Virus record (IMG/VR): IMGVR_UViG_3300028045_000007
Coordinates: 62,001 to 126,000 of that record
DNA length: 64,000 bases
Reading direction: 5' to 3' (one strand)
Source of the DNA: a virus
The notes beneath the pieces are model-generated. The model ran no database searches and was not told the DNA's origin. It saw only the letters and a list, made by a program, of their open reading frames with translations. Shown here in pieces: positions 1-64,000 of this stretch; the stretch's first letter is position 1; the number at the start of each line of letters is the position of its first letter. Both the position numbers and the translations under genes were made by a program.

Positions 1-68
1 TTAGCGGCAATGGTACCACGCTGTGAGATTTTGAGTTCATGAACTGCCCCGATTAGGGAGGAAACAAT

Positions 69-1487
69 ATGGCTAACAACAACCGTGTCTTCTGGGCGAT
101 CGAGCAAGTCGCCATTAAAGATAACGCAGCTCCTCCGACTGGGGCTGTGGCACCTGTAAACTCACGAGAGTTTAGTACAGGCGTCCTTGCTTCTGGTATT
201 GACGAGATTGGGGGTATCTGGGAGGTACCTCGTGGTCTTCAAAGTATTGGTATGTCCACGACGTTTAATCTTGAGCAAGTTTTCCAACTTGGACAAGTAG
301 AGCTTTACGAGTATTCTGAGCGTCAACCAGATATTGAAGTCACCATGTCAAAGATTATCGACGGTACCAAGCCGTTGTTCTTGATGGTGACCGATCCGGC
401 TGGTGCTAATGACATTGTGGCTCGTACTACCAGTTATCGAGTCGATGTTGCTCTCCAGATCTATCCTGATTCACAATTCCGTGCCACCGGCAGACCGCAG
501 TCTATTGTTACTGCTTCCGGCATGTACTTGTCCAACGTCTCGTACGTTTTCCCGATTGATGGTGCGGTCACCGAAGACGTAACGTTAGTTGGTAACGACA
601 AGATTTGGGGTTCGATCGTGGCGGTTAGTGGTCAAACTGCTGGTCATGATGGCGGTCAAGGTGGCGGCGAGCCGCTGGTTCCGTGGCCCGATGCTCAAGA
701 TGGTGAGACTCCTATGGCTCCGGAAGGTACACCATCTGGTGTATTTGGTCACGATGGCCTGACTTCGGCTCTTGTCGAAGGTGGTGCGTCAGAATTGGCT
801 GGCGGCACAGATCGTTTTGGTGTTATCATCGTAGGTTCTGGCGTACAGCGTCGCGAAGAGATTGACATCCGTCGCTCTATTCTACCGCGAGATATTCCTG
901 GTGTCATTAGTCCTGTTGTGTCTGGTATTGATGCGGCCTATGTAAACGGCGGCGGTGGTGCTGAGGGTCCTGGTACCCTGCTTGGCACCGACGTGTTGAT
1001 TGGTAATGCCAACACTGACTATATTGCAGAGCACGTTCAGTCAATCACTTTGTCCTTCGCGATTGCACGTGAAGACATCTTTGAACTTGGTTCGAAGCGT
1101 CCATACGTCAAGGTGCCTGATTATCCGCTAGAGGCGACGACTGCTGTTGAGGTTATCACGGCTCAGGGTGACTTGGTTGATGCCACTTCTACTCCTGATT
1201 ATGGTGGTGACAACACATCGTCCTCTAACACGGTTATCATCCGTACTTGCGATGGTCTCCAGGTTGACCTTGGTGACACCAACCGTCTGACGGGCGTTGA
1301 TATGGGTGGCGGAGATGCTGGCGGTGACAATATGACTGTTACCTACAACTACTCTAGCTTTAACGTATTCAACGTTTCTCATGACTTCTTCCAGCCCAAC
1401 CACCGTGTTTTAGTATTCGAAACCGGGAACAGTCGCTTCAACGTTGGGGCTCCTTCGTTCCTGCGTTCTGATTTGGGTATCTTCTAG
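69..1487 (+). CDS. Tail tube-like major tail protein
   Basis: This 472-residue protein probably forms the stacked rings of the tail tube. The N-terminal 200 residues look like a tube fold: a region around residues 85-110 (SKIIDGTKPLFLMVTDP) and a later VTEDVTLVGNDKIWGS segment of the kind seen in tube proteins of contractile-tailed phages. Residues about 205-260 form a Gly/Pro-rich stretch that looks like an inserted loop or linker, and the C-terminal 200 residues may be an additional exposed domain, so the protein is longer than a typical tube protein of 150-200 residues. A strong ribosome-binding site (GGGAGGAAAC) lies 5 bases before the ATG. It is followed by two terminator-like hairpins, as expected for a highly expressed structural gene. 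No sheath gene is visible; it could lie upstream of the window. A sheath or decorated major tail protein is the main alternative. Confidence 0.55.
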   Translation: MANNNRVFWAIEQVAIKDNAAPPTGAVAPVNSREFSTGVLASGIDEIGGIWEVPRGLQSIGMSTTFNLEQVFQLGQVELYEYSERQPDIEVTMSKIIDGTKPLFLMVTDPAGANDIVARTTSYRVDVALQIYPDSQFRATGRPQSIVTASGMYLSNVSYVFPIDGAVTEDVTLVGNDKIWGSIVAVSGQTAGHDGGQGGGEPLVPWPDAQDGETPMAPEGTPSGVFGHDGLTSALVEGGASELAGGTDRFGVIIVGSGVQRREEIDIRRSILPRDIPGVISPVVSGIDAAYVNGGGGAEGPGTLLGTDVLIGNANTDYIAEHVQSITLSFAIAREDIFELGSKRPYVKVPDYPLEATTAVEVITAQGDLVDATSTPDYGGDNTSSSNTVIIRTCDGLQVDLGDTNRLTGVDMGGGDAGGDNMTVTYNYSSFNVFNVSHDFFQPNHRVLVFETGNSRFNVGAPSFLRSDLGIF

Positions 1488-1501
1488 TAAGGTACTGTTC
1501 G

Positions 1502-1537
1502 GCGGCGAGGTCTCGGGGGTGATCTCGCCGCTCTTTC
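1502..1537 (+). terminator. Intrinsic terminator after the tail tube gene
   Basis: An 11-bp stem (GCGGCGAGGTC pairing with GATCTCGCCGC, one G-U pair) encloses an 8-base loop and is followed by TCTTTC. It starts 14 bases after the stop of the tail tube-like gene. The short, interrupted T run suggests partial termination. Confidence 0.7.
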
Positions 1538-1579
1538 TACCCCCAGGTGCAAGGTACAATTCGTTTTGCGTACACAGTA

Positions 1580-1603
1580 GGGGCACCATCGTGCCCCTTT
1601 TTT
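1580..1603 (+). terminator. Second intrinsic terminator, directly before the next start codon
   Basis: A 7-bp G/C-rich stem (GGGGCAC/GTGCCCC) with the loop CATC is followed by six T residues. It lies 43 bases after the first hairpin and ends three bases before the ATG at 1607. The pair together would sharply lower read-through from the tail tube gene into the minor tail genes. Confidence 0.75.
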
Positions 1604-1606
1604 AGT

Positions 1607-2794
1607 ATGACGGTACAGGATAAAATCAATAAGCTTTTGTGGGATCGTAGATGTGTCGTGTTTCCTAGCGACATGGAGATCCCAGATGGTCTAGAATATG
1701 TTATGTTGTTGGACCTGACGTTAGAAGACCGCAATCGCTATATCATGGTACGCGATTTAGAGGAACGCAAGAATCGTGCTATGGGAGTCCCTACCGAGGG
1801 TGAGCTACTTGACAATGCTCGTGCGGGGGGATATTGGGGCGACGTAGAGACAGAGATCGAAAGTCATGCCGACGAACACTTGGCTTTTCTTGAGGCAGAA
1901 TTTAACGCAAAGAAGAAGTTTAAATCTCGTCAAAATATCATCAAGAAACAGATTGAAGATACGATTGCCAAGCAAGAGTGGGTAAAGCGTAAACGCAATG
2001 ACTTTCGCATGAATAGTGCGGGTTATTTAGCACACGAAGTCGCGTCGTTTAGCATGTTGAGACGGGTTGCGATGAAGTCAGATGAGACTCCATTATTTCC
2101 AGACGATCAGACATTCCTGCGATACAAGAAAGAGTACCCTGAATTAGTATACTTCCTACTTAATGAAGTTATCACGGAGGGTCCACTCGAAACGCACGTC
2201 CTAAGACAGATAGCACGCTCTCCCGAATGGAGGCTTGTATGGACCCTCAGTAGAGAGAACCTATCTTCGGTCTTTGGTCGTCCCTCTGGTGATCTCACGC
2301 TAAATCAACGTATGGTCACATACTGGAGCCGCGTTTATGACTCTGCGTTTGAGAGTCACGAACCGCCCGAGCATGGCACTATTGATGATGACGATCTTTT
2401 CGATCAATGGCTCGCGAATCGTGATCTTGGCGAGACAGAAAGTGCAAAGAGAGACAATGCGATCAACTGTCATGAACGCGGACAGGTGTTAGATGGCGAG
2501 TACGTAGAGCAATGCACGTGCGGTGCCAAGATGAGAAACAAAGGTAAGTATCTGGGAGAAAGAGAACGACATGCTCCAGATTGTTTACATGGTACTTGGC
2601 ATCGGTATACCCCCGAAGAAAAAGCCGTACACTCACAAAGAATTTATGGTCGCAACTCGAATCATGTGCGTAACCTGATAGACAAAGAACAGGAACAAGT
2701 TTTAAACCAGGGCGTAGTAGAAGAGCAGGATCTACGTGGCAAGAACACTAGACAGTTGCTCGGTATGAAATCAAACGTCATTCCTATTAAATAA
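1607..2794 (+). CDS. Tail-region protein of unknown function with Cys/His cluster
   Basis: I do not recognise this 395-residue protein. An in-frame GTG at 1547 would extend it by 20 residues, but that extension is the terminator hairpin read as codons, so the ATG at 1607 is the better start; it has no visible ribosome-binding site. The protein is charged and largely helical, with a Lys/Arg-rich coiled-coil-like segment at about residues 95-145. Near residues 285-330 is a CHERG...CTCGAK...HAPDCLH cluster that could bind zinc. Its position between the tail tube and tape measure genes suggests a tail assembly role, as does the TAATG junction with the next gene. That is inference from context only. 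Confidence 0.6.
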   Translation: MTVQDKINKLLWDRRCVVFPSDMEIPDGLEYVMLLDLTLEDRNRYIMVRDLEERKNRAMGVPTEGELLDNARAGGYWGDVETEIESHADEHLAFLEAEFNAKKKFKSRQNIIKKQIEDTIAKQEWVKRKRNDFRMNSAGYLAHEVASFSMLRRVAMKSDETPLFPDDQTFLRYKKEYPELVYFLLNEVITEGPLETHVLRQIARSPEWRLVWTLSRENLSSVFGRPSGDLTLNQRMVTYWSRVYDSAFESHEPPEHGTIDDDDLFDQWLANRDLGETESAKRDNAINCHERGQVLDGEYVEQCTCGAKMRNKGKYLGERERHAPDCLHGTWHRYTPEEKAVHSQRIYGRNSNHVRNLIDKEQEQVLNQGVVEEQDLRGKNTRQLLGMKSNVIPIK

Positions 2795-3342
2795 TGAAAA
2801 GAAATAATCCATCCAGAGATCAATTATCCAAGAGTTTGGATCGCAGAGTGCGACATCTCATGATTCAGACGCTTGAGCAGTTTGAGGATATGTTCCCAGA
2901 CATAGACTCTACAAAGCAGGGACACATTTTCAAGGGCGGTATTCGCAACGCTTTTAATGACGTGATACGTGCTCAACGAGACGAGCTACTGGATTACGAG
3001 GTCGATTTTCGTCCGTTACGCATGACCAATGACAATGTTCTTGCGATGACCCAGACGTTCATGCAGACAGTTCAGCATGTTGAAATGGACATATATGCTG
3101 ACGTGCCGAGACTTAGAATTTATGGCGACAAAAACCGAGCCAAGGTTTTAGACTCTGTACGACTTGAGTTTGGCACAGGAGTGATATATCAAGAGGACGA
3201 CCGACTTGTTCTTGAAATTGTTGGTACGCAAAGTTGTGTCGATTGTGTATTATCTATTATGGACCGCTATCGCTTACATGCCAATGTGCATGGTAAGTAC
3301 CAAGAATGGCGGAGCGAGGTTGTTAGACTATATAGGAGTTAG
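2794..3342 (+). CDS. Hypothetical tail-region protein, 182 aa
   Basis: Not recognised. The start ATG overlaps the previous stop by one base (TAATG), implying translational coupling. The N-terminal half is helical and charged. The C-terminal half (about residues 95-165) alternates hydrophobic and polar residues, suggesting a small alpha/beta domain, and contains a CVDC motif. It has no signal peptide or membrane segment. In long-tailed phages, genes between tail tube and tape measure often encode assembly chaperones or tail completion proteins; nothing in the sequence itself proves this here. Confidence 0.55.
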   Translation: MKRNNPSRDQLSKSLDRRVRHLMIQTLEQFEDMFPDIDSTKQGHIFKGGIRNAFNDVIRAQRDELLDYEVDFRPLRMTNDNVLAMTQTFMQTVQHVEMDIYADVPRLRIYGDKNRAKVLDSVRLEFGTGVIYQEDDRLVLEIVGTQSCVDCVLSIMDRYRLHANVHGKYQEWRSEVVRLYRS

Positions 3343-3344
3343 GA

Positions 3345-4130
3345 ATGGTAGAGCGTAAATTTAAGGCAGCAGATCGTAATGGTACGGTGTGCGATTTTGA
3401 GCTAAAGCCGCCCGGCTTGGCCGAGGAAAACGAAGGCGAACGCCAGTATCGTATAGCCTACAGCAAATCCCTTGTTGAAGGCATCTTCCCTCGTGAAAAG
3501 CTTAGAGAAGTGATGCGAGACCATGGGATGTGGACCGAGGAAGACGACGCCGAACTCAAGAAAGCCGTAGGCAATATTGCTGTGCATCAAATTGAGCTTC
3601 GTAACGCCGAGACCGAAGGTGACGACAAGACATGCGAGAGTGCAGCACAGACAATTGCCGAAGCACGACGTAGAATGTGGGAGCTTTTTCTAGTACAACA
3701 AAGCGTTTACATGAATTCGGCAGAGGGCGTCGCCGAGATGATTAAGACAGAGGCCATTATGGCAACTTGCACGCACGTCCAAGCCACTGGCAAGCCTTAC
3801 TGGAAGGACTATGCCGAGTACGTGCGTGAACGTGACTTAAACCCAAAGTCCACCGTCTATGCTCACGTCATTGAGATTCAGTCTAAGATTCTAGACTCTG
3901 CTCGTGAAGGACTAATGGAGGACTATCCAGAGTACTCGTATCTCAAGAGTGCAGAAGAACGTGTACTGGATCGCGAGGTCGAGGAAGAGGTAGTGAAGGA
4001 GCTTCGCTCGCGTGCCGACAAGGCTATCGCGAAAGACAAGAAGCCAGTTAAAAAGAAGAAGGTAAGTCGCAAGAAGAAGGTGGGGAAACGTGAAAAAGGG
4101 GTGGAAACTAAAACTGATACGACCGGCTGA
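3345..4130 (+). CDS. Hypothetical protein with Lys-rich tail, possible tail assembly chaperone
   Basis: This 261-residue protein is predicted to be mostly helical and ends in a very basic tail (about residues 228-255, repeated KKK clusters). A good ribosome-binding site (TAGGAG) precedes the ATG. It lies two genes upstream of the tape measure gene, where long-tailed phages usually encode tail assembly chaperones that coat the tape measure; that role is inferred from position. I looked for the -1 frameshift typical of such chaperones: the A-rich 3' end has no canonical slippery heptamer, and the overlapping downstream gene is in the +1 frame with its own ribosome-binding site, so ordinary translation is more likely. 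Confidence 0.55.
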   Translation: MVERKFKAADRNGTVCDFELKPPGLAEENEGERQYRIAYSKSLVEGIFPREKLREVMRDHGMWTEEDDAELKKAVGNIAVHQIELRNAETEGDDKTCESAAQTIAEARRRMWELFLVQQSVYMNSAEGVAEMIKTEAIMATCTHVQATGKPYWKDYAEYVRERDLNPKSTVYAHVIEIQSKILDSAREGLMEDYPEYSYLKSAEERVLDREVEEEVVKELRSRADKAIAKDKKPVKKKKVSRKKKVGKREKGVETKTDTTG

Positions 4131-4737
4131 GGCTGTTCGTGTAGCAGTAGACAAAGCTTGGAGTTTAGCTCTCAAGGATCTATCGTCGTGGGCGGAGACA
4201 AGTCTCGTCGATGCGATGGTTGATGGGGGGTTGGGCGTCGAAGGTATTGCACAGACAGAGTTTTACCGTTTTGTTTCTAGCCCAGAGGGTCTCGGTCAAC
4301 TTGGTATTGAGCGAACAGAGCCACCCAAACTACTAGCCGCCTATCGCAGATCGTTCAAGGTGTCAAGCACCAACAGACTTTTACTTTTGAGGTTTGGCGA
4401 TATGGCACAACTGAAGATGGGCACACCTCACCCTGCTGCTGGCACGGGCCACCTACAGATTGAGTCTTGGCTGGAGTGGATTGTGGACGGCGACACCGTA
4501 CAGAGTGGTTATGTCCCCAGAGAGCGTTTGCCGGTGAGTGCTCAGAAACGCATTCGTATTGATTCTGCCCCTGGCGGTCTCATGTTGCCCCGTGGTGCCT
4601 TTGGCAGTCTCGGGTCGTGGGCATTTCCAGCCAGCCTACGTGGCTATGAACGCAAGTGGTTCAAGGACAACGTCAAGAAGATTGAGAAAGCAATCACTCG
4701 AAAGATGGTTGTGTTTCTAACCAGGAGGCTAGGTTAA
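4090..4737 (+). CDS. Minor tail/tail completion-like protein, 215 aa
   Basis: It starts with GTG at 4090, supported by GGTGGGG just upstream, and overlaps the preceding gene by 41 bases. The N-terminus is helical. A central segment (about residues 100-150, including SWLEWIVDGDTV) resembles minor tail or tail-terminator proteins, and the C-terminus is basic. The tape measure gene follows with no spacer. A structural role at the tail end or neck is plausible from position and from the beta-rich middle. I cannot name the family with certainty. Confidence 0.5.
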   Translation: MKKGWKLKLIRPAEAVRVAVDKAWSLALKDLSSWAETSLVDAMVDGGLGVEGIAQTEFYRFVSSPEGLGQLGIERTEPPKLLAAYRRSFKVSSTNRLLLLRFGDMAQLKMGTPHPAAGTGHLQIESWLEWIVDGDTVQSGYVPRERLPVSAQKRIRIDSAPGGLMLPRGAFGSLGSWAFPASLRGYERKWFKDNVKKIEKAITRKMVVFLTRRLG

Positions 4738-7700
4738 ATGGGTAAAGTACAACTAGAAGCCGTCCTGAAGCTCGTTGACGTTCAGATCAACCCGCAGGTA
4801 TTCCAGAAGATCAGCCAGTCTGTGGCCGGTATGCCGCCAGCCCTGGGTAAGTCCAGCGATGCACTCAAGAAAACCGGCGTACATGCCGACACGCTCAACA
4901 AGAAGCTCAGGGGCACAAAAGAAGTAATCAACGCAAACGAGCGTGCAGCACGCCTGTTCTTGCGTCGTATGGCCCAGTTTGCCATCCTGCTCCCCACGTT
5001 CGCAACGCTGAACCGTGCTATCCAGGGCGGCGTGAAGTTCCTGTTTGATTTCGACAGTGCCCTGAGGGACATTGTACGTATTGACATTGGTAATTTGAAG
5101 GACCGTATGGAAGAGGTGGGCGATGCCGCCTTGGCAACCGCTGTCAAATATGGAGTGACAGGCACAGAGGTTTTGCGTGCAACCCGTATCTTCAAGCAGG
5201 CTGGTTTTACAATCGAGGAGTCTCAAGCGAAGGCAGAGGCGGCCATTCTTGCCACGCAGATCTCTACGTTGACTTCTGCTCAGGCGACCGAAGTGTTCAT
5301 TGCTGCCCAGAAGCAGTTTGGAGCAGAGGGTCAGAACTCTATTTCAGTTCTAGATAAACTCGCTAAGGTTGAAGACCTTGCTGCCGTAAACGCTTCCGAT
5401 GTTGCCGATGCCTTCCGTACTGGTGGTAACGCTCTTGCTGAATTCTCGAAAAGCATTGATGATTCTGTTGGTATCATTGCTGCCCTTAGAGAGCAGAGTC
5501 GTAAGTCCGGTCGTGAAATTGGTACGTTCCTGAAGACCATTCAAACTCGTATGTTTGCTGCCGGTGAAGCTCGTAGCTCTCTTGAGTCGCTTGGTGTCAC
5601 GGTAGAGAATTTAGATGGCTCGTTGCGTCCAACGCTTAGTGTATTAGACGATCTTAAAGATAAATTCGATGGTCTAACGCAAGCACAGAGGACAAATGCC
5701 GCTAAGTCCATCGCTGGTATTCGTCAGTTCGAATCGCTGTTGGCTGTCTTGAACTCATTAGAACGTGCAAACGAGTTATCGGCGGCATCTAGCAGGGCTG
5801 CCGGTACCGCCGATGAGAAACGTGTTATTACTGATGCTAAACTAGAACGTCAGGTTGGTAAGCTTATTGCTCAAGGACAAGCGTTTGCAGAAGCTATGGG
5901 TGATGCTGGATTAGAAGATACGTTAGCGTCTGCATTAAAAATGGCTGAAAGGCTTCTTTTAGTATTTACTTCTTTCTCTAATGTTCTTAGTGATATTGGC
6001 GGAAGTATTGTTCCATTATTAGCACTTAGCGGCATTACCCTTGGTCGTAGCGTATTCGGCCTTGGCGGTGGAGGTAAGCCAGGAGGCAAACCAGGAGATG
6101 CCACAAAGGGTAATGTTCAAAAGCCAGGACTTGACAAGAACTTTATTGGCCCGTTAAACAAAACACAATCTCAAATTGCTTCTTTCGGTACACAAATGAA
6201 GCGTGCTGGTTCTATTGTGGCCGATAGTACCAAAATTACCGCCATGAGAGTTGCTCAGGGTAGACAATTGGTTACTATTGGTTCTACAGAGATCACTGGT
6301 GTTAAAGCAAGGGCAGCAGCACATAAACAACTTACTGCTGCTATTAAGCAAAATATATCCGCCATCAAGGCTTCTAGTGCTGCACGCACAGCTCAAGGTG
6401 GTGGGTTAAAAGGAGCCCTGGGTGGAGCCGCCGGAACCGCACTCTTTACTCTTGGTGGTGCAACTATTCCTGCGTTGTTTGAAAGTATAGCCAAGAGGTT
6501 ACGTTCTTTTGATAATAACATTGCCAATCTCGGTGCAGAGACTCTAGACGCGAGTAGTAGTACTCTATCGATGGCCGCTCAGTTTGCTGTACTTGGAGGT
6601 AAGGCTTCTGCGATAGCGGGGGCCGTTGGTGCCGTATCAAACGCTATGCCCAAGATCTTAAATGCAATTGATGACGAGTTTGTTGCTCGCAAAGAACTTA
6701 AAAATACGATCAAAAATCAGCAGAAGGAAGAGGGCATTGCTGCCAAGCTTGGGTCTAGAAGTCAAGCCGGAACGGCTGTTGCTAGTAAGCTGTTTGGTTC
6801 TTTTAGTGCGGCAGCAGAACGTGCTGGCACTGAAGGCGGACAAGCTCTTCATAGGGAATTACAAGCTGCCTTCGAGGAAATAGGCAAGGACTTTGGCACT
6901 ACCGGGCAAGATTTTGCAAAGACGTTTCTAACTCCAGTTACAAACGAATTGGGCGGAATTGTTGATAGTAATGCTATTGGTATCGACACACTAAAACAGC
7001 TTAAAACAGAAATTTCTGATGCTTCTGGTTTAACCGGTATCGATATTGCCATTGTTGCACACAAAGAACTCCTCAAATCAATTGCCGAAGAAAATGGTAC
7101 TCTGAAGGAATATGATCGTCTTATCAAGGGCGTCTCTGATGGCACCTTACGTTCCAATGAATCACTTAGTAGTATGTTGGACGTTCTCGGCAAGGGCACC
7201 ATTAAGTTCAATGAATTTACTCTTGGGGCAACGTCTGTCAATAAGTCCTTAAGTGAATTAGGAAAAATAAGTAAGCTTCAGGGTGCTATCGATAGTTTCC
7301 GTACATTAGGACTAGAATTAGATCTTGCTAAACTTGGTCCGGAAGCTTTGGCTGACTCTGTTGTTAGAATGCAGCAAGAATTACTACTGTCAGAACGAGA
7401 GTTTGGTAATACGAGCAAAAGACTAGGAAAAGATATCGATGATCTTACTGGGCACATCAGTGAACTTGGTATCTTTAGTAAAGGTGCAGAGCTTTTTCAA
7501 GCCGCTCAGGAAGGTTTGGATTCTATGGATTCAAGCGAAATCGCAGCGTTCAATCAATTTATGAAGGAACAGCCACCAGCGGTGCGTGAGACCATAGCAG
7601 AACTTTTGAAATTACGCGAACAACAACGTCAAGCCGAACTTGATTTTCAGAATCAGCAAAATGCATTACAGGGTGAAATGATCGCTCGTCGCAAGGCAAT

Positions 7701-9921
7701 GTTTGAGACTGAAGCACAGGCGGCACAAAACGCTTTTGAGTCTACACGTAGGTTTTCTGCTGAGCTAGAAAAGTTTGGTGACGCCGTTACAACCGACGTG
7801 TTGTCCCAGTTCCAGAACATTGGACTTGGTGACGTTGAGGATGTTCTTGCCGGTACTTCAGACCTTAGTGGTGCTCTTCAACAAATGATCATAAATGCGT
7901 TTGATCCTATCTCGCAGGCCGAGCAGGATCTAGCCAACGTGACAGCTACCACCCAAGCCGAACTTGATATTTTAGCAAAGCGGTTAGGTATTGTTACTCA
8001 AAAGTTGTCCGACGAAGCAAACGCGGCAAACGCCGCATCGTTGACTGCCCAAAAACATGCCATCACGCTTGATATAGAGAAAACTATTCAATCTGGTGCA
8101 ATCAGTGCCACAGAAGCCAAGATCAAAATATTAGAATCCGAGAAGGACGCAGCAGAAGATGCCGCCGAAGCCGAGAAAAAGCGTTTTGAGTTACTCGAAA
8201 AGCTAGCGGAAGCCTCTCGCGATTTCGAAAACGAGCTACGAGATGTACGCGATGGGTTTGAAGAATTTAGTAAAGACAAGATCGCAGATCTACTCAAAAA
8301 AGAGACAGATGTTCGCAGCGAATTAAAGGACGCTCAAAAAGATGTTTTAAGTAGTACTACTGAACTTGCCGATGCGTACAATGCCCTTGGCAAAGCTCAA
8401 TTGGAGTTCAATGGGGCCATTGCTGAGGCACAGCTAAAGAGCAATCTACTAGCACGCGACATTGCTACACTGACTGGTGGTCTTGTAACATTTCAAAGCA
8501 AGCTATCTTCACTCAACAACGCTTATCGTGACGTACTAGGTAACTCTAACATCACGCTACAGAAGCGTATTGAGCTTGAGCGTCAACTTGCCGACGAGAC
8601 CTTGGCGTTCTTGCAGCAGGCAAGTAGTGAAATTACTCAAGCTGGTATTGGTATCTTTGGTCAGTCCAGTCAAGAGAACCAAGCACTCGGCCAGGGAATT
8701 GCTGGATTACAACATGTTGCCGACCAGTTAGGTGGTTCGTTCGAAGGGTTCTTGAATATGTCATCTGGAGACTTCTCTGCTGTTAGCGAAACGTTACTGG
8801 GGCTACCGACAGAATTCCGTCAGCAAATGCTTAGTGCGTTATCATCTCTGCCAAGCACCATGAATATTGGAGGATTCAATGTTGATCAATTGACACAGGC
8901 TCTCGGTCAGGTTGGTGCCGGTGTTGCACCTGACGCTGGCTTGCCGTCCATCGAAGAATTGAATGGACAGCAGGTTGAGCAGTTGACCAAGCTTCAAGAG
9001 CTTGCTTTGCAAGATGCTCAACTACAGTTTAGTCAAGTGATTGCTGCCCAACAACAAGTTGCTGCCGCACAAGAGGCCGCCGATGCTGCTCAGATTCTAC
9101 AAGAGCGTGCCAAAGAAAATCTTGTTGCGGTTCGTGATGCTGTACTAGAAGAGAAGGCAGTCCTTGATTTTGCTAATGAACAGCGTAATGAGCTACTTAA
9201 TGCCGTGATTGCTGCCGACGACAAGAACACGCTCCTCATGATTGAGAGAGAGGCTCAGGCGTTTGCGGATCAAAATGCCGCCTTTAGTAAAATCGGAGAC
9301 AATATTGTTACGGGTATTGCTAGTGCCATTGGTTCTAGATTGGCTGTTCTAAATGTTGCCGCACAGTCGAAGGGATATATCCCCAACTTCAGTAGTGGCA
9401 ACTTGAGTCCTGGCGAAGCAGCCGGTGTGCTTCGTGCAGCTTCTCGTGAGAAGCGAGCTATGCCCCCCGGAGCCGGTCTTGCGGTAGCTAATACTAGTGA
9501 AGCCATTATCCCCATGCGTAGCACTGGTTTTATTCCCAACTTCCAAAAAGGTAATGTCTCTGGCGACAGCAATACATCCGAGCTATTGGCCGAAGTCGTC
9601 CGTCAATTAAACGAACTCAACGATACGTCTGATGTGATCAGTTCTAGTAATACTCAAATTCAAAGCAACACTACGGGTGATGCTAAGGATGGAGCCGCTG
9701 GTGGTTCTCAGGATGTTACTATCACCTTACAGACAAACCAGAACAATACCGTTTCTATTACGGGACTTGAGTCGTTACGTGAAGAGATTGCTACAGTTGT
9801 GAGGGGAGCCGCAACCGAACAAGTGGATAAACAACTGGAAGCACTACTGGAAGAGCTAGATAGTGTTATCGTTGCTCTACAAGAGCGTGGTCTATTGAGT
9901 TCGTTTGGTCAACCGAGGTAA
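4738..9921 (+). CDS. Tape measure protein
   Basis: At 1727 residues this is the longest protein in the window and has the tape measure pattern: Ala/Gln/Glu-rich helices with long coiled coils (notably about residues 950-1230 and 1440-1530) and a phage-tail minor-protein (TP901-type) core at about residues 110-350, including TRIFKQAGFTIEE and REQSRKSGREIGTFLKTIQT. Hydrophobic Gly/Ala-rich stretches near residues 420-440 and 550-640 could contact a membrane during DNA ejection. The C-terminus carries two copies of a G(Y/F)IPNF motif about 50 residues apart (near 1545 and 1595) within Gly/Ser-rich sequence. The usual rule of about 0.15 nm per residue predicts a tail near 260 nm. A ribosome-binding site (CAGGAGG) precedes the ATG, which abuts the previous stop. 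Confidence 0.92.
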   Translation: MGKVQLEAVLKLVDVQINPQVFQKISQSVAGMPPALGKSSDALKKTGVHADTLNKKLRGTKEVINANERAARLFLRRMAQFAILLPTFATLNRAIQGGVKFLFDFDSALRDIVRIDIGNLKDRMEEVGDAALATAVKYGVTGTEVLRATRIFKQAGFTIEESQAKAEAAILATQISTLTSAQATEVFIAAQKQFGAEGQNSISVLDKLAKVEDLAAVNASDVADAFRTGGNALAEFSKSIDDSVGIIAALREQSRKSGREIGTFLKTIQTRMFAAGEARSSLESLGVTVENLDGSLRPTLSVLDDLKDKFDGLTQAQRTNAAKSIAGIRQFESLLAVLNSLERANELSAASSRAAGTADEKRVITDAKLERQVGKLIAQGQAFAEAMGDAGLEDTLASALKMAERLLLVFTSFSNVLSDIGGSIVPLLALSGITLGRSVFGLGGGGKPGGKPGDATKGNVQKPGLDKNFIGPLNKTQSQIASFGTQMKRAGSIVADSTKITAMRVAQGRQLVTIGSTEITGVKARAAAHKQLTAAIKQNISAIKASSAARTAQGGGLKGALGGAAGTALFTLGGATIPALFESIAKRLRSFDNNIANLGAETLDASSSTLSMAAQFAVLGGKASAIAGAVGAVSNAMPKILNAIDDEFVARKELKNTIKNQQKEEGIAAKLGSRSQAGTAVASKLFGSFSAAAERAGTEGGQALHRELQAAFEEIGKDFGTTGQDFAKTFLTPVTNELGGIVDSNAIGIDTLKQLKTEISDASGLTGIDIAIVAHKELLKSIAEENGTLKEYDRLIKGVSDGTLRSNESLSSMLDVLGKGTIKFNEFTLGATSVNKSLSELGKISKLQGAIDSFRTLGLELDLAKLGPEALADSVVRMQQELLLSEREFGNTSKRLGKDIDDLTGHISELGIFSKGAELFQAAQEGLDSMDSSEIAAFNQFMKEQPPAVRETIAELLKLREQQRQAELDFQNQQNALQGEMIARRKAMFETEAQAAQNAFESTRRFSAELEKFGDAVTTDVLSQFQNIGLGDVEDVLAGTSDLSGALQQMIINAFDPISQAEQDLANVTATTQAELDILAKRLGIVTQKLSDEANAANAASLTAQKHAITLDIEKTIQSGAISATEAKIKILESEKDAAEDAAEAEKKRFELLEKLAEASRDFENELRDVRDGFEEFSKDKIADLLKKETDVRSELKDAQKDVLSSTTELADAYNALGKAQLEFNGAIAEAQLKSNLLARDIATLTGGLVTFQSKLSSLNNAYRDVLGNSNITLQKRIELERQLADETLAFLQQASSEITQAGIGIFGQSSQENQALGQGIAGLQHVADQLGGSFEGFLNMSSGDFSAVSETLLGLPTEFRQQMLSALSSLPSTMNIGGFNVDQLTQALGQVGAGVAPDAGLPSIEELNGQQVEQLTKLQELALQDAQLQFSQVIAAQQQVAAAQEAADAAQILQERAKENLVAVRDAVLEEKAVLDFANEQRNELLNAVIAADDKNTLLMIEREAQAFADQNAAFSKIGDNIVTGIASAIGSRLAVLNVAAQSKGYIPNFSSGNLSPGEAAGVLRAASREKRAMPPGAGLAVANTSEAIIPMRSTGFIPNFQKGNVSGDSNTSELLAEVVRQLNELNDTSDVISSSNTQIQSNTTGDAKDGAAGGSQDVTITLQTNQNNTVSITGLESLREEIATVVRGAATEQVDKQLEALLEELDSVIVALQERGLLSSFGQPR

Positions 9922-9924
9922 GCC

Positions 9925-11433
9925 ATGAGTGACGTACTATCAGAAGTTCCGGATCCGCCGCTGGCAACCGTTGAAGTATATTATAACGGTTATAAGCTGA
10001 CGCCAGCACCGCTTATCGACTGGACTGTAGAATCACAGTTTGATGATGGAGGTGTACGAACAGCGGACCTCAACCGAATTGTCTTAACGGGCACTGTTCT
10101 TATTACTCCTACTGGCAGCTACGAACAAATGTTTGAGAAGCAAACAGAGCTTCGTAATTTGTTTGCTACAGACAATGGAGACTTCGCAGTTCTTGCCGGT
10201 CCTGGCAATGCGACCCTCGGTGAAGGCGTTGTGATTTGCTCTGGTTTACAGCCAAGAGTAACGAGCGTCAATGTTCCTGCTGACACACAGTTTACACGTA
10301 TCGATTACACTGTCGAGCTTGAGGATGCTGTCGCTGCCAGTGGCGTGAGTGGCGTTATTTCAAGCCTGAGTGATCAATGGTCATTCCGTGAGGATGCCGA
10401 GACTTGTACCGTCCAGGTAACGCACCAAGTGAATGCTGCTGGTATCGACAGCGAAGCAGACAAATTCGATCAGGCGTTTCGTGCGGTACGAGATCGTTTA
10501 GGTATTCATAAACTACCTATTCAAATTCCATACTTTGTTCAACCGAATGCCTCTGGTCTATTTGGCATTACTCATCCATCAAATCCTGCCGGTGGACCAA
10601 TATATGAGGTATCAGTTAGACGAGAAGAGGTGGCAGATGTACCAAATGGCACGTATCAAGCTACAGAGATTTTCGTTCTTGTTAGCGGTGTGCCATACTA
10701 CTTCACGCAGCGTACCGAAGCATATTCAGAGGACGCCAATGGTATAGCCACGGTGACGTTAGCGGGCTCTGTACAGGGGTTAGGTAGAACGATTACGATT
10801 GATGAAGCCCGTGGGGGCGATGGCTTTAGTCGTGCTTCTACCGGCTTTGTAGATACCATTAAACCTCAACTGCCGTGGGACGCTTCTGGCGTATATCAAA
10901 AATTCAAGGATGGTGCTGTTTCTAGTGGCCTTGCGATCTTTGCTCCAACATCGTTCTCGCTCACAGAGAATAGGTGTCAAGGAGTCATTGATTTTTCAGT
11001 TACGTATACGGACGATCCAACCTCACATCTGCCGAGCGGTATTGCCACTAGTTCTTGTGGCGTCTCGATAGTCAATGGCATTCGTCTGTACGCTAGCCAC
11101 GTGATTCCATTGAGGCGTATCGGCAATATTGTACAAGACGTTGGCACAACAACAGAGGGTACGGTTTCAATCCAGTGTCAAGCACAGGCAAAGAACACTG
11201 GTAGTTCTAGCGTTGACACCAATCGTGTCATTCAGTACGTACAAGACGAGATCAACCGACTAAAGGGTATCTATGCCAATTCTGTAAACTACTTGGATCT
11301 ACGTATTTCGAACTTTACGGAACAGTTTAGCGAGAGAGACCGTACCAGCCAAGCCTCCCTTGAATACACGTTCGTGACAGACTTGGCAAGCGTACCAAGC
11401 GTGGATTCTGACATCGCACTGAGGACGCTATAA
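9925..11433 (+). CDS. Distal tail/baseplate structural protein
   Basis: This 502-residue beta-rich protein immediately follows the tape measure gene, where distal tail and baseplate components are normally encoded. The N-terminal about 140 residues (YYNGYKLTPAPLIDWTVE onward) look like a compact tail-tip domain that is partly repeated in the second half (about residues 310-500). The segment VTSVNVPADTQFTRIDYTVE resembles strands of tube/distal-tail folds. Ser-Gly-aliphatic motifs recur, for example ASGVSGVIS and DASGVYQ. It starts after GAGGTAA and ends with a TAATG overlap into the next gene. Whether it is the distal tail ring or a baseplate wedge/hub component cannot be told from sequence alone. 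Confidence 0.55.
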   Translation: MSDVLSEVPDPPLATVEVYYNGYKLTPAPLIDWTVESQFDDGGVRTADLNRIVLTGTVLITPTGSYEQMFEKQTELRNLFATDNGDFAVLAGPGNATLGEGVVICSGLQPRVTSVNVPADTQFTRIDYTVELEDAVAASGVSGVISSLSDQWSFREDAETCTVQVTHQVNAAGIDSEADKFDQAFRAVRDRLGIHKLPIQIPYFVQPNASGLFGITHPSNPAGGPIYEVSVRREEVADVPNGTYQATEIFVLVSGVPYYFTQRTEAYSEDANGIATVTLAGSVQGLGRTITIDEARGGDGFSRASTGFVDTIKPQLPWDASGVYQKFKDGAVSSGLAIFAPTSFSLTENRCQGVIDFSVTYTDDPTSHLPSGIATSSCGVSIVNGIRLYASHVIPLRRIGNIVQDVGTTTEGTVSIQCQAQAKNTGSSSVDTNRVIQYVQDEINRLKGIYANSVNYLDLRISNFTEQFSERDRTSQASLEYTFVTDLASVPSVDSDIALRTL

Positions 11434-11993
11434 TGGTTCAGTTCCCTGAAATACAGTGGATTCAGCAAGATCCAACAATCGACCCATCTGGGTTCCGTGA
11501 TGCGGCCAGCGTACCCGCTGGTTTCTTGAAGGTGCTAAGTACCAGTGCCGGTGGCGTGCTCGACTATGGTCAGCTCAACACAACCGGCTCCGGTGCCATC
11601 ACTACAACCTATCTAGCGTATGCTCGTATCAGCGACATTGCAGATGCCAGCGGCGTATTCAATATGCGTTTGTTCCTAACCAACACTGATGCCTGGGGTG
11701 CTGGCACCTTCCGTTTCCTAGAACAGAAACAATTGCACTTTGTTCCTAGTGTTTCTCTTGACTCCTCGGCAGCAAACACACCAACGGTAGTGCCTGTGTC
11801 TACTAACTTCCTGGGTACGATTAGCGAGCCAGCTTGGCCAGATGGCCAGCCGTGGATGAGTGGTATCCTAGACAACGACGCTAGTCAGTACGTGTACTGT
11901 GCTATTGAGGTTGGCGTTGATGTGCCAGTTGGTACATACGGAGGAGCCGGTGCTGGCACATTCCGATACAGACTACTATACGACTTCTCATGA
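11433..11993 (+). CDS. Small beta-rich tail protein, paralogue A
   Basis: This 186-residue protein is Ser/Thr/Gly-rich with alternating beta-strand character and no catalytic motif. Its last 35 residues (SQYVYCAIEVGVDVPVGTYG... ending RLLYDFS) match the end of the protein encoded at 12824-13477 (SEFVYLNIVVPLGAPLGTFG... ending LGLVFNFW), so the two are paralogues. Small tail-tip or fibre-attachment proteins are often duplicated like this. It overlaps the previous stop (TAATG) and the next start (ATGA). The exact role is unknown. Confidence 0.55.
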   Translation: MVQFPEIQWIQQDPTIDPSGFRDAASVPAGFLKVLSTSAGGVLDYGQLNTTGSGAITTTYLAYARISDIADASGVFNMRLFLTNTDAWGAGTFRFLEQKQLHFVPSVSLDSSAANTPTVVPVSTNFLGTISEPAWPDGQPWMSGILDNDASQYVYCAIEVGVDVPVGTYGGAGAGTFRYRLLYDFS

Positions 11994-12619
11994 GCGATCT
12001 CGGTCCCCAGTATAACGAGAGGTCGATTCTCGCTAAGTTTTTCAACCATCAAAGACATGGCTTTTTGATAGAGGTGGGTGCCGCTGATGGTATCACACAT
12101 TCGCATACCGCGTTTATGTTTGACGAGTGGGAATGGCGTGGCGTGTTGATTGAACCACATCCAGAATTTTTCTCTGCACTACAGGCACGTTACGAAAACA
12201 ATCCAGATGTACTAACGCTCAACGGAGGCATTCGTGAAGTTCCGGGCAAGCACAGATTCTACATGAATGGGCAAATCTCTCGTTTTCTAGATGATCAAAA
12301 GATAGGTGAGGGATTTAGTAAGGTCCCCGGGTACGAGGGCCGTATAGATGTAGAGTGTACTACACTGACAGACGTGTGTGAATCATTAGGAGTACCTCGG
12401 GAGTTTGATTTCCTTACTGTAGATGCTGAGGAGACAGACATAGAGGTCTTGAGCACGCTAGACTGGGAGCGTTGGCAACCACGCTTGGTATGTATTGAGC
12501 ACAGCATGCCATTACCTGTCATGAATGGATTTTTCAGTGAAAGGTCGTATGTGCAGCTTGAAAGAAACACCGGCAACACATTCTTTCATCGTATTGAAGC
12601 GAAGGTGGAAGACTTATGA
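11990..12619 (+). CDS. FkbM-family SAM-dependent methyltransferase
   Basis: This 209-residue protein has the Rossmann methyltransferase start FLIEVGAADGITHSHT (about residues 25-40), followed by VLIEPHPEFF, the strand and acidic residue that bind the SAM ribose, and the FkbM-type motif FDFLTVDAEETDIEVL near residue 145. The family commonly O-methylates sugars or polyketides. It is translationally coupled (ATGA) inside the tail gene cluster, between two paralogous structural genes, which is unusual. A second FkbM-type gene lies in the glycan island at 56289. Acting on a glycan carried by the virion would fit, but the substrate is inference. Confidence 0.8.
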   Translation: MSDLGPQYNERSILAKFFNHQRHGFLIEVGAADGITHSHTAFMFDEWEWRGVLIEPHPEFFSALQARYENNPDVLTLNGGIREVPGKHRFYMNGQISRFLDDQKIGEGFSKVPGYEGRIDVECTTLTDVCESLGVPREFDFLTVDAEETDIEVLSTLDWERWQPRLVCIEHSMPLPVMNGFFSERSYVQLERNTGNTFFHRIEAKVEDL

Positions 12620-12804
12620 ATACTGACCACGAAAACATTGAGCTACGCAAGATCGGCGAGCCCGAGCCTGACTCTCTACCCAGGGGTATCAAGCTCATAA
12701 TAGTAGATAGGCACACGGTCTTTGTACGTCGTGTTCTTGGACGTTTCATACCGGTAACAGAATCAGAACAGGAGGAGCTTCACAGGAAGCATATTGTATC
12801 ATGA
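12616..12804 (+). CDS. Small hypothetical protein, 62 aa
   Basis: A short charged protein translationally coupled to the methyltransferase gene by an ATGA overlap. A beta-hairpin-like middle (IKLIIVDRHTVFVRRVLG) is followed by an acidic helix. No family is recognised. It is accepted as a gene because it fills the space between two coding genes in the coupled, overlapping style of this genome. Confidence 0.5.
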   Translation: MNTDHENIELRKIGEPEPDSLPRGIKLIIVDRHTVFVRRVLGRFIPVTESEQEELHRKHIVS

Positions 12805-12823
12805 ATCAACTGGAGCTATTACA

Positions 12824-13477
12824 ATGCCTGCTGGCGACTTCCCCATAGTACGTATCTTTGAGTGGGATACAACAGAGGTAGCGTCCCCGGTCGGTGACCG
12901 TACGACGCCCGGGGGAACGTTTGCCTTCAAACAAATGGTATCGCTGGGCTGTGCGAGTGCTGACCCTCTTGACCCGGCAACATCCGGAACGCTGGTATTC
13001 CCTGGTACGCAGTTTGACCACACGTCATCGCCCTATGCTTCAGAGTTAGCGTCAACGCCCGTAGCCATCACATTCAATATCGCAGTGAGCGGTACGGCTA
13101 TTTCTGACATTAAACTATATCTCATAGATGATTCTGCTTTTCAAGCGAGTGTAGACGAGGGGCTCGATAGAGCCTTCATGCAGTATGCTCCTAGCGGATC
13201 AATTTGGAAATCGAACTTCACACTACCGTCTGGGTCTATAGAGCGTATTCCCACTACAGTACCAAGCGTACAAAACATCAGGCGTCAAGATGGTTCTAAC
13301 GCACTCGTTGGTACTGATGACACCAATTCGTCCGAATTCGTATATCTGAATATTGTGGTGCCTCTTGGGGCACCCCTGGGGACATTTGGAGTGTGTGGTT
13401 CTGGGTTATTGAGGCTTGGATTAGTTTTTAATTTTTGGAACAACGATTTTATTCTGGAGTTTGGAGATGTCGGATAA
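12824..13477 (+). CDS. Small beta-rich tail protein, paralogue B
   Basis: This 217-residue protein starts at the ATG at 12824, preceded by CTGGAGCT. A TTG at 12794 would add ten residues but has no ribosome-binding site. It is Ser/Pro/Gly-rich with repeated PSGS motifs, and its C-terminal 35 residues align with those of the 11433 gene product, so it is a second copy of that tail protein family. It overlaps the downstream HNH endonuclease gene by 11 bases. It is probably exposed at the tail tip. Confidence 0.55.
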   Translation: MPAGDFPIVRIFEWDTTEVASPVGDRTTPGGTFAFKQMVSLGCASADPLDPATSGTLVFPGTQFDHTSSPYASELASTPVAITFNIAVSGTAISDIKLYLIDDSAFQASVDEGLDRAFMQYAPSGSIWKSNFTLPSGSIERIPTTVPSVQNIRRQDGSNALVGTDDTNSSEFVYLNIVVPLGAPLGTFGVCGSGLLRLGLVFNFWNNDFILEFGDVG

Positions 13478-14000
13478 AACCTGTACTAAGTGTCAAACCT
13501 CTAAAATATATGACGACTTCCACAGGGATCGCACCCGTAAAGATGGATACTTTCCCCAATGTAAGACATGCACGAGGCTTTATCGTCAAAGTGAACACGG
13601 GGCAAGGTTACACCGAGAAGGAAACCTACGTTTTCAACAAACACCAAAAGGTAAAGCGTGTCTTCGTAGGGCACAAAGCAAGTATCAACAGTCACCTAAA
13701 GGCAGACTGATGTATCAACAGGCGGCCAGACGACGATTAGCACGTATTGCTGATGCTGACATGTCGCTTACCGATGATGACATACGCCGTGTTCACGAGA
13801 AGTTTAATCATAAATGCTTCAATTGCGGCAATACAGAACGTCTAGAGATTGATCACCATTATCCTTTGTCTATGGGATTTGGCCTTACTGAAGACAACGC
13901 AGTGCTGTTGTGTAGGTCTTGCAATGCGTCCAAAGGAAACAGGATGCCAGAGGATTTTTACCCCGAAGAGAAACTTAGAGTGCTGGTTAGTGTAATATAA
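13467..14000 (+). CDS. HNH endonuclease, probably a homing-type enzyme
   Basis: This 177-residue protein carries an N-terminal Cys4 zinc site (CTKCQTSK...CKTC) followed by a basic region with two copies of an S/TPKG motif. The C-terminal HNH domain has CFNCGN, LEIDHHYPLS (the first His pair) and NAVLLCRSCNASKGN, the usual Cys-coordinated beta-beta-alpha-metal fold. The ATG at 13467 follows TGGAG; a TTG six bases earlier is also in frame. Freestanding HNH genes in phages usually promote their own spread into related genomes. Its insertion between tail genes, overlapping one of them, fits that habit. A DNA-packaging role is less likely because no terminase is nearby. Confidence 0.85.
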   Translation: MSDKTCTKCQTSKIYDDFHRDRTRKDGYFPQCKTCTRLYRQSEHGARLHREGNLRFQQTPKGKACLRRAQSKYQQSPKGRLMYQQAARRRLARIADADMSLTDDDIRRVHEKFNHKCFNCGNTERLEIDHHYPLSMGFGLTEDNAVLLCRSCNASKGNRMPEDFYPEEKLRVLVSVI

Positions 14001-14004
14001 CGTG

Positions 14005-14032
14005 AGACCTATTAGGTCTTTCGAACGTTCGA
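14005..14032 (+). promoter_or_regulatory. Adjacent inverted repeats ahead of the 61-residue gene
   Basis: Immediately after the HNH gene are AGACCT-ATT-AGGTCT (6-bp stem, followed by TTT) and then the perfect 12-base palindrome TCGAACGTTCGA. The first may be a weak terminator for the HNH transcript. The second could be an operator or an RNA hairpin controlling the next gene, whose ribosome-binding site starts eight bases later. Confidence 0.35.
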
Positions 14033-14052
14033 TAACCGTTAGGAGGTAAGCT

Positions 14053-14238
14053 ATGGCAACTTTCAATGCAGCTAGTAGCACCAATAACGCCAACTCTGTC
14101 CTGTACAGCTACAGCACCCGCATGGTATGGCACACTGACCGCAAGGTTTCAGGTGCGGCCCGTGGAGCTGAAGTTCAGTCTGTTGACAACCTGGGCGTAG
14201 GTGTTGCAACTGGTGATCCGTTCACCAACATGACCTAA
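14053..14238 (+). CDS. Small protein in an isolated cassette, 61 aa
   Basis: A 61-residue Ser/Ala/Asn-rich protein with one of the best ribosome-binding sites in the window (TTAGGAGGTAAGCT before the ATG). It is bounded by inverted repeats upstream and a very strong hairpin downstream, so it looks like its own expression unit. There is no signal peptide, transmembrane segment or Cys. Composition and size suggest a small structural or decoration protein made in high amounts; no family is recognised. Confidence 0.55.
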   Translation: MATFNAASSTNNANSVLYSYSTRMVWHTDRKVSGAARGAEVQSVDNLGVGVATGDPFTNMT

Positions 14239-14259
14239 GTAAAACTAGGTTGATAATCC

Positions 14260-14292
14260 AAGGCCGGGGGTTCCTATGGAACCCCCGGCCTT
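14260..14292 (+). terminator. Perfect 15-bp hairpin
   Basis: AAGGCCGGGGGTTCC and its exact reverse complement flank the three-base loop TAT, making the strongest hairpin in the window. The downstream T content is weak (TTAGTGTATTTAT), so it may act as a terminator, an RNA-processing site or an mRNA-stabilising 3' end for the 61-residue gene. Confidence 0.7.
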
Positions 14293-14305
14293 AGTGTATT
14301 TATAT

Positions 14306-14329
14306 GCGAGGCGTAGCCGAGTGGTTTAG
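14306..14329 (+). other. tRNA-like 5' fragment in an untranslated leader
   Basis: The stretch contains GTAGCCGAGTGGTTTA, very close to the D-arm start of many tRNA-Ser and tRNA-Leu genes (U8-A9-GCCGAGTGGTT). No anticodon arm or T-loop (GGTTCGA-type) follows, and coding sequence begins 16 bases later, so this is not an intact tRNA. It may be a relic of recombination at a tRNA gene, or chance. Confidence 0.3.
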
Positions 14330-14345
14330 TCTCCGGAGCAAGGAT

Positions 14346-14807
14346 ATGGTTAAAGCTACCTTTGAACACGAGGGCAATTCTGGCCTTCTAGCGATCGTTA
14401 CACACTTCGGTCGCACAGTCGAGATCCAATGCGAGAAGCAAACGGACGAGAGTTTTCGTATGGGTGGAACGGCTGTCAACGAAGTTGTTGTATATGAGGG
14501 ACTCATCATGAAGTTCCCCACGCAGTTCCGAGCTTTCCGTACTCCAGACGACTATTTCGAGGAAACCGGCATCCTGTCAGACGAAGAATGGACAGAGGCC
14601 AACCGTCATTGCTATGTCACTGAGTACTACTCAATCGACATGGAAGGTAAGAGACCTGGCTGGTTCATCAGTCACGAGCCCATCAAAGACGCGAACTACT
14701 TGTTTGTGAATCTGGACGTGTTAGATGGCGGTGGTAACGTTATCAAGAGATATCGTGTCTCTCCTTTTACGGGCGAGTATAGAGTAATGGAGTACATAAA
14801 TGGCTGA
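14346..14807 (+). CDS. Hypothetical protein of the tail module, 153 aa
   Basis: The ATG at 14346 is preceded by CGGAG at a good distance. The in-frame ATG at 14304 lies within the tRNA-like leader and lacks a ribosome-binding site. The protein alternates beta strands and short acidic loops and is not Ser-Gly-rich like its neighbours. It overlaps the start of the large lectin-domain gene by eight bases, so it may be a chaperone or attachment partner for that protein. I recognise no family. Confidence 0.5.
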   Translation: MVKATFEHEGNSGLLAIVTHFGRTVEIQCEKQTDESFRMGGTAVNEVVVYEGLIMKFPTQFRAFRTPDDYFEETGILSDEEWTEANRHCYVTEYYSIDMEGKRPGWFISHEPIKDANYLFVNLDVLDGGGNVIKRYRVSPFTGEYRVMEYING

Positions 14808-17800
14808 CTTGATCAATGATGGTTCGTTGGTAGGTTTCTGGCCCCTACTAGAGCCAAGTGGAGCGTTTGTTTACAAGAATTACTCACCCGCGTATGGTAA
14901 GCACCCGAGTGGTATTTCGTTTGATATGCACGTTGCCGTTGCAGACCTTCAATACGATGAAGAGCATAGTTCATATTGGCCCGGTGGTACAGAATTTACC
15001 AATATTTCGTCTGGCAACTTGATACGCGGGTATTGCGTCCAGGGACACTGGAAACTAAAAAGCACTGGATCTCCGCCACTGTCTAAATATTTGACGCTTG
15101 GGTGTGGGGGTAAAACACAAGTACAGCAATGTCTGGCTCCCGCAGTTGCCCAGAGCGGCTTTACTGTTGGTGCTTGGCTGTACCCAAACTCTCAGGGATT
15201 TTTGGAGGCATATACTGAGTCTGCCAGCATTGGCAGTGCGGCTAATGATTGGAATACAATGAACGCTCGTGCCCACACTATGTTGGGGCAGTTCAGAGCA
15301 TATACCGGCAATTCCGGTTGGCTGATGGGTATTTCTGGTAATCCAGCTCGTAGCACTCAGTTCAATTTTGAACCCGAAGCTGGCGATACTTTGCAGGCGT
15401 TTGTTTCTATGGAGAAGGCAAATGCTGCGGTGAGTACTGGGTTTTTGGAGACCCCCATTGAATCCGGTTGCTATACGCATATTGCTTTTAGTTATCGCTA
15501 TGTAGATGGCACCAACAATGAGATCGTACTATATAAAAATGGTCGTGTCACCGCCAGTGGAACCACCACTGACGATTTGACGTTGGATAATACCAATCTA
15601 ACGGGTGCTAGCAATCATCGCCCCTTTGCTATTGGTGCCACCGATTCAGAAACCGCAACGAACTACACTCCGTATTATTACAGGACTGGTGGATGGGGCA
15701 ATCTCATGTCTGGTGTCTACTATTTCCGTCGCGTGTTGCATGAAGGGGAGCTGCAAGAAATGCATGAACGTGGCGGACTTGTCGCCCATGATTCTGCTCT
15801 TGCACCCTCACAAGAAGTACTTCTCTCCGATCCAGACCTAGTAGCGTACCACACATTTACAGAGCCGGGCTTCGGTGACATTTCTAACAATCATAGTCCA
15901 CTCGTAGGCGTTCATGATATGGGCTATAGGGGGGCAGGAAAGCTACAAGTACCCGGTCCATATGGCGAAGGTATGACATATGGCGATGGAGCAAGTACCT
16001 ATGGATATTTGGCCGCTTCTAGTGGCACATGTCTTGATGCACTAAGTCAAGGTAGTTGGACCATTAGTTTTCTTGTAGCTCCACCTCACGCAGCCAGTCG
16101 CAGCAATAACATATTTTGTTCATGGGGCTCTGTTACAACCTCAACGTCGGCGACCGCCATGCCAGCGGCTACACCTCTCACGAATCCAACTGCTGGACTT
16201 TGTTTCAGTGTTAGTGGTGTTGCCACTAGGCAGGTTTGCATCATTGAAGTTTATTCGACTGGCGATGTTGAAGATACGGACAATATTTTAGTCTTTAGTT
16301 TAGATAGCACATTGGACTATTTCCATGGTGCCTGTACACATATTGCTCTTGCTTATGACGACAGCACCAAGGGCATTGCCGCGTATGCTGATGGCGTACA
16401 GTGCGGAAGTGGTACCTTTACGAACTCCCTCACCGATCAACTATTGTCAGTGACCAGCAAGGGCTTTCCACTTATGTGGACCAATGGCATAAAAGACGAT
16501 TTGACCACCAGCTATCGCGGCGTACATGCGACCAGTTTTCAAGACGGTGACTTGGGGTCGATTGTTGTTTGTAAGCGAGCACTGTTGCCAGCGGAGATAC
16601 GCGGCATTGCACTTAGCGGCATCAATTACACAAGTCTATATCGCACACGCCATGATCCTCGCATAGTTGGGTATTGGCCAGCAAGCGACTTTAATATTGA
16701 TGATATTTTAGTAGAAGACGAAGCACGTTGTTGGGGTGAACTAGACGGTCACTTGGTACGTGGTGACAGTGATCCCCGTAACGATCAATGGTATTTGTTC
16801 AATCGTCAAAATGATGGTACCGTGCGATACAATCAGTTTGGTAGCCGTGATTTGCCGCCCGAACTAGCAAGCTACGGTAATCTTGGTATAACGTCTGGTA
16901 CATTTTCTCCACGCGGTGCCGGGGGAGGCACAGTAAATCTTGCTGACGCCGTAGACAATCGATCATCTATTACTAACTTGACTTCAAGATATAAGCCATA
17001 TTTTGAAGAAAGCGATGACATGCCACAAAATGTTGGTGCTGATTATTTGTTGTCATACGAAGTCACTCCGAGTGGAGATATTCCCAAGACACTTGGTGCT
17101 TATGCTAGTACTCTTACTGCACCAATGCATAACTCTCTCTTGCATGAGTATGCTTATGATGGTAACAAAGATCAACGTTCATTCTTAACAACCGAGCTTG
17201 CAGAGCAGGGGTCTGGCGTAACATTGGTGTGGGTTGGATATTCGGACGTGCCGCTAGTATCTGGCAATCTCGCATATGGAGTACCCAGTCGTGTAGTACT
17301 CCATACACGATTCACATTACCTCAAAACGTTGATGGATTTTCTGCTGGTACCACACCTCTCGATATCAGTTTATGGATCAATGGCGAACTGATACAGCGT
17401 CGCCCCTCAACTTCAATCGATGCTAAGATATGGAGCGACCAAGCCCCTGATGGTTCTGCCGATGCAGACATATTGCATTTTGGTGGCATTGCTGGCAAAC
17501 CATCCTATATTTCTTTGTATACCACGTCTGATTCTGGACTAGGAGAAATCTATCTTCGTAACATGTTCATTATGAAGGGGATCTTCTTAAGCGGCGAGGT
17601 TGAAGCTTTAGCAGCTAGTGGCATTCAATCCCCCGCGATTGGTGGATTTACAGATTCTCAGTCAAAAACCCAAGTAACAATTGCTGACTCGAATTTAGTC
17701 GGATACTATAGATTCAATGGATTCGCGGGTGGTGGATCTGGCACGACAGACTTAAGTTCCAATGGTAATCATTTGTTTGGAGCCCAACAAAGCCTCGTTG

Positions 17801-19749
17801 AAAACGGTGAAGGAACATTGAGTCGGGGTGCATTCGATTTACATGTCTTCCCTGGGCCTCGCGAGTCGTCCGATCTTGGGGTGCAGTGCAGTGGTTTTAC
17901 ATATGCAAGCCAAGAGCCGCCCGCTACTGCTGGTGGTCTCATGCCTCCCTTTATGATGTCTGGTGTTCGTTTCGAAAAACCACGAGAAGATTTTTCTATT
18001 GGTTTCTTGTATATCAAAAAGAATGCGACCGCTACTGAATTTGATACTATTATTGCTTATGGCATGGTCCCGGCTGCCATAACTGACGAAACCAACGACA
18101 ATGATAGAGGTTGGGCGATTGGTATGGACTCCAGTGACAACATGCGACTAGTGATGTCGCTTGCACATACAGATGATGGTACCGGCGAAGGTAGTATGTA
18201 TCTCAATACTACTAGTAGACCGATATGTTCCGGCCAAACACTCTGTGGTATGTTCGAAGCTGCCCAATGGTATGATGACGAACGCGATTTTGATCGATAT
18301 CGCCATGGTACACAACGTGTACCGAGACCAGATTTTTGGAGTCATTATTGCTGGACGTATAGTGCGGCCGCAAAAAAACTATCGTGTTATGTGAATGGGG
18401 CTTTGGTTGATCAGAAAGTGCTGAGTTATGGCATATATCCACAAACTCCCAATGATCCAAAAGCTAGGTATCTCACAATGTACCAACACACGCGAGACCC
18501 TTGGGTACAGGGTGATGATATAACTAATGATCACGAAGGCTCCATGACCGATCTTTGTTATTTCGACAAGACACTAACACAAGAAGAGATTAGATACATC
18601 GCATTGAACGGCATCGACAGTGCCGTTGGCACCCCCGTGAGCGGACTAACTGGCGGCTATGTTCGCGGACAAGATACTGGTTCTGGCCTTATGGGTGGTA
18701 TGTCACGAGGAGTTGGACCTGTTTCCGGATTGTTTGGTGGATATATGCCGGGCGGTGCAGTGGCAAGCGGTTTGTTCGGTGGCTTTGTATCTGGCGTTGT
18801 CTTTGGTGATGGCACCATCGGTGGCTTCGTGCGTGGCCTAGACACCGTTTCTGGTATTGTTGCCGGTTATATTCGTGGCGTTGATGTTGGCTCCGGAATG
18901 ATCGCTGGCTACATTCGTGGCCAGGAAGTTGGTTCCGGACTATTTGGTGGCCTTGTTCTCGGTGCCCAACCCGTCAGTGGCCTGTTTGGTGGCTTTATTA
19001 GGGCGGCAGACGTAGGTAGCGGACTACTCGGCGGGTTTATGCTTGGTGGTCTAGCTGGTAACATGCATTTTGATGCTGGATTTAATCTTAGTGTATTGGC
19101 TGCGGAAGATTTTGATGCACGGCTTGAGGTTGCCAAAACAATGTCAGCCGACTTTGATGCCAAGCTTATTATCTTCCAAAATGAGCAGCCTCCCCTTGTA
19201 GAGATTCTGATTCCTGGCACGACCGTGACGGGCTTGTCAGGACCATTCAATCAGTATTTGATTGGTAGTGCGTCCGGACAACAGGGCAAGGCTATCACAC
19301 AAACCAAGTGGCATTTTGGAGATTTCTCGCCACCCGAAAGCGTTAGCGTTAGTGGCATTAGTTACTATCCGATACAGCATAATTTCGTTAACGATGGCTA
19401 TTATATTGTGCGATTTGAAGCCATAGATTCTGATGGGCTGCACGCTTCAGCGACAAGGATTTTAAACGCTACAAATGGTGCTGACCCAGTAGTCATTAGT
19501 ATGTCTGGCGTACCACGTTCTGGTAATGCGGGATTAGAGGTGGACTTTGTTACTAACGTCGATATTCTACCACCGAGCGTTACTATTTTGTCACAACTGT
19601 TGCATTTTGACGACGGACAAACTACAATGGCTTTCCATCCAACGCACGTGTACACCGAACCAGGAACATACAAACCGATTTGGTGTGTACGGGATTCACG
19701 AGGTATGATTTGGTGCGATAGCCTTGAGGCGGGCAGTGATGTCCTTTAG
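14800..19749 (+). CDS. Large multi-domain adhesin with LamG-type lectin domains, Gly-rich repeats and PKD-like domains
   Basis: This 1649-residue protein is probably a tail adhesin or fibre. Four concanavalin-A/LamG-like units start near residues 9, 343, 617 and 962, each opening with a strand such as LVGFWPL, LVAYHTF, IVGYWPA or LVGYYRF and followed by the ALYKNG/VNGALV type strands of laminin-G folds. Residues 1281-1420 are ten consecutive 14-residue repeats of the SGLFGGFVRGxDxG type. Two PKD-like beta domains (about 1465-1560 and 1565-1645; WHFGDFSPPES, LLHFDDGQTTM) close the protein. LamG and PKD domains commonly bind carbohydrate or mediate surface contacts, so host-surface glycan recognition is likely. 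It begins within the end of the previous gene. Confidence 0.75.
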   Translation: MADLINDGSLVGFWPLLEPSGAFVYKNYSPAYGKHPSGISFDMHVAVADLQYDEEHSSYWPGGTEFTNISSGNLIRGYCVQGHWKLKSTGSPPLSKYLTLGCGGKTQVQQCLAPAVAQSGFTVGAWLYPNSQGFLEAYTESASIGSAANDWNTMNARAHTMLGQFRAYTGNSGWLMGISGNPARSTQFNFEPEAGDTLQAFVSMEKANAAVSTGFLETPIESGCYTHIAFSYRYVDGTNNEIVLYKNGRVTASGTTTDDLTLDNTNLTGASNHRPFAIGATDSETATNYTPYYYRTGGWGNLMSGVYYFRRVLHEGELQEMHERGGLVAHDSALAPSQEVLLSDPDLVAYHTFTEPGFGDISNNHSPLVGVHDMGYRGAGKLQVPGPYGEGMTYGDGASTYGYLAASSGTCLDALSQGSWTISFLVAPPHAASRSNNIFCSWGSVTTSTSATAMPAATPLTNPTAGLCFSVSGVATRQVCIIEVYSTGDVEDTDNILVFSLDSTLDYFHGACTHIALAYDDSTKGIAAYADGVQCGSGTFTNSLTDQLLSVTSKGFPLMWTNGIKDDLTTSYRGVHATSFQDGDLGSIVVCKRALLPAEIRGIALSGINYTSLYRTRHDPRIVGYWPASDFNIDDILVEDEARCWGELDGHLVRGDSDPRNDQWYLFNRQNDGTVRYNQFGSRDLPPELASYGNLGITSGTFSPRGAGGGTVNLADAVDNRSSITNLTSRYKPYFEESDDMPQNVGADYLLSYEVTPSGDIPKTLGAYASTLTAPMHNSLLHEYAYDGNKDQRSFLTTELAEQGSGVTLVWVGYSDVPLVSGNLAYGVPSRVVLHTRFTLPQNVDGFSAGTTPLDISLWINGELIQRRPSTSIDAKIWSDQAPDGSADADILHFGGIAGKPSYISLYTTSDSGLGEIYLRNMFIMKGIFLSGEVEALAASGIQSPAIGGFTDSQSKTQVTIADSNLVGYYRFNGFAGGGSGTTDLSSNGNHLFGAQQSLVENGEGTLSRGAFDLHVFPGPRESSDLGVQCSGFTYASQEPPATAGGLMPPFMMSGVRFEKPREDFSIGFLYIKKNATATEFDTIIAYGMVPAAITDETNDNDRGWAIGMDSSDNMRLVMSLAHTDDGTGEGSMYLNTTSRPICSGQTLCGMFEAAQWYDDERDFDRYRHGTQRVPRPDFWSHYCWTYSAAAKKLSCYVNGALVDQKVLSYGIYPQTPNDPKARYLTMYQHTRDPWVQGDDITNDHEGSMTDLCYFDKTLTQEEIRYIALNGIDSAVGTPVSGLTGGYVRGQDTGSGLMGGMSRGVGPVSGLFGGYMPGGAVASGLFGGFVSGVVFGDGTIGGFVRGLDTVSGIVAGYIRGVDVGSGMIAGYIRGQEVGSGLFGGLVLGAQPVSGLFGGFIRAADVGSGLLGGFMLGGLAGNMHFDAGFNLSVLAAEDFDARLEVAKTMSADFDAKLIIFQNEQPPLVEILIPGTTVTGLSGPFNQYLIGSASGQQGKAITQTKWHFGDFSPPESVSVSGISYYPIQHNFVNDGYYIVRFEAIDSDGLHASATRILNATNGADPVVISMSGVPRSGNAGLEVDFVTNVDILPPSVTILSQLLHFDDGQTTMAFHPTHVYTEPGTYKPIWCVRDSRGMIWCDSLEAGSDVL
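18640..19059 (+). repeat. Ten tandem 42-bp units encoding 14-residue Gly-rich repeats
   Basis: Ten consecutive in-frame units of exactly 42 bp each encode S/D-G-(L/I/M/T)-x-G/A-G-(F/Y/L)-x-x-(G/A)-x-x-x-x. The period is strictly kept (for example SGLFGGYMPGGAVA, SGIVAGYIRGVDVG, SGLFGGFIRAADVG), while the DNA sequence of the units has diverged. Constant length with diverged sequence points to selection on a regular structural rise, such as a glycine-rich helical sandwich or a triple-stranded shaft. Confidence 0.9.
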
Positions 19750-19758
19750 GAGTAAGTC

Positions 19759-22700
19759 ATGAGTATCATTGTATCAGACGGCATTGTTGTTAGTGGCGTA
19801 GGAGTACCTCTAAATGGTATTCCGTGGCCATCAGGTCAGTTTGACTACAGGGAACCGGGCTCACAACTGAGTGCGTTCTTGTCGTCGGTCAATGCAACGT
19901 TTGGGTTTGGCATGACGCCACACTCATGTCAGACCGAATGGGTGCCATATGGTAATGCCGGTGACTTTCACGGGGCCTCTGGTCAGTTAGCCAATATTGG
20001 AAGCCCCCTTGAAATATTTGTTGGGGATTTCTTCTTTCGTGGAAAAATTACGCATTCAGACTATACTAGTAGTGCTGGCGGCACAGTGGTCAGCGTTACC
20101 ATCGAAGACGACAGACGAACGCTCCGTAAAGCGAAGATCCACACCGAAGACCTTGGCGAAGACGCACCTAGCGGCGTGATTTCTGTAGCACGTGCATATC
20201 GTCTACTGAATGGACTACTAGATGTTGATGGCGACCCGAATGATGTCAATATTAAGGAGTATAGACGCATCCTTCAGTACGGTGGTACATACAGTCAAAT
20301 CCTTGCAGCCATTGATTATCATTTCATCGAGGGGCTGTGTGCCGTATCAGTATATGAGTTGCCGACCGTTGAGCAGCTTGAAACCAATATTGGGGGCACA
20401 ATTGAGTCGATCCGTTTTCAGTTCAATCTAACCAATCTTGATGAGGCACTGTCTCGCATCCTACTAGACACTGGCTATGACTGGTACTGGAATATGGATG
20501 CCCAACACGTTAATCTCATCAATAAGAAAGCCACGTTTGACATTACTGAGGCGGCCATCCTTGATCTTGTGTCCGAGTTTGGCAGTGCTAGTGGACTCAA
20601 CGAGACTAAGCAATTAGGGTACGGACAGGACGTTGTTCCGGACCCCACACGATTCCGAGTTCTCGGCGGACACCAAGAGGGGTTTGTCAACTCTCATATT
20701 TTAAGTCCCATTGATGGTATTGACACATTTGGTTTAGATGGATACGCTAGTAGGACTGTCAAAGATTCTGATGTACAAATTGTATTCACGCCCGCATGGT
20801 CTAATTTAACTGTTGGCTTTTTTGACAACGGCGGCTATTATCGTACGTATATCCCCACAGAGAAGGAACTTCAATTAGCGTTAGCCGGTATTGAACAGTG
20901 GACTTATTTTAAGGTCTATCAAACCTCGTCTCTCGGTGCTGATCCTGCTGGATATGGCTTACCAAGCGACGCGGGACACGTTGCAGCACAGCATGCTACA
21001 TTCCAGAGTCGTCTTGATCCGGTTATGCCCCTGGCTGCTATGGGGGCCGGTAGCGAGTCTTCTGGTATTCGCATTATTAGCAACCGTCGCGACGAAGACC
21101 AGAACTGGGTGCTTAACTTCTACAGTCGTATTCGTGATCATGCAACACGTCACTATGGTCGTTCATACGTGGCGGAAAACCTACTGTTTACTGAGGCGTC
21201 TGGCCTCTTTAGACTTGTTAGTGCTGCGTGGGCCAACATCGAGAATCAAGTTGATGGGCACGCCCTGTCGGCATCTGGCGTCTCTGGTTCTGGCGTTTAC
21301 ATTGACGACTATACGATTAATCGAGATCTTGGACCTATCAGTCCATTTATTTCGGATGACTTTCGTGTTCAAGCCCACTGTCGTATGCCAGCCGGTACGG
21401 TGTATGGCCCACAGGGAGACAGTAATCCAGCGAGCTTTGGCAATTGGACCGAAGATGCTCCTCCATTCAACCCAACGGGCGATGGCGATCATTATATTCC
21501 GGTGCAACTTACCATTGTTGGTAATCGTGTTATCAACCCCCGCAGTAACGAATTATACTCTTTTGAGGCATATCCCGAGGGAACCATCTGGTGTCAGCTA
21601 CCTATTAATGCTGGACCATCTGACGGCATGGTAAATGATAATGTCATCTCTCAACTGTCAACTTTGGTTTCTACTAATATCAAGCTGGATTCCGAGGGTC
21701 TAACAGATATCATTAATCCGGCCAGAGTATTGAATGTTTACAATTCGCTGTCTGGCGTAGCTATTCCCGTTGAGGCACGTAGTCGTTATGGACAGTCATA
21801 TCCGAATCAGTGGGTGCTTGGAGACATGCACTATGAACGGGACGAGGACATTCAGTTAGACGACCAGTTTGTACCGTGGGCATTCTCTCCGGTTGGCAAC
21901 CAGTCATCTCTACAGATTATGGCCGACAGGGCCGTGCGTCGCGTTGAGGGTAAAATTGTCCCGAAAAGCTCGTCGCGATATGCAGACTTCCAGCAAGTTG
22001 GTTTGCCTCTACTGTCATTTGATGCGTTTGCACAACAGGACATTGGTCCGTCTGGTCTTTATGGTGAGATCAGTCATGGTGTTAGTGAACTGAATATTTC
22101 ATTTGGTGCCGAAGGCTTTACTAGTCGCTATAAGATTCAATCTTACTTCCCCAAGTTTGGTCGCGAAGCACCGCTTGGTGAGCGTGTGCGTGCTGTCGTG
22201 AATGGAATCTTGAATCCAATTGACTTCACTGATCTTTCGCTTTTGGATCCTAATCCTGGTGGTCCAACCAATCCAATGTTGCCTGGAGATCCCTATGTAC
22301 CGCCGCTGTTCTTCGATAGCGAAGAGCGAGCGGTACGTGTTACGATCACAGAGACTAACAATGTGTTTACACTCGATAGTACGCCGGGCGACGAAGAGGA
22401 CGAACGATACCGAGGCATAGATAGACATGGCTATACAAAGCCACCCCGTTATTTTGGTTCGACTAAGCCAGATTTTGCTGATGGTGCAATCTGTATTGAT
22501 GGTTTCTTAAACATCACCGACGAAGCCATGTATCATACGGATGAGTTCCGTCTTCCTGGTGGCAATACTGTTTTAAGATACTTTACTGAAGGGCGTCCTT
22601 TTGGCAATGGTACTATTGTAGAGGTTGAGCGTGCGAACGTGGCCGATCCCACAACATATGATGTCACTATTGTTGATCCAACGGCACTGGCGGGTGGTAC

Positions 22701-23124
22701 CGAACGTGCCGTATTTGGCGTTGAAGTACTCAATGGTTCTGTGACCCTGGGTGACAAGACGACATTGGCGGTTCAGGGAGACGCACCCGTATCTCCCGGT
22801 GCAAATGATGGGACTATTTTTATTAATGGCACCATTAATGATACTGCCGGTGTAATTCCGGTTGAAATTATCAACGTAGGGTTGCTAGGAACGGAAGATG
22901 CCGTTGCTACGTGCAGACTACTTGATTATGCTGGAAATATTTTACCAGACGCTTCCGGCGTTCATTACCACAGTGTTGTACCGCTCCCCTTTAGGCAATT
23001 TGCTGCTCCTGGTGATCGTGGATATCTTGCTACGTTAGCGGTGCCGAGTGGTGAATATGGACAAACCGCAATGGTTAGCTTTATAGAGATTGTGAAGCCT
23101 GCACTCTTCAGATATAACGGATAA
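19759..23124 (+). CDS. Large baseplate hub/tail-tip-like protein
   Basis: This 1121-residue protein starts after TAGGAG. Its N-terminal third resembles tail hub proteins of the gpD/gp27/gp44 type: a beta-barrel with GSPLEIFVGDFFFRGKI near residue 75-95, then helices and ALSRILLDTGYDWYWNMD around residue 230, a segment common in hub proteins that process or dock the central spike. The rest is beta-rich, with Ser-Gly motifs (ASGVSGSGVYIDD) and a proline-rich segment near residues 830-860 that leads to a C-terminal carbohydrate-binding-like region. No lysozyme or peptidase motif is seen. Hub or tail-tip assignment rests on fold impression and position. Confidence 0.5.
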   Translation: MSIIVSDGIVVSGVGVPLNGIPWPSGQFDYREPGSQLSAFLSSVNATFGFGMTPHSCQTEWVPYGNAGDFHGASGQLANIGSPLEIFVGDFFFRGKITHSDYTSSAGGTVVSVTIEDDRRTLRKAKIHTEDLGEDAPSGVISVARAYRLLNGLLDVDGDPNDVNIKEYRRILQYGGTYSQILAAIDYHFIEGLCAVSVYELPTVEQLETNIGGTIESIRFQFNLTNLDEALSRILLDTGYDWYWNMDAQHVNLINKKATFDITEAAILDLVSEFGSASGLNETKQLGYGQDVVPDPTRFRVLGGHQEGFVNSHILSPIDGIDTFGLDGYASRTVKDSDVQIVFTPAWSNLTVGFFDNGGYYRTYIPTEKELQLALAGIEQWTYFKVYQTSSLGADPAGYGLPSDAGHVAAQHATFQSRLDPVMPLAAMGAGSESSGIRIISNRRDEDQNWVLNFYSRIRDHATRHYGRSYVAENLLFTEASGLFRLVSAAWANIENQVDGHALSASGVSGSGVYIDDYTINRDLGPISPFISDDFRVQAHCRMPAGTVYGPQGDSNPASFGNWTEDAPPFNPTGDGDHYIPVQLTIVGNRVINPRSNELYSFEAYPEGTIWCQLPINAGPSDGMVNDNVISQLSTLVSTNIKLDSEGLTDIINPARVLNVYNSLSGVAIPVEARSRYGQSYPNQWVLGDMHYERDEDIQLDDQFVPWAFSPVGNQSSLQIMADRAVRRVEGKIVPKSSSRYADFQQVGLPLLSFDAFAQQDIGPSGLYGEISHGVSELNISFGAEGFTSRYKIQSYFPKFGREAPLGERVRAVVNGILNPIDFTDLSLLDPNPGGPTNPMLPGDPYVPPLFFDSEERAVRVTITETNNVFTLDSTPGDEEDERYRGIDRHGYTKPPRYFGSTKPDFADGAICIDGFLNITDEAMYHTDEFRLPGGNTVLRYFTEGRPFGNGTIVEVERANVADPTTYDVTIVDPTALAGGTERAVFGVEVLNGSVTLGDKTTLAVQGDAPVSPGANDGTIFINGTINDTAGVIPVEIINVGLLGTEDAVATCRLLDYAGNILPDASGVHYHSVVPLPFRQFAAPGDRGYLATLAVPSGEYGQTAMVSFIEIVKPALFRYNG

Positions 23125-23127
23125 AAT

Positions 23128-25161
23128 ATGGTAATGCAATCTGGTATTCCGCCCTTCGATTATGCATATGGCAATGGCCCCTTTAGCGTCGCGGACGCTT
23201 ATGGTGGTGGAGGTTGTGTACTTGGTCCATCTGGTGCATTATTAGAACAGGCACAGTTTGCACTGATCGCCGAGCGTCGTAGGTGGACGGGTGAAAACAC
23301 TTATGTGCGTCCTTATTTATATCCGTTTCATCTATATACACATATGGATATTACGCCCTCTGGTCCGTACGAACCGAAGGCAGATGGGTCAACACTAGGT
23401 AACTCTTTAAACCCCGGTGCTTTTATATTTGTTGATTACTTTTATGAACTTCGTGGTGCCATGGACGAGTTGTTTGGTGATATGGCAGACGATTCTGACT
23501 ACCCTTCAGAAACGTTGCGGGCGTCGTGGTTACAGGCGTTGTATCCGCATAGTCCAAGTGGATTTTATGACGCACCAGAGGGTGGAGGCGATTATGGCAA
23601 TTATCTTCATCGTATCCCATCAGAGGGTGGCGAGATAGCAATGTCGCCAGATGTCCTTGGTTCATCCGGTGTACTCTATGACATTGACTTTGGCGAGGTA
23701 ATGTTTAATCCATACCCACAAATTGGGCACTACATCAATACTTCGGCACATGGGCCGGGCGATGGTGCAAATGCAGCATTTTACATTACGGCTTCGCCGT
23801 TTTTTCCAGCGTTTCAAAAAACGAATGGCGATTTAGTTGATGTCACTGCCAATGATCCCGTAGCTGTAACATCACTGTGTGATACGACACAGACGGCTCT
23901 TGGGCGTGTGCGTCTAGATGGTTATATGCTTACTAGTGACTCGGAATACTATCTAGGCAAGAAGAGTCAAGTACATGATCGTGTACAGGATTTTACTTAC
24001 CATAGTGCTGGTATTCGACAAATTGGTAGTTCAATTGAAGACATGCCGTTTAGTCGTGTGTTTTTAACGCCCACCGCACAGGCATCTGGCGTGTATACTA
24101 TTGCCGTACGTAACCCACATGGTGTCGTTGCAAACACCACGATTGAATCTGGCATTGTGAGTAACTGGCCACCCGAACGACTAGCGTGGCCCGCACATAA
24201 TTATGAAAACGATTCCACACTTGCATTCAATGCTGGTTACGAAGTTTTTAATGATGCAATCTGGATGACAGATCAGTCACCCGAATGTTCGTCATGGCCA
24301 CACTCGGCAACATATGCTTCTGGTTTAGCTATTATGTCACCATATACTGGTCATAAGATGTGGGTGCGTCACGCCGAACTTGTTAATGATCATAAAGGTC
24401 ACAATTGGCCGACACAGATAGGTTTAGAAAGAATCAGTAATGACAATATCATTCGTGTTTCTCCCGAACGAGAAGCATTGGGCACTGGCGATTGGGACAT
24501 TAAAGTACATTTTTTACAGTATGATGACCAATTGAATTTTCTTTCTGAAATATCTTCGGATGCATTTGGATCTTTTACCACGCACAATATTACGTTTGTA
24601 GACATGTTTTATGATGGCTCTTACTTATATTGTACTAATAGCCTTTCTCAAGGTGCCGATATTTATAAGTTTGACGACACTACATTTACCTATGTTGACA
24701 AATATTCTGTTTCTGTTGACGATGTTCTAGGATTAACGGATTTACGTGGTTGTCACACCACTGTCGGTAACTATTTTTATTCTGGAACCTCTGGCGTATC
24801 AACACCAATGTCACAGAGTGGTATTTACCCTTGGTGGATCGATAGTCACAGTGCTGATCCGTCAGCTCAGGAACACGGCGTTATTGGCATTGGTGCCATG
24901 AAGAACATTGACGGTTCCTCCATTGTAGGTTATAAAAAATACGCAAACATCAAAGATATGTTTGAAGTAACGGGGGGTACACATATACAAAATGGTATAT
25001 ATGTATTCATGCAATGGAACAATAGCACAACCGACGTAAAACTTTATCTATTACGTATTGTAGAAAAAACTGATTACTGGGAGGTAGTGGCGACGTATTA
25101 TATCGACAATGATCTCAATACGTACTATCTTCAGTATGAAGGACTGCATATGGACATTTAG
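23128..25161 (+). CDS. Tail-associated protein, possible beta-propeller
   Basis: Not clearly recognised; 677 residues, aromatic- and Gly-rich, with repeated PSG/ASG motifs as in the other tail proteins. The C-terminal third (about residues 440-670) has successive strands of the form FLSEISSDAF..., ITFVDMFYDGSYLYCTN, IYKFDDTTFTYVDKYSV, reminiscent of propeller blades. It follows the hub-like gene with a 3-base gap and only a weak ribosome-binding site, so expression may depend on re-initiation. Likely an exposed tail or receptor-binding component. Confidence 0.5.
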   Translation: MVMQSGIPPFDYAYGNGPFSVADAYGGGGCVLGPSGALLEQAQFALIAERRRWTGENTYVRPYLYPFHLYTHMDITPSGPYEPKADGSTLGNSLNPGAFIFVDYFYELRGAMDELFGDMADDSDYPSETLRASWLQALYPHSPSGFYDAPEGGGDYGNYLHRIPSEGGEIAMSPDVLGSSGVLYDIDFGEVMFNPYPQIGHYINTSAHGPGDGANAAFYITASPFFPAFQKTNGDLVDVTANDPVAVTSLCDTTQTALGRVRLDGYMLTSDSEYYLGKKSQVHDRVQDFTYHSAGIRQIGSSIEDMPFSRVFLTPTAQASGVYTIAVRNPHGVVANTTIESGIVSNWPPERLAWPAHNYENDSTLAFNAGYEVFNDAIWMTDQSPECSSWPHSATYASGLAIMSPYTGHKMWVRHAELVNDHKGHNWPTQIGLERISNDNIIRVSPEREALGTGDWDIKVHFLQYDDQLNFLSEISSDAFGSFTTHNITFVDMFYDGSYLYCTNSLSQGADIYKFDDTTFTYVDKYSVSVDDVLGLTDLRGCHTTVGNYFYSGTSGVSTPMSQSGIYPWWIDSHSADPSAQEHGVIGIGAMKNIDGSSIVGYKKYANIKDMFEVTGGTHIQNGIYVFMQWNNSTTDVKLYLLRIVEKTDYWEVVATYYIDNDLNTYYLQYEGLHMDI

Positions 25162-25253
25162 TGTAATTTAACGTAGACATTGGTATATATCATAGTTAAG
25201 TCTTAAGGCGTATTCTTGCGGGATAGCGACTTTTCGATTCAGGAGTTACAATA

Positions 25254-25931
25254 ATGGTATCAGGAATTAGATTTTTAGCTTGCTCTGGAGCATTAGGCAA
25301 CACTGTTGCGTCTTTGTATGGCAACGGGATGTCGTCTATCGGCCTGGAGATATTTGCTTTGGAGGTTGGTGCTGATGGCTCGCCAAACCGCATGGGCTTT
25401 TTCGGTGCTGCCGGTGCCCCAAACAGTGCCGTAATTGTTGGACAACACCAAGATCGTACGCATTGCACCAATGCTGCGGGTGCAGATCTCGGCCAGATGA
25501 TTAATGCGAAATACACTGGTGCTTCCACTGTAGAGCATTCTGGCGTACCGTTTACTGCTGGCTTTGCTGCAATTCCCAGAGAGTCTGGTACGCTATTATG
25601 TCGCTTTAAGGATCCAAATGATGGGGCGGTGATTACACAGTCGGCTTCATTCCGTGCCGTTAACTTTACCGCTGCGTCGGGCGTGCCCGACATTAGTGAT
25701 CTTGCAACTGACATTACTGTCTATGCCGTCCAGTTGCAGGATACAAGCGGTAACGCAGCCGATAGTACGTGGACCGAGATTTCAAGCGGAGGTTCGGCAC
25801 CAGGACTTAGCCTTGCTGATCAGTCGCTTGAGTCAAACATTCACGATTTCCACCTATTGGTTAGTGGTGCCCCTGCTATTGCTGGTCGTAAAACTAACTT
25901 CGGCTACTGGATACAACTAGAGTTCCTGTAA
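25254..25931 (+). CDS. Virion-associated small protein at the end of the tail module
   Basis: This 225-residue protein is Ala/Ser/Gly-rich with seven or more Ser-Gly motifs (VSGIRFLAC, ASGVPDIS, VSGAPAI). A clear ribosome-binding site (AGGAG) precedes its ATG after a 92-bp spacer with no other gene. The C-terminal aromatic strand (NFGYWIQLEFL) resembles the ends of the two small paralogous tail proteins at 11433 and 12824, though this link is weak. A strong terminator follows, so it ends the tail operon. Confidence 0.5.
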   Translation: MVSGIRFLACSGALGNTVASLYGNGMSSIGLEIFALEVGADGSPNRMGFFGAAGAPNSAVIVGQHQDRTHCTNAAGADLGQMINAKYTGASTVEHSGVPFTAGFAAIPRESGTLLCRFKDPNDGAVITQSASFRAVNFTAASGVPDISDLATDITVYAVQLQDTSGNAADSTWTEISSGGSAPGLSLADQSLESNIHDFHLLVSGAPAIAGRKTNFGYWIQLEFL

Positions 25932-25955
25932 CATCTATCGCAAATAGTTACGCAC

Positions 25956-25989
25956 AAAGGGCATCTCTTGCATAGAGATGCTCTTTTTC
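25956..25989 (+). terminator. Intrinsic terminator ending the tail module
   Basis: AAGGGCATCTCT pairs with AGAGATGCTCTTT around the loop TGCAT (8 perfect core pairs plus an extension with one G-U), running into a T-rich tail (CTCTTTTTCT). It lies 25 bases after the last tail gene and before the replication genes. Confidence 0.8.
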
Positions 25990-25991
25990 TG

Positions 25992-26023
25992 TTGACGATT
26001 GATTGTGCCACTGACACTATACT
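25992..26023 (+). promoter_or_regulatory. Putative promoter for the replication operon
   Basis: TTGACG and TATACT resemble bacterial -35 and -10 elements, but the 20-base spacer is longer than the usual 17. The site sits between a strong terminator and the ATG at 26074, the only place in this region where a new transcript would be needed. An alternative -10 (CACTAT) would give 17-base spacing. Confidence 0.45.
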
Positions 26024-26073
26024 GGTACCATCCGTGCGTTGGAATAGTCCACGTACGGTTCTGGAGACAAACA

Positions 26074-26526
26074 ATGCTGGCATTTAGCTCAAGACACCCA
26101 CACGTCCCGAATCCCAAAAATGATCCGAGCGTAAGCCGTTGGATAGCGTCGCTTTCTGACGGTTCTACCGTTTTTGAAGATACCACTCCTCATGAACGAA
26201 CTGCTTGGGCACGACTTAGGGACTATGTAGATATACACAAACTAAAGGTTACTGGGTTACGATTAGAGGTGTACGGTCGTCGTATTTTGTTGGTGCCCTA
26301 CAAGGACGACGAAGGAAGACCGCAACTCAATGGGTACTTTCAAAGTAAACGTATTAGTGCTCTAATGGGCGTCGGCGGTGTGTTCGAAACTCAAGATAGC
26401 GGGATCGGCTACCTGAAGGGCAAACATGTCACAATTTCGTGGGTGCATCCTGATGGTTCTGTGAGTCAAGAAATTAGACCATACAAAGAAGGTGATCTGG
26501 CCGTGATCGTCAATGATTGCCCATGA
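26074..26526 (+). CDS. Hypothetical protein, first gene of the replication operon, 150 aa
   Basis: The ATG at 26074 follows TGGAG; a TTG 25 codons upstream is in frame but lies inside the putative promoter. The protein is mixed alpha/beta with a basic middle (KLKVTGLRLEVYGRRILLVPYKDDEG) and no recognised motif. Being first in the replication transcript, it may be an early regulator or replication accessory protein. An ATGA overlap couples it to the next gene. Confidence 0.5.
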   Translation: MLAFSSRHPHVPNPKNDPSVSRWIASLSDGSTVFEDTTPHERTAWARLRDYVDIHKLKVTGLRLEVYGRRILLVPYKDDEGRPQLNGYFQSKRISALMGVGGVFETQDSGIGYLKGKHVTISWVHPDGSVSQEIRPYKEGDLAVIVNDCP

Positions 26527-26957
26527 ACTATCCGTCGATCACAACACCTGATATTGAGCACGACGCTGCCAACATGTTGGCGGAGTTCATTTGGCTGAAT
26601 CGCGACATTCATGCTGACATTTTCCCGTGGAGGGGACAGAATGGTAAGGAGTGGGGCAGGATTGTCGCAGCACTCAAAAAACTAATGCAGGAGCCGTACG
26701 GGCTGTCTGCTGGACAGCTTGCGTTCTACATTTGGAGCTGCAAGCCGCGTCGCATTCACCCACAGGAGTTTGCCAAGATGGTAGCGGTCGCTCGTCGCCA
26801 CTTCAAGCACTTCGCTCTCGACCAAGTTGCCCAACTGTATCAAGATAGACAACGGGAACTTGCCTCATCCGGCCTTGAGGCAGTACCGCATAAACAAGAG
26901 AAACCCAAGAACCTATTGACATTCCTCAGGGAGTTGGAACGTGGCGAAACGACGTAA
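26523..26957 (+). CDS. Hypothetical replication-region protein, 144 aa
   Basis: The start ATG at 26523 overlaps the previous stop (ATGA); a TTG two codons earlier is less likely. The protein is helical, with an aromatic/basic middle (AFYIWSCKPRRIHP) and a basic His-containing helix, and could contact DNA or a replisome partner. It overlaps the recA-like gene by 17 bases. No family is recognised. Confidence 0.5.
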   Translation: MNYPSITTPDIEHDAANMLAEFIWLNRDIHADIFPWRGQNGKEWGRIVAALKKLMQEPYGLSAGQLAFYIWSCKPRRIHPQEFAKMVAVARRHFKHFALDQVAQLYQDRQRELASSGLEAVPHKQEKPKNLLTFLRELERGETT

Positions 26958-28104
26958 GAAAACAGTAGAACCCGTGGATCAGGGAGATATCTCCTTTGAT
27001 TTTTTCAAGCAAGAGGTAGATGGTGACGGTGTACGGGTTATGACGCCACTTGAAGTTGGTGACCCTACAGCTAATCGAAGTGGCTCGTACAACCTAGACT
27101 ACGATCTTCACATTCCATTCCCGGCAGGACGCATCACTGAGGTGTTCGGCGAGGAGGGGACGTGTAAAACCACTCTAATACTTGAGGTGCTCGGTAGGGC
27201 AATTCAGGCGGGCAAGGTTGCTCTCTATGTCAATATGGAGAAAAACCTAAACCTATCATTGATGCGTACGGTGCGAACACTGCGTCCTTATCTTGATGAG
27301 GCCGTTACACAAATGGAAGAGGGCGTCACCGGCAAGTGTCCCCTATGGATTATAAACGCTACCAGTGGAGAGCAGGCGTTGGAGGCCATGAAGAAGTTTG
27401 CTTCTATGGTTCCCAATAGCGTTGCAGCCCTTGACTCTATTGATGCAGCACAACCATCGTCTGTGCTGTCGGGTGAGATTGGAGAGCGTAAAGTTGGCGA
27501 TCTCGCCAGACTGATGTCGGATGCTATGCGTAAACTTATCGGTGTAGCTGAACAGAATGACGTTGCGTTAGTGTTTGTCAATCAGGTTCGTGACAAGATT
27601 ACGATGTATGGTGATCCATCTACTACTCCTGGCGGCAGGGCAGTTAAGTTCTACTCCTCCCAACGTATCCGTCTCAAGCGACCGACCGCAAAGCAGATCA
27701 TCACAGATGTTGAGGGTAATCGTATTGGCGTGATCATCCCGTACAAGGTTGTTAAGAACAAAGTAGCCCCAGACGGTGAAGAGGGTACATTTCCCATCCT
27801 TTTCAAGAATGGCATCTTCCGTGAACAAGAACTAATCACTCGATGCTGTAACTTTGCCGTACTACGCATGGGCGGTAAAGGAGGTAAGCAGGTTTTCTTG
27901 CCGAAAGTTGATCGTGAGACTGGTGAATTCATTATGGAGAAAGGTGAGCGTGTTGAGTCTTGTATGACCCAATTCAATGCTGCTCGTCGTCTTCTTATGG
28001 ATAGCACGTTAGCCAGTAAGCTAGACAAGGAACTACAACAAGCACTACAGTCCGGTGGGCACGATCCGGTCGATGATCTACTAGATGAAATTCAAGACGA
28101 TTAG
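26941..28104 (+). CDS. RecA-like recombinase with atypical Walker A motif
   Basis: This 387-residue protein starts with GTG. It has the RecA ATPase order: Walker A at residues 70-77 (GEEGTCKT), a catalytic-type Glu at residue 100 (YVNMEKNL), Walker B (VAALDSIDAAQ near residue 163) and a RecA signature, VFVNQVRDKI followed by TPGGRAVKFYSSQRIRL near residues 215-245. An acidic C-terminal tail ends in DDLLDEIQDD. It would catalyse ATP-dependent strand exchange in recombination-driven replication and repair. Oddly, the normally invariant Gly before the Walker Lys is Cys75 (codon TGT at 27163), one base away from GGT. Either ATP handling is altered or this is a sequence error. The nuclease gene at 28085 overlaps its 3' end. 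Confidence 0.88.
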   Translation: MAKRRKKTVEPVDQGDISFDFFKQEVDGDGVRVMTPLEVGDPTANRSGSYNLDYDLHIPFPAGRITEVFGEEGTCKTTLILEVLGRAIQAGKVALYVNMEKNLNLSLMRTVRTLRPYLDEAVTQMEEGVTGKCPLWIINATSGEQALEAMKKFASMVPNSVAALDSIDAAQPSSVLSGEIGERKVGDLARLMSDAMRKLIGVAEQNDVALVFVNQVRDKITMYGDPSTTPGGRAVKFYSSQRIRLKRPTAKQIITDVEGNRIGVIIPYKVVKNKVAPDGEEGTFPILFKNGIFREQELITRCCNFAVLRMGGKGGKQVFLPKVDRETGEFIMEKGERVESCMTQFNAARRLLMDSTLASKLDKELQQALQSGGHDPVDDLLDEIQDD

Positions 28105-28504
28105 TGGACGCGAGGTTCGTATGGACATCTTGCCCGAACGCTACCCAATGCGTTCGCGAGACCAGTGTAAGTCTAATGGACAGTACTTACTTGGTCGCGT
28201 CTTGCGTAGTATCTATGGTCAACAAGCAATGATTCTAGAAGAGTTTCCGGTTGTTGGCGAGCGTCTATGGTTAGATTTTTTACTTCTACATCACAATCTT
28301 GCATTTGAGTATCAGGGTGCCCAACACGATAAGTTTAGTAAGTTTTTTCATGGCGACAAAAAGGGTTTTCAAAAATCCAAAATACGTGATGAACGCAAAC
28401 GACAGTGGTGCGAGATCAACGGTCTTGTTTTGGTAGAGGTGCGTGGCAATCCTACGGTCGCAGACGTACAACGCATGATTCAGGAGGCAAGGGCAGATGA
28501 CTAA
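28085..28504 (+). CDS. VSR/DUF559-like PD-(D/E)XK nuclease
   Basis: This 139-residue protein shows a compact restriction-endonuclease-like core: LWLDFLLLHHNLAFEYQGAQH (Asp, then Glu-x-Gln, near residues 60-80), followed by a basic helix (KSKIRDERKRQWC) and a final strand (GLVLVEV). This order is typical of VSR- and DUF559-type enzymes that cut DNA mismatches or branched DNA. It lies between recA-like and helicase genes, so processing of recombination intermediates, perhaps junction resolution, is likely. The start at 28085 overlaps recA by 20 bases; an ATG at 28121 with GAGG upstream is a possible shorter start. Confidence 0.65.
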   Translation: MKFKTISGREVRMDILPERYPMRSRDQCKSNGQYLLGRVLRSIYGQQAMILEEFPVVGERLWLDFLLLHHNLAFEYQGAQHDKFSKFFHGDKKGFQKSKIRDERKRQWCEINGLVLVEVRGNPTVADVQRMIQEARADD

Positions 28505-29948
28505 TATTGCTGCCGAGAAGGTTTTCCTGGCTGGCGTTGTGCGTCATCCTACTAAGTTGTTTGAGTATATCGAATACTTAGATGAAGACGACTTTCATCA
28601 TACTGCTACATGTATGACATTTGAGGCTCTCCGCTCCCTTGTCGTCGATAAGGAGGCCGAGAAAGTTACTAAGGCTAAGCTTGTTGCTGAGGCCAAAGCA
28701 CTAGGACACCAGAACTTCTTGTCGGCCACGAAAAATGGAGAGTGGTTAGACGAACTCATTGCCGAAGAAGTAACTACCAATGAGCTTGACGCACACTTCA
28801 TGGAAGTTAAGCGTCAATCTCTTAAGTCTAAGTATCTCGATTCATTTTCTGAGCTACGCGACTATCTTTCGACTACTGACGACCCCTTGTCCATCATGAT
28901 TGGCAAGGTTGAGAATGACGTTGTTAGTAAAGTGAACATTCTGGATAAAGGCGAGCATGCCATCCAGGATATGCGTGAAGGATTTCAAGAATTCTTGGAG
29001 AGCCTTGCTGAAGATCCTGGACACATGGGTCTTGATATTGGCTATCCATTATGGCAAGAGAGGATTGGACAGATTCGTAACGGCACCATTACGTTTATTG
29101 TCGGTACGACGGGTAGCGGCAAATCTCAGTTTGGTATGAAGGCTGCTGTCATTGCTGCACGCAAGGGCATTCCTGTATTGTATCTTGATAGTGAGCTTAG
29201 CAAGCATGACCAGTGGGTACGTATGGCTGCCATGCTTGCCAAGGTTCCGTCTGAGTATGTTGAGACCGGGTTTGTATATCTGAACGAGTCGCAGTTGCGA
29301 GATAATGGAGTAACTGACCAAACTAAGATCGACGAGATTATTGCCTATGGTCGTCGCCTTCGTGATCCACGTCTTTGGGAAGCCGTGCAGAAGATGCCTA
29401 TCTTCTATCAGTCTATTAGCGGTCTGACTGTGCCGGATGTCATTCCGCATATGCGTCGTTGGCTTTTGACTCATGTGAAGCCAGACCGTGAGACGCGAGC
29501 GGCACAATGTCTCATCGTTTACGATTACATTAAGCTATCTATGACCACCGAGATCAGTCGTGGAGTATTGGCTGAGTGGCAGCAACATGGACTTCATGTA
29601 TCTCACCTTCATGACTTTGCTAACAGATACAATATTCCGATCATTGGATTTGGCCAGACCAACAACGAGCTAGACGAAGGGATTAGGTGTGTTGCTGGCG
29701 GTAAGCGGATCAGCGAGAACGTGGATTCCGTTAGTTACTTCAAACGCAAAACCGATGCAGAGCGTGCCAATGATAGCAGCGGTACACATATGGCCAAAAT
29801 CTTTAAGTCGCGTTATGGGCGTGGCCTATGGGGCGGTTACATCAACTTCAATGCCGACCTCAGGTTTGGTGAATTTACAGAACTAGACCTTGGTAGCGTA
29901 AGACCACCCGAGACAGACGAGGAAGAAGACGATGACGATGATAACTAA
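28497..29948 (+). CDS. DnaB-type replicative DNA helicase
   Basis: This 483-residue protein has an N-terminal helical domain (VFLAGVVRHPTKLFEY near residues 9-24, as in DnaB partners of primase) and a RecA-fold helicase domain with Walker A at residues 203-210 (GTTGSGKS). The ELSKHDQW region follows, then a Walker B-like LIVYDYIKL with Asp343 and FGQTNNE, typical of motif H3. An acidic tail (DEEEDDDDDN) ends the protein. It would unwind DNA at the phage fork, and the primase gene follows with a 17-base overlap. The gene order recombinase-nuclease-helicase-primase marks a self-contained replisome. Confidence 0.88.
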   Translation: MTNIAAEKVFLAGVVRHPTKLFEYIEYLDEDDFHHTATCMTFEALRSLVVDKEAEKVTKAKLVAEAKALGHQNFLSATKNGEWLDELIAEEVTTNELDAHFMEVKRQSLKSKYLDSFSELRDYLSTTDDPLSIMIGKVENDVVSKVNILDKGEHAIQDMREGFQEFLESLAEDPGHMGLDIGYPLWQERIGQIRNGTITFIVGTTGSGKSQFGMKAAVIAARKGIPVLYLDSELSKHDQWVRMAAMLAKVPSEYVETGFVYLNESQLRDNGVTDQTKIDEIIAYGRRLRDPRLWEAVQKMPIFYQSISGLTVPDVIPHMRRWLLTHVKPDRETRAAQCLIVYDYIKLSMTTEISRGVLAEWQQHGLHVSHLHDFANRYNIPIIGFGQTNNELDEGIRCVAGGKRISENVDSVSYFKRKTDAERANDSSGTHMAKIFKSRYGRGLWGGYINFNADLRFGEFTELDLGSVRPPETDEEEDDDDDN

Positions 29949-31008
29949 AGACCAGAAGCGTATCATACGCAATCACGCCAATCGTAATGTTACGCATCTC
30001 CTAGATAAGCTAGGTGTGCCATACTACGATCGAGGTGATGGTTTGATTCAGGCGTGCTGCCCATGTCAACAACATGGCGGAGACGGAGACAACGAGACGG
30101 CCTTTAGCTGGAGGCTTGATCTAGGCAAATGGGTTTGCTGGTCACATCACTGCGAGCAAGATCGCGGCAATGACATCTTTGGTTTAGTTAGCTGTATCTT
30201 GGGAGGAGACTTTATGGTCACTCTCAACTGGATCATTGAGACGCTAGAGGAGCGTCAAGTGGATCTGGACGAAGAGGTTGCAGATCCCGAGAATCTTCAT
30301 CGTGGTGTTAAACTTCATATTCATGAGCCACTCTCTGAAGACAACCTTCAATTTCTACAGGCCGACCCTCAATATCTTTTGAATCGCGGATTTGACATTG
30401 ATGTACTGCGTCAGTACGAAGTAGGACTTTGGAATCGTCCAGGCACATATATGGATGGTCGCGTCGTCTTTCCTGTTCGTGACCACGAAGGACATCTCGT
30501 TGGATATACTGGTCGCACAATCTATTCACCTGAGCATTTTGAGAAGCGAAGCCTAACGTTTAAGAAGTGGGTTCATGGCCGTCATTACAATCGGTGGCCC
30601 AAACGTGGAGACATCTTTACTGGCTCCATTTTATTCAATCTCTGTCGTGCGAAGAAGTACCTAGAGCCCAATCGACGTTTGATTTTGGTAGAGGGGCCAC
30701 TGGACGGCATAAAGCTAGAGGAGGCCGGGATTCATAATTGGGTTGGCACTCTTGGCACGAACTTTTGCCATGCTCACCGCACCTTGCTAGTGAAGTATGG
30801 AGTGAGTGATCTTTATGTAGCGTATGACAATGATGATCCTACCAAGTACAAGGACGGCTGTAGTCCTGGCGAAAAGGGATGGGAACGCATGGAGCGTGTC
30901 GTCGGCGACCTTTTCAATATGCACCGCATCGTCCTGCCGCCCGGCAAAGACTGTGGCGATCTAAGCACACAACTACTTCAAGACATTTTTCAAGGGATCG
31001 CATGTTAA
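29932..31008 (+). CDS. DnaG-type DNA primase
   Basis: This 358-residue protein begins at an ATG supported by GAGGA eight bases upstream. It has an N-terminal zinc-binding domain (C42/C43/C45/H48 and C69/H72/H73/C74, one or more of them spare) and a Toprim catalytic core with LILVEGPLDGIKL (Glu254) and VAYDNDDP (Asp299, Asp301). It is shorter than cellular DnaG (about 580) and lacks an obvious helicase-binding C-terminal domain. It would make RNA primers on the lagging strand with the helicase encoded just upstream. The next gene starts within its last codons. Confidence 0.88.
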   Translation: MTMITKDQKRIIRNHANRNVTHLLDKLGVPYYDRGDGLIQACCPCQQHGGDGDNETAFSWRLDLGKWVCWSHHCEQDRGNDIFGLVSCILGGDFMVTLNWIIETLEERQVDLDEEVADPENLHRGVKLHIHEPLSEDNLQFLQADPQYLLNRGFDIDVLRQYEVGLWNRPGTYMDGRVVFPVRDHEGHLVGYTGRTIYSPEHFEKRSLTFKKWVHGRHYNRWPKRGDIFTGSILFNLCRAKKYLEPNRRLILVEGPLDGIKLEEAGIHNWVGTLGTNFCHAHRTLLVKYGVSDLYVAYDNDDPTKYKDGCSPGEKGWERMERVVGDLFNMHRIVLPPGKDCGDLSTQLLQDIFQGIAC

Positions 31009-31979
31009 AACTCAAAAGCATTTCGCCGTCACGTATCAAGACGTTTGATATGTGTCGATTTAAGTACTGGTTGACGTATAACTGTCCAGACATTACCCTG
31101 AAATCAAATTGGGGTGCTTGTCATGGTTCTCTAGTTCACGACGTATTAGAGAATCTTTCGACGGGAGATGATCCCGATTGGGTTGCACGACTATATCGTG
31201 GGTATGGCGGCACTCTAGAAACTCTTGATCGGTATCAAAAGCCAGAGGTAATGGAGACTCCTTTGGTTTGGGCGAAGCCAAAAGACTACGCCGACAAGAA
31301 GCCTCACTGCGACACTTGTCCATACGCGGCTGATGGCGAATGTAGCATCTCGCGTGAGCCTTTGGATAAATTACCCGGCTGTCCTCGCTCGCTATTCGAT
31401 GGCTCTATTGCAATGATCGAGCGTGTGATAGAAAGGTATCAAGACACATGGCCGAATATCCTACGTGATCCAGAAGGAAAGTCTGTTGGCTGCGAGTACT
31501 TCTTTAAGATCAATATCCCCAAAACAGATGTTCCTATTTTGGGATATATGGACCTTGTGATTGAGAGAGACTCAGAGACGATTGAGGTTATTGACTACAA
31601 GAGTGGCACCTGGACACAAGATTACGACGAGTGTCGCAAGGATATTCAGGTTCGTATGTATTCACTCGCTGCTCGTCGTGAATTCATCGATGACATTAGT
31701 GGGCACGGATACAAATACAAGAACGTCATTATGACATTCGACTATTTTACCAAGAGCCCTATCACTGTAGCTTTTACCGCAGACGAAGATGCCAAGACCG
31801 AGCGTGACGTACTCTGTAAGATTCGAGAGATAGAAGCGACAGCATGGATTGATCGTGTCGTGAGGTCTAGCAAAGAGTTTAGCGAAAGACGAGCATGGAA
31901 GTGTAACTACTTGTGTGACTCTGGCGTTTGTGCCAACCAATGGAGTGGGAGGTTCAAGACTGATGAAGGGCAAAATTAG
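31002..31979 (+). CDS. Cas4/RecB-like PD-(D/E)XK exonuclease with possible Fe-S cluster
   Basis: This 325-residue protein has the nuclease core GYMDLVIE then IEVIDYKSG (around residues 183-201), followed by a helix with VRMYSLAARRE (the QxxxY-like motif). Cys18 in an N-terminal SPSRIKTFDMCRFKYW segment, plus Cys301, Cys305 and Cys310 near the end, match the split four-cysteine Fe-S arrangement of Cas4 and AddB. An additional Cys-rich loop (CDTCPYAADGEC, around residue 105) may bind zinc. The true start is ATG 31002, within the end of the primase gene. It probably trims DNA ends in replication-recombination; no CRISPR genes are near. Confidence 0.8.
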   Translation: MLKLKSISPSRIKTFDMCRFKYWLTYNCPDITLKSNWGACHGSLVHDVLENLSTGDDPDWVARLYRGYGGTLETLDRYQKPEVMETPLVWAKPKDYADKKPHCDTCPYAADGECSISREPLDKLPGCPRSLFDGSIAMIERVIERYQDTWPNILRDPEGKSVGCEYFFKINIPKTDVPILGYMDLVIERDSETIEVIDYKSGTWTQDYDECRKDIQVRMYSLAARREFIDDISGHGYKYKNVIMTFDYFTKSPITVAFTADEDAKTERDVLCKIREIEATAWIDRVVRSSKEFSERRAWKCNYLCDSGVCANQWSGRFKTDEGQN

Positions 31980-32571
31980 TAAGGACTGGATCGATGCCTA
32001 TTTTGAGTATGGCGTAGACGTTAATAACCGTAAGGTGTTTTTGTTTACTGGCGTAGACGAGGTAAGTATCGGTTATGTTATTAAGGGATTGTATTTAATG
32101 GAAGCCGAAATCACAACGGCTCAAAGAAACGCTGGTGACATTCCACCTATTGAACTTTTTATTGGTTCGTTTGGAGGTGATGAATACGAAATGTGGGCGT
32201 TATATGATGTCATGCGTACCCTTGAATCGCCCGTGCGTACAATTGCTATAGGTAAATGCATGAGTGCAGCCCCCCTTTTGGTTGCCTGTGGCCAACAGGG
32301 ACATCGTTATGCTACGCCAAACACATGGTTCATGGTACATCAGGGATGGGGCGAATATGGCGAGCAGCGTTACGACGAACTTAAAAAGAATATGAAACAC
32401 CAGGATGCCATGGATAAACGCTGGTATGAACTGATGGAGGCACACACTAATAAGCCAGCGTCATTTTGGAAGAGACACTGCGATCAGCCCGGCGACAAGT
32501 ACTTTAGTGCATATCAAGCACAAGAGTGGGGATTGATCGATCACGTTTGGGACGAGAAGGGAGGGGAGTAA
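31963..32571 (+). CDS. ClpP-like serine protease
   Basis: This 202-residue protein starts at ATG 31963 after GGGAGG. It has the ClpP crotonase-type fold and a complete triad in family spacing: Ser101 in GKCMSAAPLL, His126 in FMVHQGW and Asp178 in GDKYFSAYQAQEWGLID. In E. coli ClpP the Ser-His gap is also 25 residues. IELFIGSFGGDEYE forms the oxyanion-side strand. Phage ClpP-like enzymes are usually head maturation proteases beside capsid genes, but this one sits between nuclease and polymerase genes, more like a regulatory protease. No ClpX/ClpA ATPase is encoded nearby, so it could use host unfoldases or cleave peptides alone. Confidence 0.88.
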   Translation: MKGKISKDWIDAYFEYGVDVNNRKVFLFTGVDEVSIGYVIKGLYLMEAEITTAQRNAGDIPPIELFIGSFGGDEYEMWALYDVMRTLESPVRTIAIGKCMSAAPLLVACGQQGHRYATPNTWFMVHQGWGEYGEQRYDELKKNMKHQDAMDKRWYELMEAHTNKPASFWKRHCDQPGDKYFSAYQAQEWGLIDHVWDEKGGE

Positions 32572-33257
32572 TGGCTAAACATACGGTTATAGTTTGTTGT
32601 TGGGAACATGGTCACGAGACTGAGCTTGTTATGACGAGACGCCAAGAGGAACGATTGGCCGAACAACTCAAAAAACTCAAGGCCGTGTGTCCCGTTTGTC
32701 GTAATGCCGAAAATGGCAATCAGCCAATCTTTATTAAGGAGGGCGAGACGCTGTTCAACCCCTCTAAGATTTACCGCTGTCGTCACGGGCATATCACCAC
32801 GATTGGTGCGTTTCAGAATGGTCACTTACACGTTAGATATGGCAATGGGCCGGAAGAATTCGTGAATATCGAGTGTACTCTCGAAGAACTCCCAGATCTT
32901 GTTGACACGAAGGACGTTTCGTGCCATCATATAGGAGACGCTGACAAGGAATGCGACTGTAAACTCAAAGAAGTTGACGATTTCGAGTTATCTGTCCCAA
33001 GAGCGGCTGGTATCAAGACGATCACACGTGTTGGCGACCTATGGGATAAGGCGGGCATCGAGCCCGTTCGTGATGGCAAGTATGATGGTGACGGCAATTA
33101 TCGTGCAACACGCACCGAGAAGGCAAATCGTCACAGGCTCGCCGCTAAACGTAAGCGTCTCATGGACGAAGATAAGCATCCTGGCAAACGGATGACCAAG
33201 ACATCGAAGAAAAAGTATACCCGTCGTCGCAAGAGCGACCTGGACATGGGATCATGA
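32571..33257 (+). CDS. Hypothetical multi-Cys/His zinc-binding protein, 228 aa
   Basis: The start ATG overlaps the ClpP-like stop (TAATG) after a strong GGGAGGGGAG site. The protein has several metal-site-like pairs: CCWEHGHE near residue 9, CPVC near residue 41, CRHGH near residue 70 and CHHIGDADKECDCK near residues 130-145. A very basic C-terminus (KKKYTRRRKSD) suggests nucleic-acid binding. Its position just upstream of the polymerase gene suggests a replisome or transcription accessory, but no family is recognised. Confidence 0.55.
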   Translation: MAKHTVIVCCWEHGHETELVMTRRQEERLAEQLKKLKAVCPVCRNAENGNQPIFIKEGETLFNPSKIYRCRHGHITTIGAFQNGHLHVRYGNGPEEFVNIECTLEELPDLVDTKDVSCHHIGDADKECDCKLKEVDDFELSVPRAAGIKTITRVGDLWDKAGIEPVRDGKYDGDGNYRATRTEKANRHRLAAKRKRLMDEDKHPGKRMTKTSKKKYTRRRKSDLDMGS

Positions 33258-36200
33258 CATTTGCACACCTGAACGTACACTCGAAAGCCTCGATGCTGTA
33301 TGGGTCTGCCGACATTAAAGACCTAATCAAGCGAGCCAAGGAGTTAGGACAGCCAGCTATCGCACTGACGGACTACAGTAACATGTATAACGCAGTCACG
33401 TTCTATCGTGAAGCGGACAGGGCTGGGATCAAGCCGATCATTGGTATTGATCTTTACTTTTGCGAGGACGCTGAACAGCTTAGGATTCAACGTGTACGTC
33501 AGGTTTCTCACGTTGTGCTTTTGGCCGAGAACGAGGAGGGCATGAAAAACATTGCTAGACTGGTTTCATCGGCCCACGACAAAGAGCACTTCTACTACAA
33601 CCCACGTATTGATTTTAAGCTCCTAGAACAATATAACGAAGGGATTATCTGTTTGACGGGTAGTAGTTTGGACGGCGTAATTGCCTCCAAGCTATTTGAT
33701 AAGGTTGCACCCGATGGTGAGGTCATGGAGCCCGCCGCTCTATTTAGGGCAGAGGGTCTTGTTCGTCGTTTCCTTAAGATCTTTGATACTAACCACTTCT
33801 TTTTAGAGGTGCAAGATACAGGACTTGCAGAGCAGGAAGTAATCAATACTCGTCTTCGTAATATTGCCATGAAGTATGGCCTCAAGACTGTTGCTACAAA
33901 CAATGTACATTATGTTGAGCAACATGCAGCCGAGGCACACAAGACGCTGCTTGAGACTGGTACCAGCAAGTTTAGTCGTGCTACTTACACCGACTTTACT
34001 CCAGAGGAGTACTACCTAAAGGATCGCGAAGCACTTGAGCAGACCTCTTTGTTGCCAGAGGAGCTAGATATTGCCCTTGAGATTGCAGAACGCTGTAACG
34101 TTACGATTGATCTCAAGAAGCGACGACTACCTAAGTATAAGTTTATTCCCGAAGGAAAGACATCGGTTGAATACTTGCGTGAACTGGCCCACGCTGGTCT
34201 CAATGAGATTATTACTGATGAACTTGACACTTGCGAACAAGAAGAGTCTTACAATGACAGGTTAGAGCGTGAGCTTGCGGACATTGAAGAGATGGGGTTT
34301 GCCGACTACTTCCTTATCGTCCACGACGTTATGTCATGGGTACACGGTCAGAAGATCTTGGTCGGTCGTGGACGAGGTAGTGCTGGCGGTAGCCTTGTGT
34401 CCTACGCTCTGCGGATTACTGACATCGACCCATTGAAGTATGGACTCATCTGGGAGCGATTCTTGAATAAGGGACGTGGTGGCCTGCCTGACATCGATAC
34501 CGACGTTCCTCGTTCACAACGCCAGAAGGTACTGGCGTACGTGCGTGAGCGGTTTGGCGAGGGCAATGTTGCCCAGCTAGTGACGCTCGGTGGCCTACAG
34601 GCTAAGGCTGTACTCAAAGAGGTCTTTCGAGTTTATGACATGCCGTTCGATGAGGCGAACAAAATTACGGCACTTGTGCCCGCTAAGAATGATGATCATG
34701 GTGCAATTACGCTGCAAGAAGCGATTGATGCCGTACCAGAACTGAAGGCATATTACGATAAGTATACTTCCTGGTTTAAGATTGCGTTAGCCCTTGAGGG
34801 ATGCTACAAGACGACTGGTATCCATGCCGCCGCCGTTGTCATCTCTGACGTGCCGTTCGACGAAAGCTCATATCCACTGACACGCTCTAAGGATGGAGAC
34901 CTGATCTTTGGTTGGGATATGGATACGGTAGACTCTTTAAGTTTGCTAAAGCTAGATATCCTGGGACTGACTACCCTGGACGATATTCAGCTTACTACAG
35001 ATCTCGTTAAGGGACGACGTGACATCGACATCTCTCGTGTCAACATGCCACTAGACGACCCCGTTACTTGGGCGATGCTTGGTCAGGGATACACTGTAGG
35101 TATTTTCCAGATTGAGCGACAGCTTGGTCGTACATGGAGTAAGAATCTACAGCCAGAGAACATTGAACAATTGAGTGATTTGGTCTCACTAATTCGACCC
35201 GGCCCCATGTCGTCTGATATGCATACGTCATACCGTGGCGTCAAGATGAAGGGCGAGGAGCCCACCTATCTACATCCCATGTTGGAACCCATCATGGGGA
35301 CAACTTATTCCGCTCTTTTGTATCAGGAGCAGGTAATCTATATCTGTCAACAGCTTGCTGGCATGAACTCGGTTGATGCGGACATGGTTCGCAAGGCCAT
35401 GGGCAAGAAGAAGCCAGAGGAGATGAAAAAATGGAAGGAGAAGTTCGTCAACGGATGTTCGGCTGCCGGTATTACTATCACGTGTGCCGAAGAAATCTGG
35501 GGATATATCGAGAAGTTCGCTGGATATGGCTTCAATAAGTCTCATGGTATTGGGTATGCTCTACTAGCATACGAGACGGCCTATCTAAAGGCTAACTTTC
35601 CTGTCGAATTCTTTTGTGCCAAACTACAGCACGCAGAGAGTCATACCGACAAGTACGAACAGATGGCCGCACTTGTTTACGATGGCAAGCTATTCGATCT
35701 TGAGGTGGTTCCGCCGAGGCTACGACGCGGCAATAAGGATTTCGCCGTCATTAGCGATAATCAGGTAGCGTTTGGTCTCAGTGCTCTCGAGGGCGTGGGT
35801 CGCGTTGCTGTTACGGACCTTGTGCGTGTGGCCAAGGAATGCCCGTCTTTCGACGAATTGATTTGGCGTGTACTGACCACGAAAACAAAAGTGAATTCTT
35901 CGGTTGTTACAGCACTCATTCGTGCCGGTGCGTTTGATGACCAAATTGAGCATCGCGTAGAGTGTCAGCGTCGCTGGCGTTTACTTGAAGGTCTTACGAC
36001 CAAGGAACGCGAAACCATTACGTCTCTCATGCCACATCAGGAGGGTGAGCCCAATTGGATTAAGATCTTACGTGCCCTAGCGGACGAAGACAAGGCACCG
36101 CTAGTCAAGGAGCACTTTGATGTTAAGATTCCCAACGCTGCTCGACGACCTAAGATACGAGCACTGCTAGATGACCATGATCGTAGCGACCTATTTGATA

Positions 36201-36562
36201 GTAAAGCCCAAAGAATTGCGTGGGAACAGCACTATCTTGGTATTTCTCTGAGTGGTAGTGAAGCGGACATCTATCGTGCATCTCATAAATGTATTGATCT
36301 GGTGAAGAATGGGTATCCGGACCTGAGATTTGAAATTGCTGTGTGCGTCGATGCTGTCCGTGAGATTATCACCAAGAAAGGTGATCCTATGGCGTTTGTT
36401 ACCGCACGAGACAATACGTATCTTATGGACAATATCGTTGTCTTCCCGAAGGTATTCGAATATAAGGGCAAACTACTGGAAGAAGGGAACGTTTTAAAGA
36501 TTCGTGGCAGAGTTGATGATCGTGGTTCACTAATTGTCGATAGACTAGAGAGATTACAATGA
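33254..36562 (+). CDS. dnaE: DNA polymerase III alpha subunit (family C replicase)
   Basis: This 1102-residue protein is the phage replicase. The N-terminal PHP domain opens with FAHLNVHSKAS (HLxVH). The palm carries GRGRGSAGGSLVSYAL and LPDIDTDVP (catalytic-type Asp415 and Asp417), with the third Asp at 568 in KLDILGL, matching D401, D403 and D555 of E. coli DnaE. IRPGPM and GYGFNKSHGIGYALLAY are typical fingers and helix-hairpin motifs, and the C-terminal about 90 residues form an OB fold. The length is close to E. coli DnaE (1160). I see no separate proofreading exonuclease, clamp or clamp loader in the window. ATGA overlaps the upstream gene. Confidence 0.93.
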   Translation: MTFAHLNVHSKASMLYGSADIKDLIKRAKELGQPAIALTDYSNMYNAVTFYREADRAGIKPIIGIDLYFCEDAEQLRIQRVRQVSHVVLLAENEEGMKNIARLVSSAHDKEHFYYNPRIDFKLLEQYNEGIICLTGSSLDGVIASKLFDKVAPDGEVMEPAALFRAEGLVRRFLKIFDTNHFFLEVQDTGLAEQEVINTRLRNIAMKYGLKTVATNNVHYVEQHAAEAHKTLLETGTSKFSRATYTDFTPEEYYLKDREALEQTSLLPEELDIALEIAERCNVTIDLKKRRLPKYKFIPEGKTSVEYLRELAHAGLNEIITDELDTCEQEESYNDRLERELADIEEMGFADYFLIVHDVMSWVHGQKILVGRGRGSAGGSLVSYALRITDIDPLKYGLIWERFLNKGRGGLPDIDTDVPRSQRQKVLAYVRERFGEGNVAQLVTLGGLQAKAVLKEVFRVYDMPFDEANKITALVPAKNDDHGAITLQEAIDAVPELKAYYDKYTSWFKIALALEGCYKTTGIHAAAVVISDVPFDESSYPLTRSKDGDLIFGWDMDTVDSLSLLKLDILGLTTLDDIQLTTDLVKGRRDIDISRVNMPLDDPVTWAMLGQGYTVGIFQIERQLGRTWSKNLQPENIEQLSDLVSLIRPGPMSSDMHTSYRGVKMKGEEPTYLHPMLEPIMGTTYSALLYQEQVIYICQQLAGMNSVDADMVRKAMGKKKPEEMKKWKEKFVNGCSAAGITITCAEEIWGYIEKFAGYGFNKSHGIGYALLAYETAYLKANFPVEFFCAKLQHAESHTDKYEQMAALVYDGKLFDLEVVPPRLRRGNKDFAVISDNQVAFGLSALEGVGRVAVTDLVRVAKECPSFDELIWRVLTTKTKVNSSVVTALIRAGAFDDQIEHRVECQRRWRLLEGLTTKERETITSLMPHQEGEPNWIKILRALADEDKAPLVKEHFDVKIPNAARRPKIRALLDDHDRSDLFDSKAQRIAWEQHYLGISLSGSEADIYRASHKCIDLVKNGYPDLRFEIAVCVDAVREIITKKGDPMAFVTARDNTYLMDNIVVFPKVFEYKGKLLEEGNVLKIRGRVDDRGSLIVDRLERLQ

Positions 36563-36804
36563 CGAAGTATGAGTATGATTACGAAGAACTAAAGCTTAAT
36601 GAAGAAGAACGGGCATTGCTGGACCTAGATATGGGCGATGTTGATACGCTGAATGTCTTGCTACGCGAGACTATCAATGAGCGTGCTGCCGATGGCTGGG
36701 AGCCACTGTATCCATTTTCCGTGCCGTCCTTGTGGTTTCGTAGAGTGATTCCTACTAAACGTAAAAAAGTTACGAAAAGCTTGGACAGCAAGCATCAGGG
36801 ATGA
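36559..36804 (+). CDS. Small DUF4177-like protein, 81 aa
   Basis: An acidic N-terminus is followed by a helix and the motif INERAADGWEPLYPF...LWFRRV, which matches the general pattern of DUF4177-type small proteins (a helix, GWE, then a strand ending in an aromatic and Arg). Function is unknown for the family. It is coupled to dnaE by an ATGA overlap and precedes the SSB-like gene. Confidence 0.55.
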   Translation: MTKYEYDYEELKLNEEERALLDLDMGDVDTLNVLLRETINERAADGWEPLYPFSVPSLWFRRVIPTKRKKVTKSLDSKHQG

Positions 36805-36810
36805 CACAAT

Positions 36811-37149
36811 ATGTATGATTATGCACAGTCTCAATTGCTTGGTAGGGCGACTGCCGACGCACACTTTGATACAGATCGTGATGGCCGTGTCATTAAGGCG
36901 GTCTTTATGATTGCACTTAATACCCCCGTGAGACGTGGCAATAGGATGACCTCGCGTACTATTTACAGACGTATTATGGTACTGGGGTCTTTTGCGGACT
37001 ATGTACTAAATTGCCAAGAAGAGGACGGACTCCGTGGTCGTCTCATTAATGTAATTGGCGTCATGGACGACGAACACGTGCCAACAGACGAAGAGGATGA
37101 CGAATACTACGAAGTCACTAGAGTTGCCCCTGGGGGCTGGATTCATTAA
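36811..37149 (+). CDS. Single-stranded DNA-binding (SSB-like) protein
   Basis: At 112 residues this is the length of a bare OB domain. It shows the SSB strand order: LLGRATADAHF, VFMIALNTPVRRG, then RTIYRRIMVLGSFADYV and GRLINVIGVMDD. An acidic segment (TDEEDDEYYE) recalls the acidic C-terminal tip of SSB, though a short non-acidic end follows. It would coat single-stranded DNA and help recruit replication proteins. It lies downstream of dnaE in the replication operon, which supports the call. Confidence 0.65.
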   Translation: MYDYAQSQLLGRATADAHFDTDRDGRVIKAVFMIALNTPVRRGNRMTSRTIYRRIMVLGSFADYVLNCQEEDGLRGRLINVIGVMDDEHVPTDEEDDEYYEVTRVAPGGWIH

Positions 37150-37175
37150 GATTATGGATCGGAGAGTCAAGCCCG

Positions 37176-37826
37176 ATGCTTGATCATGCAGAGACCATTT
37201 TGGATAATTATGGTCCACTCATCAAGAAGATTGCTAGGTCGGCTTGCTTCTCGTCTGCTACTATTGACATATTGGATTTGATTCAGGTTGGCGAGATCGC
37301 CGCACTGAGGGCAGTTAAGAAATATGATCCCTCGGCTGGTGCCACGATACGTTCATATGTAGCACGCTTGGTACGTCAAGATATTTATCGTGAGGCTGCC
37401 AGATTCCTTGGTGTGTTTACCGTGGATCCTCGCGTGACTAGCCTTGCAGCAAAAGCTAATCGCATGTCTCTAGATGGACACAGTGATGAAAGTATCGCTA
37501 CGGCTCTTGACGAGTCAAGTAGTTATGCACTGGACGCAGATCATGTACGAGATCTTCGGCTCGCGTACAGTCGTCGCCAGTACGTGGTTACCCAGGATGA
37601 CGATGCACTAGATGAGTCTGATGCAGATCAACACACCATTAAAGAACTACTAATAGAGATTGTACAGGATGAGCCGGATAAGATTATTCTAGACAATCGA
37701 ATCCTTGGCACCTCTTCGGTACGTGACATTGCACGCCTACTCTCGGTGTCGCCGCGACGAGTTTATGAGTTGGAAAACGATCTCAAGGATCGTATCAAAC
37801 ATGCAATCAAAGGGATGACTGAATGA
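37176..37826 (+). CDS. Sigma-70-family-like transcription factor
   Basis: This 216-residue protein has a region-2-like segment (DLIQVGEIAALRAVKKYDPSAGATIRSYVARLVRQ, about residues 34-70; the core matches DLIQxGxxxLxxAVxKFD of sigma factors) and a C-terminal helix-turn-helix like region 4 (SVRDIARLLSVSPRRVYELE). The middle is divergent and acidic. Phage sigma-like factors redirect host RNA polymerase to late promoters. It is the last gene of the replication block and overlaps the first glycosyltransferase gene (ATGA), so it may drive the late classes. Confidence 0.75.
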   Translation: MLDHAETILDNYGPLIKKIARSACFSSATIDILDLIQVGEIAALRAVKKYDPSAGATIRSYVARLVRQDIYREAARFLGVFTVDPRVTSLAAKANRMSLDGHSDESIATALDESSSYALDADHVRDLRLAYSRRQYVVTQDDDALDESDADQHTIKELLIEIVQDEPDKIILDNRILGTSSVRDIARLLSVSPRRVYELENDLKDRIKHAIKGMTE

Positions 37827-39634
37827 AAAAACGTATTCTATTTGTGGGCGAAGCCAGTAATCTAAGCACTGGGTTTTCGACATATTATCGAGAATTGATA
37901 CCTCGTCTAGTAGCCACGGGCAAATACGAGATTGCTGAGTTTGGGTGCTATGTGCGTCAGGACGACCCCGCAGTTCATAACTTTATCCAGGGCCGCTGGA
38001 AGTTTTATGGCGTCATGCCAATGTCCGAAGAAGAGAATCAGGTCTTCAATCAGCCGAATCCACACCCTCGTACTCGTGGACAGAATACTAACCAGTTTGG
38101 CGAGTATAAGTTCAACAGTGTTGTTGCTGATTTCAAGCCCGATATTGTAATTGATATTCGAGATTGGTGGATGCTTGAATACCAGGAACGCAGTGTCTTT
38201 AGACCTTGGTACAAATGGATCGTGATGCCAACCGTGGACGCAGAGCCACAAGACGAGAGTTGGGTTCAAACTTACGAGAATGCCAATATGGTTTTGGCAT
38301 ATTCCGACTACGGAGTACATACGCTACGTCGTCAAAGTCAACTCATGCCCAATGGTCGCCGCAAAATGAAGGTATTCCCTACGCCTATGCGGCCCGGCGT
38401 TGATCTTACAGTTTTCAAACCTATAGATAAAGCCGATACTCGTGAGTATTGGAATATGTCTAAAACCAATCCTGTAATTGGTACAGTAATGCGTAATCAA
38501 AGTCGTAAACTGTATCCAGACTTGATTGATGCTTTTTCACTCATGAAGAAGCGATACAAGGGTGTTGATGCTGTCGATAAGGCCGTACTCTTGATTCATT
38601 CGTCTTGGCCCGACAATCAGCATTCATTTGATTATCCACGTCATATGATGAGGCTTGAAACGTATGAATGGCTACCTCATTACAACAAGGGCATTCGTGG
38701 TAGTGTCTTGCAAACCATGCACTGTCACGCTTGTAAAGAACCATCTGTGACGTTTGCTATGAACCTTTATGGTAAACCCCTGCAAGATGGACGTATTAAG
38801 TTACCTTGTCCTCATTGTGGTGCGGTAGAAGCTTCGCCTCCGGGTACTGGCGGAGGATTTACTCGTGAACGACTAGCTAAACTATATAACCTCATGGATC
38901 TGTATGTACAATGCTCTATTTGTGAGGGCGATGGCATGCCGATCCAAGAAGCGAAGGCGTGCGGTGTGCCAGCACTCATGACAGATTACACGGCCATGCG
39001 TGAGAAGGGGCGTTTTCCAGACTATCCTCACTTTGAGGAACTCAAGATAACCGAAGACACATACACCTGTCCGAAGGGTGGCATGGTTGTAGATGTTGAG
39101 CGGTACTATTACGAGCCTGAAACTAGTTGTCGCCGAGCACATCCGTCAATCAGTGACCTAGCTGACAAGATGCATAAGGCTATCTCGGATGACGATCTTC
39201 TTGCCAAAATGTCCACCGAGGCCAGAGAGTGTGCCGAAGAGAACTACGACTGGGAGGAATTGTGGCAGCAATGGGAATATGTGCTGGACAACGTTGTGCC
39301 AATGGATAGATCAGAGACCTGGGATAGTCCTATCGTAGAACACGATGAAGTCAAGCCCGTGCCCATTCCTGACAATTTGAGCGACGAACAGTACGTGGAA
39401 TGGCTATACATTAATGTTCTCAAGTATCCTGTCGTAGACCCGGAGGGTGCAAAGACATGGATTCAACACCTACAACTCGGTGTGCCGCGTGAAAGACTCA
39501 TGGAGCAATTCGTTGCTATCGGTAACCAACAATCAGATGGCAGTAAAGTGCGTGATCAGATCCGTAGTCAGATGCTTCCACAGGGACATAGCGTAACGCC
39601 CGTGGCCAATAGACCAAAACAGGAGTTCATTTAA
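37823..39634 (+). CDS. GT-B glycosyltransferase with zinc-ribbon insert and DUF4214-like C-terminus
   Basis: This 603-residue GT4-type enzyme begins with the donor-domain style strand ILFVGEASNLSTGFSTY. The C-terminal half of the GT-B fold contains CSICEGDGMPIQEAKACGVPALMTD, the EX7E nucleotide-sugar-binding motif. Between the two halves lies a Cys4 site (C301, C304, C329, C332), an insertion I do not know from ordinary GT4 enzymes. The last about 70 residues (SDEQYVEWLYINVLKYPVVDPEG...) resemble a DUF4214 domain, often found in secreted or surface proteins. First gene of the glycan island; acceptor unknown. Confidence 0.82.
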   Translation: MKKRILFVGEASNLSTGFSTYYRELIPRLVATGKYEIAEFGCYVRQDDPAVHNFIQGRWKFYGVMPMSEEENQVFNQPNPHPRTRGQNTNQFGEYKFNSVVADFKPDIVIDIRDWWMLEYQERSVFRPWYKWIVMPTVDAEPQDESWVQTYENANMVLAYSDYGVHTLRRQSQLMPNGRRKMKVFPTPMRPGVDLTVFKPIDKADTREYWNMSKTNPVIGTVMRNQSRKLYPDLIDAFSLMKKRYKGVDAVDKAVLLIHSSWPDNQHSFDYPRHMMRLETYEWLPHYNKGIRGSVLQTMHCHACKEPSVTFAMNLYGKPLQDGRIKLPCPHCGAVEASPPGTGGGFTRERLAKLYNLMDLYVQCSICEGDGMPIQEAKACGVPALMTDYTAMREKGRFPDYPHFEELKITEDTYTCPKGGMVVDVERYYYEPETSCRRAHPSISDLADKMHKAISDDDLLAKMSTEARECAEENYDWEELWQQWEYVLDNVVPMDRSETWDSPIVEHDEVKPVPIPDNLSDEQYVEWLYINVLKYPVVDPEGAKTWIQHLQLGVPRERLMEQFVAIGNQQSDGSKVRDQIRSQMLPQGHSVTPVANRPKQEFI

Positions 39635-39635
39635 T

Positions 39636-40895
39636 ATGAAACTACTACTCACTGGACCGCTCCTAGACTTCAGCGGCTTTGCTCATGCGTCGCGTGACAT
39701 CTTGCGTATGCTGCTCGAAAGCGACGAACTCGATATCGTAATCCGTCCCCTGCGGTATGATCAGCTAGATCCGGGGCAGGAGTTTGAGGTTCCGGATTGG
39801 ATGCAGCCGCTACTGGAAAAAGACCTCATGAATGTTGACATGGTATTGCAGATTACTACGTGCAACGTAGAGGCAGTACCGATCCCCGGCGTGGTCAATG
39901 GACTCTATACCTTTTTCGAGACCAATAGATTACAACCTAATTGGGCAGCTAAGGCTCAGGAATTTGACTTTCTAATTGTGCCGTCGCGATTCAACGCCGA
40001 GGCCCTTGGTTATTCTGGCGTGACCAAACCCGTCTTAGTTGCTGCTCCTCCGTGCGACGAGGACACGTACAAGCGTGAATATACTCCCTTTGAGATTGCA
40101 GACGTAGAGGGACGTACTGTATTCTATAATATCTGTCAGCTTAGTACTAAAAAAGGCATCGATGTTTTGCTGAGGGCATACTATGCGGCGTTTGCCGGTG
40201 CTCCGGATGACGTTTTGCTTGTTCTTAAGACGTATGTCGATATGCAGAATCGTCAAAATGATTTTGATATTGTAAAAGGGTACATTGAGGGTATCAAGGC
40301 ACGTTGTCGCATCCCGGTGGAGAAACTTCCCCCCGTATTACCTGTTGTGTATACCATGACAGATGATGAAATTCATGGCCTACACACTAGAGGCGACGCC
40401 TATGTTTGCTCCAGTCGTGCAGAGGGTTGGGGACTGCCTGTATTTGATGCAATGGCACATGGCAATACCGTAATTTCGCACGACAAGAGTGGTCTGGGAG
40501 ATTTCGTGTCTCGTGAAAATTGCTTGCTTTATGGTGGCACACCCTCGTTCTTCTATGATATGCCACATCCGGACCCCTTGCTCTTTACAGGTATTGAGCA
40601 ATGTCTTGAGCCCTCACCAGTTGAATTGGCTTTGACCATGCAGCAGTTTCACTTGCTTCGTAAGGGTAACGAGAGCGACGAGCTAGACGAAGCCCATCAA
40701 GAACAATGGAGTGCTGTATTGCAGCGACGCGAGAATGCTGCACAGGTTGGTCAACGCTTTGACTATCGCAACATTAGTGGCAAAGTTGTTACACAGCTTT
40801 TGGCGGCACTTAAGTCTTGGAAAGAGACAGGTGTGGTCAGTTATGATGCAACCGCAGAAGGTACCGTAGTAGGTAGTCTAGAGGATCAACTATGA
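39636..40895 (+). CDS. GT-B glycosyltransferase (GT4-like)
   Basis: This 419-residue enzyme has an N-terminal Rossmann domain (LLTGPLLDFSGFAHASRDI) and a C-terminal nucleotide-sugar-binding domain with CSSRAEGWGLPVFDAMAHGNTVISHD, including the EX7E motif. NICQLSTKKGIDVLLRAY marks the linker region of GT4 enzymes. Only one base separates it from the previous glycosyltransferase gene, and the next overlaps by four. It likely transfers a sugar from an NDP donor with retention of configuration. Two adjacent GT4 enzymes suggest successive additions to one glycan. Confidence 0.85.
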   Translation: MKLLLTGPLLDFSGFAHASRDILRMLLESDELDIVIRPLRYDQLDPGQEFEVPDWMQPLLEKDLMNVDMVLQITTCNVEAVPIPGVVNGLYTFFETNRLQPNWAAKAQEFDFLIVPSRFNAEALGYSGVTKPVLVAAPPCDEDTYKREYTPFEIADVEGRTVFYNICQLSTKKGIDVLLRAYYAAFAGAPDDVLLVLKTYVDMQNRQNDFDIVKGYIEGIKARCRIPVEKLPPVLPVVYTMTDDEIHGLHTRGDAYVCSSRAEGWGLPVFDAMAHGNTVISHDKSGLGDFVSRENCLLYGGTPSFFYDMPHPDPLLFTGIEQCLEPSPVELALTMQQFHLLRKGNESDELDEAHQEQWSAVLQRRENAAQVGQRFDYRNISGKVVTQLLAALKSWKETGVVSYDATAEGTVVGSLEDQL

Positions 40896-41929
40896 ATAAT
40901 CAACCCCTATATGTTCCGCAGATGCAGTCTATTGCGGACTGTGTAAATAAGCCCGTGCGTATTGTGCAATGTATTCAAATGCACAACGAGGAGGAGTTCG
41001 CATCACTTGTGCTTGCCTCCCTCTATGACGAGGTAGACCGCATCCTCGTCATAGAAGGGGCAGTTGAAAATAGACCTAACTCCACAGAGGATGGACACTC
41101 TATTGATAGCACGAAAGAGATTTTGGCTGACTTTAAAGCCAATCATGACCCCGACAACAAAGTCGTAATCATCTCTATCAATAAACACTGGAAGAACCTA
41201 GAGGAGATGAAGCAAGCATTCCTAGATATGTCATTTCCGGGCGACTGGATTCTTATCAATGACGCTGACGAGTTCTATCGCCCAGAAGATATTCGTCGCT
41301 TGCGGCGAGCGATCGATCTAAATCCTCACGCCTGTGAGTTTGTGCCTAACTTCCTACACTTCTATGGCGACATCTTCCACGTTGCTGTGCCCGGTCCCGA
41401 ATGGCAACCGCAGCACCAGAGGTTCTTCAAGTTTGTGCGTGGCATGAAATACAACTCTCACCCAGTTGTGACCGATCCCGCTGGCCACTGTACATATTTC
41501 TCTCTACACTACCAACATCGTAGAGTGATGCTCAACGATTTCTGGATCTACCACTATGGTTATGCTCGCCGCAACATGAAAGCAATCATGACCGACAAGC
41601 AAGAGTACTACAAAGGGGAACTCGCTAAGCATGACGGTGCAGACAAGAAGTTCGACCAGAAGGTACAGGATTGGATGGACGGGACCGAGCCGGTGCTGGA
41701 GTTTGACGGACAACATCCGGCCATTTTTGAAGCCAAACCGGGCGTGCCGTTGCCAAGCCTAATGGTGCCTATGGACCACGAGCTAAACGTGGTTGGTAGC
41801 TGGAAGGACGATCCGTTTTACAGCAAAGTACTTGCTGGAGAAGAATACGGCAACATTTACCTATGTATGACGGGTAGGGCACAACCACACATAGAACACT
41901 ACCACAATGGTATGGAGATACAACAATGA
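40892..41929 (+). CDS. GT2-like glycosyltransferase (GT-A fold)
   Basis: This 345-residue protein shows a GT-A type organisation: an N-terminal IVQCIQMHNEEEF, a central LINDADEFYRPEDI with the metal-binding DxD-type motif near residue 128, and WKNLEEMKQAF before it. The His/aromatic-rich middle (SLHYQHRRVMLNDFWIYHYGYARRNMK) is typical of a family in which GT2 domains act on glycans or glycoproteins. It is coupled by ATGA overlaps on both sides. The sugar and acceptor are unknown. Confidence 0.75.
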   Translation: MNNQPLYVPQMQSIADCVNKPVRIVQCIQMHNEEEFASLVLASLYDEVDRILVIEGAVENRPNSTEDGHSIDSTKEILADFKANHDPDNKVVIISINKHWKNLEEMKQAFLDMSFPGDWILINDADEFYRPEDIRRLRRAIDLNPHACEFVPNFLHFYGDIFHVAVPGPEWQPQHQRFFKFVRGMKYNSHPVVTDPAGHCTYFSLHYQHRRVMLNDFWIYHYGYARRNMKAIMTDKQEYYKGELAKHDGADKKFDQKVQDWMDGTEPVLEFDGQHPAIFEAKPGVPLPSLMVPMDHELNVVGSWKDDPFYSKVLAGEEYGNIYLCMTGRAQPHIEHYHNGMEIQQ

Positions 41930-42258
41930 GACTACGTCATAAACTTGCGGCATTGCTCACTAGATGGGCACTCTGTCTTGATCCCACCAACGCTACTATA
42001 CGTCGTGCGGCACTTGAAGCACTCGACGCTCGTAATCTCGCACAAGAGAAGGAATTTAGCGATGGCTTTTCTCAGATCGATTGGGTCAAGAGAGACATCG
42101 AGGGTGGCAGGGAGGATTGTGATCACATGAACGTTCTGTGTGAGGTTCACGACATAGAAGATCGCCCATATCGTGTGTGTAGCCGATGCAGGGCTCGTGT
42201 ATATATTCCACGTGCAGAACACAAAAGAGGACTTATTCCGTTTGACGGCACAAAATGA
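41926..42258 (+). CDS. Hypothetical small Cys/His protein, 110 aa
   Basis: Coupled by ATGA overlaps to both neighbours. The N-terminus is basic with a short hydrophobic stretch (LAALLTRWALCLD) that could bind a membrane peripherally. The C-terminal half has CDHMNVLCEVHD...CSRCR, a candidate zinc site. It may be an accessory protein of the glycan genes. No family is recognised. Confidence 0.5.
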   Translation: MRLRHKLAALLTRWALCLDPTNATIRRAALEALDARNLAQEKEFSDGFSQIDWVKRDIEGGREDCDHMNVLCEVHDIEDRPYRVCSRCRARVYIPRAEHKRGLIPFDGTK

Positions 42259-42689
42259 ATTACACATACAAATACCCCCGCTACGACATCACGTGTGATA
42301 TTGCGTGTGTCGTTTGGAACTTTTACTCCAAACAGGCAACAGAGCTTCTACTGATTAAGCGTGGAGTTGAGCCTGACAAGGGCAAATGGGCGTTGCCGGG
42401 AGGACACCTTGATCCTGATGAACTCTTGATCGAGTGTGCCGCACGCGAACTACAAGAAGAAACGGGGCTAGTTGCTGATCTGCAACCTGTTCGTAACTTT
42501 GACACTATAGATAGGTCTCCAAACGACCGATGTATCTGTTGTCTTTTCATGGCAAAGTTTGACATCAGTAGACCAGAGGTGGTAGCGGGTGACGATGCCG
42601 TAGATTACAAGTGGATCAAGGCGGGAGACCTAGACGATATTGACTTTGCATTCGACTGCAAGGAAATGGCTAAGACTATACTACTATGA
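42255..42689 (+). CDS. Nudix hydrolase
   Basis: This 144-residue protein has a complete Nudix box at residues 50-72 (GX5EX7REUXEEXGU: Gly50, Glu56, Arg64, Glu65, Glu68, Glu69, Gly71). Nudix enzymes cut nucleoside diphosphates linked to another group, such as NDP-sugars, NADH, ADP-ribose or 8-oxo-dGTP. Its location between glycosyltransferases suggests NDP-sugar or sugar-nucleotide turnover, while the nearby NMNAT-like gene makes NAD-related substrates an alternative. Translationally coupled on both sides. Confidence 0.9.
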   Translation: MNYTYKYPRYDITCDIACVVWNFYSKQATELLLIKRGVEPDKGKWALPGGHLDPDELLIECAARELQEETGLVADLQPVRNFDTIDRSPNDRCICCLFMAKFDISRPEVVAGDDAVDYKWIKAGDLDDIDFAFDCKEMAKTILL

Positions 42690-43624
42690 AGAAAGTACTG
42701 TACGTTGGCTTGAAATGGAATTACGGTAAGAAAGAGGAGGACACTTCCTTTGAATACCGTAACATTGAGGCGGGCATCAAGGAGTGTGCTGACGTTACCT
42801 GTTGGCATCCGGACGAACCAAGCATGTCCGAAGATGAGTTGCTAGAATTAGTCCCTAAGTTTGATTGTATCTTCCATACGGCGTTTAACGAGACTCTTGA
42901 CCTACCAGAGTCGGTAGCTCGCCTTGCCATGAGGATTGATATTCCTGTTGTGCAGTGGGACTGTGATGCGTCCTGGAGATTCCACAACTGGATCCTGCCG
43001 CATCGCAAGGATAGAGCGTCGCACTTTATTACTACTCACTCCTCTACGGTGGGGTGGTACGAGAAATGCGGTATGAACGTGATCAAGTCCCAGTGGGCGG
43101 GCTCTCCGATGTATGTTGGCAAACCAGATACTCCCAAGCTATACGACGTTGGCTTTGCTGGGCAAAAGCACGGCATTAGAACTCAGTTGATAGAGGTTAT
43201 GGCCAAGGCTGGCTTCGATGTCCATGTCTTTGGTCATTACTGGGAAGACTTTCCTAACTCTCATCCACATACACCGCAGCTTCAGCAGATGATTGATGTC
43301 TTGGACGCCTCCAAGATTTGTCTCAATCTGTCCAACCCGTGGCACGTTGGCACAATGCCTCAGATCAAGGGTAGACACTTTGAAATCCCCCAAGTTGGAG
43401 GCTTTCAACTGACAACGACTGCTGACAACCTTGACGAATACTTTGTTCCCGACAAAGAAATCATCGTCGTTCATTCTGCACCAGACCTAATTGAGCGTTC
43501 GCTGTACTATCTTGATCACGAAGATGAGCGGTTGGCTATCGCGAAGGCCGGTCAGGAAAGAGTGCTCCGTGATCATCAATGGAAACATAGGTTCGAGGAT
43601 ATCTTTAATGAGATTGGAATCTGA
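42686..43624 (+). CDS. CgeB-like glycosyltransferase
   Basis: This 312-residue GT-B-type protein resembles CgeB/DUF3880-like glycosyltransferases: an N-terminal half with FDCIFHTAFNETLDLPE and VVQWDCDASWRFHNW, then DVGFAGQKHGIRTQLIEVMAKAGFDVHVFG. A C-terminal half carries KGRHFEIPQVGGFQLTT (donor-binding), and a helical end of the spore-maturation family type (ERSLYYLDHEDERLAIAKAGQERVL) closes it. A second, divergent CgeB-like gene is at 50174. It overlaps the NMNAT-like gene by 17 bases. Confidence 0.8.
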   Translation: MKKVLYVGLKWNYGKKEEDTSFEYRNIEAGIKECADVTCWHPDEPSMSEDELLELVPKFDCIFHTAFNETLDLPESVARLAMRIDIPVVQWDCDASWRFHNWILPHRKDRASHFITTHSSTVGWYEKCGMNVIKSQWAGSPMYVGKPDTPKLYDVGFAGQKHGIRTQLIEVMAKAGFDVHVFGHYWEDFPNSHPHTPQLQQMIDVLDASKICLNLSNPWHVGTMPQIKGRHFEIPQVGGFQLTTTADNLDEYFVPDKEIIVVHSAPDLIERSLYYLDHEDERLAIAKAGQERVLRDHQWKHRFEDIFNEIGI

Positions 43625-44186
43625 CATCATTCGTGACATCGATGGCGTTTTATGCTATAACAATTTTGAGTTCTGTGATCCAGTGCCATTCTTGAATTCG
43701 TGCCCAGCTATTTTTCCTGGGTCGTTTAACCCCGTACACGATGCACATTTGGCTATTGGTACGGAATGCTTATTTGAGATCTGTGTAGACAATTTCTATA
43801 AGGGACTTGCCGATCCGGAAGATATCCTGCATCGCATTAAGATGTTGTCACTATGTGGCGTGCCCGTATTGCTCACCAAGGGTCGTAGTTATGTTGAAAA
43901 AGACAGGCTGTTGCGTAGTTGTCGCAATACACGCTACGTGTATCGTATTGGCAGTGATGCGTGGCACAGATGCATTCGATCTGAGGGTATGTTTGATGGC
44001 GTAGACGCTGCCTTTGAAGTGTACGCCTATCCTGGCGAGACCGTTGCGAGTGCAGACCTAGACTTTTGTGTTGTTCATCTACCAAGACCTCAGGTGCGTG
44101 CGTCTGATATCCGACTGGGTAAACCACACAATATCCCCGACGTTGTTAGGGAGTATATAGATCAAAACGGATTGTATCAAGTATGA
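43608..44186 (+). CDS. NMNAT/NadD-like nucleotidyltransferase
   Basis: This 192-residue protein starts at ATG 43608 after GAGGAT. It has the nucleotidyltransferase signature GSFNPVHDAH at residues 38-47 (GxFxPxHxxH; the His pair binds ATP phosphates) and a C-terminal VRASDIR, equivalent to the ISSTxIR phosphate-binding motif of NadD. YVYRIGSDAW corresponds to the substrate-binding strand. It would join an ATP- or CTP-derived nucleotide to a phosphate substrate: NMN/NaMN adenylylation (NAD synthesis) or activation of a sugar/alcohol phosphate. The N-terminal DIDGVLCYNN recalls HAD motif I but no HAD domain follows. Overlaps glycosyltransferases on both sides. Confidence 0.78.
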   Translation: MRLESDIIRDIDGVLCYNNFEFCDPVPFLNSCPAIFPGSFNPVHDAHLAIGTECLFEICVDNFYKGLADPEDILHRIKMLSLCGVPVLLTKGRSYVEKDRLLRSCRNTRYVYRIGSDAWHRCIRSEGMFDGVDAAFEVYAYPGETVASADLDFCVVHLPRPQVRASDIRLGKPHNIPDVVREYIDQNGLYQV

Positions 44187-45040
44187 AATTATCGTATATT
44201 GTAGCTACATACAACTGTCCCCACTGGCTGGATTTACATCTTGCCAATTTGATCGAAGGACAGACAGATCGTGATTTTGAAGTACTCGTTGTTCATCACG
44301 AATCACCCAATTATGATAGAGAAGTAGGAGAAAAATGGGCAGCGATTGATGATCGCGTACGTAACCTAGACGATAAGGACTATGGGTGCTACGCCCCCGC
44401 CTGGATTCATGGCTGGAAACATGCAAAGGGTGATTTCGTTGTCAACAGTAACACGGACGACTTCCATCATCCGGACTTTACCAGCGAATTCCATAAACAT
44501 ATGACATTGGCGACCAAAGGGGTTCTATCTCCTTATCCTATAGCATTTGGCTATGCAGGCATGCAGGTTGTACGCGAAGACGGTAGAATGGTCGGTGCGG
44601 GACTAAAGCCAGCCTTCGATTTTGAGCTAATGACTCGTGAATGCTGGGGTGGACCCCAGGTATGCTGGCGTAACGATGACGACTTTCGTCAGACGGTTGA
44701 CTGGGATCTGATGTTGGATCGAGCCAAGAGCTATCACTCCGCGTATGACTACTGGCTATGGCTTTACTTCTTAAGTTTGGGGTATCACGGCTACGTTATC
44801 CAGAAGATACTGACTATCTACACACAAAGAGATGGGTCCGTCGAGAATGCTAACAAGTGGCAAAATAATTGGGAAACATATGCGTCCATTAGTGAGTTTT
44901 TCGGACATAATTTTGATGGACACTTGAAACACGCTCGGGAGTTTCGTGACTTCCATACATTGCCCCCCAAGGACAAGTGGGTAGAGACTATGCAAGCAGG
45001 AAAAAAATGGAAAAGATCAAAGCGTGGTGGTACAAACTAG
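44183..45040 (+). CDS. GT2 family glycosyltransferase
   Basis: This 285-residue GT-A enzyme opens with LSYIVATYNCPHWLDLHLANL, the classic GT2 nucleotide-binding start, and has FVVNSNTDDFHHPDF (DD-type metal-binding motif near residue 94). A later DYWLWLYFLSLGYHGYVI segment with acidic acceptor-side residues follows. GT2 enzymes usually invert configuration. Its start overlaps the NMNAT-like stop (ATGA) and its end overlaps the next gene by 34 bases. Confidence 0.85.
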   Translation: MKLSYIVATYNCPHWLDLHLANLIEGQTDRDFEVLVVHHESPNYDREVGEKWAAIDDRVRNLDDKDYGCYAPAWIHGWKHAKGDFVVNSNTDDFHHPDFTSEFHKHMTLATKGVLSPYPIAFGYAGMQVVREDGRMVGAGLKPAFDFELMTRECWGGPQVCWRNDDDFRQTVDWDLMLDRAKSYHSAYDYWLWLYFLSLGYHGYVIQKILTIYTQRDGSVENANKWQNNWETYASISEFFGHNFDGHLKHAREFRDFHTLPPKDKWVETMQAGKKWKRSKRGGTN

Positions 45041-45417
45041 TCGCTAGCGACCTCGTTCTGAAGATTAAGCTCGTGGACGCTCGACTTGCTAGTGAAAAAA
45101 TCATTAGTGATGCCCTCAGAAAAGAACTAAACTCGGTACGCAGGAGATACGCCGAGGTTACGGAAAAGCTCCACATGAAGCTTGCAAATGATGATTCCAG
45201 AGCGGCAGTTCAGATCCTTAGGGAGAGAATGGGCATGGATTCAACCCTTCCTGGCAAGCTTGATATCGTCAGACAACAACTTCGTCAGGAACTTGCCGTA
45301 GCCTGCTATCACGACGAGTTACTTGAACATTACGCCAGCGATCAGTGCTCTTTCGACGACCTTCCTCTTGAGGAACGTAAGCGATACTTCAAGATGATCG
45401 ACGACCAAACCTCATGA
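45007..45417 (+). CDS. Hypothetical coiled-coil protein, 136 aa
   Basis: The ATG at 45007 follows CAGGAAAA; an earlier GTG at 44977 lacks a ribosome-binding site. The protein is mainly helical and charged, with a long probable coiled coil from about residue 10 to 100, and overlaps both neighbouring glycosyltransferase genes. It may be a scaffold or regulatory subunit for them. No family is recognised. Confidence 0.5.
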   Translation: MEKIKAWWYKLVASDLVLKIKLVDARLASEKIISDALRKELNSVRRRYAEVTEKLHMKLANDDSRAAVQILRERMGMDSTLPGKLDIVRQQLRQELAVACYHDELLEHYASDQCSFDDLPLEERKRYFKMIDDQTS

Positions 45418-46484
45418 TTAAGATTCTGCATTACCTACGTAACTTGGGGCTCGGAGGCACCGAAAAGACCTGTGAGTTGTTTTTCAAGTATTCGTCTAGT
45501 GATTTTGACGTTGTGGTTGCGTACGAAAAGACTGGCGATCATACCAGATTGCAGCAATTTCGAGATGCCGCTGACGAGTGTGATGGTAGACTCTATGAGG
45601 TAGACTCGCATTCTACTGATTCTGATCTTGTAGCACTCATCAATAAGATTAAGCCAGACATTGTTCATGTGTATCGTAGTGGTTTTGAGGAGTATCCAGA
45701 GCCCGGTACGCATATTGACGTACCCCATTTTGTAGAGACTAACGTCTTTGGGTTTGTTGATCGCAATCCCCTGATTGATCGTACTCTGTTTATGAGTAGG
45801 TGGCTAATGGACAATACGCTTCGTGGTTTTTATCACTCGCGTTTTGACTATGTGAACAACCCCGTTGAGGAGCCTTATACTCAGGAGCGACTCCCTGGAC
45901 TTGCCGAAGAGATCACGTGGCTTGGTCGTTGTGGTCGTCCAGACAATGGCATCTATAATGCCGTGAACGTTGAGGCTGCTCGTCTATTGCGTCTCCAGGG
46001 ACACGACGTAGGTTTTATTGTGATGGCTCCTCCTAGCAATATGATTGATGACCTGAAGCGTCACGGCATCCCCTATCGTGCTATTAAGCCCACGACTGAT
46101 CCTGTTGAACTAAGTAAGTTCTACAATTCGGTTGACATCTATGCTCACGCACGAGCAGATGGTGAGACGTTTGGCGTAAACATTGCCGAAGCGATGATGC
46201 ACGGCAAGCCGGTCGTGACGCATATTGCCACGCCTAGTAACCCCCAAATGGGCGTTTTTCAGTCGCAAACAGAACTTGTAGATCATGGTAGCACTGGCAT
46301 TGTCGTTAACAATAATGCCGCTGAGTATTCTGAAGCACTGAAGGTTTTGTTAGATCCAGTCATGAGGGAAGGAATGGGGGCCGCTGGCTTCATTAAGGCC
46401 GTTCGTGAATATCATGTTGACGCATGTGTTCGGAAACTAGAAAAGATTTATAGAGAGATTACAAATGGAAAAACTGAAGTTTGA
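45414..46484 (+). CDS. GT4 glycosyltransferase, paralogue of the 47056 gene
   Basis: This 356-residue GT-B enzyme begins with ILHYLRNLGLGGTEKTCELFF, the GGTE-type loop of GT4 acceptor domains, and has IVHVYRSGFEEYP and VETNVFGF. The donor domain contains YAHARADGETFGVNIAEAMM, with the EX7E motif. These segments recur at matching positions in the 47056 gene product, so the two arose by duplication. Coupled by ATGA to the upstream coiled-coil gene. Confidence 0.85.
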   Translation: MIKILHYLRNLGLGGTEKTCELFFKYSSSDFDVVVAYEKTGDHTRLQQFRDAADECDGRLYEVDSHSTDSDLVALINKIKPDIVHVYRSGFEEYPEPGTHIDVPHFVETNVFGFVDRNPLIDRTLFMSRWLMDNTLRGFYHSRFDYVNNPVEEPYTQERLPGLAEEITWLGRCGRPDNGIYNAVNVEAARLLRLQGHDVGFIVMAPPSNMIDDLKRHGIPYRAIKPTTDPVELSKFYNSVDIYAHARADGETFGVNIAEAMMHGKPVVTHIATPSNPQMGVFQSQTELVDHGSTGIVVNNNAAEYSEALKVLLDPVMREGMGAAGFIKAVREYHVDACVRKLEKIYREITNGKTEV

Positions 46485-46845
46485 TAAGATGTTCCTGCTC
46501 CAAAGACTAAACGAAAATCGTAAACGTCACGAGACCATTTTCGAGGAAGCCATCGAGGGCTATCGTACTAATGCGGTTGTTCATCTTGAGGAGCGTCTGG
46601 AGGACTTTGAGGCTGGCAAGGATGTCAATCTATATTTTACGCTAGATAAGCCATCGAACCATTTGAAGGACTACGATCGTGTCATCATGATGATTGAGCA
46701 CAGCGTGGAGACCGAGATCGAGCTTACCGAGAGCGAGTATGCACACTACGTCATGGACGACTGGAGTTGGCAGCGTTCATTCATGACATCTAACTCGTTC
46801 TATTCGACCACGGCTACCTCTGGCTGCCTGGAAATGGGATACTAA
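46465..46845 (+). CDS. Hypothetical protein, 126 aa
   Basis: An acidic, helical protein with a Ser/Thr/Trp-rich C-terminus (DDWSWQRSFMTSNSFYS). It overlaps the end of the upstream glycosyltransferase by 20 bases and the next start by one base. The long helical N-terminal part (NENRKRHETIFEEAI) suggests oligomerisation. I recognise no domain; being tucked between two paralogous glycosyltransferases suggests it moved or was duplicated with them. Confidence 0.5.
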   Translation: MEKLKFDKMFLLQRLNENRKRHETIFEEAIEGYRTNAVVHLEERLEDFEAGKDVNLYFTLDKPSNHLKDYDRVIMMIEHSVETEIELTESEYAHYVMDDWSWQRSFMTSNSFYSTTATSGCLEMGY

Positions 46846-47063
46846 TGTTCTGGAGGGGCCACCACTGTTACGAAGTGTGCGGCGTATGTGGTAAGCTAGT
46901 AAGACTAAACAAACCTCTTCTTGGTAGCTTACACATATGTCTTACCGAAGAAGAACGTAACGGTTTTGTGACCCGGGACGGATGCCGTAAGGTCAAGCGT
47001 AGCGTAATAACACACGAGAACGAAAACGGAGCCTGTGGCTTTATTGAGTTTGAAGATGAATAA
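46845..47063 (+). CDS. Small Cys-rich hypothetical protein, 72 aa
   Basis: Start overlaps the previous stop (TAATG). It contains YEVCGVCGKLVR, HICLTEEE and further Cys residues (GCRKV, GACGF), which could form a zinc ribbon. The last bases overlap the start of the next glycosyltransferase gene by eight. The protein is too short for a confident family call. Confidence 0.45.
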   Translation: MFWRGHHCYEVCGVCGKLVRLNKPLLGSLHICLTEEERNGFVTRDGCRKVKRSVITHENENGACGFIEFEDE

Positions 47064-48222
47064 GATTAAAGTAGTACATCACTCTAAGACCTGTGGCTTT
47101 AGTGGCACAGATCGTACGGCTCAACTATTCTGTAAGTACCTTGCTACCAGCAAGCGTTTCGAGCCATTCATCGTATACCGTGAGGGTGATGGTGCAAATT
47201 CTCGCTTGGATATTGCTAGACAATGGCTAGGCGATGATCACGTCGTTGGTTACGAGTGGGAACCCGGCAAGAAGGGGCGTAACGCACCATTTATGCCACA
47301 GCATGATAACCTGCACGACGTACTAAAGGGTATCGACCCAGACATCGTGCATGTTCACCGCTCAGGGTATGCCGAGTGGCCCGGGTTTCGCTATATGGCC
47401 CCGCGTGCTAAATGGGTAGAGACTAACATCTTTGGGTATACTGACGACACGCCCGAGTCTCAGTTTGACCTTCACGTCTACATCTCCGATTACATCTGCT
47501 CGCGTGCCATGAACGACGGTGGACCTAACGGCCCCGTGCTGTACAATCCTATTGAGCAGCCCGTACTGGATATGACGCCTGAAAACAAAGAGTTGTGTCG
47601 TGAGCGGCTCCTAACCAAGTTCAAGATTCCGCACAATGCTGTCCTACTTGGTCGTGTTGGGCGTCCCGACAACTTTGATCCCATCTCTCTGCGTGCGTTT
47701 GCAGAGGTCGAGAAGGAATTTCCAGAAGCTTGGTACATCGTGATTGGTGCATGTGAGAGGTGGCACGCCGAAGCCAAACGTCTAGGTATCCAGAACATTA
47801 GGTTTGGCGACATCATCATCGATGACGCCGAGCTGTCTGCGTTCTACCACGGGCTTGATGTTTATGCTCATGCCCGCCATGACGGCGAGTGTTGCCCATG
47901 TAACATCCAGGAAGCCATGATGCATGGCGTTCCCGTGGTGTCACACGAGAGTGCCATCTACAATGGTCAGTCCGAAATCATTGGTGATGCTGGTTTTGTT
48001 GTGCCTATTGGTAACCACGAAGCCTATCGCGACATCATCGTGCAACTAATCTTGGATCCAGAGGTTGTAGACGAAGACGGCACCGGTATGGTGCGACTTC
48101 GCAGCCATTTCAGCCGTGCGGCACGCAGACGTGCTATGCGGTACTTCGATGCCGAGTGTATCACTAAACAACTTATACAATGTTACGACTGGGTTTTGTC
48201 TCATGAAAGTAATCAGCTTTAG
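47056..48222 (+). CDS. GT4 glycosyltransferase, paralogue of the 45414 gene
   Basis: Translation likely starts at ATG 47056 (MNKIKVVHHSKTCGFSGTD) rather than seven codons upstream. This 388-residue GT-B enzyme shares IVHVHRSGYAEWPG, VETNIFGY and VYAHARHDGECCPCNIQEAMM with the 45414 product. In the EX7E region the two differ (ETFGVN versus ECCPCN), hinting at changed donor or acceptor specificity. The downstream gene starts 20 bases before its stop. Confidence 0.85.
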   Translation: MNKIKVVHHSKTCGFSGTDRTAQLFCKYLATSKRFEPFIVYREGDGANSRLDIARQWLGDDHVVGYEWEPGKKGRNAPFMPQHDNLHDVLKGIDPDIVHVHRSGYAEWPGFRYMAPRAKWVETNIFGYTDDTPESQFDLHVYISDYICSRAMNDGGPNGPVLYNPIEQPVLDMTPENKELCRERLLTKFKIPHNAVLLGRVGRPDNFDPISLRAFAEVEKEFPEAWYIVIGACERWHAEAKRLGIQNIRFGDIIIDDAELSAFYHGLDVYAHARHDGECCPCNIQEAMMHGVPVVSHESAIYNGQSEIIGDAGFVVPIGNHEAYRDIIVQLILDPEVVDEDGTGMVRLRSHFSRAARRRAMRYFDAECITKQLIQCYDWVLSHESNQL

Positions 48223-48943
48223 TCTATGGGGCAATGACCCCAAGTATACCCGTGGTGCCATTCGCAACGTGCAACTGGCGTCAGCCCTGTTCCCCGATTG
48301 GCGGTGTCGCTTCTACGTTGGTAAATCGACCGACTACTCGTTTACAGAGAATCTCCAGTCGCTAACTAAAGACTGGGTACGTTACGCACGTGTTGACGGT
48401 ACATGGGAGCCCATGTGTGGTGGCAGCAGTACGCACGCCCCCAAGGTCGAGATCTATCACGTACCCGAAGAGGGCGATTGGCGTGGCATGTTTTGGCGTT
48501 TCGAGCCCGCAGCAGAGAACAATGTAGAGGCCATGATCAGCCGTGACTGTGACAGTAGGCTTTCACTCCGCGAGAGGGTCGCCGTAAACGAGTGGATGGA
48601 GTCTAGCAAGGGATTCCACATCATGCGAGACCACCCTTGGCACGGCACAGAGATTCTCGGCGGCATGTGGGGCGTTAAGCGTAATATGTTGCCCGATATG
48701 CGTGAACTGATGGCCGACTGGCATCAGGAGGATCGCTGGCAGACCGATCAAGACTTCTTGAAGGCCAAGATCTATCCCCGCGTGGTCAACGCCTCCATGA
48801 TTCACGCCTCCTTTTGTGGTTTCGAGGCACACGCACAGGACTTTCCTATGGCAAGACTTGGCACGGAATTTATCGGCCAAGTGTTTGACGAAAACGAGAC
48901 TACAATTAGAGAACATGTCGAGGCATTAGCAAAAGTACTATGA
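48203..48943 (+). CDS. Probable glycosyltransferase-like protein with DCDSR motif
   Basis: The start at ATG 48203 (KVISFSLWG) removes 28 unsupported residues of the longer reading frame and is consistent with a short overlap. The 246-residue protein carries MISRDCDSRLSLRERVAVNEW (a DxD-type acidic motif near residue 120) followed by GFHIMRDHPWHGTEILGGMWG, a pattern I associate with GT-A-like proteins of uncertain sugar specificity. A donor-binding start (KVISFSLWGNDPKYTRGAIRN) is present. It lies between a GT4 enzyme and the IMPDH-family gene. Confidence 0.55.
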   Translation: MKVISFSLWGNDPKYTRGAIRNVQLASALFPDWRCRFYVGKSTDYSFTENLQSLTKDWVRYARVDGTWEPMCGGSSTHAPKVEIYHVPEEGDWRGMFWRFEPAAENNVEAMISRDCDSRLSLRERVAVNEWMESSKGFHIMRDHPWHGTEILGGMWGVKRNMLPDMRELMADWHQEDRWQTDQDFLKAKIYPRVVNASMIHASFCGFEAHAQDFPMARLGTEFIGQVFDENETTIREHVEALAKVL

Positions 48944-49995
48944 AAGCACTGTCTTTCGACGACATCTCGCTCGTGCCGAGGTACAACAACATTACGTCAC
49001 GTCGTGACGTAGACACTAGCGTTCAGTTTGGTGATCTAAAACTGCGTATCCCTGTGTTTTCATCTAATATGGACACGGTCACCGATGCTCGCATGGCACG
49101 TAGGCTTCATTCGTTAGGCGGACTTGGTTTTCTACATAGATTTTGCTCTATCGAAGACAATGCTGCGATGTATTATCAGGCTCGTATAGCTGAGCCGGGC
49201 AATTCTCATAGTCCAGATGCCGTTGTGTCGTTAGGTGTCAACGAGGGGCTCGATCGTTTTCATGCTCTCTACGAGGTAGGTGCCCGCTATTTCTGTGTAG
49301 ACATTGCTCATGGACACAGCCAGCCAGTGGGTAGACTAGTCGAACAGATCAAACAGTTCGACAGTAGTGTATTCGTAGTCGCTGGAAACGTGTGTGAGAA
49401 CGCTGGAGCCAGCTACTTGGCCGACAAGGGTGCTGACGCAATCAAGGTAGGCATCGGCCCAGGAAGCGTTTGTACCACTAGACGTAAGTCTGGGTTTGGT
49501 ATCCCACAATTCACAGCCATTCGAGAGTGTCACCGTGTAAACTGTTTCGTGATCGCCGATGGCGGCATTCGTACGCCCGGTGACGTGGTGAAAGCCCTGT
49601 ATGCCGGTGCCGATGCAGTCATGATTGGAGGTATGTTTGCCGGGTGTGACGAGACTCCGGGCGATTTCATCGAAGACACCATCTGGGAGTCAGCGTCACC
49701 CGCAGGGTTTCTGCACCGCAAGGTTAAGGTGTACCGTGGCATGGCCTCCAAGGAAGCCCAAGACGAATTCATGGGATCCATGCACGACTGGAAGACCTCC
49801 GAGGGTGTCGAAATCAAGGTTCTGGCCAAAGGACCCGTTAGTGACGTAGTCACTGACCTAATGGGTGGTGTTCGTAGTGGTATGACCTACTGTGGGGCCA
49901 ATGAACTAAGTCAGATTCGCCAGAGAACATACCACGTTGAGGTTTCGGCGGCAGGAGCCGCCGAAGGTACGGCACACGGGAGGAATCAATCATGA
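48940..49995 (+). CDS. IMP dehydrogenase/GMP reductase family enzyme without CBS domains
   Basis: This 351-residue TIM-barrel enzyme begins with [17 protein letters not shown], typical of the family, and has [13 protein letters not shown] (catalytic Cys178), then [27 protein letters not shown], the phosphate-binding loops, and [10 protein letters not shown] near the flap. The length matches GMP reductase (about 345); IMP dehydrogenase usually has two extra CBS domains (about 490). It could oxidise IMP to XMP, feeding GTP and GDP-sugar synthesis, or reduce GMP to IMP. Its position within the glycan island hints at GDP-mannose/GDP-fucose supply. The C-terminal residues are Ala/Gly-rich. Confidence 0.88.
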
Positions 49996-50177
49996 ACTAC
50001 TTCTATGTCAGAAACACCAAGAACGCCGAGGTCATCAAGGGGTTTCACCGCGAAATGATGGTCTGGCAAAGCGAAGAAGAGGCTACGGCATTCATTGAAC
50101 GTTTGCCTGTTGGCCAATCCTCGTGGGAGGTTGCCCGTTGTCCTATTGAAAATCGTCCAGAACAAGAAGACAAATGA
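49992..50177 (+). CDS. Small hypothetical protein, 61 aa
   Basis: Coupled by ATGA to both neighbours. A beta strand ([19 protein letters not shown]) is followed by an acidic helix and a Pro/Glu-rich end. Too short to classify. The tight coupling and intact reading frame support it being real. Confidence 0.45.
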   Translation: MNYFYVRNTKNAEVIKGFHREMMVWQSEEEATAFIERLPVGQSSWEVARCPIENRPEQEDK

Positions 50178-51091
50178 AGATTCTAGTCTCATATCGTGGC
50201 ATTCCGCAGTCACCAGGGTGGGCTGTCGGCGACATGGTTATTACGGCACTCCGTGACCTTGGTCACGAGGCCCACCCATACGCCAAGTACTATCAAAAGA
50301 ACGATTGGGTCAAGACTCGTCCCATGCTGGACGATCATGACTGGGACCTGATTCTGTACGTCGAATGCAACGATGCAGATCAGCAGTATACGGAGCTAAG
50401 GATAACACGTGCCCGTAAAACAGCTTGTTGGCTATTCGATACCAGCTATCACGAAGACCGTTACCAGTCTCTTGTGAACTACTTCGGCTTTGATCATCTT
50501 TTTCTAGCCAACCCACTCACTATCCAACAATACAAGGTATGGGGGTATAAGAATGTCCATTATCTACCTTATGCATCTGATAGCAAATTACACGTACGTT
50601 CGTTGGAACATCCCAAAACTCATGACGTGGTGCTTGTTGGGTCTGTTAGAGACGATAGGCGTACTCTTATTGCTCAGCTCCGTGAGGGCGGCATAAACGC
50701 AGAGTTAATTGGAGGCAAATTTCGCGAAGAGTACATTGATACCCTCGCAGCAGCGAGGGTAGTGGTCAATCAGAACCCCGAGATTGGTCGTGGCCTCCTA
50801 AACATGAGGTTTTTCGAGGCTCAATCTGCTGGTGCTATTCTATTGACAGAAGACAGTGATAGGCAACACAACCATTTAGTTTCCCTAGAAAAAGCTACCG
50901 AGGGCTCTATTGGTTATGATTCCATGAATGATTTAATGTTCCTTGCTCGTGAAGCTTTGGAAGATAGTGAAGGACGGCAAAAACATTGTGAGTGGGCACA
51001 GACTAATATACTCACTAACCACACCTATCATAATAGGTGTCAACAAATTTTAGAGACAGTGTTTTCAAATGAAAGAAACCGACAGTATTAG
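50174..51091 (+). CDS. CgeB-like glycosyltransferase, second copy
   Basis: This 305-residue GT-B type protein has an N-terminal half with HDWDLILYVECNDADQQY and TACWLFDTSYHEDRYQSL, and a C-terminal half with HDVVLVGSVRDDRRTLIAQL and RGLLNMRFFEAQSAGAILLTE, matching the CgeB/DUF3880-like pattern. It resembles the 42686 product in layout but not in close sequence. It ends 23 bases into the next GT2 gene. Confidence 0.75.
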   Translation: MKILVSYRGIPQSPGWAVGDMVITALRDLGHEAHPYAKYYQKNDWVKTRPMLDDHDWDLILYVECNDADQQYTELRITRARKTACWLFDTSYHEDRYQSLVNYFGFDHLFLANPLTIQQYKVWGYKNVHYLPYASDSKLHVRSLEHPKTHDVVLVGSVRDDRRTLIAQLREGGINAELIGGKFREEYIDTLAAARVVVNQNPEIGRGLLNMRFFEAQSAGAILLTEDSDRQHNHLVSLEKATEGSIGYDSMNDLMFLAREALEDSEGRQKHCEWAQTNILTNHTYHNRCQQILETVFSNERNRQY

Positions 51092-51734
51092 TGTTTTACT
51101 CTGCGTACATAGCCAAGATCATGAACATGATATGCTTTTGCAGCGTGCCCTTGAGTCATTAGTGGCACAAACGTATACAGATTTCGAGACGGTCATCGTG
51201 ATGGACGAGTGCTGGGACGGCACCCGCCACATCGTTGATAGCTATGGTGAGGTGTTAGACTTACGGGTCCATGAACGCCCCCGCAAGGAGGGCTTGGCAG
51301 CAGCTAAGAACTTTGGCCTTAACCATTGCGACCACGAATGGATTGCCTATCTAGACGCCGACGATCAGTGGCTTGATTGCAAGCTCGAAGTGCAGCGGAA
51401 GTGGCTATTGGAGCGACCAGAGGTGGACTTTTGCGGGACAAACGCCTGGGACCTACTTGATGGTGCGATGGTACCCAATTGCTTTGAAGTCACGCAATAC
51501 AGCACGCATAACGATATTGTTGAGAGACTACCTTACGAGAATATCCTTTGTCATGGCAGCATGATGATTCGTCGTTCCGCTCTTCATGCTTTGGGTGGCT
51601 ATAGTCGTGACAAAGTGTTGCTTGGTCGTGAAGATTGGAATCTATGGCAACGAGCCGTGGCTGCCGGATATAACTTCGGCAAAATCGCGGAGAGGCTTTA
51701 CATTTACTCATTAGGAACTAGCGTACCCCGTTGA
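51069..51734 (+). CDS. GT2 family glycosyltransferase
   Basis: This 221-residue GT-A enzyme has a typical GT2 start (SVLLCVHSQDHEHDMLLQRALESLVAQTY), then AYLDADDQWLD with the DxD-type motif near residue 98 and EGLAAAKNFGLNH just before it. RGREDWNLWQR-like residues (LLGREDWNLWQRAVAAGY) sit on the acceptor side. It is short for GT2 (a core domain only). It overlaps its upstream neighbour and ends just before the methyltransferase start. Confidence 0.87.
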   Translation: MKETDSISVLLCVHSQDHEHDMLLQRALESLVAQTYTDFETVIVMDECWDGTRHIVDSYGEVLDLRVHERPRKEGLAAAKNFGLNHCDHEWIAYLDADDQWLDCKLEVQRKWLLERPEVDFCGTNAWDLLDGAMVPNCFEVTQYSTHNDIVERLPYENILCHGSMMIRRSALHALGGYSRDKVLLGREDWNLWQRAVAAGYNFGKIAERLYIYSLGTSVPR

Positions 51735-51736
51735 CA

Positions 51737-52390
51737 ATGAATACTAAAGGACATAATCCATTTAAAGATACGCCCGACAATCATGATTTCATGACCGAGG
51801 AGCACGTCTCTGTTTTTCTTCGGAACCACAAGACAGGAGTTGATAATCTGGGACGACACATGCTGGTAGACATAGTTGCACGGTATGATAATCCCAGGGT
51901 GTTGGACATGGCATGTGGCACGTGTGTCAACTGGGATGTATTCAAACAACGCGGACTCAAGTGTCAATATGTTGGTTTAGATCGTACGACCAGTATGATT
52001 CTCGAAGCAGATAAACGCTATGGCACTGAGATCACCCTTCATGAAGGATATGTACAGCGTACAGGGCTACCTGATGACTTCGCCGACATAGCTATTATGC
52101 GACACATACTTGAGCATTTACAGGAGGGGTATGAGGATGCGATTAGAGAGGGGTTGCGTGTTGCCTCCAAGGAACTCGTTGTTGTTTTCTTCTTGACTCC
52201 TTCAAATAAGGATGAGGATGAAGTTAGTGAGTCCGAGCCAGATGAGAATGGCTGCACTTACTTCTGGAATACGTATAGTTGGTCCAAGTTTGCCGAGTTC
52301 GTTGCCACTTTGGGCGTACAGATGAAAGTTGGGCACGTTGTAACCCCTGGTGCCGCTCATGCTGACACGATTGTTCGACTAATCAAATGA
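51737..52390 (+). CDS. SAM-dependent methyltransferase (class I)
   Basis: The ATG at 51737 is preferred; a TTG two codons upstream is also in frame. The 217-residue protein has RVLDMACGTCVNWDVF (motif I, here with a less common CGT rather than GGG), VGLDRTTSMI (motif II acidic residue) and GLPDDFADIAIMRHILEHL (motif post-II/III), the Methyltransf_11 pattern. Likely a small-molecule or sugar O-methyltransferase. The first of a run of methyltransferases; the next gene overlaps by four bases. Confidence 0.8.
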   Translation: MNTKGHNPFKDTPDNHDFMTEEHVSVFLRNHKTGVDNLGRHMLVDIVARYDNPRVLDMACGTCVNWDVFKQRGLKCQYVGLDRTTSMILEADKRYGTEITLHEGYVQRTGLPDDFADIAIMRHILEHLQEGYEDAIREGLRVASKELVVVFFLTPSNKDEDEVSESEPDENGCTYFWNTYSWSKFAEFVATLGVQMKVGHVVTPGAAHADTIVRLIK

Positions 52391-53229
52391 TCCCCGACGT
52401 TACGTACTTCATTCTCGACTACAATCCACGCTGTCAAGATCAGGCGAGTGGATATCTTGATGCGTGTATTCGTTCGCTGTATGCCAACCGCAACAGCAGC
52501 ATCACGAGCGAAGTGTACGTGATTGATCAAGGTAATGGTTTTACCGACTACAAGAATGCACTAGCCAACAAGTGTGCTGGCTATGGCTTTCACTTCGTTG
52601 GCCTGGACCACAACAAGGGCATTTCCGGCGGCATCAATCTGGCGGCTCGCCTAAGTCGCAGTCCGCACCTATGTCTAGTGACCTCAGATACGACATTCAC
52701 GCCCGAGCTTGATACAGTGCTTTTGGGAGAGCTAGAAGCACACGATGACATCTATCAAATAACGCCTTCTGTAGATAAAGGAGACATTCCGTATCAGGTG
52801 CAAGGATTCACAGATAGCAAGGATCCTATCCGTTGTGCTGTTCAAGAGCTTACTATTCAGTGCTGGAAAAGAGAAGTGTTTGACGTTATTGGCTACTGGG
52901 ATGAGCGATGGCTTGCTTGTTACGAGTCGGCAGACTATCCCCTGCGGTTATTTCTGACGGGGCGTTGCTCTGCGGCTATCACGCACAAGATTTCCTGCCA
53001 TCACGAGCACAATACTACCTATCACAATGGTTCCCTGGCGGACGCCTACGGTGGGCAGTTTGATCATGGGCCTCTACGTCATATGTGGGACGAGAAGTGG
53101 CCCGGCCTAGACTGGGACATGCTGTACGATCTGACTCAGTACAACGAAACCACGAGAGCCCGTCTTGCCGCCCAGTACTACCAAAACATCGCATTATCAT
53201 GGAACGCTCAGCAATCATCAGGCACCTGA
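52387..53229 (+). CDS. GT2 family glycosyltransferase
   Basis: This 280-residue GT-A protein has a GT2-like start (VTYFILDYNPRCQDQ...YLDACIRSLYAN), GLDHNKGISGGINLAARLS (the NxGxxxGxN motif of GT2 rhamnosyl-type enzymes) and LCLVTSDTTFTPELD (metal-binding motif near residue 97). ELTIQCWKREVFDVIGYWDE fits the acceptor-binding segment ending in DE. NxGxxxG enzymes often add rhamnose or related deoxysugars; fucose addition is an idea only. Confidence 0.82.
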   Translation: MIPDVTYFILDYNPRCQDQASGYLDACIRSLYANRNSSITSEVYVIDQGNGFTDYKNALANKCAGYGFHFVGLDHNKGISGGINLAARLSRSPHLCLVTSDTTFTPELDTVLLGELEAHDDIYQITPSVDKGDIPYQVQGFTDSKDPIRCAVQELTIQCWKREVFDVIGYWDERWLACYESADYPLRLFLTGRCSAAITHKISCHHEHNTTYHNGSLADAYGGQFDHGPLRHMWDEKWPGLDWDMLYDLTQYNETTRARLAAQYYQNIALSWNAQQSSGT

Positions 53230-53777
53230 TCCGTGCATACGGCTTTCAGTCCTATCTCGAAATTGGCGTACGTGGTCGCGAGACCCTGAGTCAGATTGAT
53301 CTGTCCGTTGTGGACGGTGTCGATCCGAACGGCCAGGGCAACTATACCATGACCTCCGACGAGTTTTTCGAGTCCCATTGCAAGCGTAGTTATGATATAA
53401 TCTTTGTCGATGGACTACATTTGCATGAGCAGGCCAAAAAAGACATAGAAAATGCCCTGACGCATTTGAGCGACAACGGTATAATTGTAGTACATGACTG
53501 TCTTCCGGAAGAGGAGTGGCATCAGCTACGGGAAGGCATATCTGGGCGTCCCTGGAACGGAGACGTTTGGAAGGCTTTCGCGGATCTGCGATCCGAGAGG
53601 GCCGATCTTAGTATGTATGTTGTGGACACCGATTGGGGTTGCGGCATCATTAGACGTGGTTCTCAGTACCTCTACCCTCGTCCTGATGAGTGGACTTGGG
53701 GGTATTTCAAGCAGCATAGAGACAATATCATGAACGTAGTAACAGTAGAGGAGTTCCTTGGATATTCACAACCGTAA
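53199..53777 (+). CDS. SAM-dependent methyltransferase (Methyltransf_24-like)
   Basis: The start is taken at ATG 53199, removing a 38-residue extension that overlaps the upstream gene. The 192-residue protein has YLEIGVRGRETLSQID (motif I), VDGVDPNGQGNY (motif II) and YDIIFVDGLHLHEQAKKDIENALTHL (motif with the metal-binding-like D-G-x-H). NGIIVVHDCLP follows (VxxHD, typical of Methyltransf_24 enzymes acting on sugars). The C-terminal tail overlaps the next methyltransferase by 20 bases. Confidence 0.8.
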   Translation: MERSAIIRHLIRAYGFQSYLEIGVRGRETLSQIDLSVVDGVDPNGQGNYTMTSDEFFESHCKRSYDIIFVDGLHLHEQAKKDIENALTHLSDNGIIVVHDCLPEEEWHQLREGISGRPWNGDVWKAFADLRSERADLSMYVVDTDWGCGIIRRGSQYLYPRPDEWTWGYFKQHRDNIMNVVTVEEFLGYSQP

Positions 53778-54273
53778 ATGGATCGAGGCGGTAGCCCCGC
53801 AGTACTCGCCTTTCAATCCCGATCAGAAGGTGCTGGAAATTGGCAGTTGGATTGCCCCAGGACAGGAAGAGATCGTGTGTCGCAAGACTATTGCTCCGCT
53901 CGTTGGAGAATACGTCGGATTGGACATGCAGGACGGCAATGGCGTTGATGTTGTATCGGACGCCAAGCTCATGCCGTTCTCTGATGAGCACTTTCATGTA
54001 ATCATCAGTACCGATTGCTACGAACATGTAGATTGGCCTCGTGAAGTGACGCACGAGGCTTATCGTGTTTTGAAGCAAGGTGGCGTGTTCTACCTGACGA
54101 CCGTGTTTGACTTTGAGATTCATGGTTATCCGGATGACTTCTGGAGGTTCACGCCACACTGCATTAGGCTTCTTCTTGAGGACGCTGGATTTGAAGCGGT
54201 AGAGGTGACGGGGTGCGGCGGACCACATGCAAAGCGTCCGTGTATCGTCAGAGGAATAGGTATCAAGCGATGA
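53758..54273 (+). CDS. SAM-dependent methyltransferase (TTG start)
   Basis: A TTG start at 53758 preceded by GAGGAG five bases upstream is the best choice, since no in-frame ATG lies before motif I. The 171-residue protein has KVLEIGSWIAPGQE (motif I), VGLDMQDGNGVDVV, and HFHVIISTDCYEHVDWPREV...VLKQGGVFYLTTV, the pattern of Methyltransf_11 enzymes. EIHGYPDDFWRFTPHCIRLL is a recognised Tyr-Trp-Phe rich stretch of methyltransferases of this class. Sits in the middle of a run of short methyltransferases. Confidence 0.75.
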   Translation: MDIHNRKWIEAVAPQYSPFNPDQKVLEIGSWIAPGQEEIVCRKTIAPLVGEYVGLDMQDGNGVDVVSDAKLMPFSDEHFHVIISTDCYEHVDWPREVTHEAYRVLKQGGVFYLTTVFDFEIHGYPDDFWRFTPHCIRLLLEDAGFEAVEVTGCGGPHAKRPCIVRGIGIKR

Positions 54274-54803
54274 AGCTGAATCTGGCCAGCCACGGAGACA
54301 ATCGCGAGGGGTATGTGAACGTTGACTTCGATCACCCCGCCGCCGACCTGAAGGCAGACGTTACCGATTTGTTTACGATAGAAGATGAGTCAGTCGATGA
54401 GATCCTTGCCTTTCACATCCTAGAGCACTTCCGTGCTGGACATTACGAGCCGCACCTGTCCAATCCCCTCAATCCGAGAACAGTGATAGAGGCCCTGGCC
54501 GAGTGGAAGCGTGTCCTCAAGCCGGGCGGCAGACTGGAGATCAAGGTGCCTGACTTTGAGAAGGTCATTTGGCTTTTCCAGAACTTTCCCACGTGGTCTA
54601 GGAAGCCAGGTGGTAACGATCCATTCCCCGCATACTCTGACTGGCTTGTGTCCAATGGACAGCATCAGTGTATTTTCGACAGGCCAACCATGCTAAGCGT
54701 GCTACGGGCGGTCGGCTTTCGAGACATCAACTTTGTTGACTCGTCGCCCGAGGCAGTTGTCAATCGTGAAAACATAGAAATGTATGTAGTGTGTAGTAGA
54801 TGA
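54270..54803 (+). CDS. Predicted SAM-dependent methyltransferase (COG4627-like)
   Basis: Start at ATG 54270 (ATGA overlap). The 177-residue protein opens with KLNLASHGDNREGYVNVDF, a variant motif I of the COG4627-type methyltransferases in which Gly-rich residues are replaced, then DESVDEILAFHILEHF and WKRVLKPGGRLEIKVPDFEKV. These enzymes are usually associated with glycan or lipid modification in gene clusters. Coupled to the previous methyltransferase. Confidence 0.75.
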   Translation: MKLNLASHGDNREGYVNVDFDHPAADLKADVTDLFTIEDESVDEILAFHILEHFRAGHYEPHLSNPLNPRTVIEALAEWKRVLKPGGRLEIKVPDFEKVIWLFQNFPTWSRKPGGNDPFPAYSDWLVSNGQHQCIFDRPTMLSVLRAVGFRDINFVDSSPEAVVNRENIEMYVVCSR

Positions 54804-54852
54804 TCTTGAAATTGATCATATCGATCCCATGATAAAGGAAAACAATAGCGTA

Positions 54853-55824
54853 ATGAAAGTACTAATCACAGGAGCCCACGGCTTCGTAGGACATCACGTC
54901 GTCCGGGAGCTTGAAAAAGAGCATGAGCTTTTGACGCCTTCGCGTCGAGAGTTGAATTTACTGTACACGACAGATCCATGCGGAGATCCACTAAGGGAAA
55001 CTGAAGAGTACTTGAGGCGTAAGTCTGTAGATGCCATTGTGCATCTTGCGGCAACCTGCGGCGGCATTGGTATCAACAAAGACAACCCCGGCAAGTTCAT
55101 GTATGACAACCTACAGATGGGGATCAACGTGCTGGAGGCAGCACGCCTCGCGAACGTCTCAAAGGTTGTGGTACTCGGAACTGTTTGTGCCTATCCTAAG
55201 TTTACACCTATTCCTTTTCGAGAAAAAGACATTTGGAATGGCTATCCAGAAGAGACAAATGCCCCCTATGGCATAGCAAAGAAGACAGTCATGGAGATGG
55301 GTATTGCGTATTCGCGTCAGTATGGCATGAACATCACCAACCTCGTTCCTGTGAATATGGCGGGCGAGTGGGACAACTTTGACGAGTACAGCAGTCACGT
55401 GATCCCAGCACTGATCAAGAAGTTTGAGAACCCACACGGTACGGCCATACCCACCGTAGAACATGGTTACTACTGTGATCCCACGGTGGTGTTGTGGGGT
55501 ACTGGTTCTGCTTCACGCGAATTCCTATATGCTGGTGATTGTGCAAGAGCTATCGCGGTAGCTCTCGTGAAAAACACTGGTCCAGAACCAATCAACCTTG
55601 GTACCGGCAACGAAGTTACTATCAAGGATCTTGCGGAATTGGTAAAGCGGGTTGGTAAGTATGACGCCAATATCGTATGGGATCCTACGAAGCCAGATGG
55701 GCAGCCCAGACGTAGCCTAGACATTACAAGGGCACAGAATGTACTGAGGTGGAACGCTACCACTTCACTCTTTGAAACGGTACGTAGAACAATTGAGTGG
55801 TATAGAACAAATGGATCAGTATAG
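54853..55824 (+). CDS. NAD-dependent epimerase/reductase, GDP-L-fucose synthase-like
   Basis: ATG 54853 gives MKVLITGAHGFVGHH, the usual Rossmann start; an in-frame ATG at 54829 would add eight residues. The 323-residue SDR has GTVCAYPKFTPIPFREKD and NAPYGIAKK (YxxxK with catalytic Tyr and Lys) and the C-terminal PRRSLDIT region, like GDP-L-fucose synthase (Fcl/WcaG), which epimerises and reduces GDP-4-keto-6-deoxymannose. In Fcl the strand before CxYP holds a catalytic Ser (SSC); here it is Thr-Val-Cys, so the chemistry may differ. The gmd gene lies 1.1 kb downstream, completing the pathway on paper. Confidence 0.78.
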   Translation: MKVLITGAHGFVGHHVVRELEKEHELLTPSRRELNLLYTTDPCGDPLRETEEYLRRKSVDAIVHLAATCGGIGINKDNPGKFMYDNLQMGINVLEAARLANVSKVVVLGTVCAYPKFTPIPFREKDIWNGYPEETNAPYGIAKKTVMEMGIAYSRQYGMNITNLVPVNMAGEWDNFDEYSSHVIPALIKKFENPHGTAIPTVEHGYYCDPTVVLWGTGSASREFLYAGDCARAIAVALVKNTGPEPINLGTGNEVTIKDLAELVKRVGKYDANIVWDPTKPDGQPRRSLDITRAQNVLRWNATTSLFETVRRTIEWYRTNGSV

Positions 55825-56296
55825 TACACATACAGAGCTTCTAAAGTTTTTGATGGACAACCTTGCCATCGAAACAGTTTTGGAGTTAGGCATGGGACAC
55901 TTCAGCACCCCGTTGTTTCGGAGCTATCCAGGCGTTAGTTTAGTTAGCCTGGACTCTGACATCAATTGGGTCAATCAATTCAGTCCCGGTCCTAATCACA
56001 CCGTTGGTGCCTACCCACTACTGGGGTTTGCTCGCAACGTGACTTGGTTTGATTTAGCTTTTGTTGATGGTAATCCAGCCAGCGAACGTGCCGCCTGTGT
56101 ACAAGAGCTTTTGCTCAAAACTAGACTGGTTGTAGCACATGACACGGGTCCAGAAGACAATTGGAATTATCACTATGACGAGATCGTATTACCAGAAGGC
56201 TTTGTGCGTTTAGACTATACGAAAAAGTCACCGTGGACATCTGTTTTCACTGCTGACGCAGAAGTTATTGCTAAGGTACAAGAGTTCAATGGGTAG
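55811..56296 (+). CDS. Short methyltransferase-like protein
   Basis: Start at ATG 55811, overlapping the Fcl-like gene end by 14 bases. The 161-residue protein has VLELGMGHFSTPLFRSY (motif I-like), SLDSDINWVNQF (motif II) and WFDLAFVDGNPASERAACVQELL, then LVVAHDTGPEDNW, like Methyltransf_24 enzymes with the VDG/HD pair. It is shorter than usual and may be a compact sugar methyltransferase. No frameshift or truncation is evident. Confidence 0.65.
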   Translation: MDQYSTHTELLKFLMDNLAIETVLELGMGHFSTPLFRSYPGVSLVSLDSDINWVNQFSPGPNHTVGAYPLLGFARNVTWFDLAFVDGNPASERAACVQELLLKTRLVVAHDTGPEDNWNYHYDEIVLPEGFVRLDYTKKSPWTSVFTADAEVIAKVQEFNG

Positions 56297-56927
56297 AAAA
56301 ATCTTCCTAGATGTCGGGTGTAATACTGGTCAGTCTCTTGAGGCTGCACTAGACCATGACTTTGATGTCGTCTATTGTTTTGAGCCGGTGATGGAGTATT
56401 GTCAGTCGTTACAGTCTGGCGTCTTGTCTTCTGATGTCGGTTCTGGCATTGCAGAAAGACCTTACGACCAAACCAGGGTGGTCATTTGTCCCTTTGGACT
56501 TTGGGTCAATACCGAGCGTATTTCTGTACATAGTCCTCACACAATGGCAGCGTCAGTGTTTGACGACCACCAGGACAGCGAGGGCGGCACCACAGAGTGT
56601 CAGTTTGTCAAGGCTTCCGAGTGGTTACGACATCACATCACCGACGACGATTTTGTTGTCATGAAAATGAATTGTGAGGGTAGCGAGTGTACCATTCTGG
56701 ACCATCTAATGGACAGTGATACTATACACTTGATCGATCACATTATGGTTGATTTTGATGCAATGAAGATTCCGTCCCAACGCCATAGACCGCAGCGTAC
56801 TATTTGGAACCTGAACAATCATGGTGTTGATTACGTGTTCGCCGAGGACGTTATGTGCGGGGCTACCCACCACGATCGTATTTGCTATTGGCTAAAAGAA
56901 AAGGTTGAGGAGATCAATGAACGATAA
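56289..56927 (+). CDS. FkbM-like SAM-dependent methyltransferase
   Basis: Start at ATG 56289 (MGRKIFLDVGCNTGQSLEAAL, motif I). The 212-residue protein has VVYCFEPVMEYCQSL (the EP motif of FkbM enzymes), and FVVMKMNCEGSECTILDHL (the KxNCEGxE strand typical of FkbM). FkbM-type enzymes commonly methylate sugar hydroxyls. Overlaps the end of the preceding gene and the start of gmd, which is evidence for one coupled transcript. A second FkbM enzyme is encoded at 11990. Confidence 0.8.
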   Translation: MGRKIFLDVGCNTGQSLEAALDHDFDVVYCFEPVMEYCQSLQSGVLSSDVGSGIAERPYDQTRVVICPFGLWVNTERISVHSPHTMAASVFDDHQDSEGGTTECQFVKASEWLRHHITDDDFVVMKMNCEGSECTILDHLMDSDTIHLIDHIMVDFDAMKIPSQRHRPQRTIWNLNNHGVDYVFAEDVMCGATHHDRICYWLKEKVEEINER

Positions 56928-57951
56928 AACAGCAATTGTTACTGGTATTACAGGACAGGACGGATTCTATCTCGCCCACTATCTACTCTCGTTGGGCTAT
57001 CGTGTCATTGGCGTAGTGCGTCGTACGTCCATGCCCACAGACTGTCGTTTACGTACGTTGCGTGGCAGCCCCAATCTACATCTGGTACAGGGAGACGTTA
57101 CTGACATTTCCAGTTTACAAAAGGCCGTGCGTGACTTTGCTCCCGATGAGTTCTATCACCTAGGGGCACAGAGTCACGTGGCTATGTCTTGGGAGTATCC
57201 CTTGGCCACCGCAGACATCACGGGTATTGGCGTACTCAACTGTCTAGAGGCTATTCATACAGAGAAGCCAGACTGTAGATTCTATTTTGCTGGCAGCAGC
57301 GAGCAATTCGGCAATTCGATCGGTAAGCCTATCGAGGGAGAGATTCAGAACTACCTCAATGAAGATTCGCCGATGCATCCCGAGTCTCCTTACGCCGTGA
57401 GTAAGGTTTTCGGATACAATATGACTAGAGTTTATCGTAGGTCGTTCGACATGTTCGCGTCCTGCGGTATTCTGTTTAACCATGAGTCACCGGTTCGAGG
57501 TGAAGAATTTGTGACTCGCAAAATTACGAGCCAACTGGCTCGTGTGAAGTGGGGATTACAAGAGTACGTTGAGCTTGGCAATATGGACGCCTGCCGTGAC
57601 TGGGGATTCGCTGGAGACTATGTGCGTGGTATGCACGCCATACTACAGCACGATGAACCAGATGACTTCGTTCTAGCGACTGGCGAAACCAATTCCGTCA
57701 AGACGTTTTTCCAGAGATGCTGCCAGTGGTTTGATTTAGATCCGGATGAGGTCTATAAGGTCAATCCAAAGTTCATGCGTCCCAAGGACATCAACGTACT
57801 ATTGGGCGATAGCTTGAAAGCACGCAGCACGTTGGGTTGGGAGCCCACTTGTGCGTTCGATCAACTAGTAGACAAGATGTGTCAGTACGACTATCATCTA
57901 CAGTCGCCAGATCCAGCTTATACCCGTCAAGCAGACGAGTTTCTATTTTAG
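56917..57951 (+). CDS. gmd: GDP-mannose 4,6-dehydratase
   Basis: This 344-residue SDR starts at ATG 56917 with TAIVTGITGQDGFYLAHYLL (NADP-binding GxxGxxG), then VRRTSMPTDCRLRTL, HLGAQSHVAMSWEYP, FAGSSEQFG and SPYAVSKVFGYNM (catalytic SSE and YxxxK), followed by ILFNHESPVRGEEFVTRKIT, a segment very specific to GDP-mannose 4,6-dehydratases. It would convert GDP-mannose to GDP-4-keto-6-deoxymannose, the substrate of the Fcl-like enzyme upstream. Fucose, rhamnose or perosamine pathways all start here. Last gene of the glycan island, 9 bases before the next gene. Confidence 0.92.
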   Translation: MNDKTAIVTGITGQDGFYLAHYLLSLGYRVIGVVRRTSMPTDCRLRTLRGSPNLHLVQGDVTDISSLQKAVRDFAPDEFYHLGAQSHVAMSWEYPLATADITGIGVLNCLEAIHTEKPDCRFYFAGSSEQFGNSIGKPIEGEIQNYLNEDSPMHPESPYAVSKVFGYNMTRVYRRSFDMFASCGILFNHESPVRGEEFVTRKITSQLARVKWGLQEYVELGNMDACRDWGFAGDYVRGMHAILQHDEPDDFVLATGETNSVKTFFQRCCQWFDLDPDEVYKVNPKFMRPKDINVLLGDSLKARSTLGWEPTCAFDQLVDKMCQYDYHLQSPDPAYTRQADEFLF

Positions 57952-57960
57952 GAGGATGAT

Positions 57961-58623
57961 ATGAAAGACCCCGATGAACACACTATTACAGATCGTGAGA
58001 AACGTACTTGGCAAGCCGGTAAGAAGGTTACCAAGCGTGAACGTCCAGAGCTAACAGTAGAACAACGCCTTCAGTTTTTGGATCTATTCGTAAAGATGGC
58101 TTCACAAGCCACGTTTGAGCGTATCCTTGGACTAGAGTCTAAAGACGTTGAGTACTATCGTCAGTTCTTTAATATAGAAAGCCATGATGAAGCACGTATT
58201 CTACTACGTAAGCTTCGTCAGGAGAACGAAGAAGGTCGCGAGGCCGCTATTGTTGCAGAAACGAAACTGGCTCGTGAGGCGGAGGTTACTGCTCAGCGAC
58301 GACTCAGTGAGATGGAAGCAAGACGTAATAGAGAACGTCCAATCCACGAAGTTGATGCTAACAAGATCAAACAAGAGGATGCCGAGCGTCAGCGTCGTTT
58401 TGCCGACCAACAAGAGAAGCTCGAAGAGCCCAAGCAGAAGTGGCAGCTACCAATGGAAGGTACGTTGATACAGCGTGAAGAGCAAGTTGATCGTTTTCGT
58501 CGTGCCATTACCAACCACGGTTATACCTTCGTTCGTAATACGTACGGAGCCACTCCGCAACAAGTAAGACATGAGGCGGGACGACTGGGCCTGAAAATCA
58601 ATTGGGATCTTGTTCGTCGCTAA
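57961..58623 (+). CDS. Hypothetical coiled-coil protein with C-terminal HTH-like segment, 220 aa
   Basis: A strong ribosome-binding site (TAGGAGG) precedes it. Residues about 75-155 form a long charged coiled coil, rich in Glu, Arg and Ala, and the C-terminal 45 residues (DRFRRAITNHGYTFVRNTYGATPQQVRHEAGRLGL; helix-turn-helix-like) could bind DNA. It is coupled by TAATG to the next gene, an HTH/nuclease-like protein, so the pair may act together. No family is recognised. Confidence 0.55.
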   Translation: MKDPDEHTITDREKRTWQAGKKVTKRERPELTVEQRLQFLDLFVKMASQATFERILGLESKDVEYYRQFFNIESHDEARILLRKLRQENEEGREAAIVAETKLAREAEVTAQRRLSEMEARRNRERPIHEVDANKIKQEDAERQRRFADQQEKLEEPKQKWQLPMEGTLIQREEQVDRFRRAITNHGYTFVRNTYGATPQQVRHEAGRLGLKINWDLVRR

Positions 58624-59345
58624 TGAAGCTCACCAAGGAGTCTTTGGAGAAACTGTATAGCTCCATGTCCATTGATGAGATGGCTGCCCACCTCGATATG
58701 GCAAAGTCTACGTTATACTATCATATGCGTAAGCTAGGTGTAACCCGTCGCTCAAAGAGCGACGCCCAACGTCAACACCTGAAGAATGCTCCGCATCAGA
58801 GGTCTGGCAAGAGTCATTCTACTGATGCGAAGGCACGTATTGCCGATGGCACGAGACGTTTCTGGGAATCGCCAGAAGGTCGTGAACAAAAGAAGCAACT
58901 AGGGACACTACGTCGTAACGAATGGAAGAAACGTTCTGCTCGTCAGCGTTCTGCTGCGATACGTCGTCTACAGTCTGCTGCACGACCTGGACCTGGGGAA
59001 TTGTCTCGTTTCGGCACGAAGCTCGCGGCGTTTTTGGAGGAACGCGAGGAAGTAAAAACGGGGATCAAGCTGACAGCCAGTCACATCTCTGACATTATTC
59101 TAGTAGACCGCAAGGTAGTGATCGAGCTACTGCTTCCCATTAGTGTTTATGGCGAGCGTCAAGAACAGAAGACGGAGGCACGGTATGACAAGCTCACATT
59201 AGAACTTGTGAGTGCTGGCTATCGCGTAGTGGTTATAGAGGATCGTTCCAACTCATTATCTAGGGCGAGGTGTGAACGAGTTTACGATGAGTTACTGAAG
59301 TTTTTCGACGACACGAGTGTACAACGATTGACCGTGGTGTCATAA
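58623..59345 (+). CDS. HTH protein with VSR-like nuclease C-terminus
   Basis: The start at ATG 58623 (TAATG junction) removes seven residues from a longer frame. The 240-residue protein has an N-terminal helix-turn-helix (MSIDEMAAHLDMAKSTLYYH) and a basic linker. A C-terminal region (ISDIILVDRKVVIELLLP... then SAGYRVVVIEDRS) resembles the core of VSR-type PD-(D/E)XK nucleases, with Asp and Glu in the expected strands. Freestanding VSR-like homing endonucleases combine such parts. A transcription factor with a degenerate nuclease domain is the alternative. Confidence 0.5.
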   Translation: MKLTKESLEKLYSSMSIDEMAAHLDMAKSTLYYHMRKLGVTRRSKSDAQRQHLKNAPHQRSGKSHSTDAKARIADGTRRFWESPEGREQKKQLGTLRRNEWKKRSARQRSAAIRRLQSAARPGPGELSRFGTKLAAFLEEREEVKTGIKLTASHISDIILVDRKVVIELLLPISVYGERQEQKTEARYDKLTLELVSAGYRVVVIEDRSNSLSRARCERVYDELLKFFDDTSVQRLTVVS

Positions 59346-59352
59346 TAGAAGT

Positions 59353-60036
59353 ATGAGTAGAGAAATCAAAGACCTGTTTACGACTGACTGGGAAGCCGAG
59401 TTAATCGCTGGCGAAACTGTCGAGCGTTCTGAGGGACGCGATAAGTTTCGTGTGGTATTGCTGGCTGGCTTACAACGCCTTGCTCGCGAAGCTGGCATAG
59501 TAGGACAAAACTGTGTCATTCAGACTCCTGGCGAGACGATGGTGCAGGCTATTTTTACGTCACGGTTTATTGTACACAACGACGACAACACTCATCATGT
59601 TGTTGATTTTGTTGGTACTGCTGACTGCAATAAGAACAATACCTCAGGTAAGTTTGCCAGTTATCCCACTGCCGTAGCAGAGTCACGTGCAGAAGCACGT
59701 TGCTTACGGAAGGCACTTGGTATTCGTATGCTATCGTCTGAAGAGGTAGGATTTCGTGAAGGGTTTAGTGAGATCGAGGCTTCTCCAACGGGCAAGGCCG
59801 ACACTCAGCTTGTTAAAGCTATCCAAACACTCTGCGATTCCCGCAAGATAGACATTGTACAAGTCCTCGAAGAAGTTATCGAGGGAGACCGTGCTTCCAC
59901 CATTTTTGAGTTGAGTGAACTCACTACGGAAGAGGCACAGCGTGCCATGTCATGGCTTAATGGTCAGAAGCCGCACAAGAAAGAAATGACCGCTCAAGAA
60001 AAGCGAGACGCTCGCAAAAAGGAACTACAATCATGA
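59353..60036 (+). CDS. Possible single-strand annealing protein (Rad52/Sak-like)
   Basis: This 227-residue protein has an N-terminal alpha/beta core with YPTAVAESRAEARCLRKALGI near residues 104-124, a segment reminiscent of the helix conserved in phage Rad52/ERF-like annealing proteins (A-x-T-x-A-x-x-R-A-L-R-x-A-L), preceded by HHVVDFVGTADCNK. The C-terminal half is helical and basic. The next gene encodes a zinc-ribbon protein, an arrangement often seen with phage annealing proteins. Single-strand annealing in recombination would complement the RecA-like protein. The family call is tentative. Confidence 0.45.
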   Translation: MSREIKDLFTTDWEAELIAGETVERSEGRDKFRVVLLAGLQRLAREAGIVGQNCVIQTPGETMVQAIFTSRFIVHNDDNTHHVVDFVGTADCNKNNTSGKFASYPTAVAESRAEARCLRKALGIRMLSSEEVGFREGFSEIEASPTGKADTQLVKAIQTLCDSRKIDIVQVLEEVIEGDRASTIFELSELTTEEAQRAMSWLNGQKPHKKEMTAQEKRDARKKELQS

Positions 60037-60341
60037 AGGTTACTGTACAATCAGGTAATGTTACCGTTGAAGCCGAAGGGCAAAAAGAACTGTTTGAAAC
60101 CCTAGCGACATATCAGGAGGTTTTTGGCATCTCTTCATGCAAGGGATGCAAGGGCACTAACCTCCGGTACGTTGTTCGCAAGAAGGAAGACGGCAAGAAG
60201 AAGACACACACGTACTATGAACTCCAGTGTCAAGAGTGTCGTGCCAAGCTCCCCTTTGGGCAGCACGTCGATCAGCCCACCCTGTTTCCCAAGAATTGGA
60301 TTCGTTGGGATCGCGACAACAATCAAGAGGTAGAACTGTAG
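60033..60341 (+). CDS. Zinc-ribbon protein, 102 aa
   Basis: It has a Cys4 site (SSCKGCKG...YELQCQECRAK, about residues 35-72) with beta strands between the pairs, consistent with a zinc ribbon, plus a C-terminal region with Trp-Ile-Arg-Trp. It overlaps the possible annealing protein gene (ATGA) and the dUTPase start (TAGTG). A nucleic-acid-binding partner of the upstream protein is likely. Confidence 0.6.
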   Translation: MKVTVQSGNVTVEAEGQKELFETLATYQEVFGISSCKGCKGTNLRYVVRKKEDGKKKTHTYYELQCQECRAKLPFGQHVDQPTLFPKNWIRWDRDNNQEVEL

Positions 60342-60829
60342 TGCCTGTCCTTTCTGTATATCCCACGGGGCCAGACTCTAAAATGCCTACCCAGTCAACA
60401 ACTAGGGCACAGTGTATTGATTTCTATGCTGCCGAAGACGCCGTAATTGATCCAGGCCAAACCGTTCTGGTTGACCTCGGCGTCAAGGTGGTTCTGCCTG
60501 AGGGATATGGACTGGAATTTCGAGAACGTTCCGGTCTTGCCGTCAAGGGGATTATCATTGGTGGTGGGATTATTGATGAAGACTATCATGGCACACTCAA
60601 GGCGATCGTGCGATATATGACTTCTATTCCTCCCGTCACGGGTGCAGCGGTACCCGAGTTCAATCCCGTGATTGTCAAAGCTGGCGACAAGATTGTGCAG
60701 GCGGAACTAGTGAAGAGAATCCCGATTGAGATTCGATGCATTAACGAAGGTGCTCTCCAGCGAGCAATAGACCATTCCCAAAGAGGCGAAAAAGGATTTG
60801 GTAGCACAGATGAAAATCCCGAATCGTAA
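60341..60829 (+). CDS. dut: dUTPase (dUTP diphosphatase)
   Basis: A GTG start at 60341 overlaps the previous stop by one base (TAGTG). The 162-residue protein carries the five trimeric-dUTPase motifs in order: FYAAEDAVI, FRERSGLAVKG, GGGIIDEDYHGTLKAIV (with the catalytic-type Asp and Tyr), AGDKIVQAELV and RGEKGFGSTDE (the P-loop-like C-terminal motif). It keeps uracil out of DNA by turning dUTP into dUMP, and supplies dUMP for thymidylate. A 25-residue insert sits between motifs 3 and 4. Neighbours include a class II ribonucleotide reductase. Confidence 0.9.
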   Translation: MPVLSVYPTGPDSKMPTQSTTRAQCIDFYAAEDAVIDPGQTVLVDLGVKVVLPEGYGLEFRERSGLAVKGIIIGGGIIDEDYHGTLKAIVRYMTSIPPVTGAAVPEFNPVIVKAGDKIVQAELVKRIPIEIRCINEGALQRAIDHSQRGEKGFGSTDENPES

Positions 60830-61100
60830 ACCTGTAGACAAGCGTGCTTTTCAGTGTCCGCAGTGCAATAAGATGCGTATGGTACGCGACCTCGATCACG
60901 AGGTAAGTACTGTCAAACAGGATTACAAAACACGCGATGGCAGTACTATTTCTCTGATCGTAGACATTTGCGACTACTGTCAACATCGTAACCAGAAGAA
61001 GTATTTCGAGCCCACGCGGGCGGATCTGCGTCGTGCCATTAAAGCAATGCACACGAAGGCCGAACTGTCAGAAGAGGAGACCCTAGAAGATCTATTGTAA
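60810..61100 (+). CDS. Small zinc-ribbon protein, 96 aa
   Basis: ATG 60810 gives MKIPNRKPVDKRAFQCPQCNK; an in-frame TTG four codons upstream is less likely. Two pairs (CPQC near residue 16 and CDYC near residue 55) form a probable zinc ribbon. The acidic C-terminal helix (ELSEEETLEDLL) may mediate protein contacts. It sits between the dUTPase and the FAD oxidoreductase with short overlaps. Not assigned to a family. Confidence 0.55.
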   Translation: MKIPNRKPVDKRAFQCPQCNKMRMVRDLDHEVSTVKQDYKTRDGSTISLIVDICDYCQHRNQKKYFEPTRADLRRAIKAMHTKAELSEEETLEDLL

Positions 61101-62332
61101 TGGCTCAACATAACAACTATTGGTTCGGCACACGCCCGACGCGACAATCTGTTTCGTCGGGCCTTATTCGCACTGTAGATACACTCATCATCGGTGGTGG
61201 CATTGCTGGGATAACCTTATTGGGTCGCCTTATCGGTAGCGGCGTTACTAATACGTATCTCGTTGAAGATAGCACTGTCGGTTACCATGCTTCTGGTCGC
61301 AGTGCTGGTCAACTCATGTTACGTGGCGGCGAACTGTTCTCGCAAATGCCCCAGAAAGATGGCATCGAGTATTTACAGTTTATGATTGATAACAATCAGC
61401 GATTCATAAACGGACTCCGTAACACAAAGTCCGATACGGATTTACGTGAGTCTGGTGGGTTGAGACTTGCTACCACGCACGAAGAATTTGAGTTGCTCAA
61501 ACAAGAGTCCGAGTTTATTTTACAACACGGTAACATAGACTGTCCCATCCTGACGACCAGCGAACTCAAGACGTTTTTTCCCCACAATTGTGGCTTCACT
61601 GGTGGAATATATGTGCCTACCGAGGCGACGTGTAACCCGTATAAGGTTGTGAACGAATTGCGGGAACTTATTGAGGACAAAGGAGCTAGGGTGCTTACGG
61701 GTTGTTGTGTAGATGATGTTATACGCAACCCCGACGATAGTTTCAGTGTGTCAATTCGTCACAAGGGCACCATCAAAGCGAAGCGAATAGTGTATTGTAT
61801 GGGAGCATATACCTCAGAACTGTTGCCCGAACTGGCGGAGTATACAGAAAGCTTTAGAGGTCAAATGATTGCTACCGACACCTTGGAAGATAGCGTGCTA
61901 CAGTCATTGCCTCAGATGAGCGTTACGTATAACCACGGCAATGAATATTGGCGTCTGTATGCTGGCCGACTATTGGCTGGTGGCATGCGTCATTCTATTC
62001 GCGGTGCTCAAGTGGGCATTAGCGATGACGGCGAGTTCAGTCCTGCGGTGTATGATAGGCTACGTCAGTTCATTAAGGACACGTTGCCGGTCACTAAAAG
62101 AGTCAAATTTACGCACGTATGGTCTGGTGTAATGAGTAAAACACTGGACCAATTGCCGTTAATTGGTTCGCTTCCTGGTCGTCCCAACGAATTTGTATTT
62201 ACCTGCTTCAATGGCTATGGCTATAGCCACGTTATGCATGGTAGTATGATTTTAAAGGACATCGTAATCAATGGCGAGTCAATGCGTCCTGGTGCCCGGC
62301 TATTCGATCCCGCGAGGTTTAATCATGCTTGA
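61100..62332 (+). CDS. FAD-dependent oxidoreductase (DAO/MnmC-like family)
   Basis: This 410-residue protein has the dinucleotide-binding fold TLIIGGGIAGITLLGRL (GxGxxG, near residue 30), then VGYHASGRSAGQLM, and a C-terminal DQLPLIGSLPG...FNGYGYSHVMHGS, the FAD-contacting segment of D-amino acid oxidase/glycine oxidase/MnmC-type enzymes. Such enzymes remove an amine or carboxymethyl-amine group by oxidation. It is unusual in a phage. Its place between dUTPase and ribonucleotide reductase suggests a role in nucleotide or DNA-base modification, but no thymidine-hypermodification partner is visible. Coupled by TAATG to the zinc-ribbon gene and overlapping the reductase by eight. Confidence 0.85.
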   Translation: MAQHNNYWFGTRPTRQSVSSGLIRTVDTLIIGGGIAGITLLGRLIGSGVTNTYLVEDSTVGYHASGRSAGQLMLRGGELFSQMPQKDGIEYLQFMIDNNQRFINGLRNTKSDTDLRESGGLRLATTHEEFELLKQESEFILQHGNIDCPILTTSELKTFFPHNCGFTGGIYVPTEATCNPYKVVNELRELIEDKGARVLTGCCVDDVIRNPDDSFSVSIRHKGTIKAKRIVYCMGAYTSELLPELAEYTESFRGQMIATDTLEDSVLQSLPQMSVTYNHGNEYWRLYAGRLLAGGMRHSIRGAQVGISDDGEFSPAVYDRLRQFIKDTLPVTKRVKFTHVWSGVMSKTLDQLPLIGSLPGRPNEFVFTCFNGYGYSHVMHGSMILKDIVINGESMRPGARLFDPARFNHA

Positions 62333-64000
62333 GTTGGGCAAATTACAACACGAAATTTTCGACAAACGATACGCCATGCCAGACGAGACCGAGTGGTCTC
62401 AATTAGCCAAGAGGGTTGGTGACAACATCGCCCTCATGGAGTTAAATGGCCTTGCTTCTGAGTGGAGCAAGAAATTCCGAGAGGTAATTGCCGCTGGCGA
62501 CTTTATGCCAGGAGGACGCATCCTCTTTGGTGCTGGTCGCAGACAGTTCAATATGCTTAACTGTTTTAGGCTACACCCAGAAGATACTGTCGAGAGCATC
62601 GGCAACGCCATGCGAGATACCTATCTTATTTCGTGTGGAGGTGGCGGGATTGGCTATAACTTCTCTGATATTCGGCCCAAGGGTGACGACATTCAGAACA
62701 TTCGCTGGTCTGCTCCCGGTGTTGTGTCAGTCATTAAAATGAAAAACGAGGTAGGGGATCATGTACGTAGCGGCAAGAATCGTCGCACTGCCCTTATAGC
62801 TATCCTCAATGTCACCCATCCAGACCTATTCGATTTTCTGCACGTTAAGCTAGATCTAGCACAGCTTGCCAATTTCAATATTTCTGTTGGCATTACCAAT
62901 GAGTTCATTGATGCCGTCAAGAAGAACAAGAAGTGGCATTTCAAGTTTAACGGTCGTCGTTATTACACGTACGAGATTGATCGAGCGACCCCTACTGGTG
63001 GCCGTCCTAAGATCGAGACGATTCGTGTTACAGCACTCAACGAAGAGGATGCTCTTGGCCGAGCACGAGCTTATTGCCGTATAAGCGAAAAAGATCGGCT
63101 TGAAAATGTCCGCATGTACGATCTGTACGCTCGCGAGATTTGGGATACGATCATCACGAACAGTTGCGAGAGCGGCGAGCCGGGCATATACAATATCGAT
63201 TTCGCCAATAGATATACGAACGTGTCGTATTTCGAGAGCTTGGACGCTCCCAATCCATGTGGCGAAATTCCCCTGCCTCCATACGGGAACTGCTGCCTGG
63301 GGCATATCAATCTGTCTCACATGTACAACCCCAAGACCAACGACGTACAATGGAAGAAGTTGGCGGCGACCATCCGTACCGCAGTACGATTCCTAGACGA
63401 CGTACTCAGCGTTAACCACTACCCCATCCCCGAGTGCAAGACCGTTGGTGAGCGTTCCCGCCGGATTGGCTTGGGCGTGACTGGTTTACACTATCTTCTT
63501 TTGAAGTTGGGATACGTATACGGTGATGAGAAGTGCCTAGAATTCTTAGATCGATTGTTCGCGACCATTCGCAATGAAGCATATAAAGCTTCTATTGATC
63601 TTGCCAGGGAGAAGGGAGCCTTCCCCGCGTTCGACGTAGACAAGTACTCTCAGGAGGAGTTTTTCCAGCAGTTGCCTCCACGCATTCAGAATTCCATTAA
63701 GAAATATGGCATTCGCAATGCTGTCATGTTGACTATTGCTCCGTGCGGCACCAACAGTATGGTACTGGGCGTCTCCTCTGGTATTGAGCCAATTTATGCA
63801 CCCGTGTACATGCGTCGCTTCCTAGACGGCAATGTGTGGCGTGAGGAATACGTGGCCGACCCGCTATTCTCGGAGTTCTATAGGGGAGGGAAGGACTACT
63901 CTCATTTTGTAGGTACCCACGATATTACCCCTGAAGTACATATTCAGGTACAAGGCACGATCCAAAAATACGTTGACTCCTCTATATCGAAGACTATTAA
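62325..64000 (+). CDS. Class II (B12-dependent-like) ribonucleotide reductase, truncated by the window end
   Basis: ATG 62325 overlaps the oxidoreductase stop. Only the first 558 codons are present; no stop occurs before the window ends. Active-site features include QFNMLNCFRL (Cys80), SCGGGGIGYNFSDIRPKG, NPCGEIPL (the radical Cys312 and Glu314), CCLGHINLS, and TIAPCGTNSMVLGVSSGIEPIYA, which matches the APTGTIS...SSGIEP phosphate loop of class II enzymes except that Thr is replaced by Cys474. It would make deoxynucleotides for phage DNA synthesis. Class II is inferred from motif style; a cobalamin site lies beyond the window or cannot be confirmed. Confidence 0.85.
   Translation, partial: MLELGKLQHEIFDKRYAMPDETEWSQLAKRVGDNIALMELNGLASEWSKKFREVIAAGDFMPGGRILFGAGRRQFNMLNCFRLHPEDTVESIGNAMRDTYLISCGGGGIGYNFSDIRPKGDDIQNIRWSAPGVVSVIKMKNEVGDHVRSGKNRRTALIAILNVTHPDLFDFLHVKLDLAQLANFNISVGITNEFIDAVKKNKKWHFKFNGRRYYTYEIDRATPTGGRPKIETIRVTALNEEDALGRARAYCRISEKDRLENVRMYDLYAREIWDTIITNSCESGEPGIYNIDFANRYTNVSYFESLDAPNPCGEIPLPPYGNCCLGHINLSHMYNPKTNDVQWKKLAATIRTAVRFLDDVLSVNHYPIPECKTVGERSRRIGLGVTGLHYLLLKLGYVYGDEKCLEFLDRLFATIRNEAYKASIDLAREKGAFPAFDVDKYSQEEFFQQLPPRIQNSIKKYGIRNAVMLTIAPCGTNSMVLGVSSGIEPIYAPVYMRRFLDGNVWREEYVADPLFSEFYRGGKDYSHFVGTHDITPEVHIQVQGTIQKYVDSSISKTI

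Follow-up and report, generated by a model that had tools for sequence, protein, structure and literature searches.

A modular adhesin gene among the tail genes

The window analyzed here is a 64 kb stretch of a 154,408 bp virus record. Downstream of the tape-measure gene it carries one large ORF, in which four LamG-type domains are followed by ten SG units, three FDA units and two PKD-type domains (Table 1). Pfam was searched with the whole protein and then with pieces of it, the latter adding LamG domains 1 and 2 and the second PKD stretch. LamG domains 4 and 1 score above the curated cut-off of the LamG/ConA-like family (PF13385), and the PKD match (PF18911/PF00801) reaches 42.8 bits against a cut-off of 27, in two stretches. 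LamG domain 3, for which Pfam gave no match, begins with the same DPRIVGYWPASDF start as the other three.

Table 1. Parts of the adhesin ORF and landmark tail genes in the 64 kb window
Feature	Position	Strand	Evidence
Adhesin ORF, 1649 aa	14800..19749	+	ORF call and translation; Pfam Laminin_G_3 (5e-17) and PKD_4 (5.5e-11)
LamG-type domain 1 (residues ~1-330)	14800..15789	+	Laminin_G_3, E=2.1e-6, 28.4 bits (cut-off 27.6)
LamG-type domain 2 (residues ~331-610)	15790..16629	+	Laminin_G_3, E=2.1e-5, 25.1 bits, slightly under the cut-off
Probable LamG-type domain 3 (residues ~611-950)	16630..17649	+	Start motif and position
LamG-type domain 4 (residues ~951-1275)	17650..18624	+	Laminin_G_3 at residues 1164-1264, 5e-17, 62.9 bits
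Ten SG units, consensus S-G-x-[IFLV]-G-G-[YFW]-[IMV]-x-G-x-[D]-x-[GA]	18640..19059	+	Translation, shuffle test, array comparison
Three 14-aa FDA units, xxxFDAxLxIxxxx, same register	19060..19185	+	3 x 14 in 26/26 arrays
PKD-type domain 1 (residues ~1463-1560)	19186..19479	+	Second PKD stretch in Pfam piece search; AlphaFold mostly confident
PKD domain 2 (residues ~1561-1649)	19480..19746	+	Pfam match at residues 1570-1638, 5.5e-11
Conserved neighbor, 1121 aa, probable tail hub/baseplate protein	19759..23124	+	Role suggested by position
Tail tape-measure protein	4738..9921	+	Places the adhesin within the tail gene cluster

The genes starting at 9925, 11433, 12794, 14304 and 19759 keep the same order in the relatives whose loci reach that far. 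The 1121-aa protein is 59-75% identical in nine relatives and 48% in L198, and its gene immediately follows the adhesin gene or lies close to it wherever enough flank is available. The LamG and PKD domains and this fixed place between tail genes support the assignment of the product as a tail adhesin, made earlier from the sequence alone, and suggest that the protein is located in the virion. An FkbM-type methyltransferase gene (11990-12619, Pfam 6.8e-17) within the tail cluster looks like an insertion, as the corresponding gap in relative L004 is only ~180 nt.

These relatives come from IMG/VR contigs, apart from one whose contig belongs to a Hydrogenophaga MAG and gives a weak hint of the host. 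When the named phages were searched by tblastn with the full-length adhesin, its array by itself, two divergent homologues and idealized unit repeats, essentially no clear relative was retrieved, the single match being MT835675 at E=0.1.

The 14-residue repeat and its variation among relatives

The SG units (residues 1281-1420) are ten uninterrupted, in-frame repeats of exactly 42 bp, as described by the sequence-only reading; unit 5 opens with DG instead of SG. Amino acid identity at a lag of 14 is 0.468 in the array, compared with a maximum of 0.284 over lags of 5-30 when its residues were shuffled 20,000 times. The same reading held that the period is kept despite divergence of the DNA, and this proved correct: mean identity between the units is 47% in amino acids and 53% in DNA, and inter-unit identity is 36% at third codon positions compared with 62% at positions 1 and 2. 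Thus, the DNA of the array has diverged nearly to saturation while the protein pattern has been held, indicating that the units are old. Tandem Repeats Finder did not detect the array, as is expected for units so diverged.

The period extends in exact register past 19059 into the three FDA units (xxxFDAxLxI), which had been missed before. They read NMHFDAGFNLSVLA, AEDFDARLEVAKTM and SADFDAKLIIFQNE, and bring the array to thirteen 14-residue repeats. The data did not support a single hydrophobic phase shared by SG and FDA units (the correlation is 0.21 at phase 0 and 0.25 at others), nor a resemblance of the FDA units to the DLPSRL-type 14-residue repeats of PBSX-like prophages.

For comparison, we assembled 26 distinct arrays with 221 SG units from uncultured phage contigs. 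A scan for two consecutive units yielded mostly chance matches and was filtered with a profile; the arrays of L023, L168 and L198, which were parsed in part, were completed by hand and checked against the sequence. The unit length is 14 aa in 209 of the 221 units (95%) and is conserved down to ~25% overall identity among the arrays. The other 12 units measure 15-18 aa, none is shorter, and their extra residues always follow position 10. Across the 202 distinct 14-aa units the core reads, in percent, S89 G97 x [I50 F15 L13 V12] G91 G90 [Y52 F29 W6] [I37 M19 V15 L11] x G84; an aromatic residue (Y/F/W) occupies position 7 in 87%, aliphatic residues are conserved at positions 3, 4 and 8, and positions 9 and 11-13 are variable. 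The conserved core and the placement of the insertions indicate that the first ten residues are held constant and that the turn is the site of length change.

The sequence-only reading had also proposed a comparison of copy number among related phages, which gave a range of 7 to 10 SG units: 7 in 12 arrays, 10 in another 12, and 8 and 9 in one each. Since the deep branches (L133, L195, L043, L044, L168 and L198) have 7 units, this number is likely to be ancestral and 10 to be a gain in the group of the window; the base tree is resolved too poorly for counting such events. Change in steps of three, with three units making one turn, was rejected, as 8 and 9 occur and the 7/10 pattern looks like the outcome of few events. 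In the 10-unit arrays, the best match of 96 of the 110 units is the same-numbered unit of another phage, indicating that the units are old and position-specific. In L084 and L181, the neighboring units 3 and 4, SGIIGGYGFSALDV and SGVIGGYGFSALDV, hardly differ from each other, and the longer form that unit 4 usually takes is missing; this pair is a recent unit duplication or conversion.

In two ortholog pairs, dN/dS of the array is 0.079/1.093 (0.07) and 0.050/1.162 (0.04), a sign of strongly purifying selection. With the unit length conserved across the 26 arrays, these ratios argue for the earlier proposal that selection acts on a regular structure.

Two further observations touch on the repeat. 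The SG dipeptide is over-represented in the tail and structural genes (14800-25161 and 69-14000), with 98 observed against 61 expected and V, L or I mostly following; in the other genes tested it does not rank with the most enriched dipeptides. The SG that opens each unit may belong to this more general tendency. In a distant phage (contig IMGVR_UViG_3300034152_000478, loci L107 and L128), one ORF has degenerate GG[YF] units with FDA-like and PKD-like stretches, and an adjoining separate ORF combines LamG with GG[YF] units, so that this contig possibly has two such adhesins.

Conflict between LamG heads and the rest of the protein

All-pairs identity rises along the protein, from 39-47% in the LamG domains through 59% in the SG units and 64% in the FDA units to 70% and 74% in the PKD domains. 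LamG domain 2 is the most variable domain (39%), PKD domain 1 has a constant length of 98 aa among the relatives, and PKD domain 2 is the most conserved part. In two pairs of relatives, L005/L006 and L010/L049, the LamG block is only 30-53% identical in amino acids, compared with 80-98% for the array, FDA units and PKD domains. The DNA of both pairs aligns upstream of the gene and over its first 33-50 codons, which are conserved at the start of LamG domain 1, while the rest of that domain belongs to the variable head and the LamG block mostly does not align. The sequences align again from 99 and 48 nt ahead of the array, respectively, and onward through the downstream genes.

Trees of the two parts are in conflict. 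In head trees L005 groups with L010, together with the window, and L006 with L049, whereas stem trees join L005 with L006 and L010 with L049; all but one of these groupings have high support. AU tests, for groups picked after the pairwise identities had been inspected, reject the alternative groupings (p=2.3e-4 for the stem and 5.7e-28 for the head). The switch falls at residues ~1260-1300, that is, at the border of LamG domain 4 and the array and reaching into units 1-2. Recombination is the simplest account, because rapid divergence alone does not explain why the L010 head is closer to the head of the window than to that of L049, its sister in the stem. The identity contrast and the tree conflict thus indicate that the LamG heads have been exchanged, the junctions lying where the array begins, and the conflict places the protein among adhesins whose variable part recombines against a constant part.

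Genes resembling homing endonucleases lie close by. An HNH-type endonuclease gene (13461-14000) upstream of the adhesin resembles an ORF in L004 (3228-3842), and in L006 an ORF (9143-9754) whose GYIDGDG motif is LAGLIDADG-like lies between the adhesin and hub genes. Homing endonucleases encoded on either side of the adhesin could favor the exchange of heads.

We regard the border between head and stem as the most useful result of this study. The sharp junction shows a way in which large uncultured phages may change targets, namely by exchange of complete head sets, and structural studies could naturally divide the protein at this point.

The array as a probable stem

We favor, with a probability of roughly 0.6, the reading that the repeats form a structural stem in a tail adhesin with exchangeable LamG heads and a conserved PKD base. 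The four N-terminal LamG-type domains, ConA-like jelly rolls, would make up the variable head and probably bind glycans on the host surface; related phages would swap whole sets of them by recombination at the border of LamG domain 4 and the array. The PKD pair would be the conserved base, probably facing the virion beside the hub protein. The 10 + 3 units between them would serve as a constant, regularly spaced connector, probably rich in β-structure and either β-solenoid-like or an oligomeric β shaft. The 10-residue core, SGx[phi]GG[YFW][phi]xG, would be packed, with residues 11-14 forming a turn that alone tolerates insertions. A folded stem is favored by the fixed unit length, the purifying selection and the conservation of the aromatic and aliphatic positions. 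The fibre shaft considered in the sequence-only reading thus gains support as a constant stem from the head and stem identities, the DNA junctions and the trees, its fold being a prediction.

Structure prediction qualifies this picture. AlphaFold monomer models were made of a 200-aa stretch of the array alone and, with 27 sequences, of residues 955-1649 (695 aa). The longer model gives pLDDT of ~60-90 in most blocks of LamG domain 4 and ~75-88 in most blocks of both PKD domains, compared with 24-37 in the array and FDA units; the shorter has a mean of ~41. In the low-confidence array of the 695-aa model, short bridges appear at 14-residue intervals, which hints weakly at a solenoid. Foldseek with this model retrieved ConA-like jelly rolls, many of them in phage proteins annotated as LamG (BFVD), matches that reflect the jelly-roll part only; the neurotoxin binding domains among them have this widespread fold as well and are no sign of toxicity.

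The earlier reading had named a predicted disordered linker and wide variation in repeat length between relatives as outcomes that would speak against a regular structure. Repeat length does not vary widely, but the monomer prediction is of very low confidence in the array, and this also fits a flexible linker or a structure formed only in the oligomer. Also counting against a stem, copy number shifts by up to three units, implying that an exact stem length is not essential, and a search by sequence for a solved relative found none. The array could accordingly be an unstructured glycine-rich spacer that gives the LamG heads mobility and whose repeats arose by slippage, as its glycine content of 33%, the very low AlphaFold confidence, the range of 7-10 copies and the recent unit duplication in L084/L181 would suggest. 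We nevertheless find this unlikely, given the 14-aa length of 95% of the units, the 87% aromatic occupancy of position 7, the aliphatics at positions 3, 4 and 8, dN/dS of 0.04-0.07 and the unit-specific identity conserved between phages. Disordered linkers rarely combine fixed length, conserved aromatics, low dN/dS and unit identity.

Known repeat folds offer partial parallels to the proposed stem. The heads of trimeric autotransporters form a left-handed parallel β-roll of 14-residue repeats with the canonical sequence GxNSVAIGAxSxAx (PMC9543794). The array resembles them in repeat length, in variation of number by whole units, in a regular small/aliphatic pattern and in the 14-residue spacing of bridges in the low-confidence models. 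Such a YadA-type roll is possible as an analogous fold. As the actual structure of the array, a trimeric roll of this kind is quite unlikely: the SGx[phi]GG[YFW][phi]xG pattern with its aromatic at position 7 differs from the canonical one, the array matches no Pfam profile even at E<=10, YadA heads included, and no such heads in PDB by sequence, and a phage is not an autotransporter context. The adenovirus fibre shaft, a triple β-spiral of 15-residue repeats (PMC7248032), can be likened to the predicted stem in that short β repeats and turns build a shaft of variable number bearing a receptor-binding head. The array has a glycine-rich repeat of 14 instead of 15 residues, shows no sequence similarity to the spiral that we could find and is modeled at pLDDT 24-37; a β-spiral shaft of this kind is possible by analogy.

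Glycine-rich repeated motifs occur in the T-even type adhesin gp38; the sequence-only reading had suggested a polyglycine-type sandwich. In gp38 of S16 and PP01, the polyglycine-II (PGII) sandwich carries hypervariable receptor loops at the tip (PMC12892980); applied to the array, each unit would be a PGII helix and the loops would bind the receptor. The fold is thus known in phage adhesins, and glycine-rich units alternate here with more variable residues. We consider it improbable, since glycine recurs in the array at a spacing of 4 (0.57) rather than the 3 of PGII (0.20), bulky residues occupy positions 3, 4, 7 and 8, and hypervariable loops between the motifs were not seen, the array being more conserved than the LamG head and thus the constant part of the protein. 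Least probable, and very much so, are the membrane-active turns of the same reading, or a segment inserting into the membrane for DNA entry. The arrays are mildly hydrophobic (GRAVY 0.36-0.92), but the best 19-residue stretch reaches a hydropathy of 1.48 in the window and stays below 1.6 in 26 of 27 arrays, each unit has about one charged residue, and no helical periodicity was found in the arrays.

The repeat has no match in Pfam, PHROG, NCBIfam or any convincing PDB family; the PDB sequence search returned only Cag19 (8aiw) at E=0.02 and one match at 0.89, both judged to be compositional. Multi-LamG tail proteins of uncultured Caudovirales and cyanophages likewise combine jelly-roll, lectin-like domains within a phage structural protein, and their Foldseek/BFVD matches align over the LamG part only; no named phage record was found to carry the 14-aa arrays of SG and FDA units. 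A conserved repeat family previously absent from Pfam, PHROGs and NCBIfam is thereby defined. More tentatively, and with doubt prevailing, the SG/FDA array may represent an undescribed β-solenoid or oligomeric shaft fold that is widespread in a group of uncultured phages and doubles as a recombination joint for swapping four-domain lectin heads.

Adhesins built of modules, with a variable tip, are familiar. The array protein fits this known kind, with constant stem and variable heads, and known principles are not overturned; what emerges is a division of labor between a fixed stem and base and exchangeable lectin-like heads.

Other genes of the window deserve mention. Next to the hub gene, a 677-aa protein (23128-25161) is only 22-36% identical among relatives, far more variable than the products of the surrounding genes, and may be a second receptor-binding protein. 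Several glycosyltransferase genes of group 1 and family 2 (37823-46484) possibly serve surface glycosylation, and a sigma-70 region 2 protein (37176-37826) possibly late transcription. The window also encodes a full-length bacterial-type DNA polymerase III α subunit with a PHP domain (33254-36562), whose counterparts in unannotated phage contigs from human faeces are ~33-34% identical to it.

Follow-up and report, generated by a model that had tools for sequence, protein, structure and literature searches.

A phage gene island for a probable fucose-type sugar chain, with a conserved backbone and an exchangeable cassette

Why does a phage carry some 20 genes that, by their content, serve to build a fucose-type sugar chain, and to what would such a chain be attached? 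We addressed this question for an island at positions 37823–57951 of a 64,000-nucleotide window, which is the whole stretch of DNA analysed and part of a 154-kb uncultured phage record. Glycan clusters in phages have so far been interpreted as auxiliary genes acting on the host surface, or as possible stuffer DNA. An earlier note on this DNA had delimited the island correctly: position 37823 is where the first GT4 gene begins, and 57951 where Gmd ends. We compared it with its counterparts in 18 relatives (19 phages in all). The genes with coordinates given below lie on the plus strand of the window.

Gene content of the island

Eleven probable glycosyltransferases had been proposed for the island, of GT4, GT2 and CgeB-like type, and this count was borne out: ten were recognised with Pfam and the eleventh by its predicted GT-A fold. 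Those of GT4 type (PF00534/PF13692; ORFs 37823, 39636, 45414 and 47035) are GT4a at the 5′ end of the island (37823–39634; PF00534, 1.8e-10, and PF13946, with a C-terminal DUF4214), GT4b (39636–40895; PF00534), GT4c (45414–46484; PF13692, 1.8e-9) and GT4d (47056–48222, its likely start inside ORF 47035; PF13692, 1.3e-12), the last two being paralogues. The GT2 enzymes (PF00535) are GT2a (40892–41929), GT2b (44183–45040; 8.6e-12), GT2c (51069–51734; 1.3e-21) and GT2d (52387–53229; 7.4e-10), and the CgeB-like enzymes (PF13524) are CgeBa (42686–43624; 1.5e-29) and CgeBb (50174–51091; 1.3e-13). The eleventh, GTx (48203–48943, likely start inside ORF 48116), belongs to no named family, and ORF 48116–48943 gave no convincing Pfam match. 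Its AlphaFold model (pLDDT 88.8, pTM 0.85) matched GT-A enzymes in Foldseek, including the PBCV-1 capsid glycosyltransferase 2p73, and GTx is thus predicted to be a GT-A glycosyltransferase.

Six genes are methyltransferase-like, the number claimed in the earlier note, although they are not equally secure. Four are clear by Pfam, namely MT1 (51731–52390; PF08241, 1.4e-10), MT2 (53199–53777, likely start inside ORF 53085; PF13578, 1.3e-10), MT3 (53758–54273; PF08241, 6.1e-10) and MT4 (54270–54803, likely start inside ORF 54213; PF08241, 5.7e-7). A further gene (56289–56927, likely start inside ORF 56268) is FkbM/DUF7870-like (PF25276, 6.4e-8; PF05050, 0.014), while MT5 (55811–56296, likely start inside ORF 55772) had no match in Pfam or NCBIfam and was assigned by eye only.

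Three other enzymes said to belong to the system are all present by Pfam or NCBIfam: a Nudix hydrolase (42255–42689; PF00293, 3.5e-18), an NMNAT/cytidylyltransferase-like protein (43608–44186, likely start inside ORF 43491; PF01467, 0.003; NF005519, 4e-7) and an IMPDH/GMP-reductase family enzyme without CBS domains (48940–49995; PF00478, 1.7e-93). The last matches PF00478 only, falling below all NCBIfam cut-offs for IMP dehydrogenase and GMP reductase alike. Its nearest structure is 3r2g; on visual inspection the Arg-Tyr pair of the IMPDH flap is missing, which would lean towards GMP reductase rather than IMPDH.

Many of these genes overlap, as had been described, and from the overlaps the island would form one operon, but a 178-nt gap lies ahead of ORF 50174. 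A sigma-70-like gene (37176–37826), assigned by sequence without a family match of its own, directly precedes GT4a with a 4-nt overlap and is kept in 15 of the 18 relatives.

A predicted GDP-deoxyhexose route

Gmd (56917–57951), at the 3′ end of the island, has a full-length GDP_Man_Dehyd domain (PF16363, 8e-104, residues 11–325), and its catalytic residues S125/S126, E127, Y157 and K161 (Ser/Thr-Glu plus Tyr-x3-Lys) are invariant among five relatives. The GDP-L-fucose synthase-type epimerase/reductase (54853–55824, likely start inside ORF 54829) matches Fcl best among SDR enzymes (NF047922, 6.9e-76); aligned with E. coli Fcl (1bws), it keeps the Cys, Tyr, Lys and His, with Thr in place of Ser. 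This retention of catalytic residues supports the coherent GDP-deoxyhexose route that the earlier note had put forward. Since both enzymes fall below their NCBIfam equivalog cut-offs (Gmd, 327 bits against 415 for TIGR01472, which is still by far its best match compared with other dehydratases; Fcl, 255.6 bits against 500), the sugar product is predicted only as fucose-type. The pathway would operate in the host cytoplasm, where Gmd and the Fcl-type enzyme would convert host GDP-mannose to GDP-L-fucose or a close GDP-6-deoxyhexose.

A backbone conserved across relatives

A search for the same gene order in other phages had been suggested, and it was productive. The island occupies the same place, bounded by GT4a and Gmd, in all 18 relatives, and 13 backbone genes recur, almost always in one order. 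GT4a, GT4b, GT2a, CgeBa, GT2b, GT4c, GT4d, CgeBb, GT2c, Fcl and Gmd are each present in 18/18, and GTx and the IMPDH-family enzyme in 17/18. Because this backbone is common to 19 phages, the composition of the island is beyond chance. CgeBa is displaced in this phage, and in relatives is placed after GT2c, here the final backbone gene ahead of the cassette described below. The Nudix and NMNAT-like genes have no place in this backbone, being found in 0/18 island relatives and present only in the distant phage G006 (the Nudix gene as a fragment); we therefore rejected them as members of the glycan route, and they are likely passengers.

Degradation of the genes would have spoken against a working system, and none was seen: all are open, omega for the genes compared between close relatives is mostly 0.05–0.26, and the island genes are under strong purifying selection. 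A stuffer role, in which functionless genes are retained to fill the headful, has been considered for cyanophage LPS clusters (PMC3037559), but it is contradicted here by this strong selection and by the nearly fixed order across 19 diverged phages, and we regard it as scarcely credible.

The lineage is distant from cultured phages. In Megablast the island matched no phage isolate, and GT4a has no homologue in 50,697 phage records. TerL is at most ~28% identical to isolates among the matches listed, and the major capsid protein (MCP) at most 25%, each over part of the protein, so there is no close cultured relative. MAG binning placed a 158-kb relative with Hydrogenophaga and an 8.6-kb relative with Nitrospirales; we assign no host, since the two bins disagree and the GC content of the phage contig (0.53) does not match that of a Hydrogenophaga MAG contig (0.65).

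A variable cassette upstream of Fcl

The methyltransferases and GT2d fall mainly in one variable cassette upstream of Fcl, at a single swap site. MT1 occurs in 15/18 relatives, GT2d in 9/18, MT2 and MT3 in 6/18 each and MT4 in 8/18; MT5 and the FkbM/DUF7870-like gene recur in 1/18 and 3/18. Other relatives carry sets with a sulfotransferase, a C-methyltransferase, or an aldolase, kinase and nucleotidyltransferase. TylF-type and NovU-type methyltransferases and a class II aldolase are among the cassette enzymes. At the boundary between cassette and Fcl lie 50 bp left over from a gene for an HNH-like endonuclease (54798–54847), with its HNH motif seen by eye and no Pfam match; read as reverse complement, the record's first 50 bases are identical to this remnant.

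Exchange at this site is evident between close relatives. The sisters G002 and G004 are nearly identical at the 5′ end of the island (dS ~0 at GT4a, GT4b and GT2a) but diverged at CgeBa, Fcl and Gmd (dS ~1), with different cassettes in between, and the sisters G005 and G024 carry types B and A, respectively. On the tree, type C forms one clade, by which we rejected independence of cassette type from phylogeny, whereas each of types A, B and D requires at least two changes. Recent direct transfer of the type common to G004 and G010 was not borne out either, as their cassette genes are not higher in identity than backbone genes.

These data support the view that the methyltransferases occupy a site where terminal decorations are exchanged, in keeping with the earlier suggestion that they could cap the product. 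In the sugar sequence that we infer, a core glycan common to the whole lineage would be built by the ~10 backbone glycosyltransferases, and the cassette genes (here the methyltransferases and GT2d) would add or cap variable outer sugars, work done elsewhere by the sulfotransferase, C-methyltransferase or nucleotidyltransferase/kinase/aldolase sets. A backbone under selection throughout the lineage, together with a site for swapping terminal modifications, yields a concrete prediction on glycan core and caps, and this architecture of fixed core and interchangeable cassette appears undescribed for phages.

The cassette also bears on whether the product, instead of a virion or surface polymer, might be a secondary metabolite or a glycoconjugate in soluble or secreted form. 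Such a role has been suggested for one cyanophage cluster (PMC7824862), and cassette enzymes of the TylF, NovU and class II aldolase types are also found in secondary metabolism; against this, glycosyltransferases dominate the backbone and no scaffold synthase or exporter was seen, which makes it, in our estimation, highly improbable.

The acceptor of the glycan

A second CgeB and GT2 pair lies directly upstream of the genes for an ERCC4-type nuclease, TerL and portal in 9/9 loci that hold that DNA. Its CgeB is a paralogue of island CgeBa and had no match among phage isolates. Virion modules also hold FkbM genes that resemble cassette genes of G002; in this window, one such methyltransferase gene (11990–12619; PF05050, 6.8e-17) lies inside the tail-gene module and is distantly related to a G002 cassette gene. 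The terminase-adjacent pair, the conserved backbone and the exchangeable cassette are the strongest features of the system, and none of them was in the earlier note.

That note had left the acceptor open, fairly in our judgement, and indirect evidence now points to the virion over DNA or a membrane-exported polysaccharide. By a slight balance of probability, we favour a phage-made oligosaccharide with a conserved core and swappable caps, attached most likely to a virion protein, with participation of the terminase-side pair. Some observations run counter to a virion acceptor: no gene is demonstrably a protein-priming glycosyltransferase, the main island is placed after the replication genes and outside the virion operon, and similar cyanophage clusters were published as host-surface modification.

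That reading, published for the clusters nearest in composition (PMC7824862, PMC9602691), would have the phage alter the infected cell's LPS or capsule sugars so as to exclude competing phages, as proposed for cyanophage LPS clusters. Diversified terminal decorations would fit such remodelling, and host enzymes could be borrowed for the lipid carrier and export missing in the phage. However, no protein with at least three hydrophobic segments was found in the 19 islands or five phage records, although the scan did detect one at a cellular Gmd locus, and neither the island nor those five records has a multi-pass candidate for a flippase, polymerase, ligase or initiating membrane transferase. 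With a conserved glycosyltransferase pair inside the packaging gene block as well, we consider host-surface remodelling unlikely, though a serious competitor.

Glycosylation of a modified DNA base, as protection against restriction, is the best-known role of phage glycosyltransferases, and phage DNA glycans are described as capable of diversity (Pyle 2024, as cited in PMC12619734). Here, genes of the thymidylate-synthase family of base hydroxymethylases (PF00303) were found in 0/12 records, with 9/14 controls positive; Tet_JBP (TET/JBP dioxygenase) was likewise found in 0/12, but also in none of its controls. The phage carries ThyX, dUTPase, UDG and a dNMP kinase, which suggest ordinary nucleotides, and at least 10 glycosyltransferases, with enzymes of GDP-fucose type besides, are more than known base glycosylation calls for. 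DNA as the acceptor is accordingly very unlikely.

Comparison with known systems

The earlier note knew of no described phage system of this composition, but cyanophages P-SSM2 and S-SCSM1 have Gmd-Fcl-glycosyltransferase clusters, S-SCSM1 with methyltransferases too (PMC9602691, PMC3037559, PMC7824862), and the composition alone is not new for phages. As in the island, the clusters of P-SSM2, S-SCSM1 and S-SSM7 have adjacent Gmd and Fcl-type genes and several glycosyltransferases in one direction; Gmd is 44–45% and Fcl 34–39% identical to the island enzymes. In contrast, they share no homologous glycosyltransferase set, only backbone GT4c and GT4d resembling one P-SSM2 enzyme, and the island phages are an unrelated lineage with a nearly fixed backbone, a swap site and a second glycosyltransferase pair by the terminase.

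Bacterial O-antigen and capsule loci also combine conserved flanks with exchangeable sugar-decoration genes and a Gmd/Fcl supply, whereas the island has no flippase, polymerase or initiating membrane transferase. In mycobacteriophages Che8, Corndog and Myrna, phage glycosyltransferases modify capsid and tail tube proteins, with a reported effect on recognition by antibodies (as cited in PMC12363180, PMC12619734). They share with the island phages glycosyltransferase genes linked to virion genes, here the pair upstream of TerL and portal; the citing accounts, in the parts available, mention no GDP-sugar pathway or cap cassette.

The chlorovirus PBCV-1 glycosylates its capsid with its own Gmd, GDP-fucose synthase and glycosyltransferases; the terminal sugar is methyl-capped, and chlorovirus glycans have a conserved core with decorations particular to each virus, and come in antigenic variants (PMC5408694, PMC7826918). 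The island likewise encodes GDP-fucose-type enzymes, glycosyltransferases and methyltransferases, and the predicted fold of GTx resembles the PBCV-1 capsid enzyme (2p73). The chlorovirus is a eukaryotic virus that has shown no sequence homology to the island; the island genes are clustered, with a swappable cassette, and its product and acceptor are predicted. By analogy, we tentatively suggest, at somewhat less than even confidence, a phage counterpart of this system, in which the lineage would coat its virions with a fucosylated core glycan of its own making and exchange the caps as a cassette, giving phage ‘serotypes’. If so, tailed phages would evolve variable sugar coats like those of algal giant viruses, and the island offers both a defined gene set for probing the role of virion glycans in phage and a source of unusual glycosyltransferases.

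The island and its enzymes

The island, a glycan gene cluster at window 37823–57951, lies in a 154,408-base record (IMG/VR IMGVR_UViG_3300028045_000007; the window is its bases 62001–126000) with the genes of a tailed phage: terminase, portal, tape measure, PolIII-type DNA polymerase, RecA, primase and ribonucleotide reductase. Its first gene, the glycosyltransferase gene GT4a, starts at 37823 and shares 4 nt with a sigma-factor-like gene; its last, Gmd, stops at 57951. The count of eleven probable glycosyltransferases in the earlier note stands: ten island ORFs are assigned by Pfam, and the eleventh, GTx, has a predicted GT-A fold. Its AlphaFold model (18 homologues, pLDDT 88.8) matched GT-A enzymes in the PDB, the PBCV-1 capsid glycosyltransferase among them, with modest TM-scores of ∼0.4–0.55. 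Pfam support of some kind was obtained for five of the six methyltransferase-like genes.

Aligned with E. coli GDP-fucose synthase, Fcl keeps Cys, Tyr, Lys and His, which we take to be the catalytic residues of that enzyme, while Ser is replaced by Thr. Gmd keeps Ser-Glu and Tyr-x3-Lys across five relatives. Because both score below their NCBIfam equivalog cut-offs, GDP-L-fucose is, judged from sequence, the likeliest rather than the proven product of the pair.

A conserved backbone

A lineage of uncultured phages emerged when IMG/VR was scanned with Gmd, GT4a and TerL and when TerL was run against bacterial genome contigs, and 18 island-bearing relatives were compared with the window phage. 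This sample is small and represents fewer than 18 independent observations, since some relatives are close (G014/G015, G002/G004). GT4a is 5′-terminal and Gmd 3′-terminal in all 18, spaced 16–27 kb apart. The gene order was recovered with few exceptions, usually as GT4a-GT4b-GT2a-GT2b-GT4c-GT4d-GTx-IMPDH-like-CgeBb-GT2c-CgeBa-[cassette]-Fcl-Gmd, and each of these thirteen backbone genes is present in 17 or 18 relatives; the methyltransferases and GT2d occur in between 1 and 15. G016 and G021 have the IMPDH-like gene ahead of GT4d, and in the window phage CgeBa is placed further forward, between the Nudix and NMNAT-like genes. The resulting Nudix-CgeB-NMNAT-like triple (window 42255–44186), otherwise seen only in the distant relative G006 (stretch L041, 36–1800), looks like a moved unit and possibly has a role in NAD metabolism.

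Omega is mostly 0.05–0.26 for genes with enough divergence for an estimate. This purifying selection argues against the idea, raised for cyanophages (PMC3037559), that such glycan genes are stuffer DNA without function. The island is borne out as real, intact, conserved and selected.

Several further features were observed. In-frame insertions of ∼310–360 residues with intein-like ends occur in GT4a of G010 (L155/L156) and G023 (L178) and in Gmd of G019 (L173). The sequences were read for G010 (Cys start, His-Asn-Cys end) and G019 (Asn-Cys end), and the G023 insertion was inferred from a split match. A cupin resembling the C-terminal mannose-6-phosphate isomerase domain of ManC, found in the islands of G002, G004, G007, G017 and G024 and not in that of the window phage, may point to a part in supplying GDP-mannose in those phages. 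Shortly 3′ of the island lies a FAD-dependent DAO-family oxidoreductase (window 61100–62332; 59–62% identity in close relatives), and far from it a stand-alone GT2 (record 143550–144149, minus strand; L007:18551–19150) with relatives in G002 and G004.

A variable cassette

Between the last backbone glycosyltransferase and Fcl, gene content differs between phages. The window phage and six others carry MT1, GT2d, MT2 and MT3, with or without MT4; five phages have sets of glycosyltransferase, HAD and nucleotidyltransferase genes; G005 and G007 encode a kinase, class II aldolase, HAD, TylF-type methyltransferase and double nucleotidyltransferase; and G002 has a sulfotransferase-like gene with a NovU-type C-methyltransferase. 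Long flanking stretches of G002 and G004 are 94–99.8% identical, whereas the GT2c–Fcl interval spans 8.1 kb in G002 against 3.9 kb in G004, and its DNA differs for the most part between the two. Between these phages dS is ∼0 in GT4a, GT4b and GT2a, ∼1 at CgeBa, Fcl, FkbM and Gmd, and 2.7 at GTx, so exchange is not limited to a single spot. On a tree of six backbone glycosyltransferases, the four cassette types (gene-content classes A–D) require 5 changes, against a minimum possible of 3: the sisters G005 and G024 are B and A, D occurs in G004 and G010, and C is one clade. By this distribution, cassette exchange is real, though tied in part to ancestry. We regard it as likely that the island makes a conserved core with variable caps.

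Homing-endonuclease genes are scattered across the islands (HNH_3 and LAGLIDADG by Pfam, and a further family HNH-like by eye only). Several adjoin the cassette or Fcl, and a 50-bp remnant of an HNH-like gene (window 54798–54847) sits exactly at the cassette/Fcl boundary. That homing endonucleases drive the exchange is our guess. The remnant is identical to the reverse complement of record bases 1–50, which suggests that the assembly branches here or that the population holds a second variant of the insert.

The acceptor

A crude scan for proteins with at least three hydrophobic segments picked up none, either across the islands or across five phage records, and did recover a 589-residue six-segment protein at a cellular Gmd locus of a Hydrogenophaga MAG; an exported polysaccharide would therefore depend wholly on host machinery. 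For DNA as acceptor, the 12 records searched yielded no thymidylate-synthase-family hydroxymethylase, and the controls for that search were positive; the Tet_JBP search ran without a positive control.

A CgeB-type glycosyltransferase and a GT2 lie just upstream of an ERCC4-type nuclease gene, TerL and portal at all nine loci holding that DNA. The pair of the window phage (record 45850–47630) lies outside the window and, with an FkbM methyltransferase, directly 5′ of the terminase genes (record 45850–48268; L005:5850–8268). This CgeB and the CgeBa of the island are paralogues. FkbM methyltransferases of the window phage sit in the packaging block and also in the tail module (window 11990–12619); among the phages compared, their nearest relatives are G002 cassette genes (∼41% and 26% identity). 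These links, all indirect, favour the virion over envelope or DNA as acceptor, in line with the virion glycosylation of mycobacteriophages cited in PMC12363180 and PMC12619734; we consider the chances of a virion acceptor about even. As to hosts, related contigs fall in a Hydrogenophaga MAG (L149, 158 kb) and a Nitrospirales MAG (L148), unrelated bacteria whose binning conflicts.

Comparison with known systems

The suggestion that no described phage system has such a composition is not supported: Gmd, Fcl and glycosyltransferases are likewise clustered in cyanophages P-SSM2 and S-SCSM1, the latter also having methyltransferases and, nearby, mannose-6-phosphate isomerase. Homology with the island covers only Gmd, Fcl, one glycosyltransferase and some accessory genes, and these clusters have been interpreted as host-surface modification or as unknown (PMC9602691, PMC7824862, PMC3037559). 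Searches of an open-access library turned up no description of a conserved core with swappable caps in phages. The composition is known in kind; the architecture and lineage are provisionally new, within the reach of these searches of open-access papers. The chlorovirus system offers the nearest working model: there, Gmd, GMER and glycosyltransferases are virus-encoded, the glycan has a conserved pentasaccharide core with decoration differing per virus and a methylated terminal rhamnose, and one class of antigenic variants carries glycosyltransferase-gene mutations (PMC5408694, PMC7826918).
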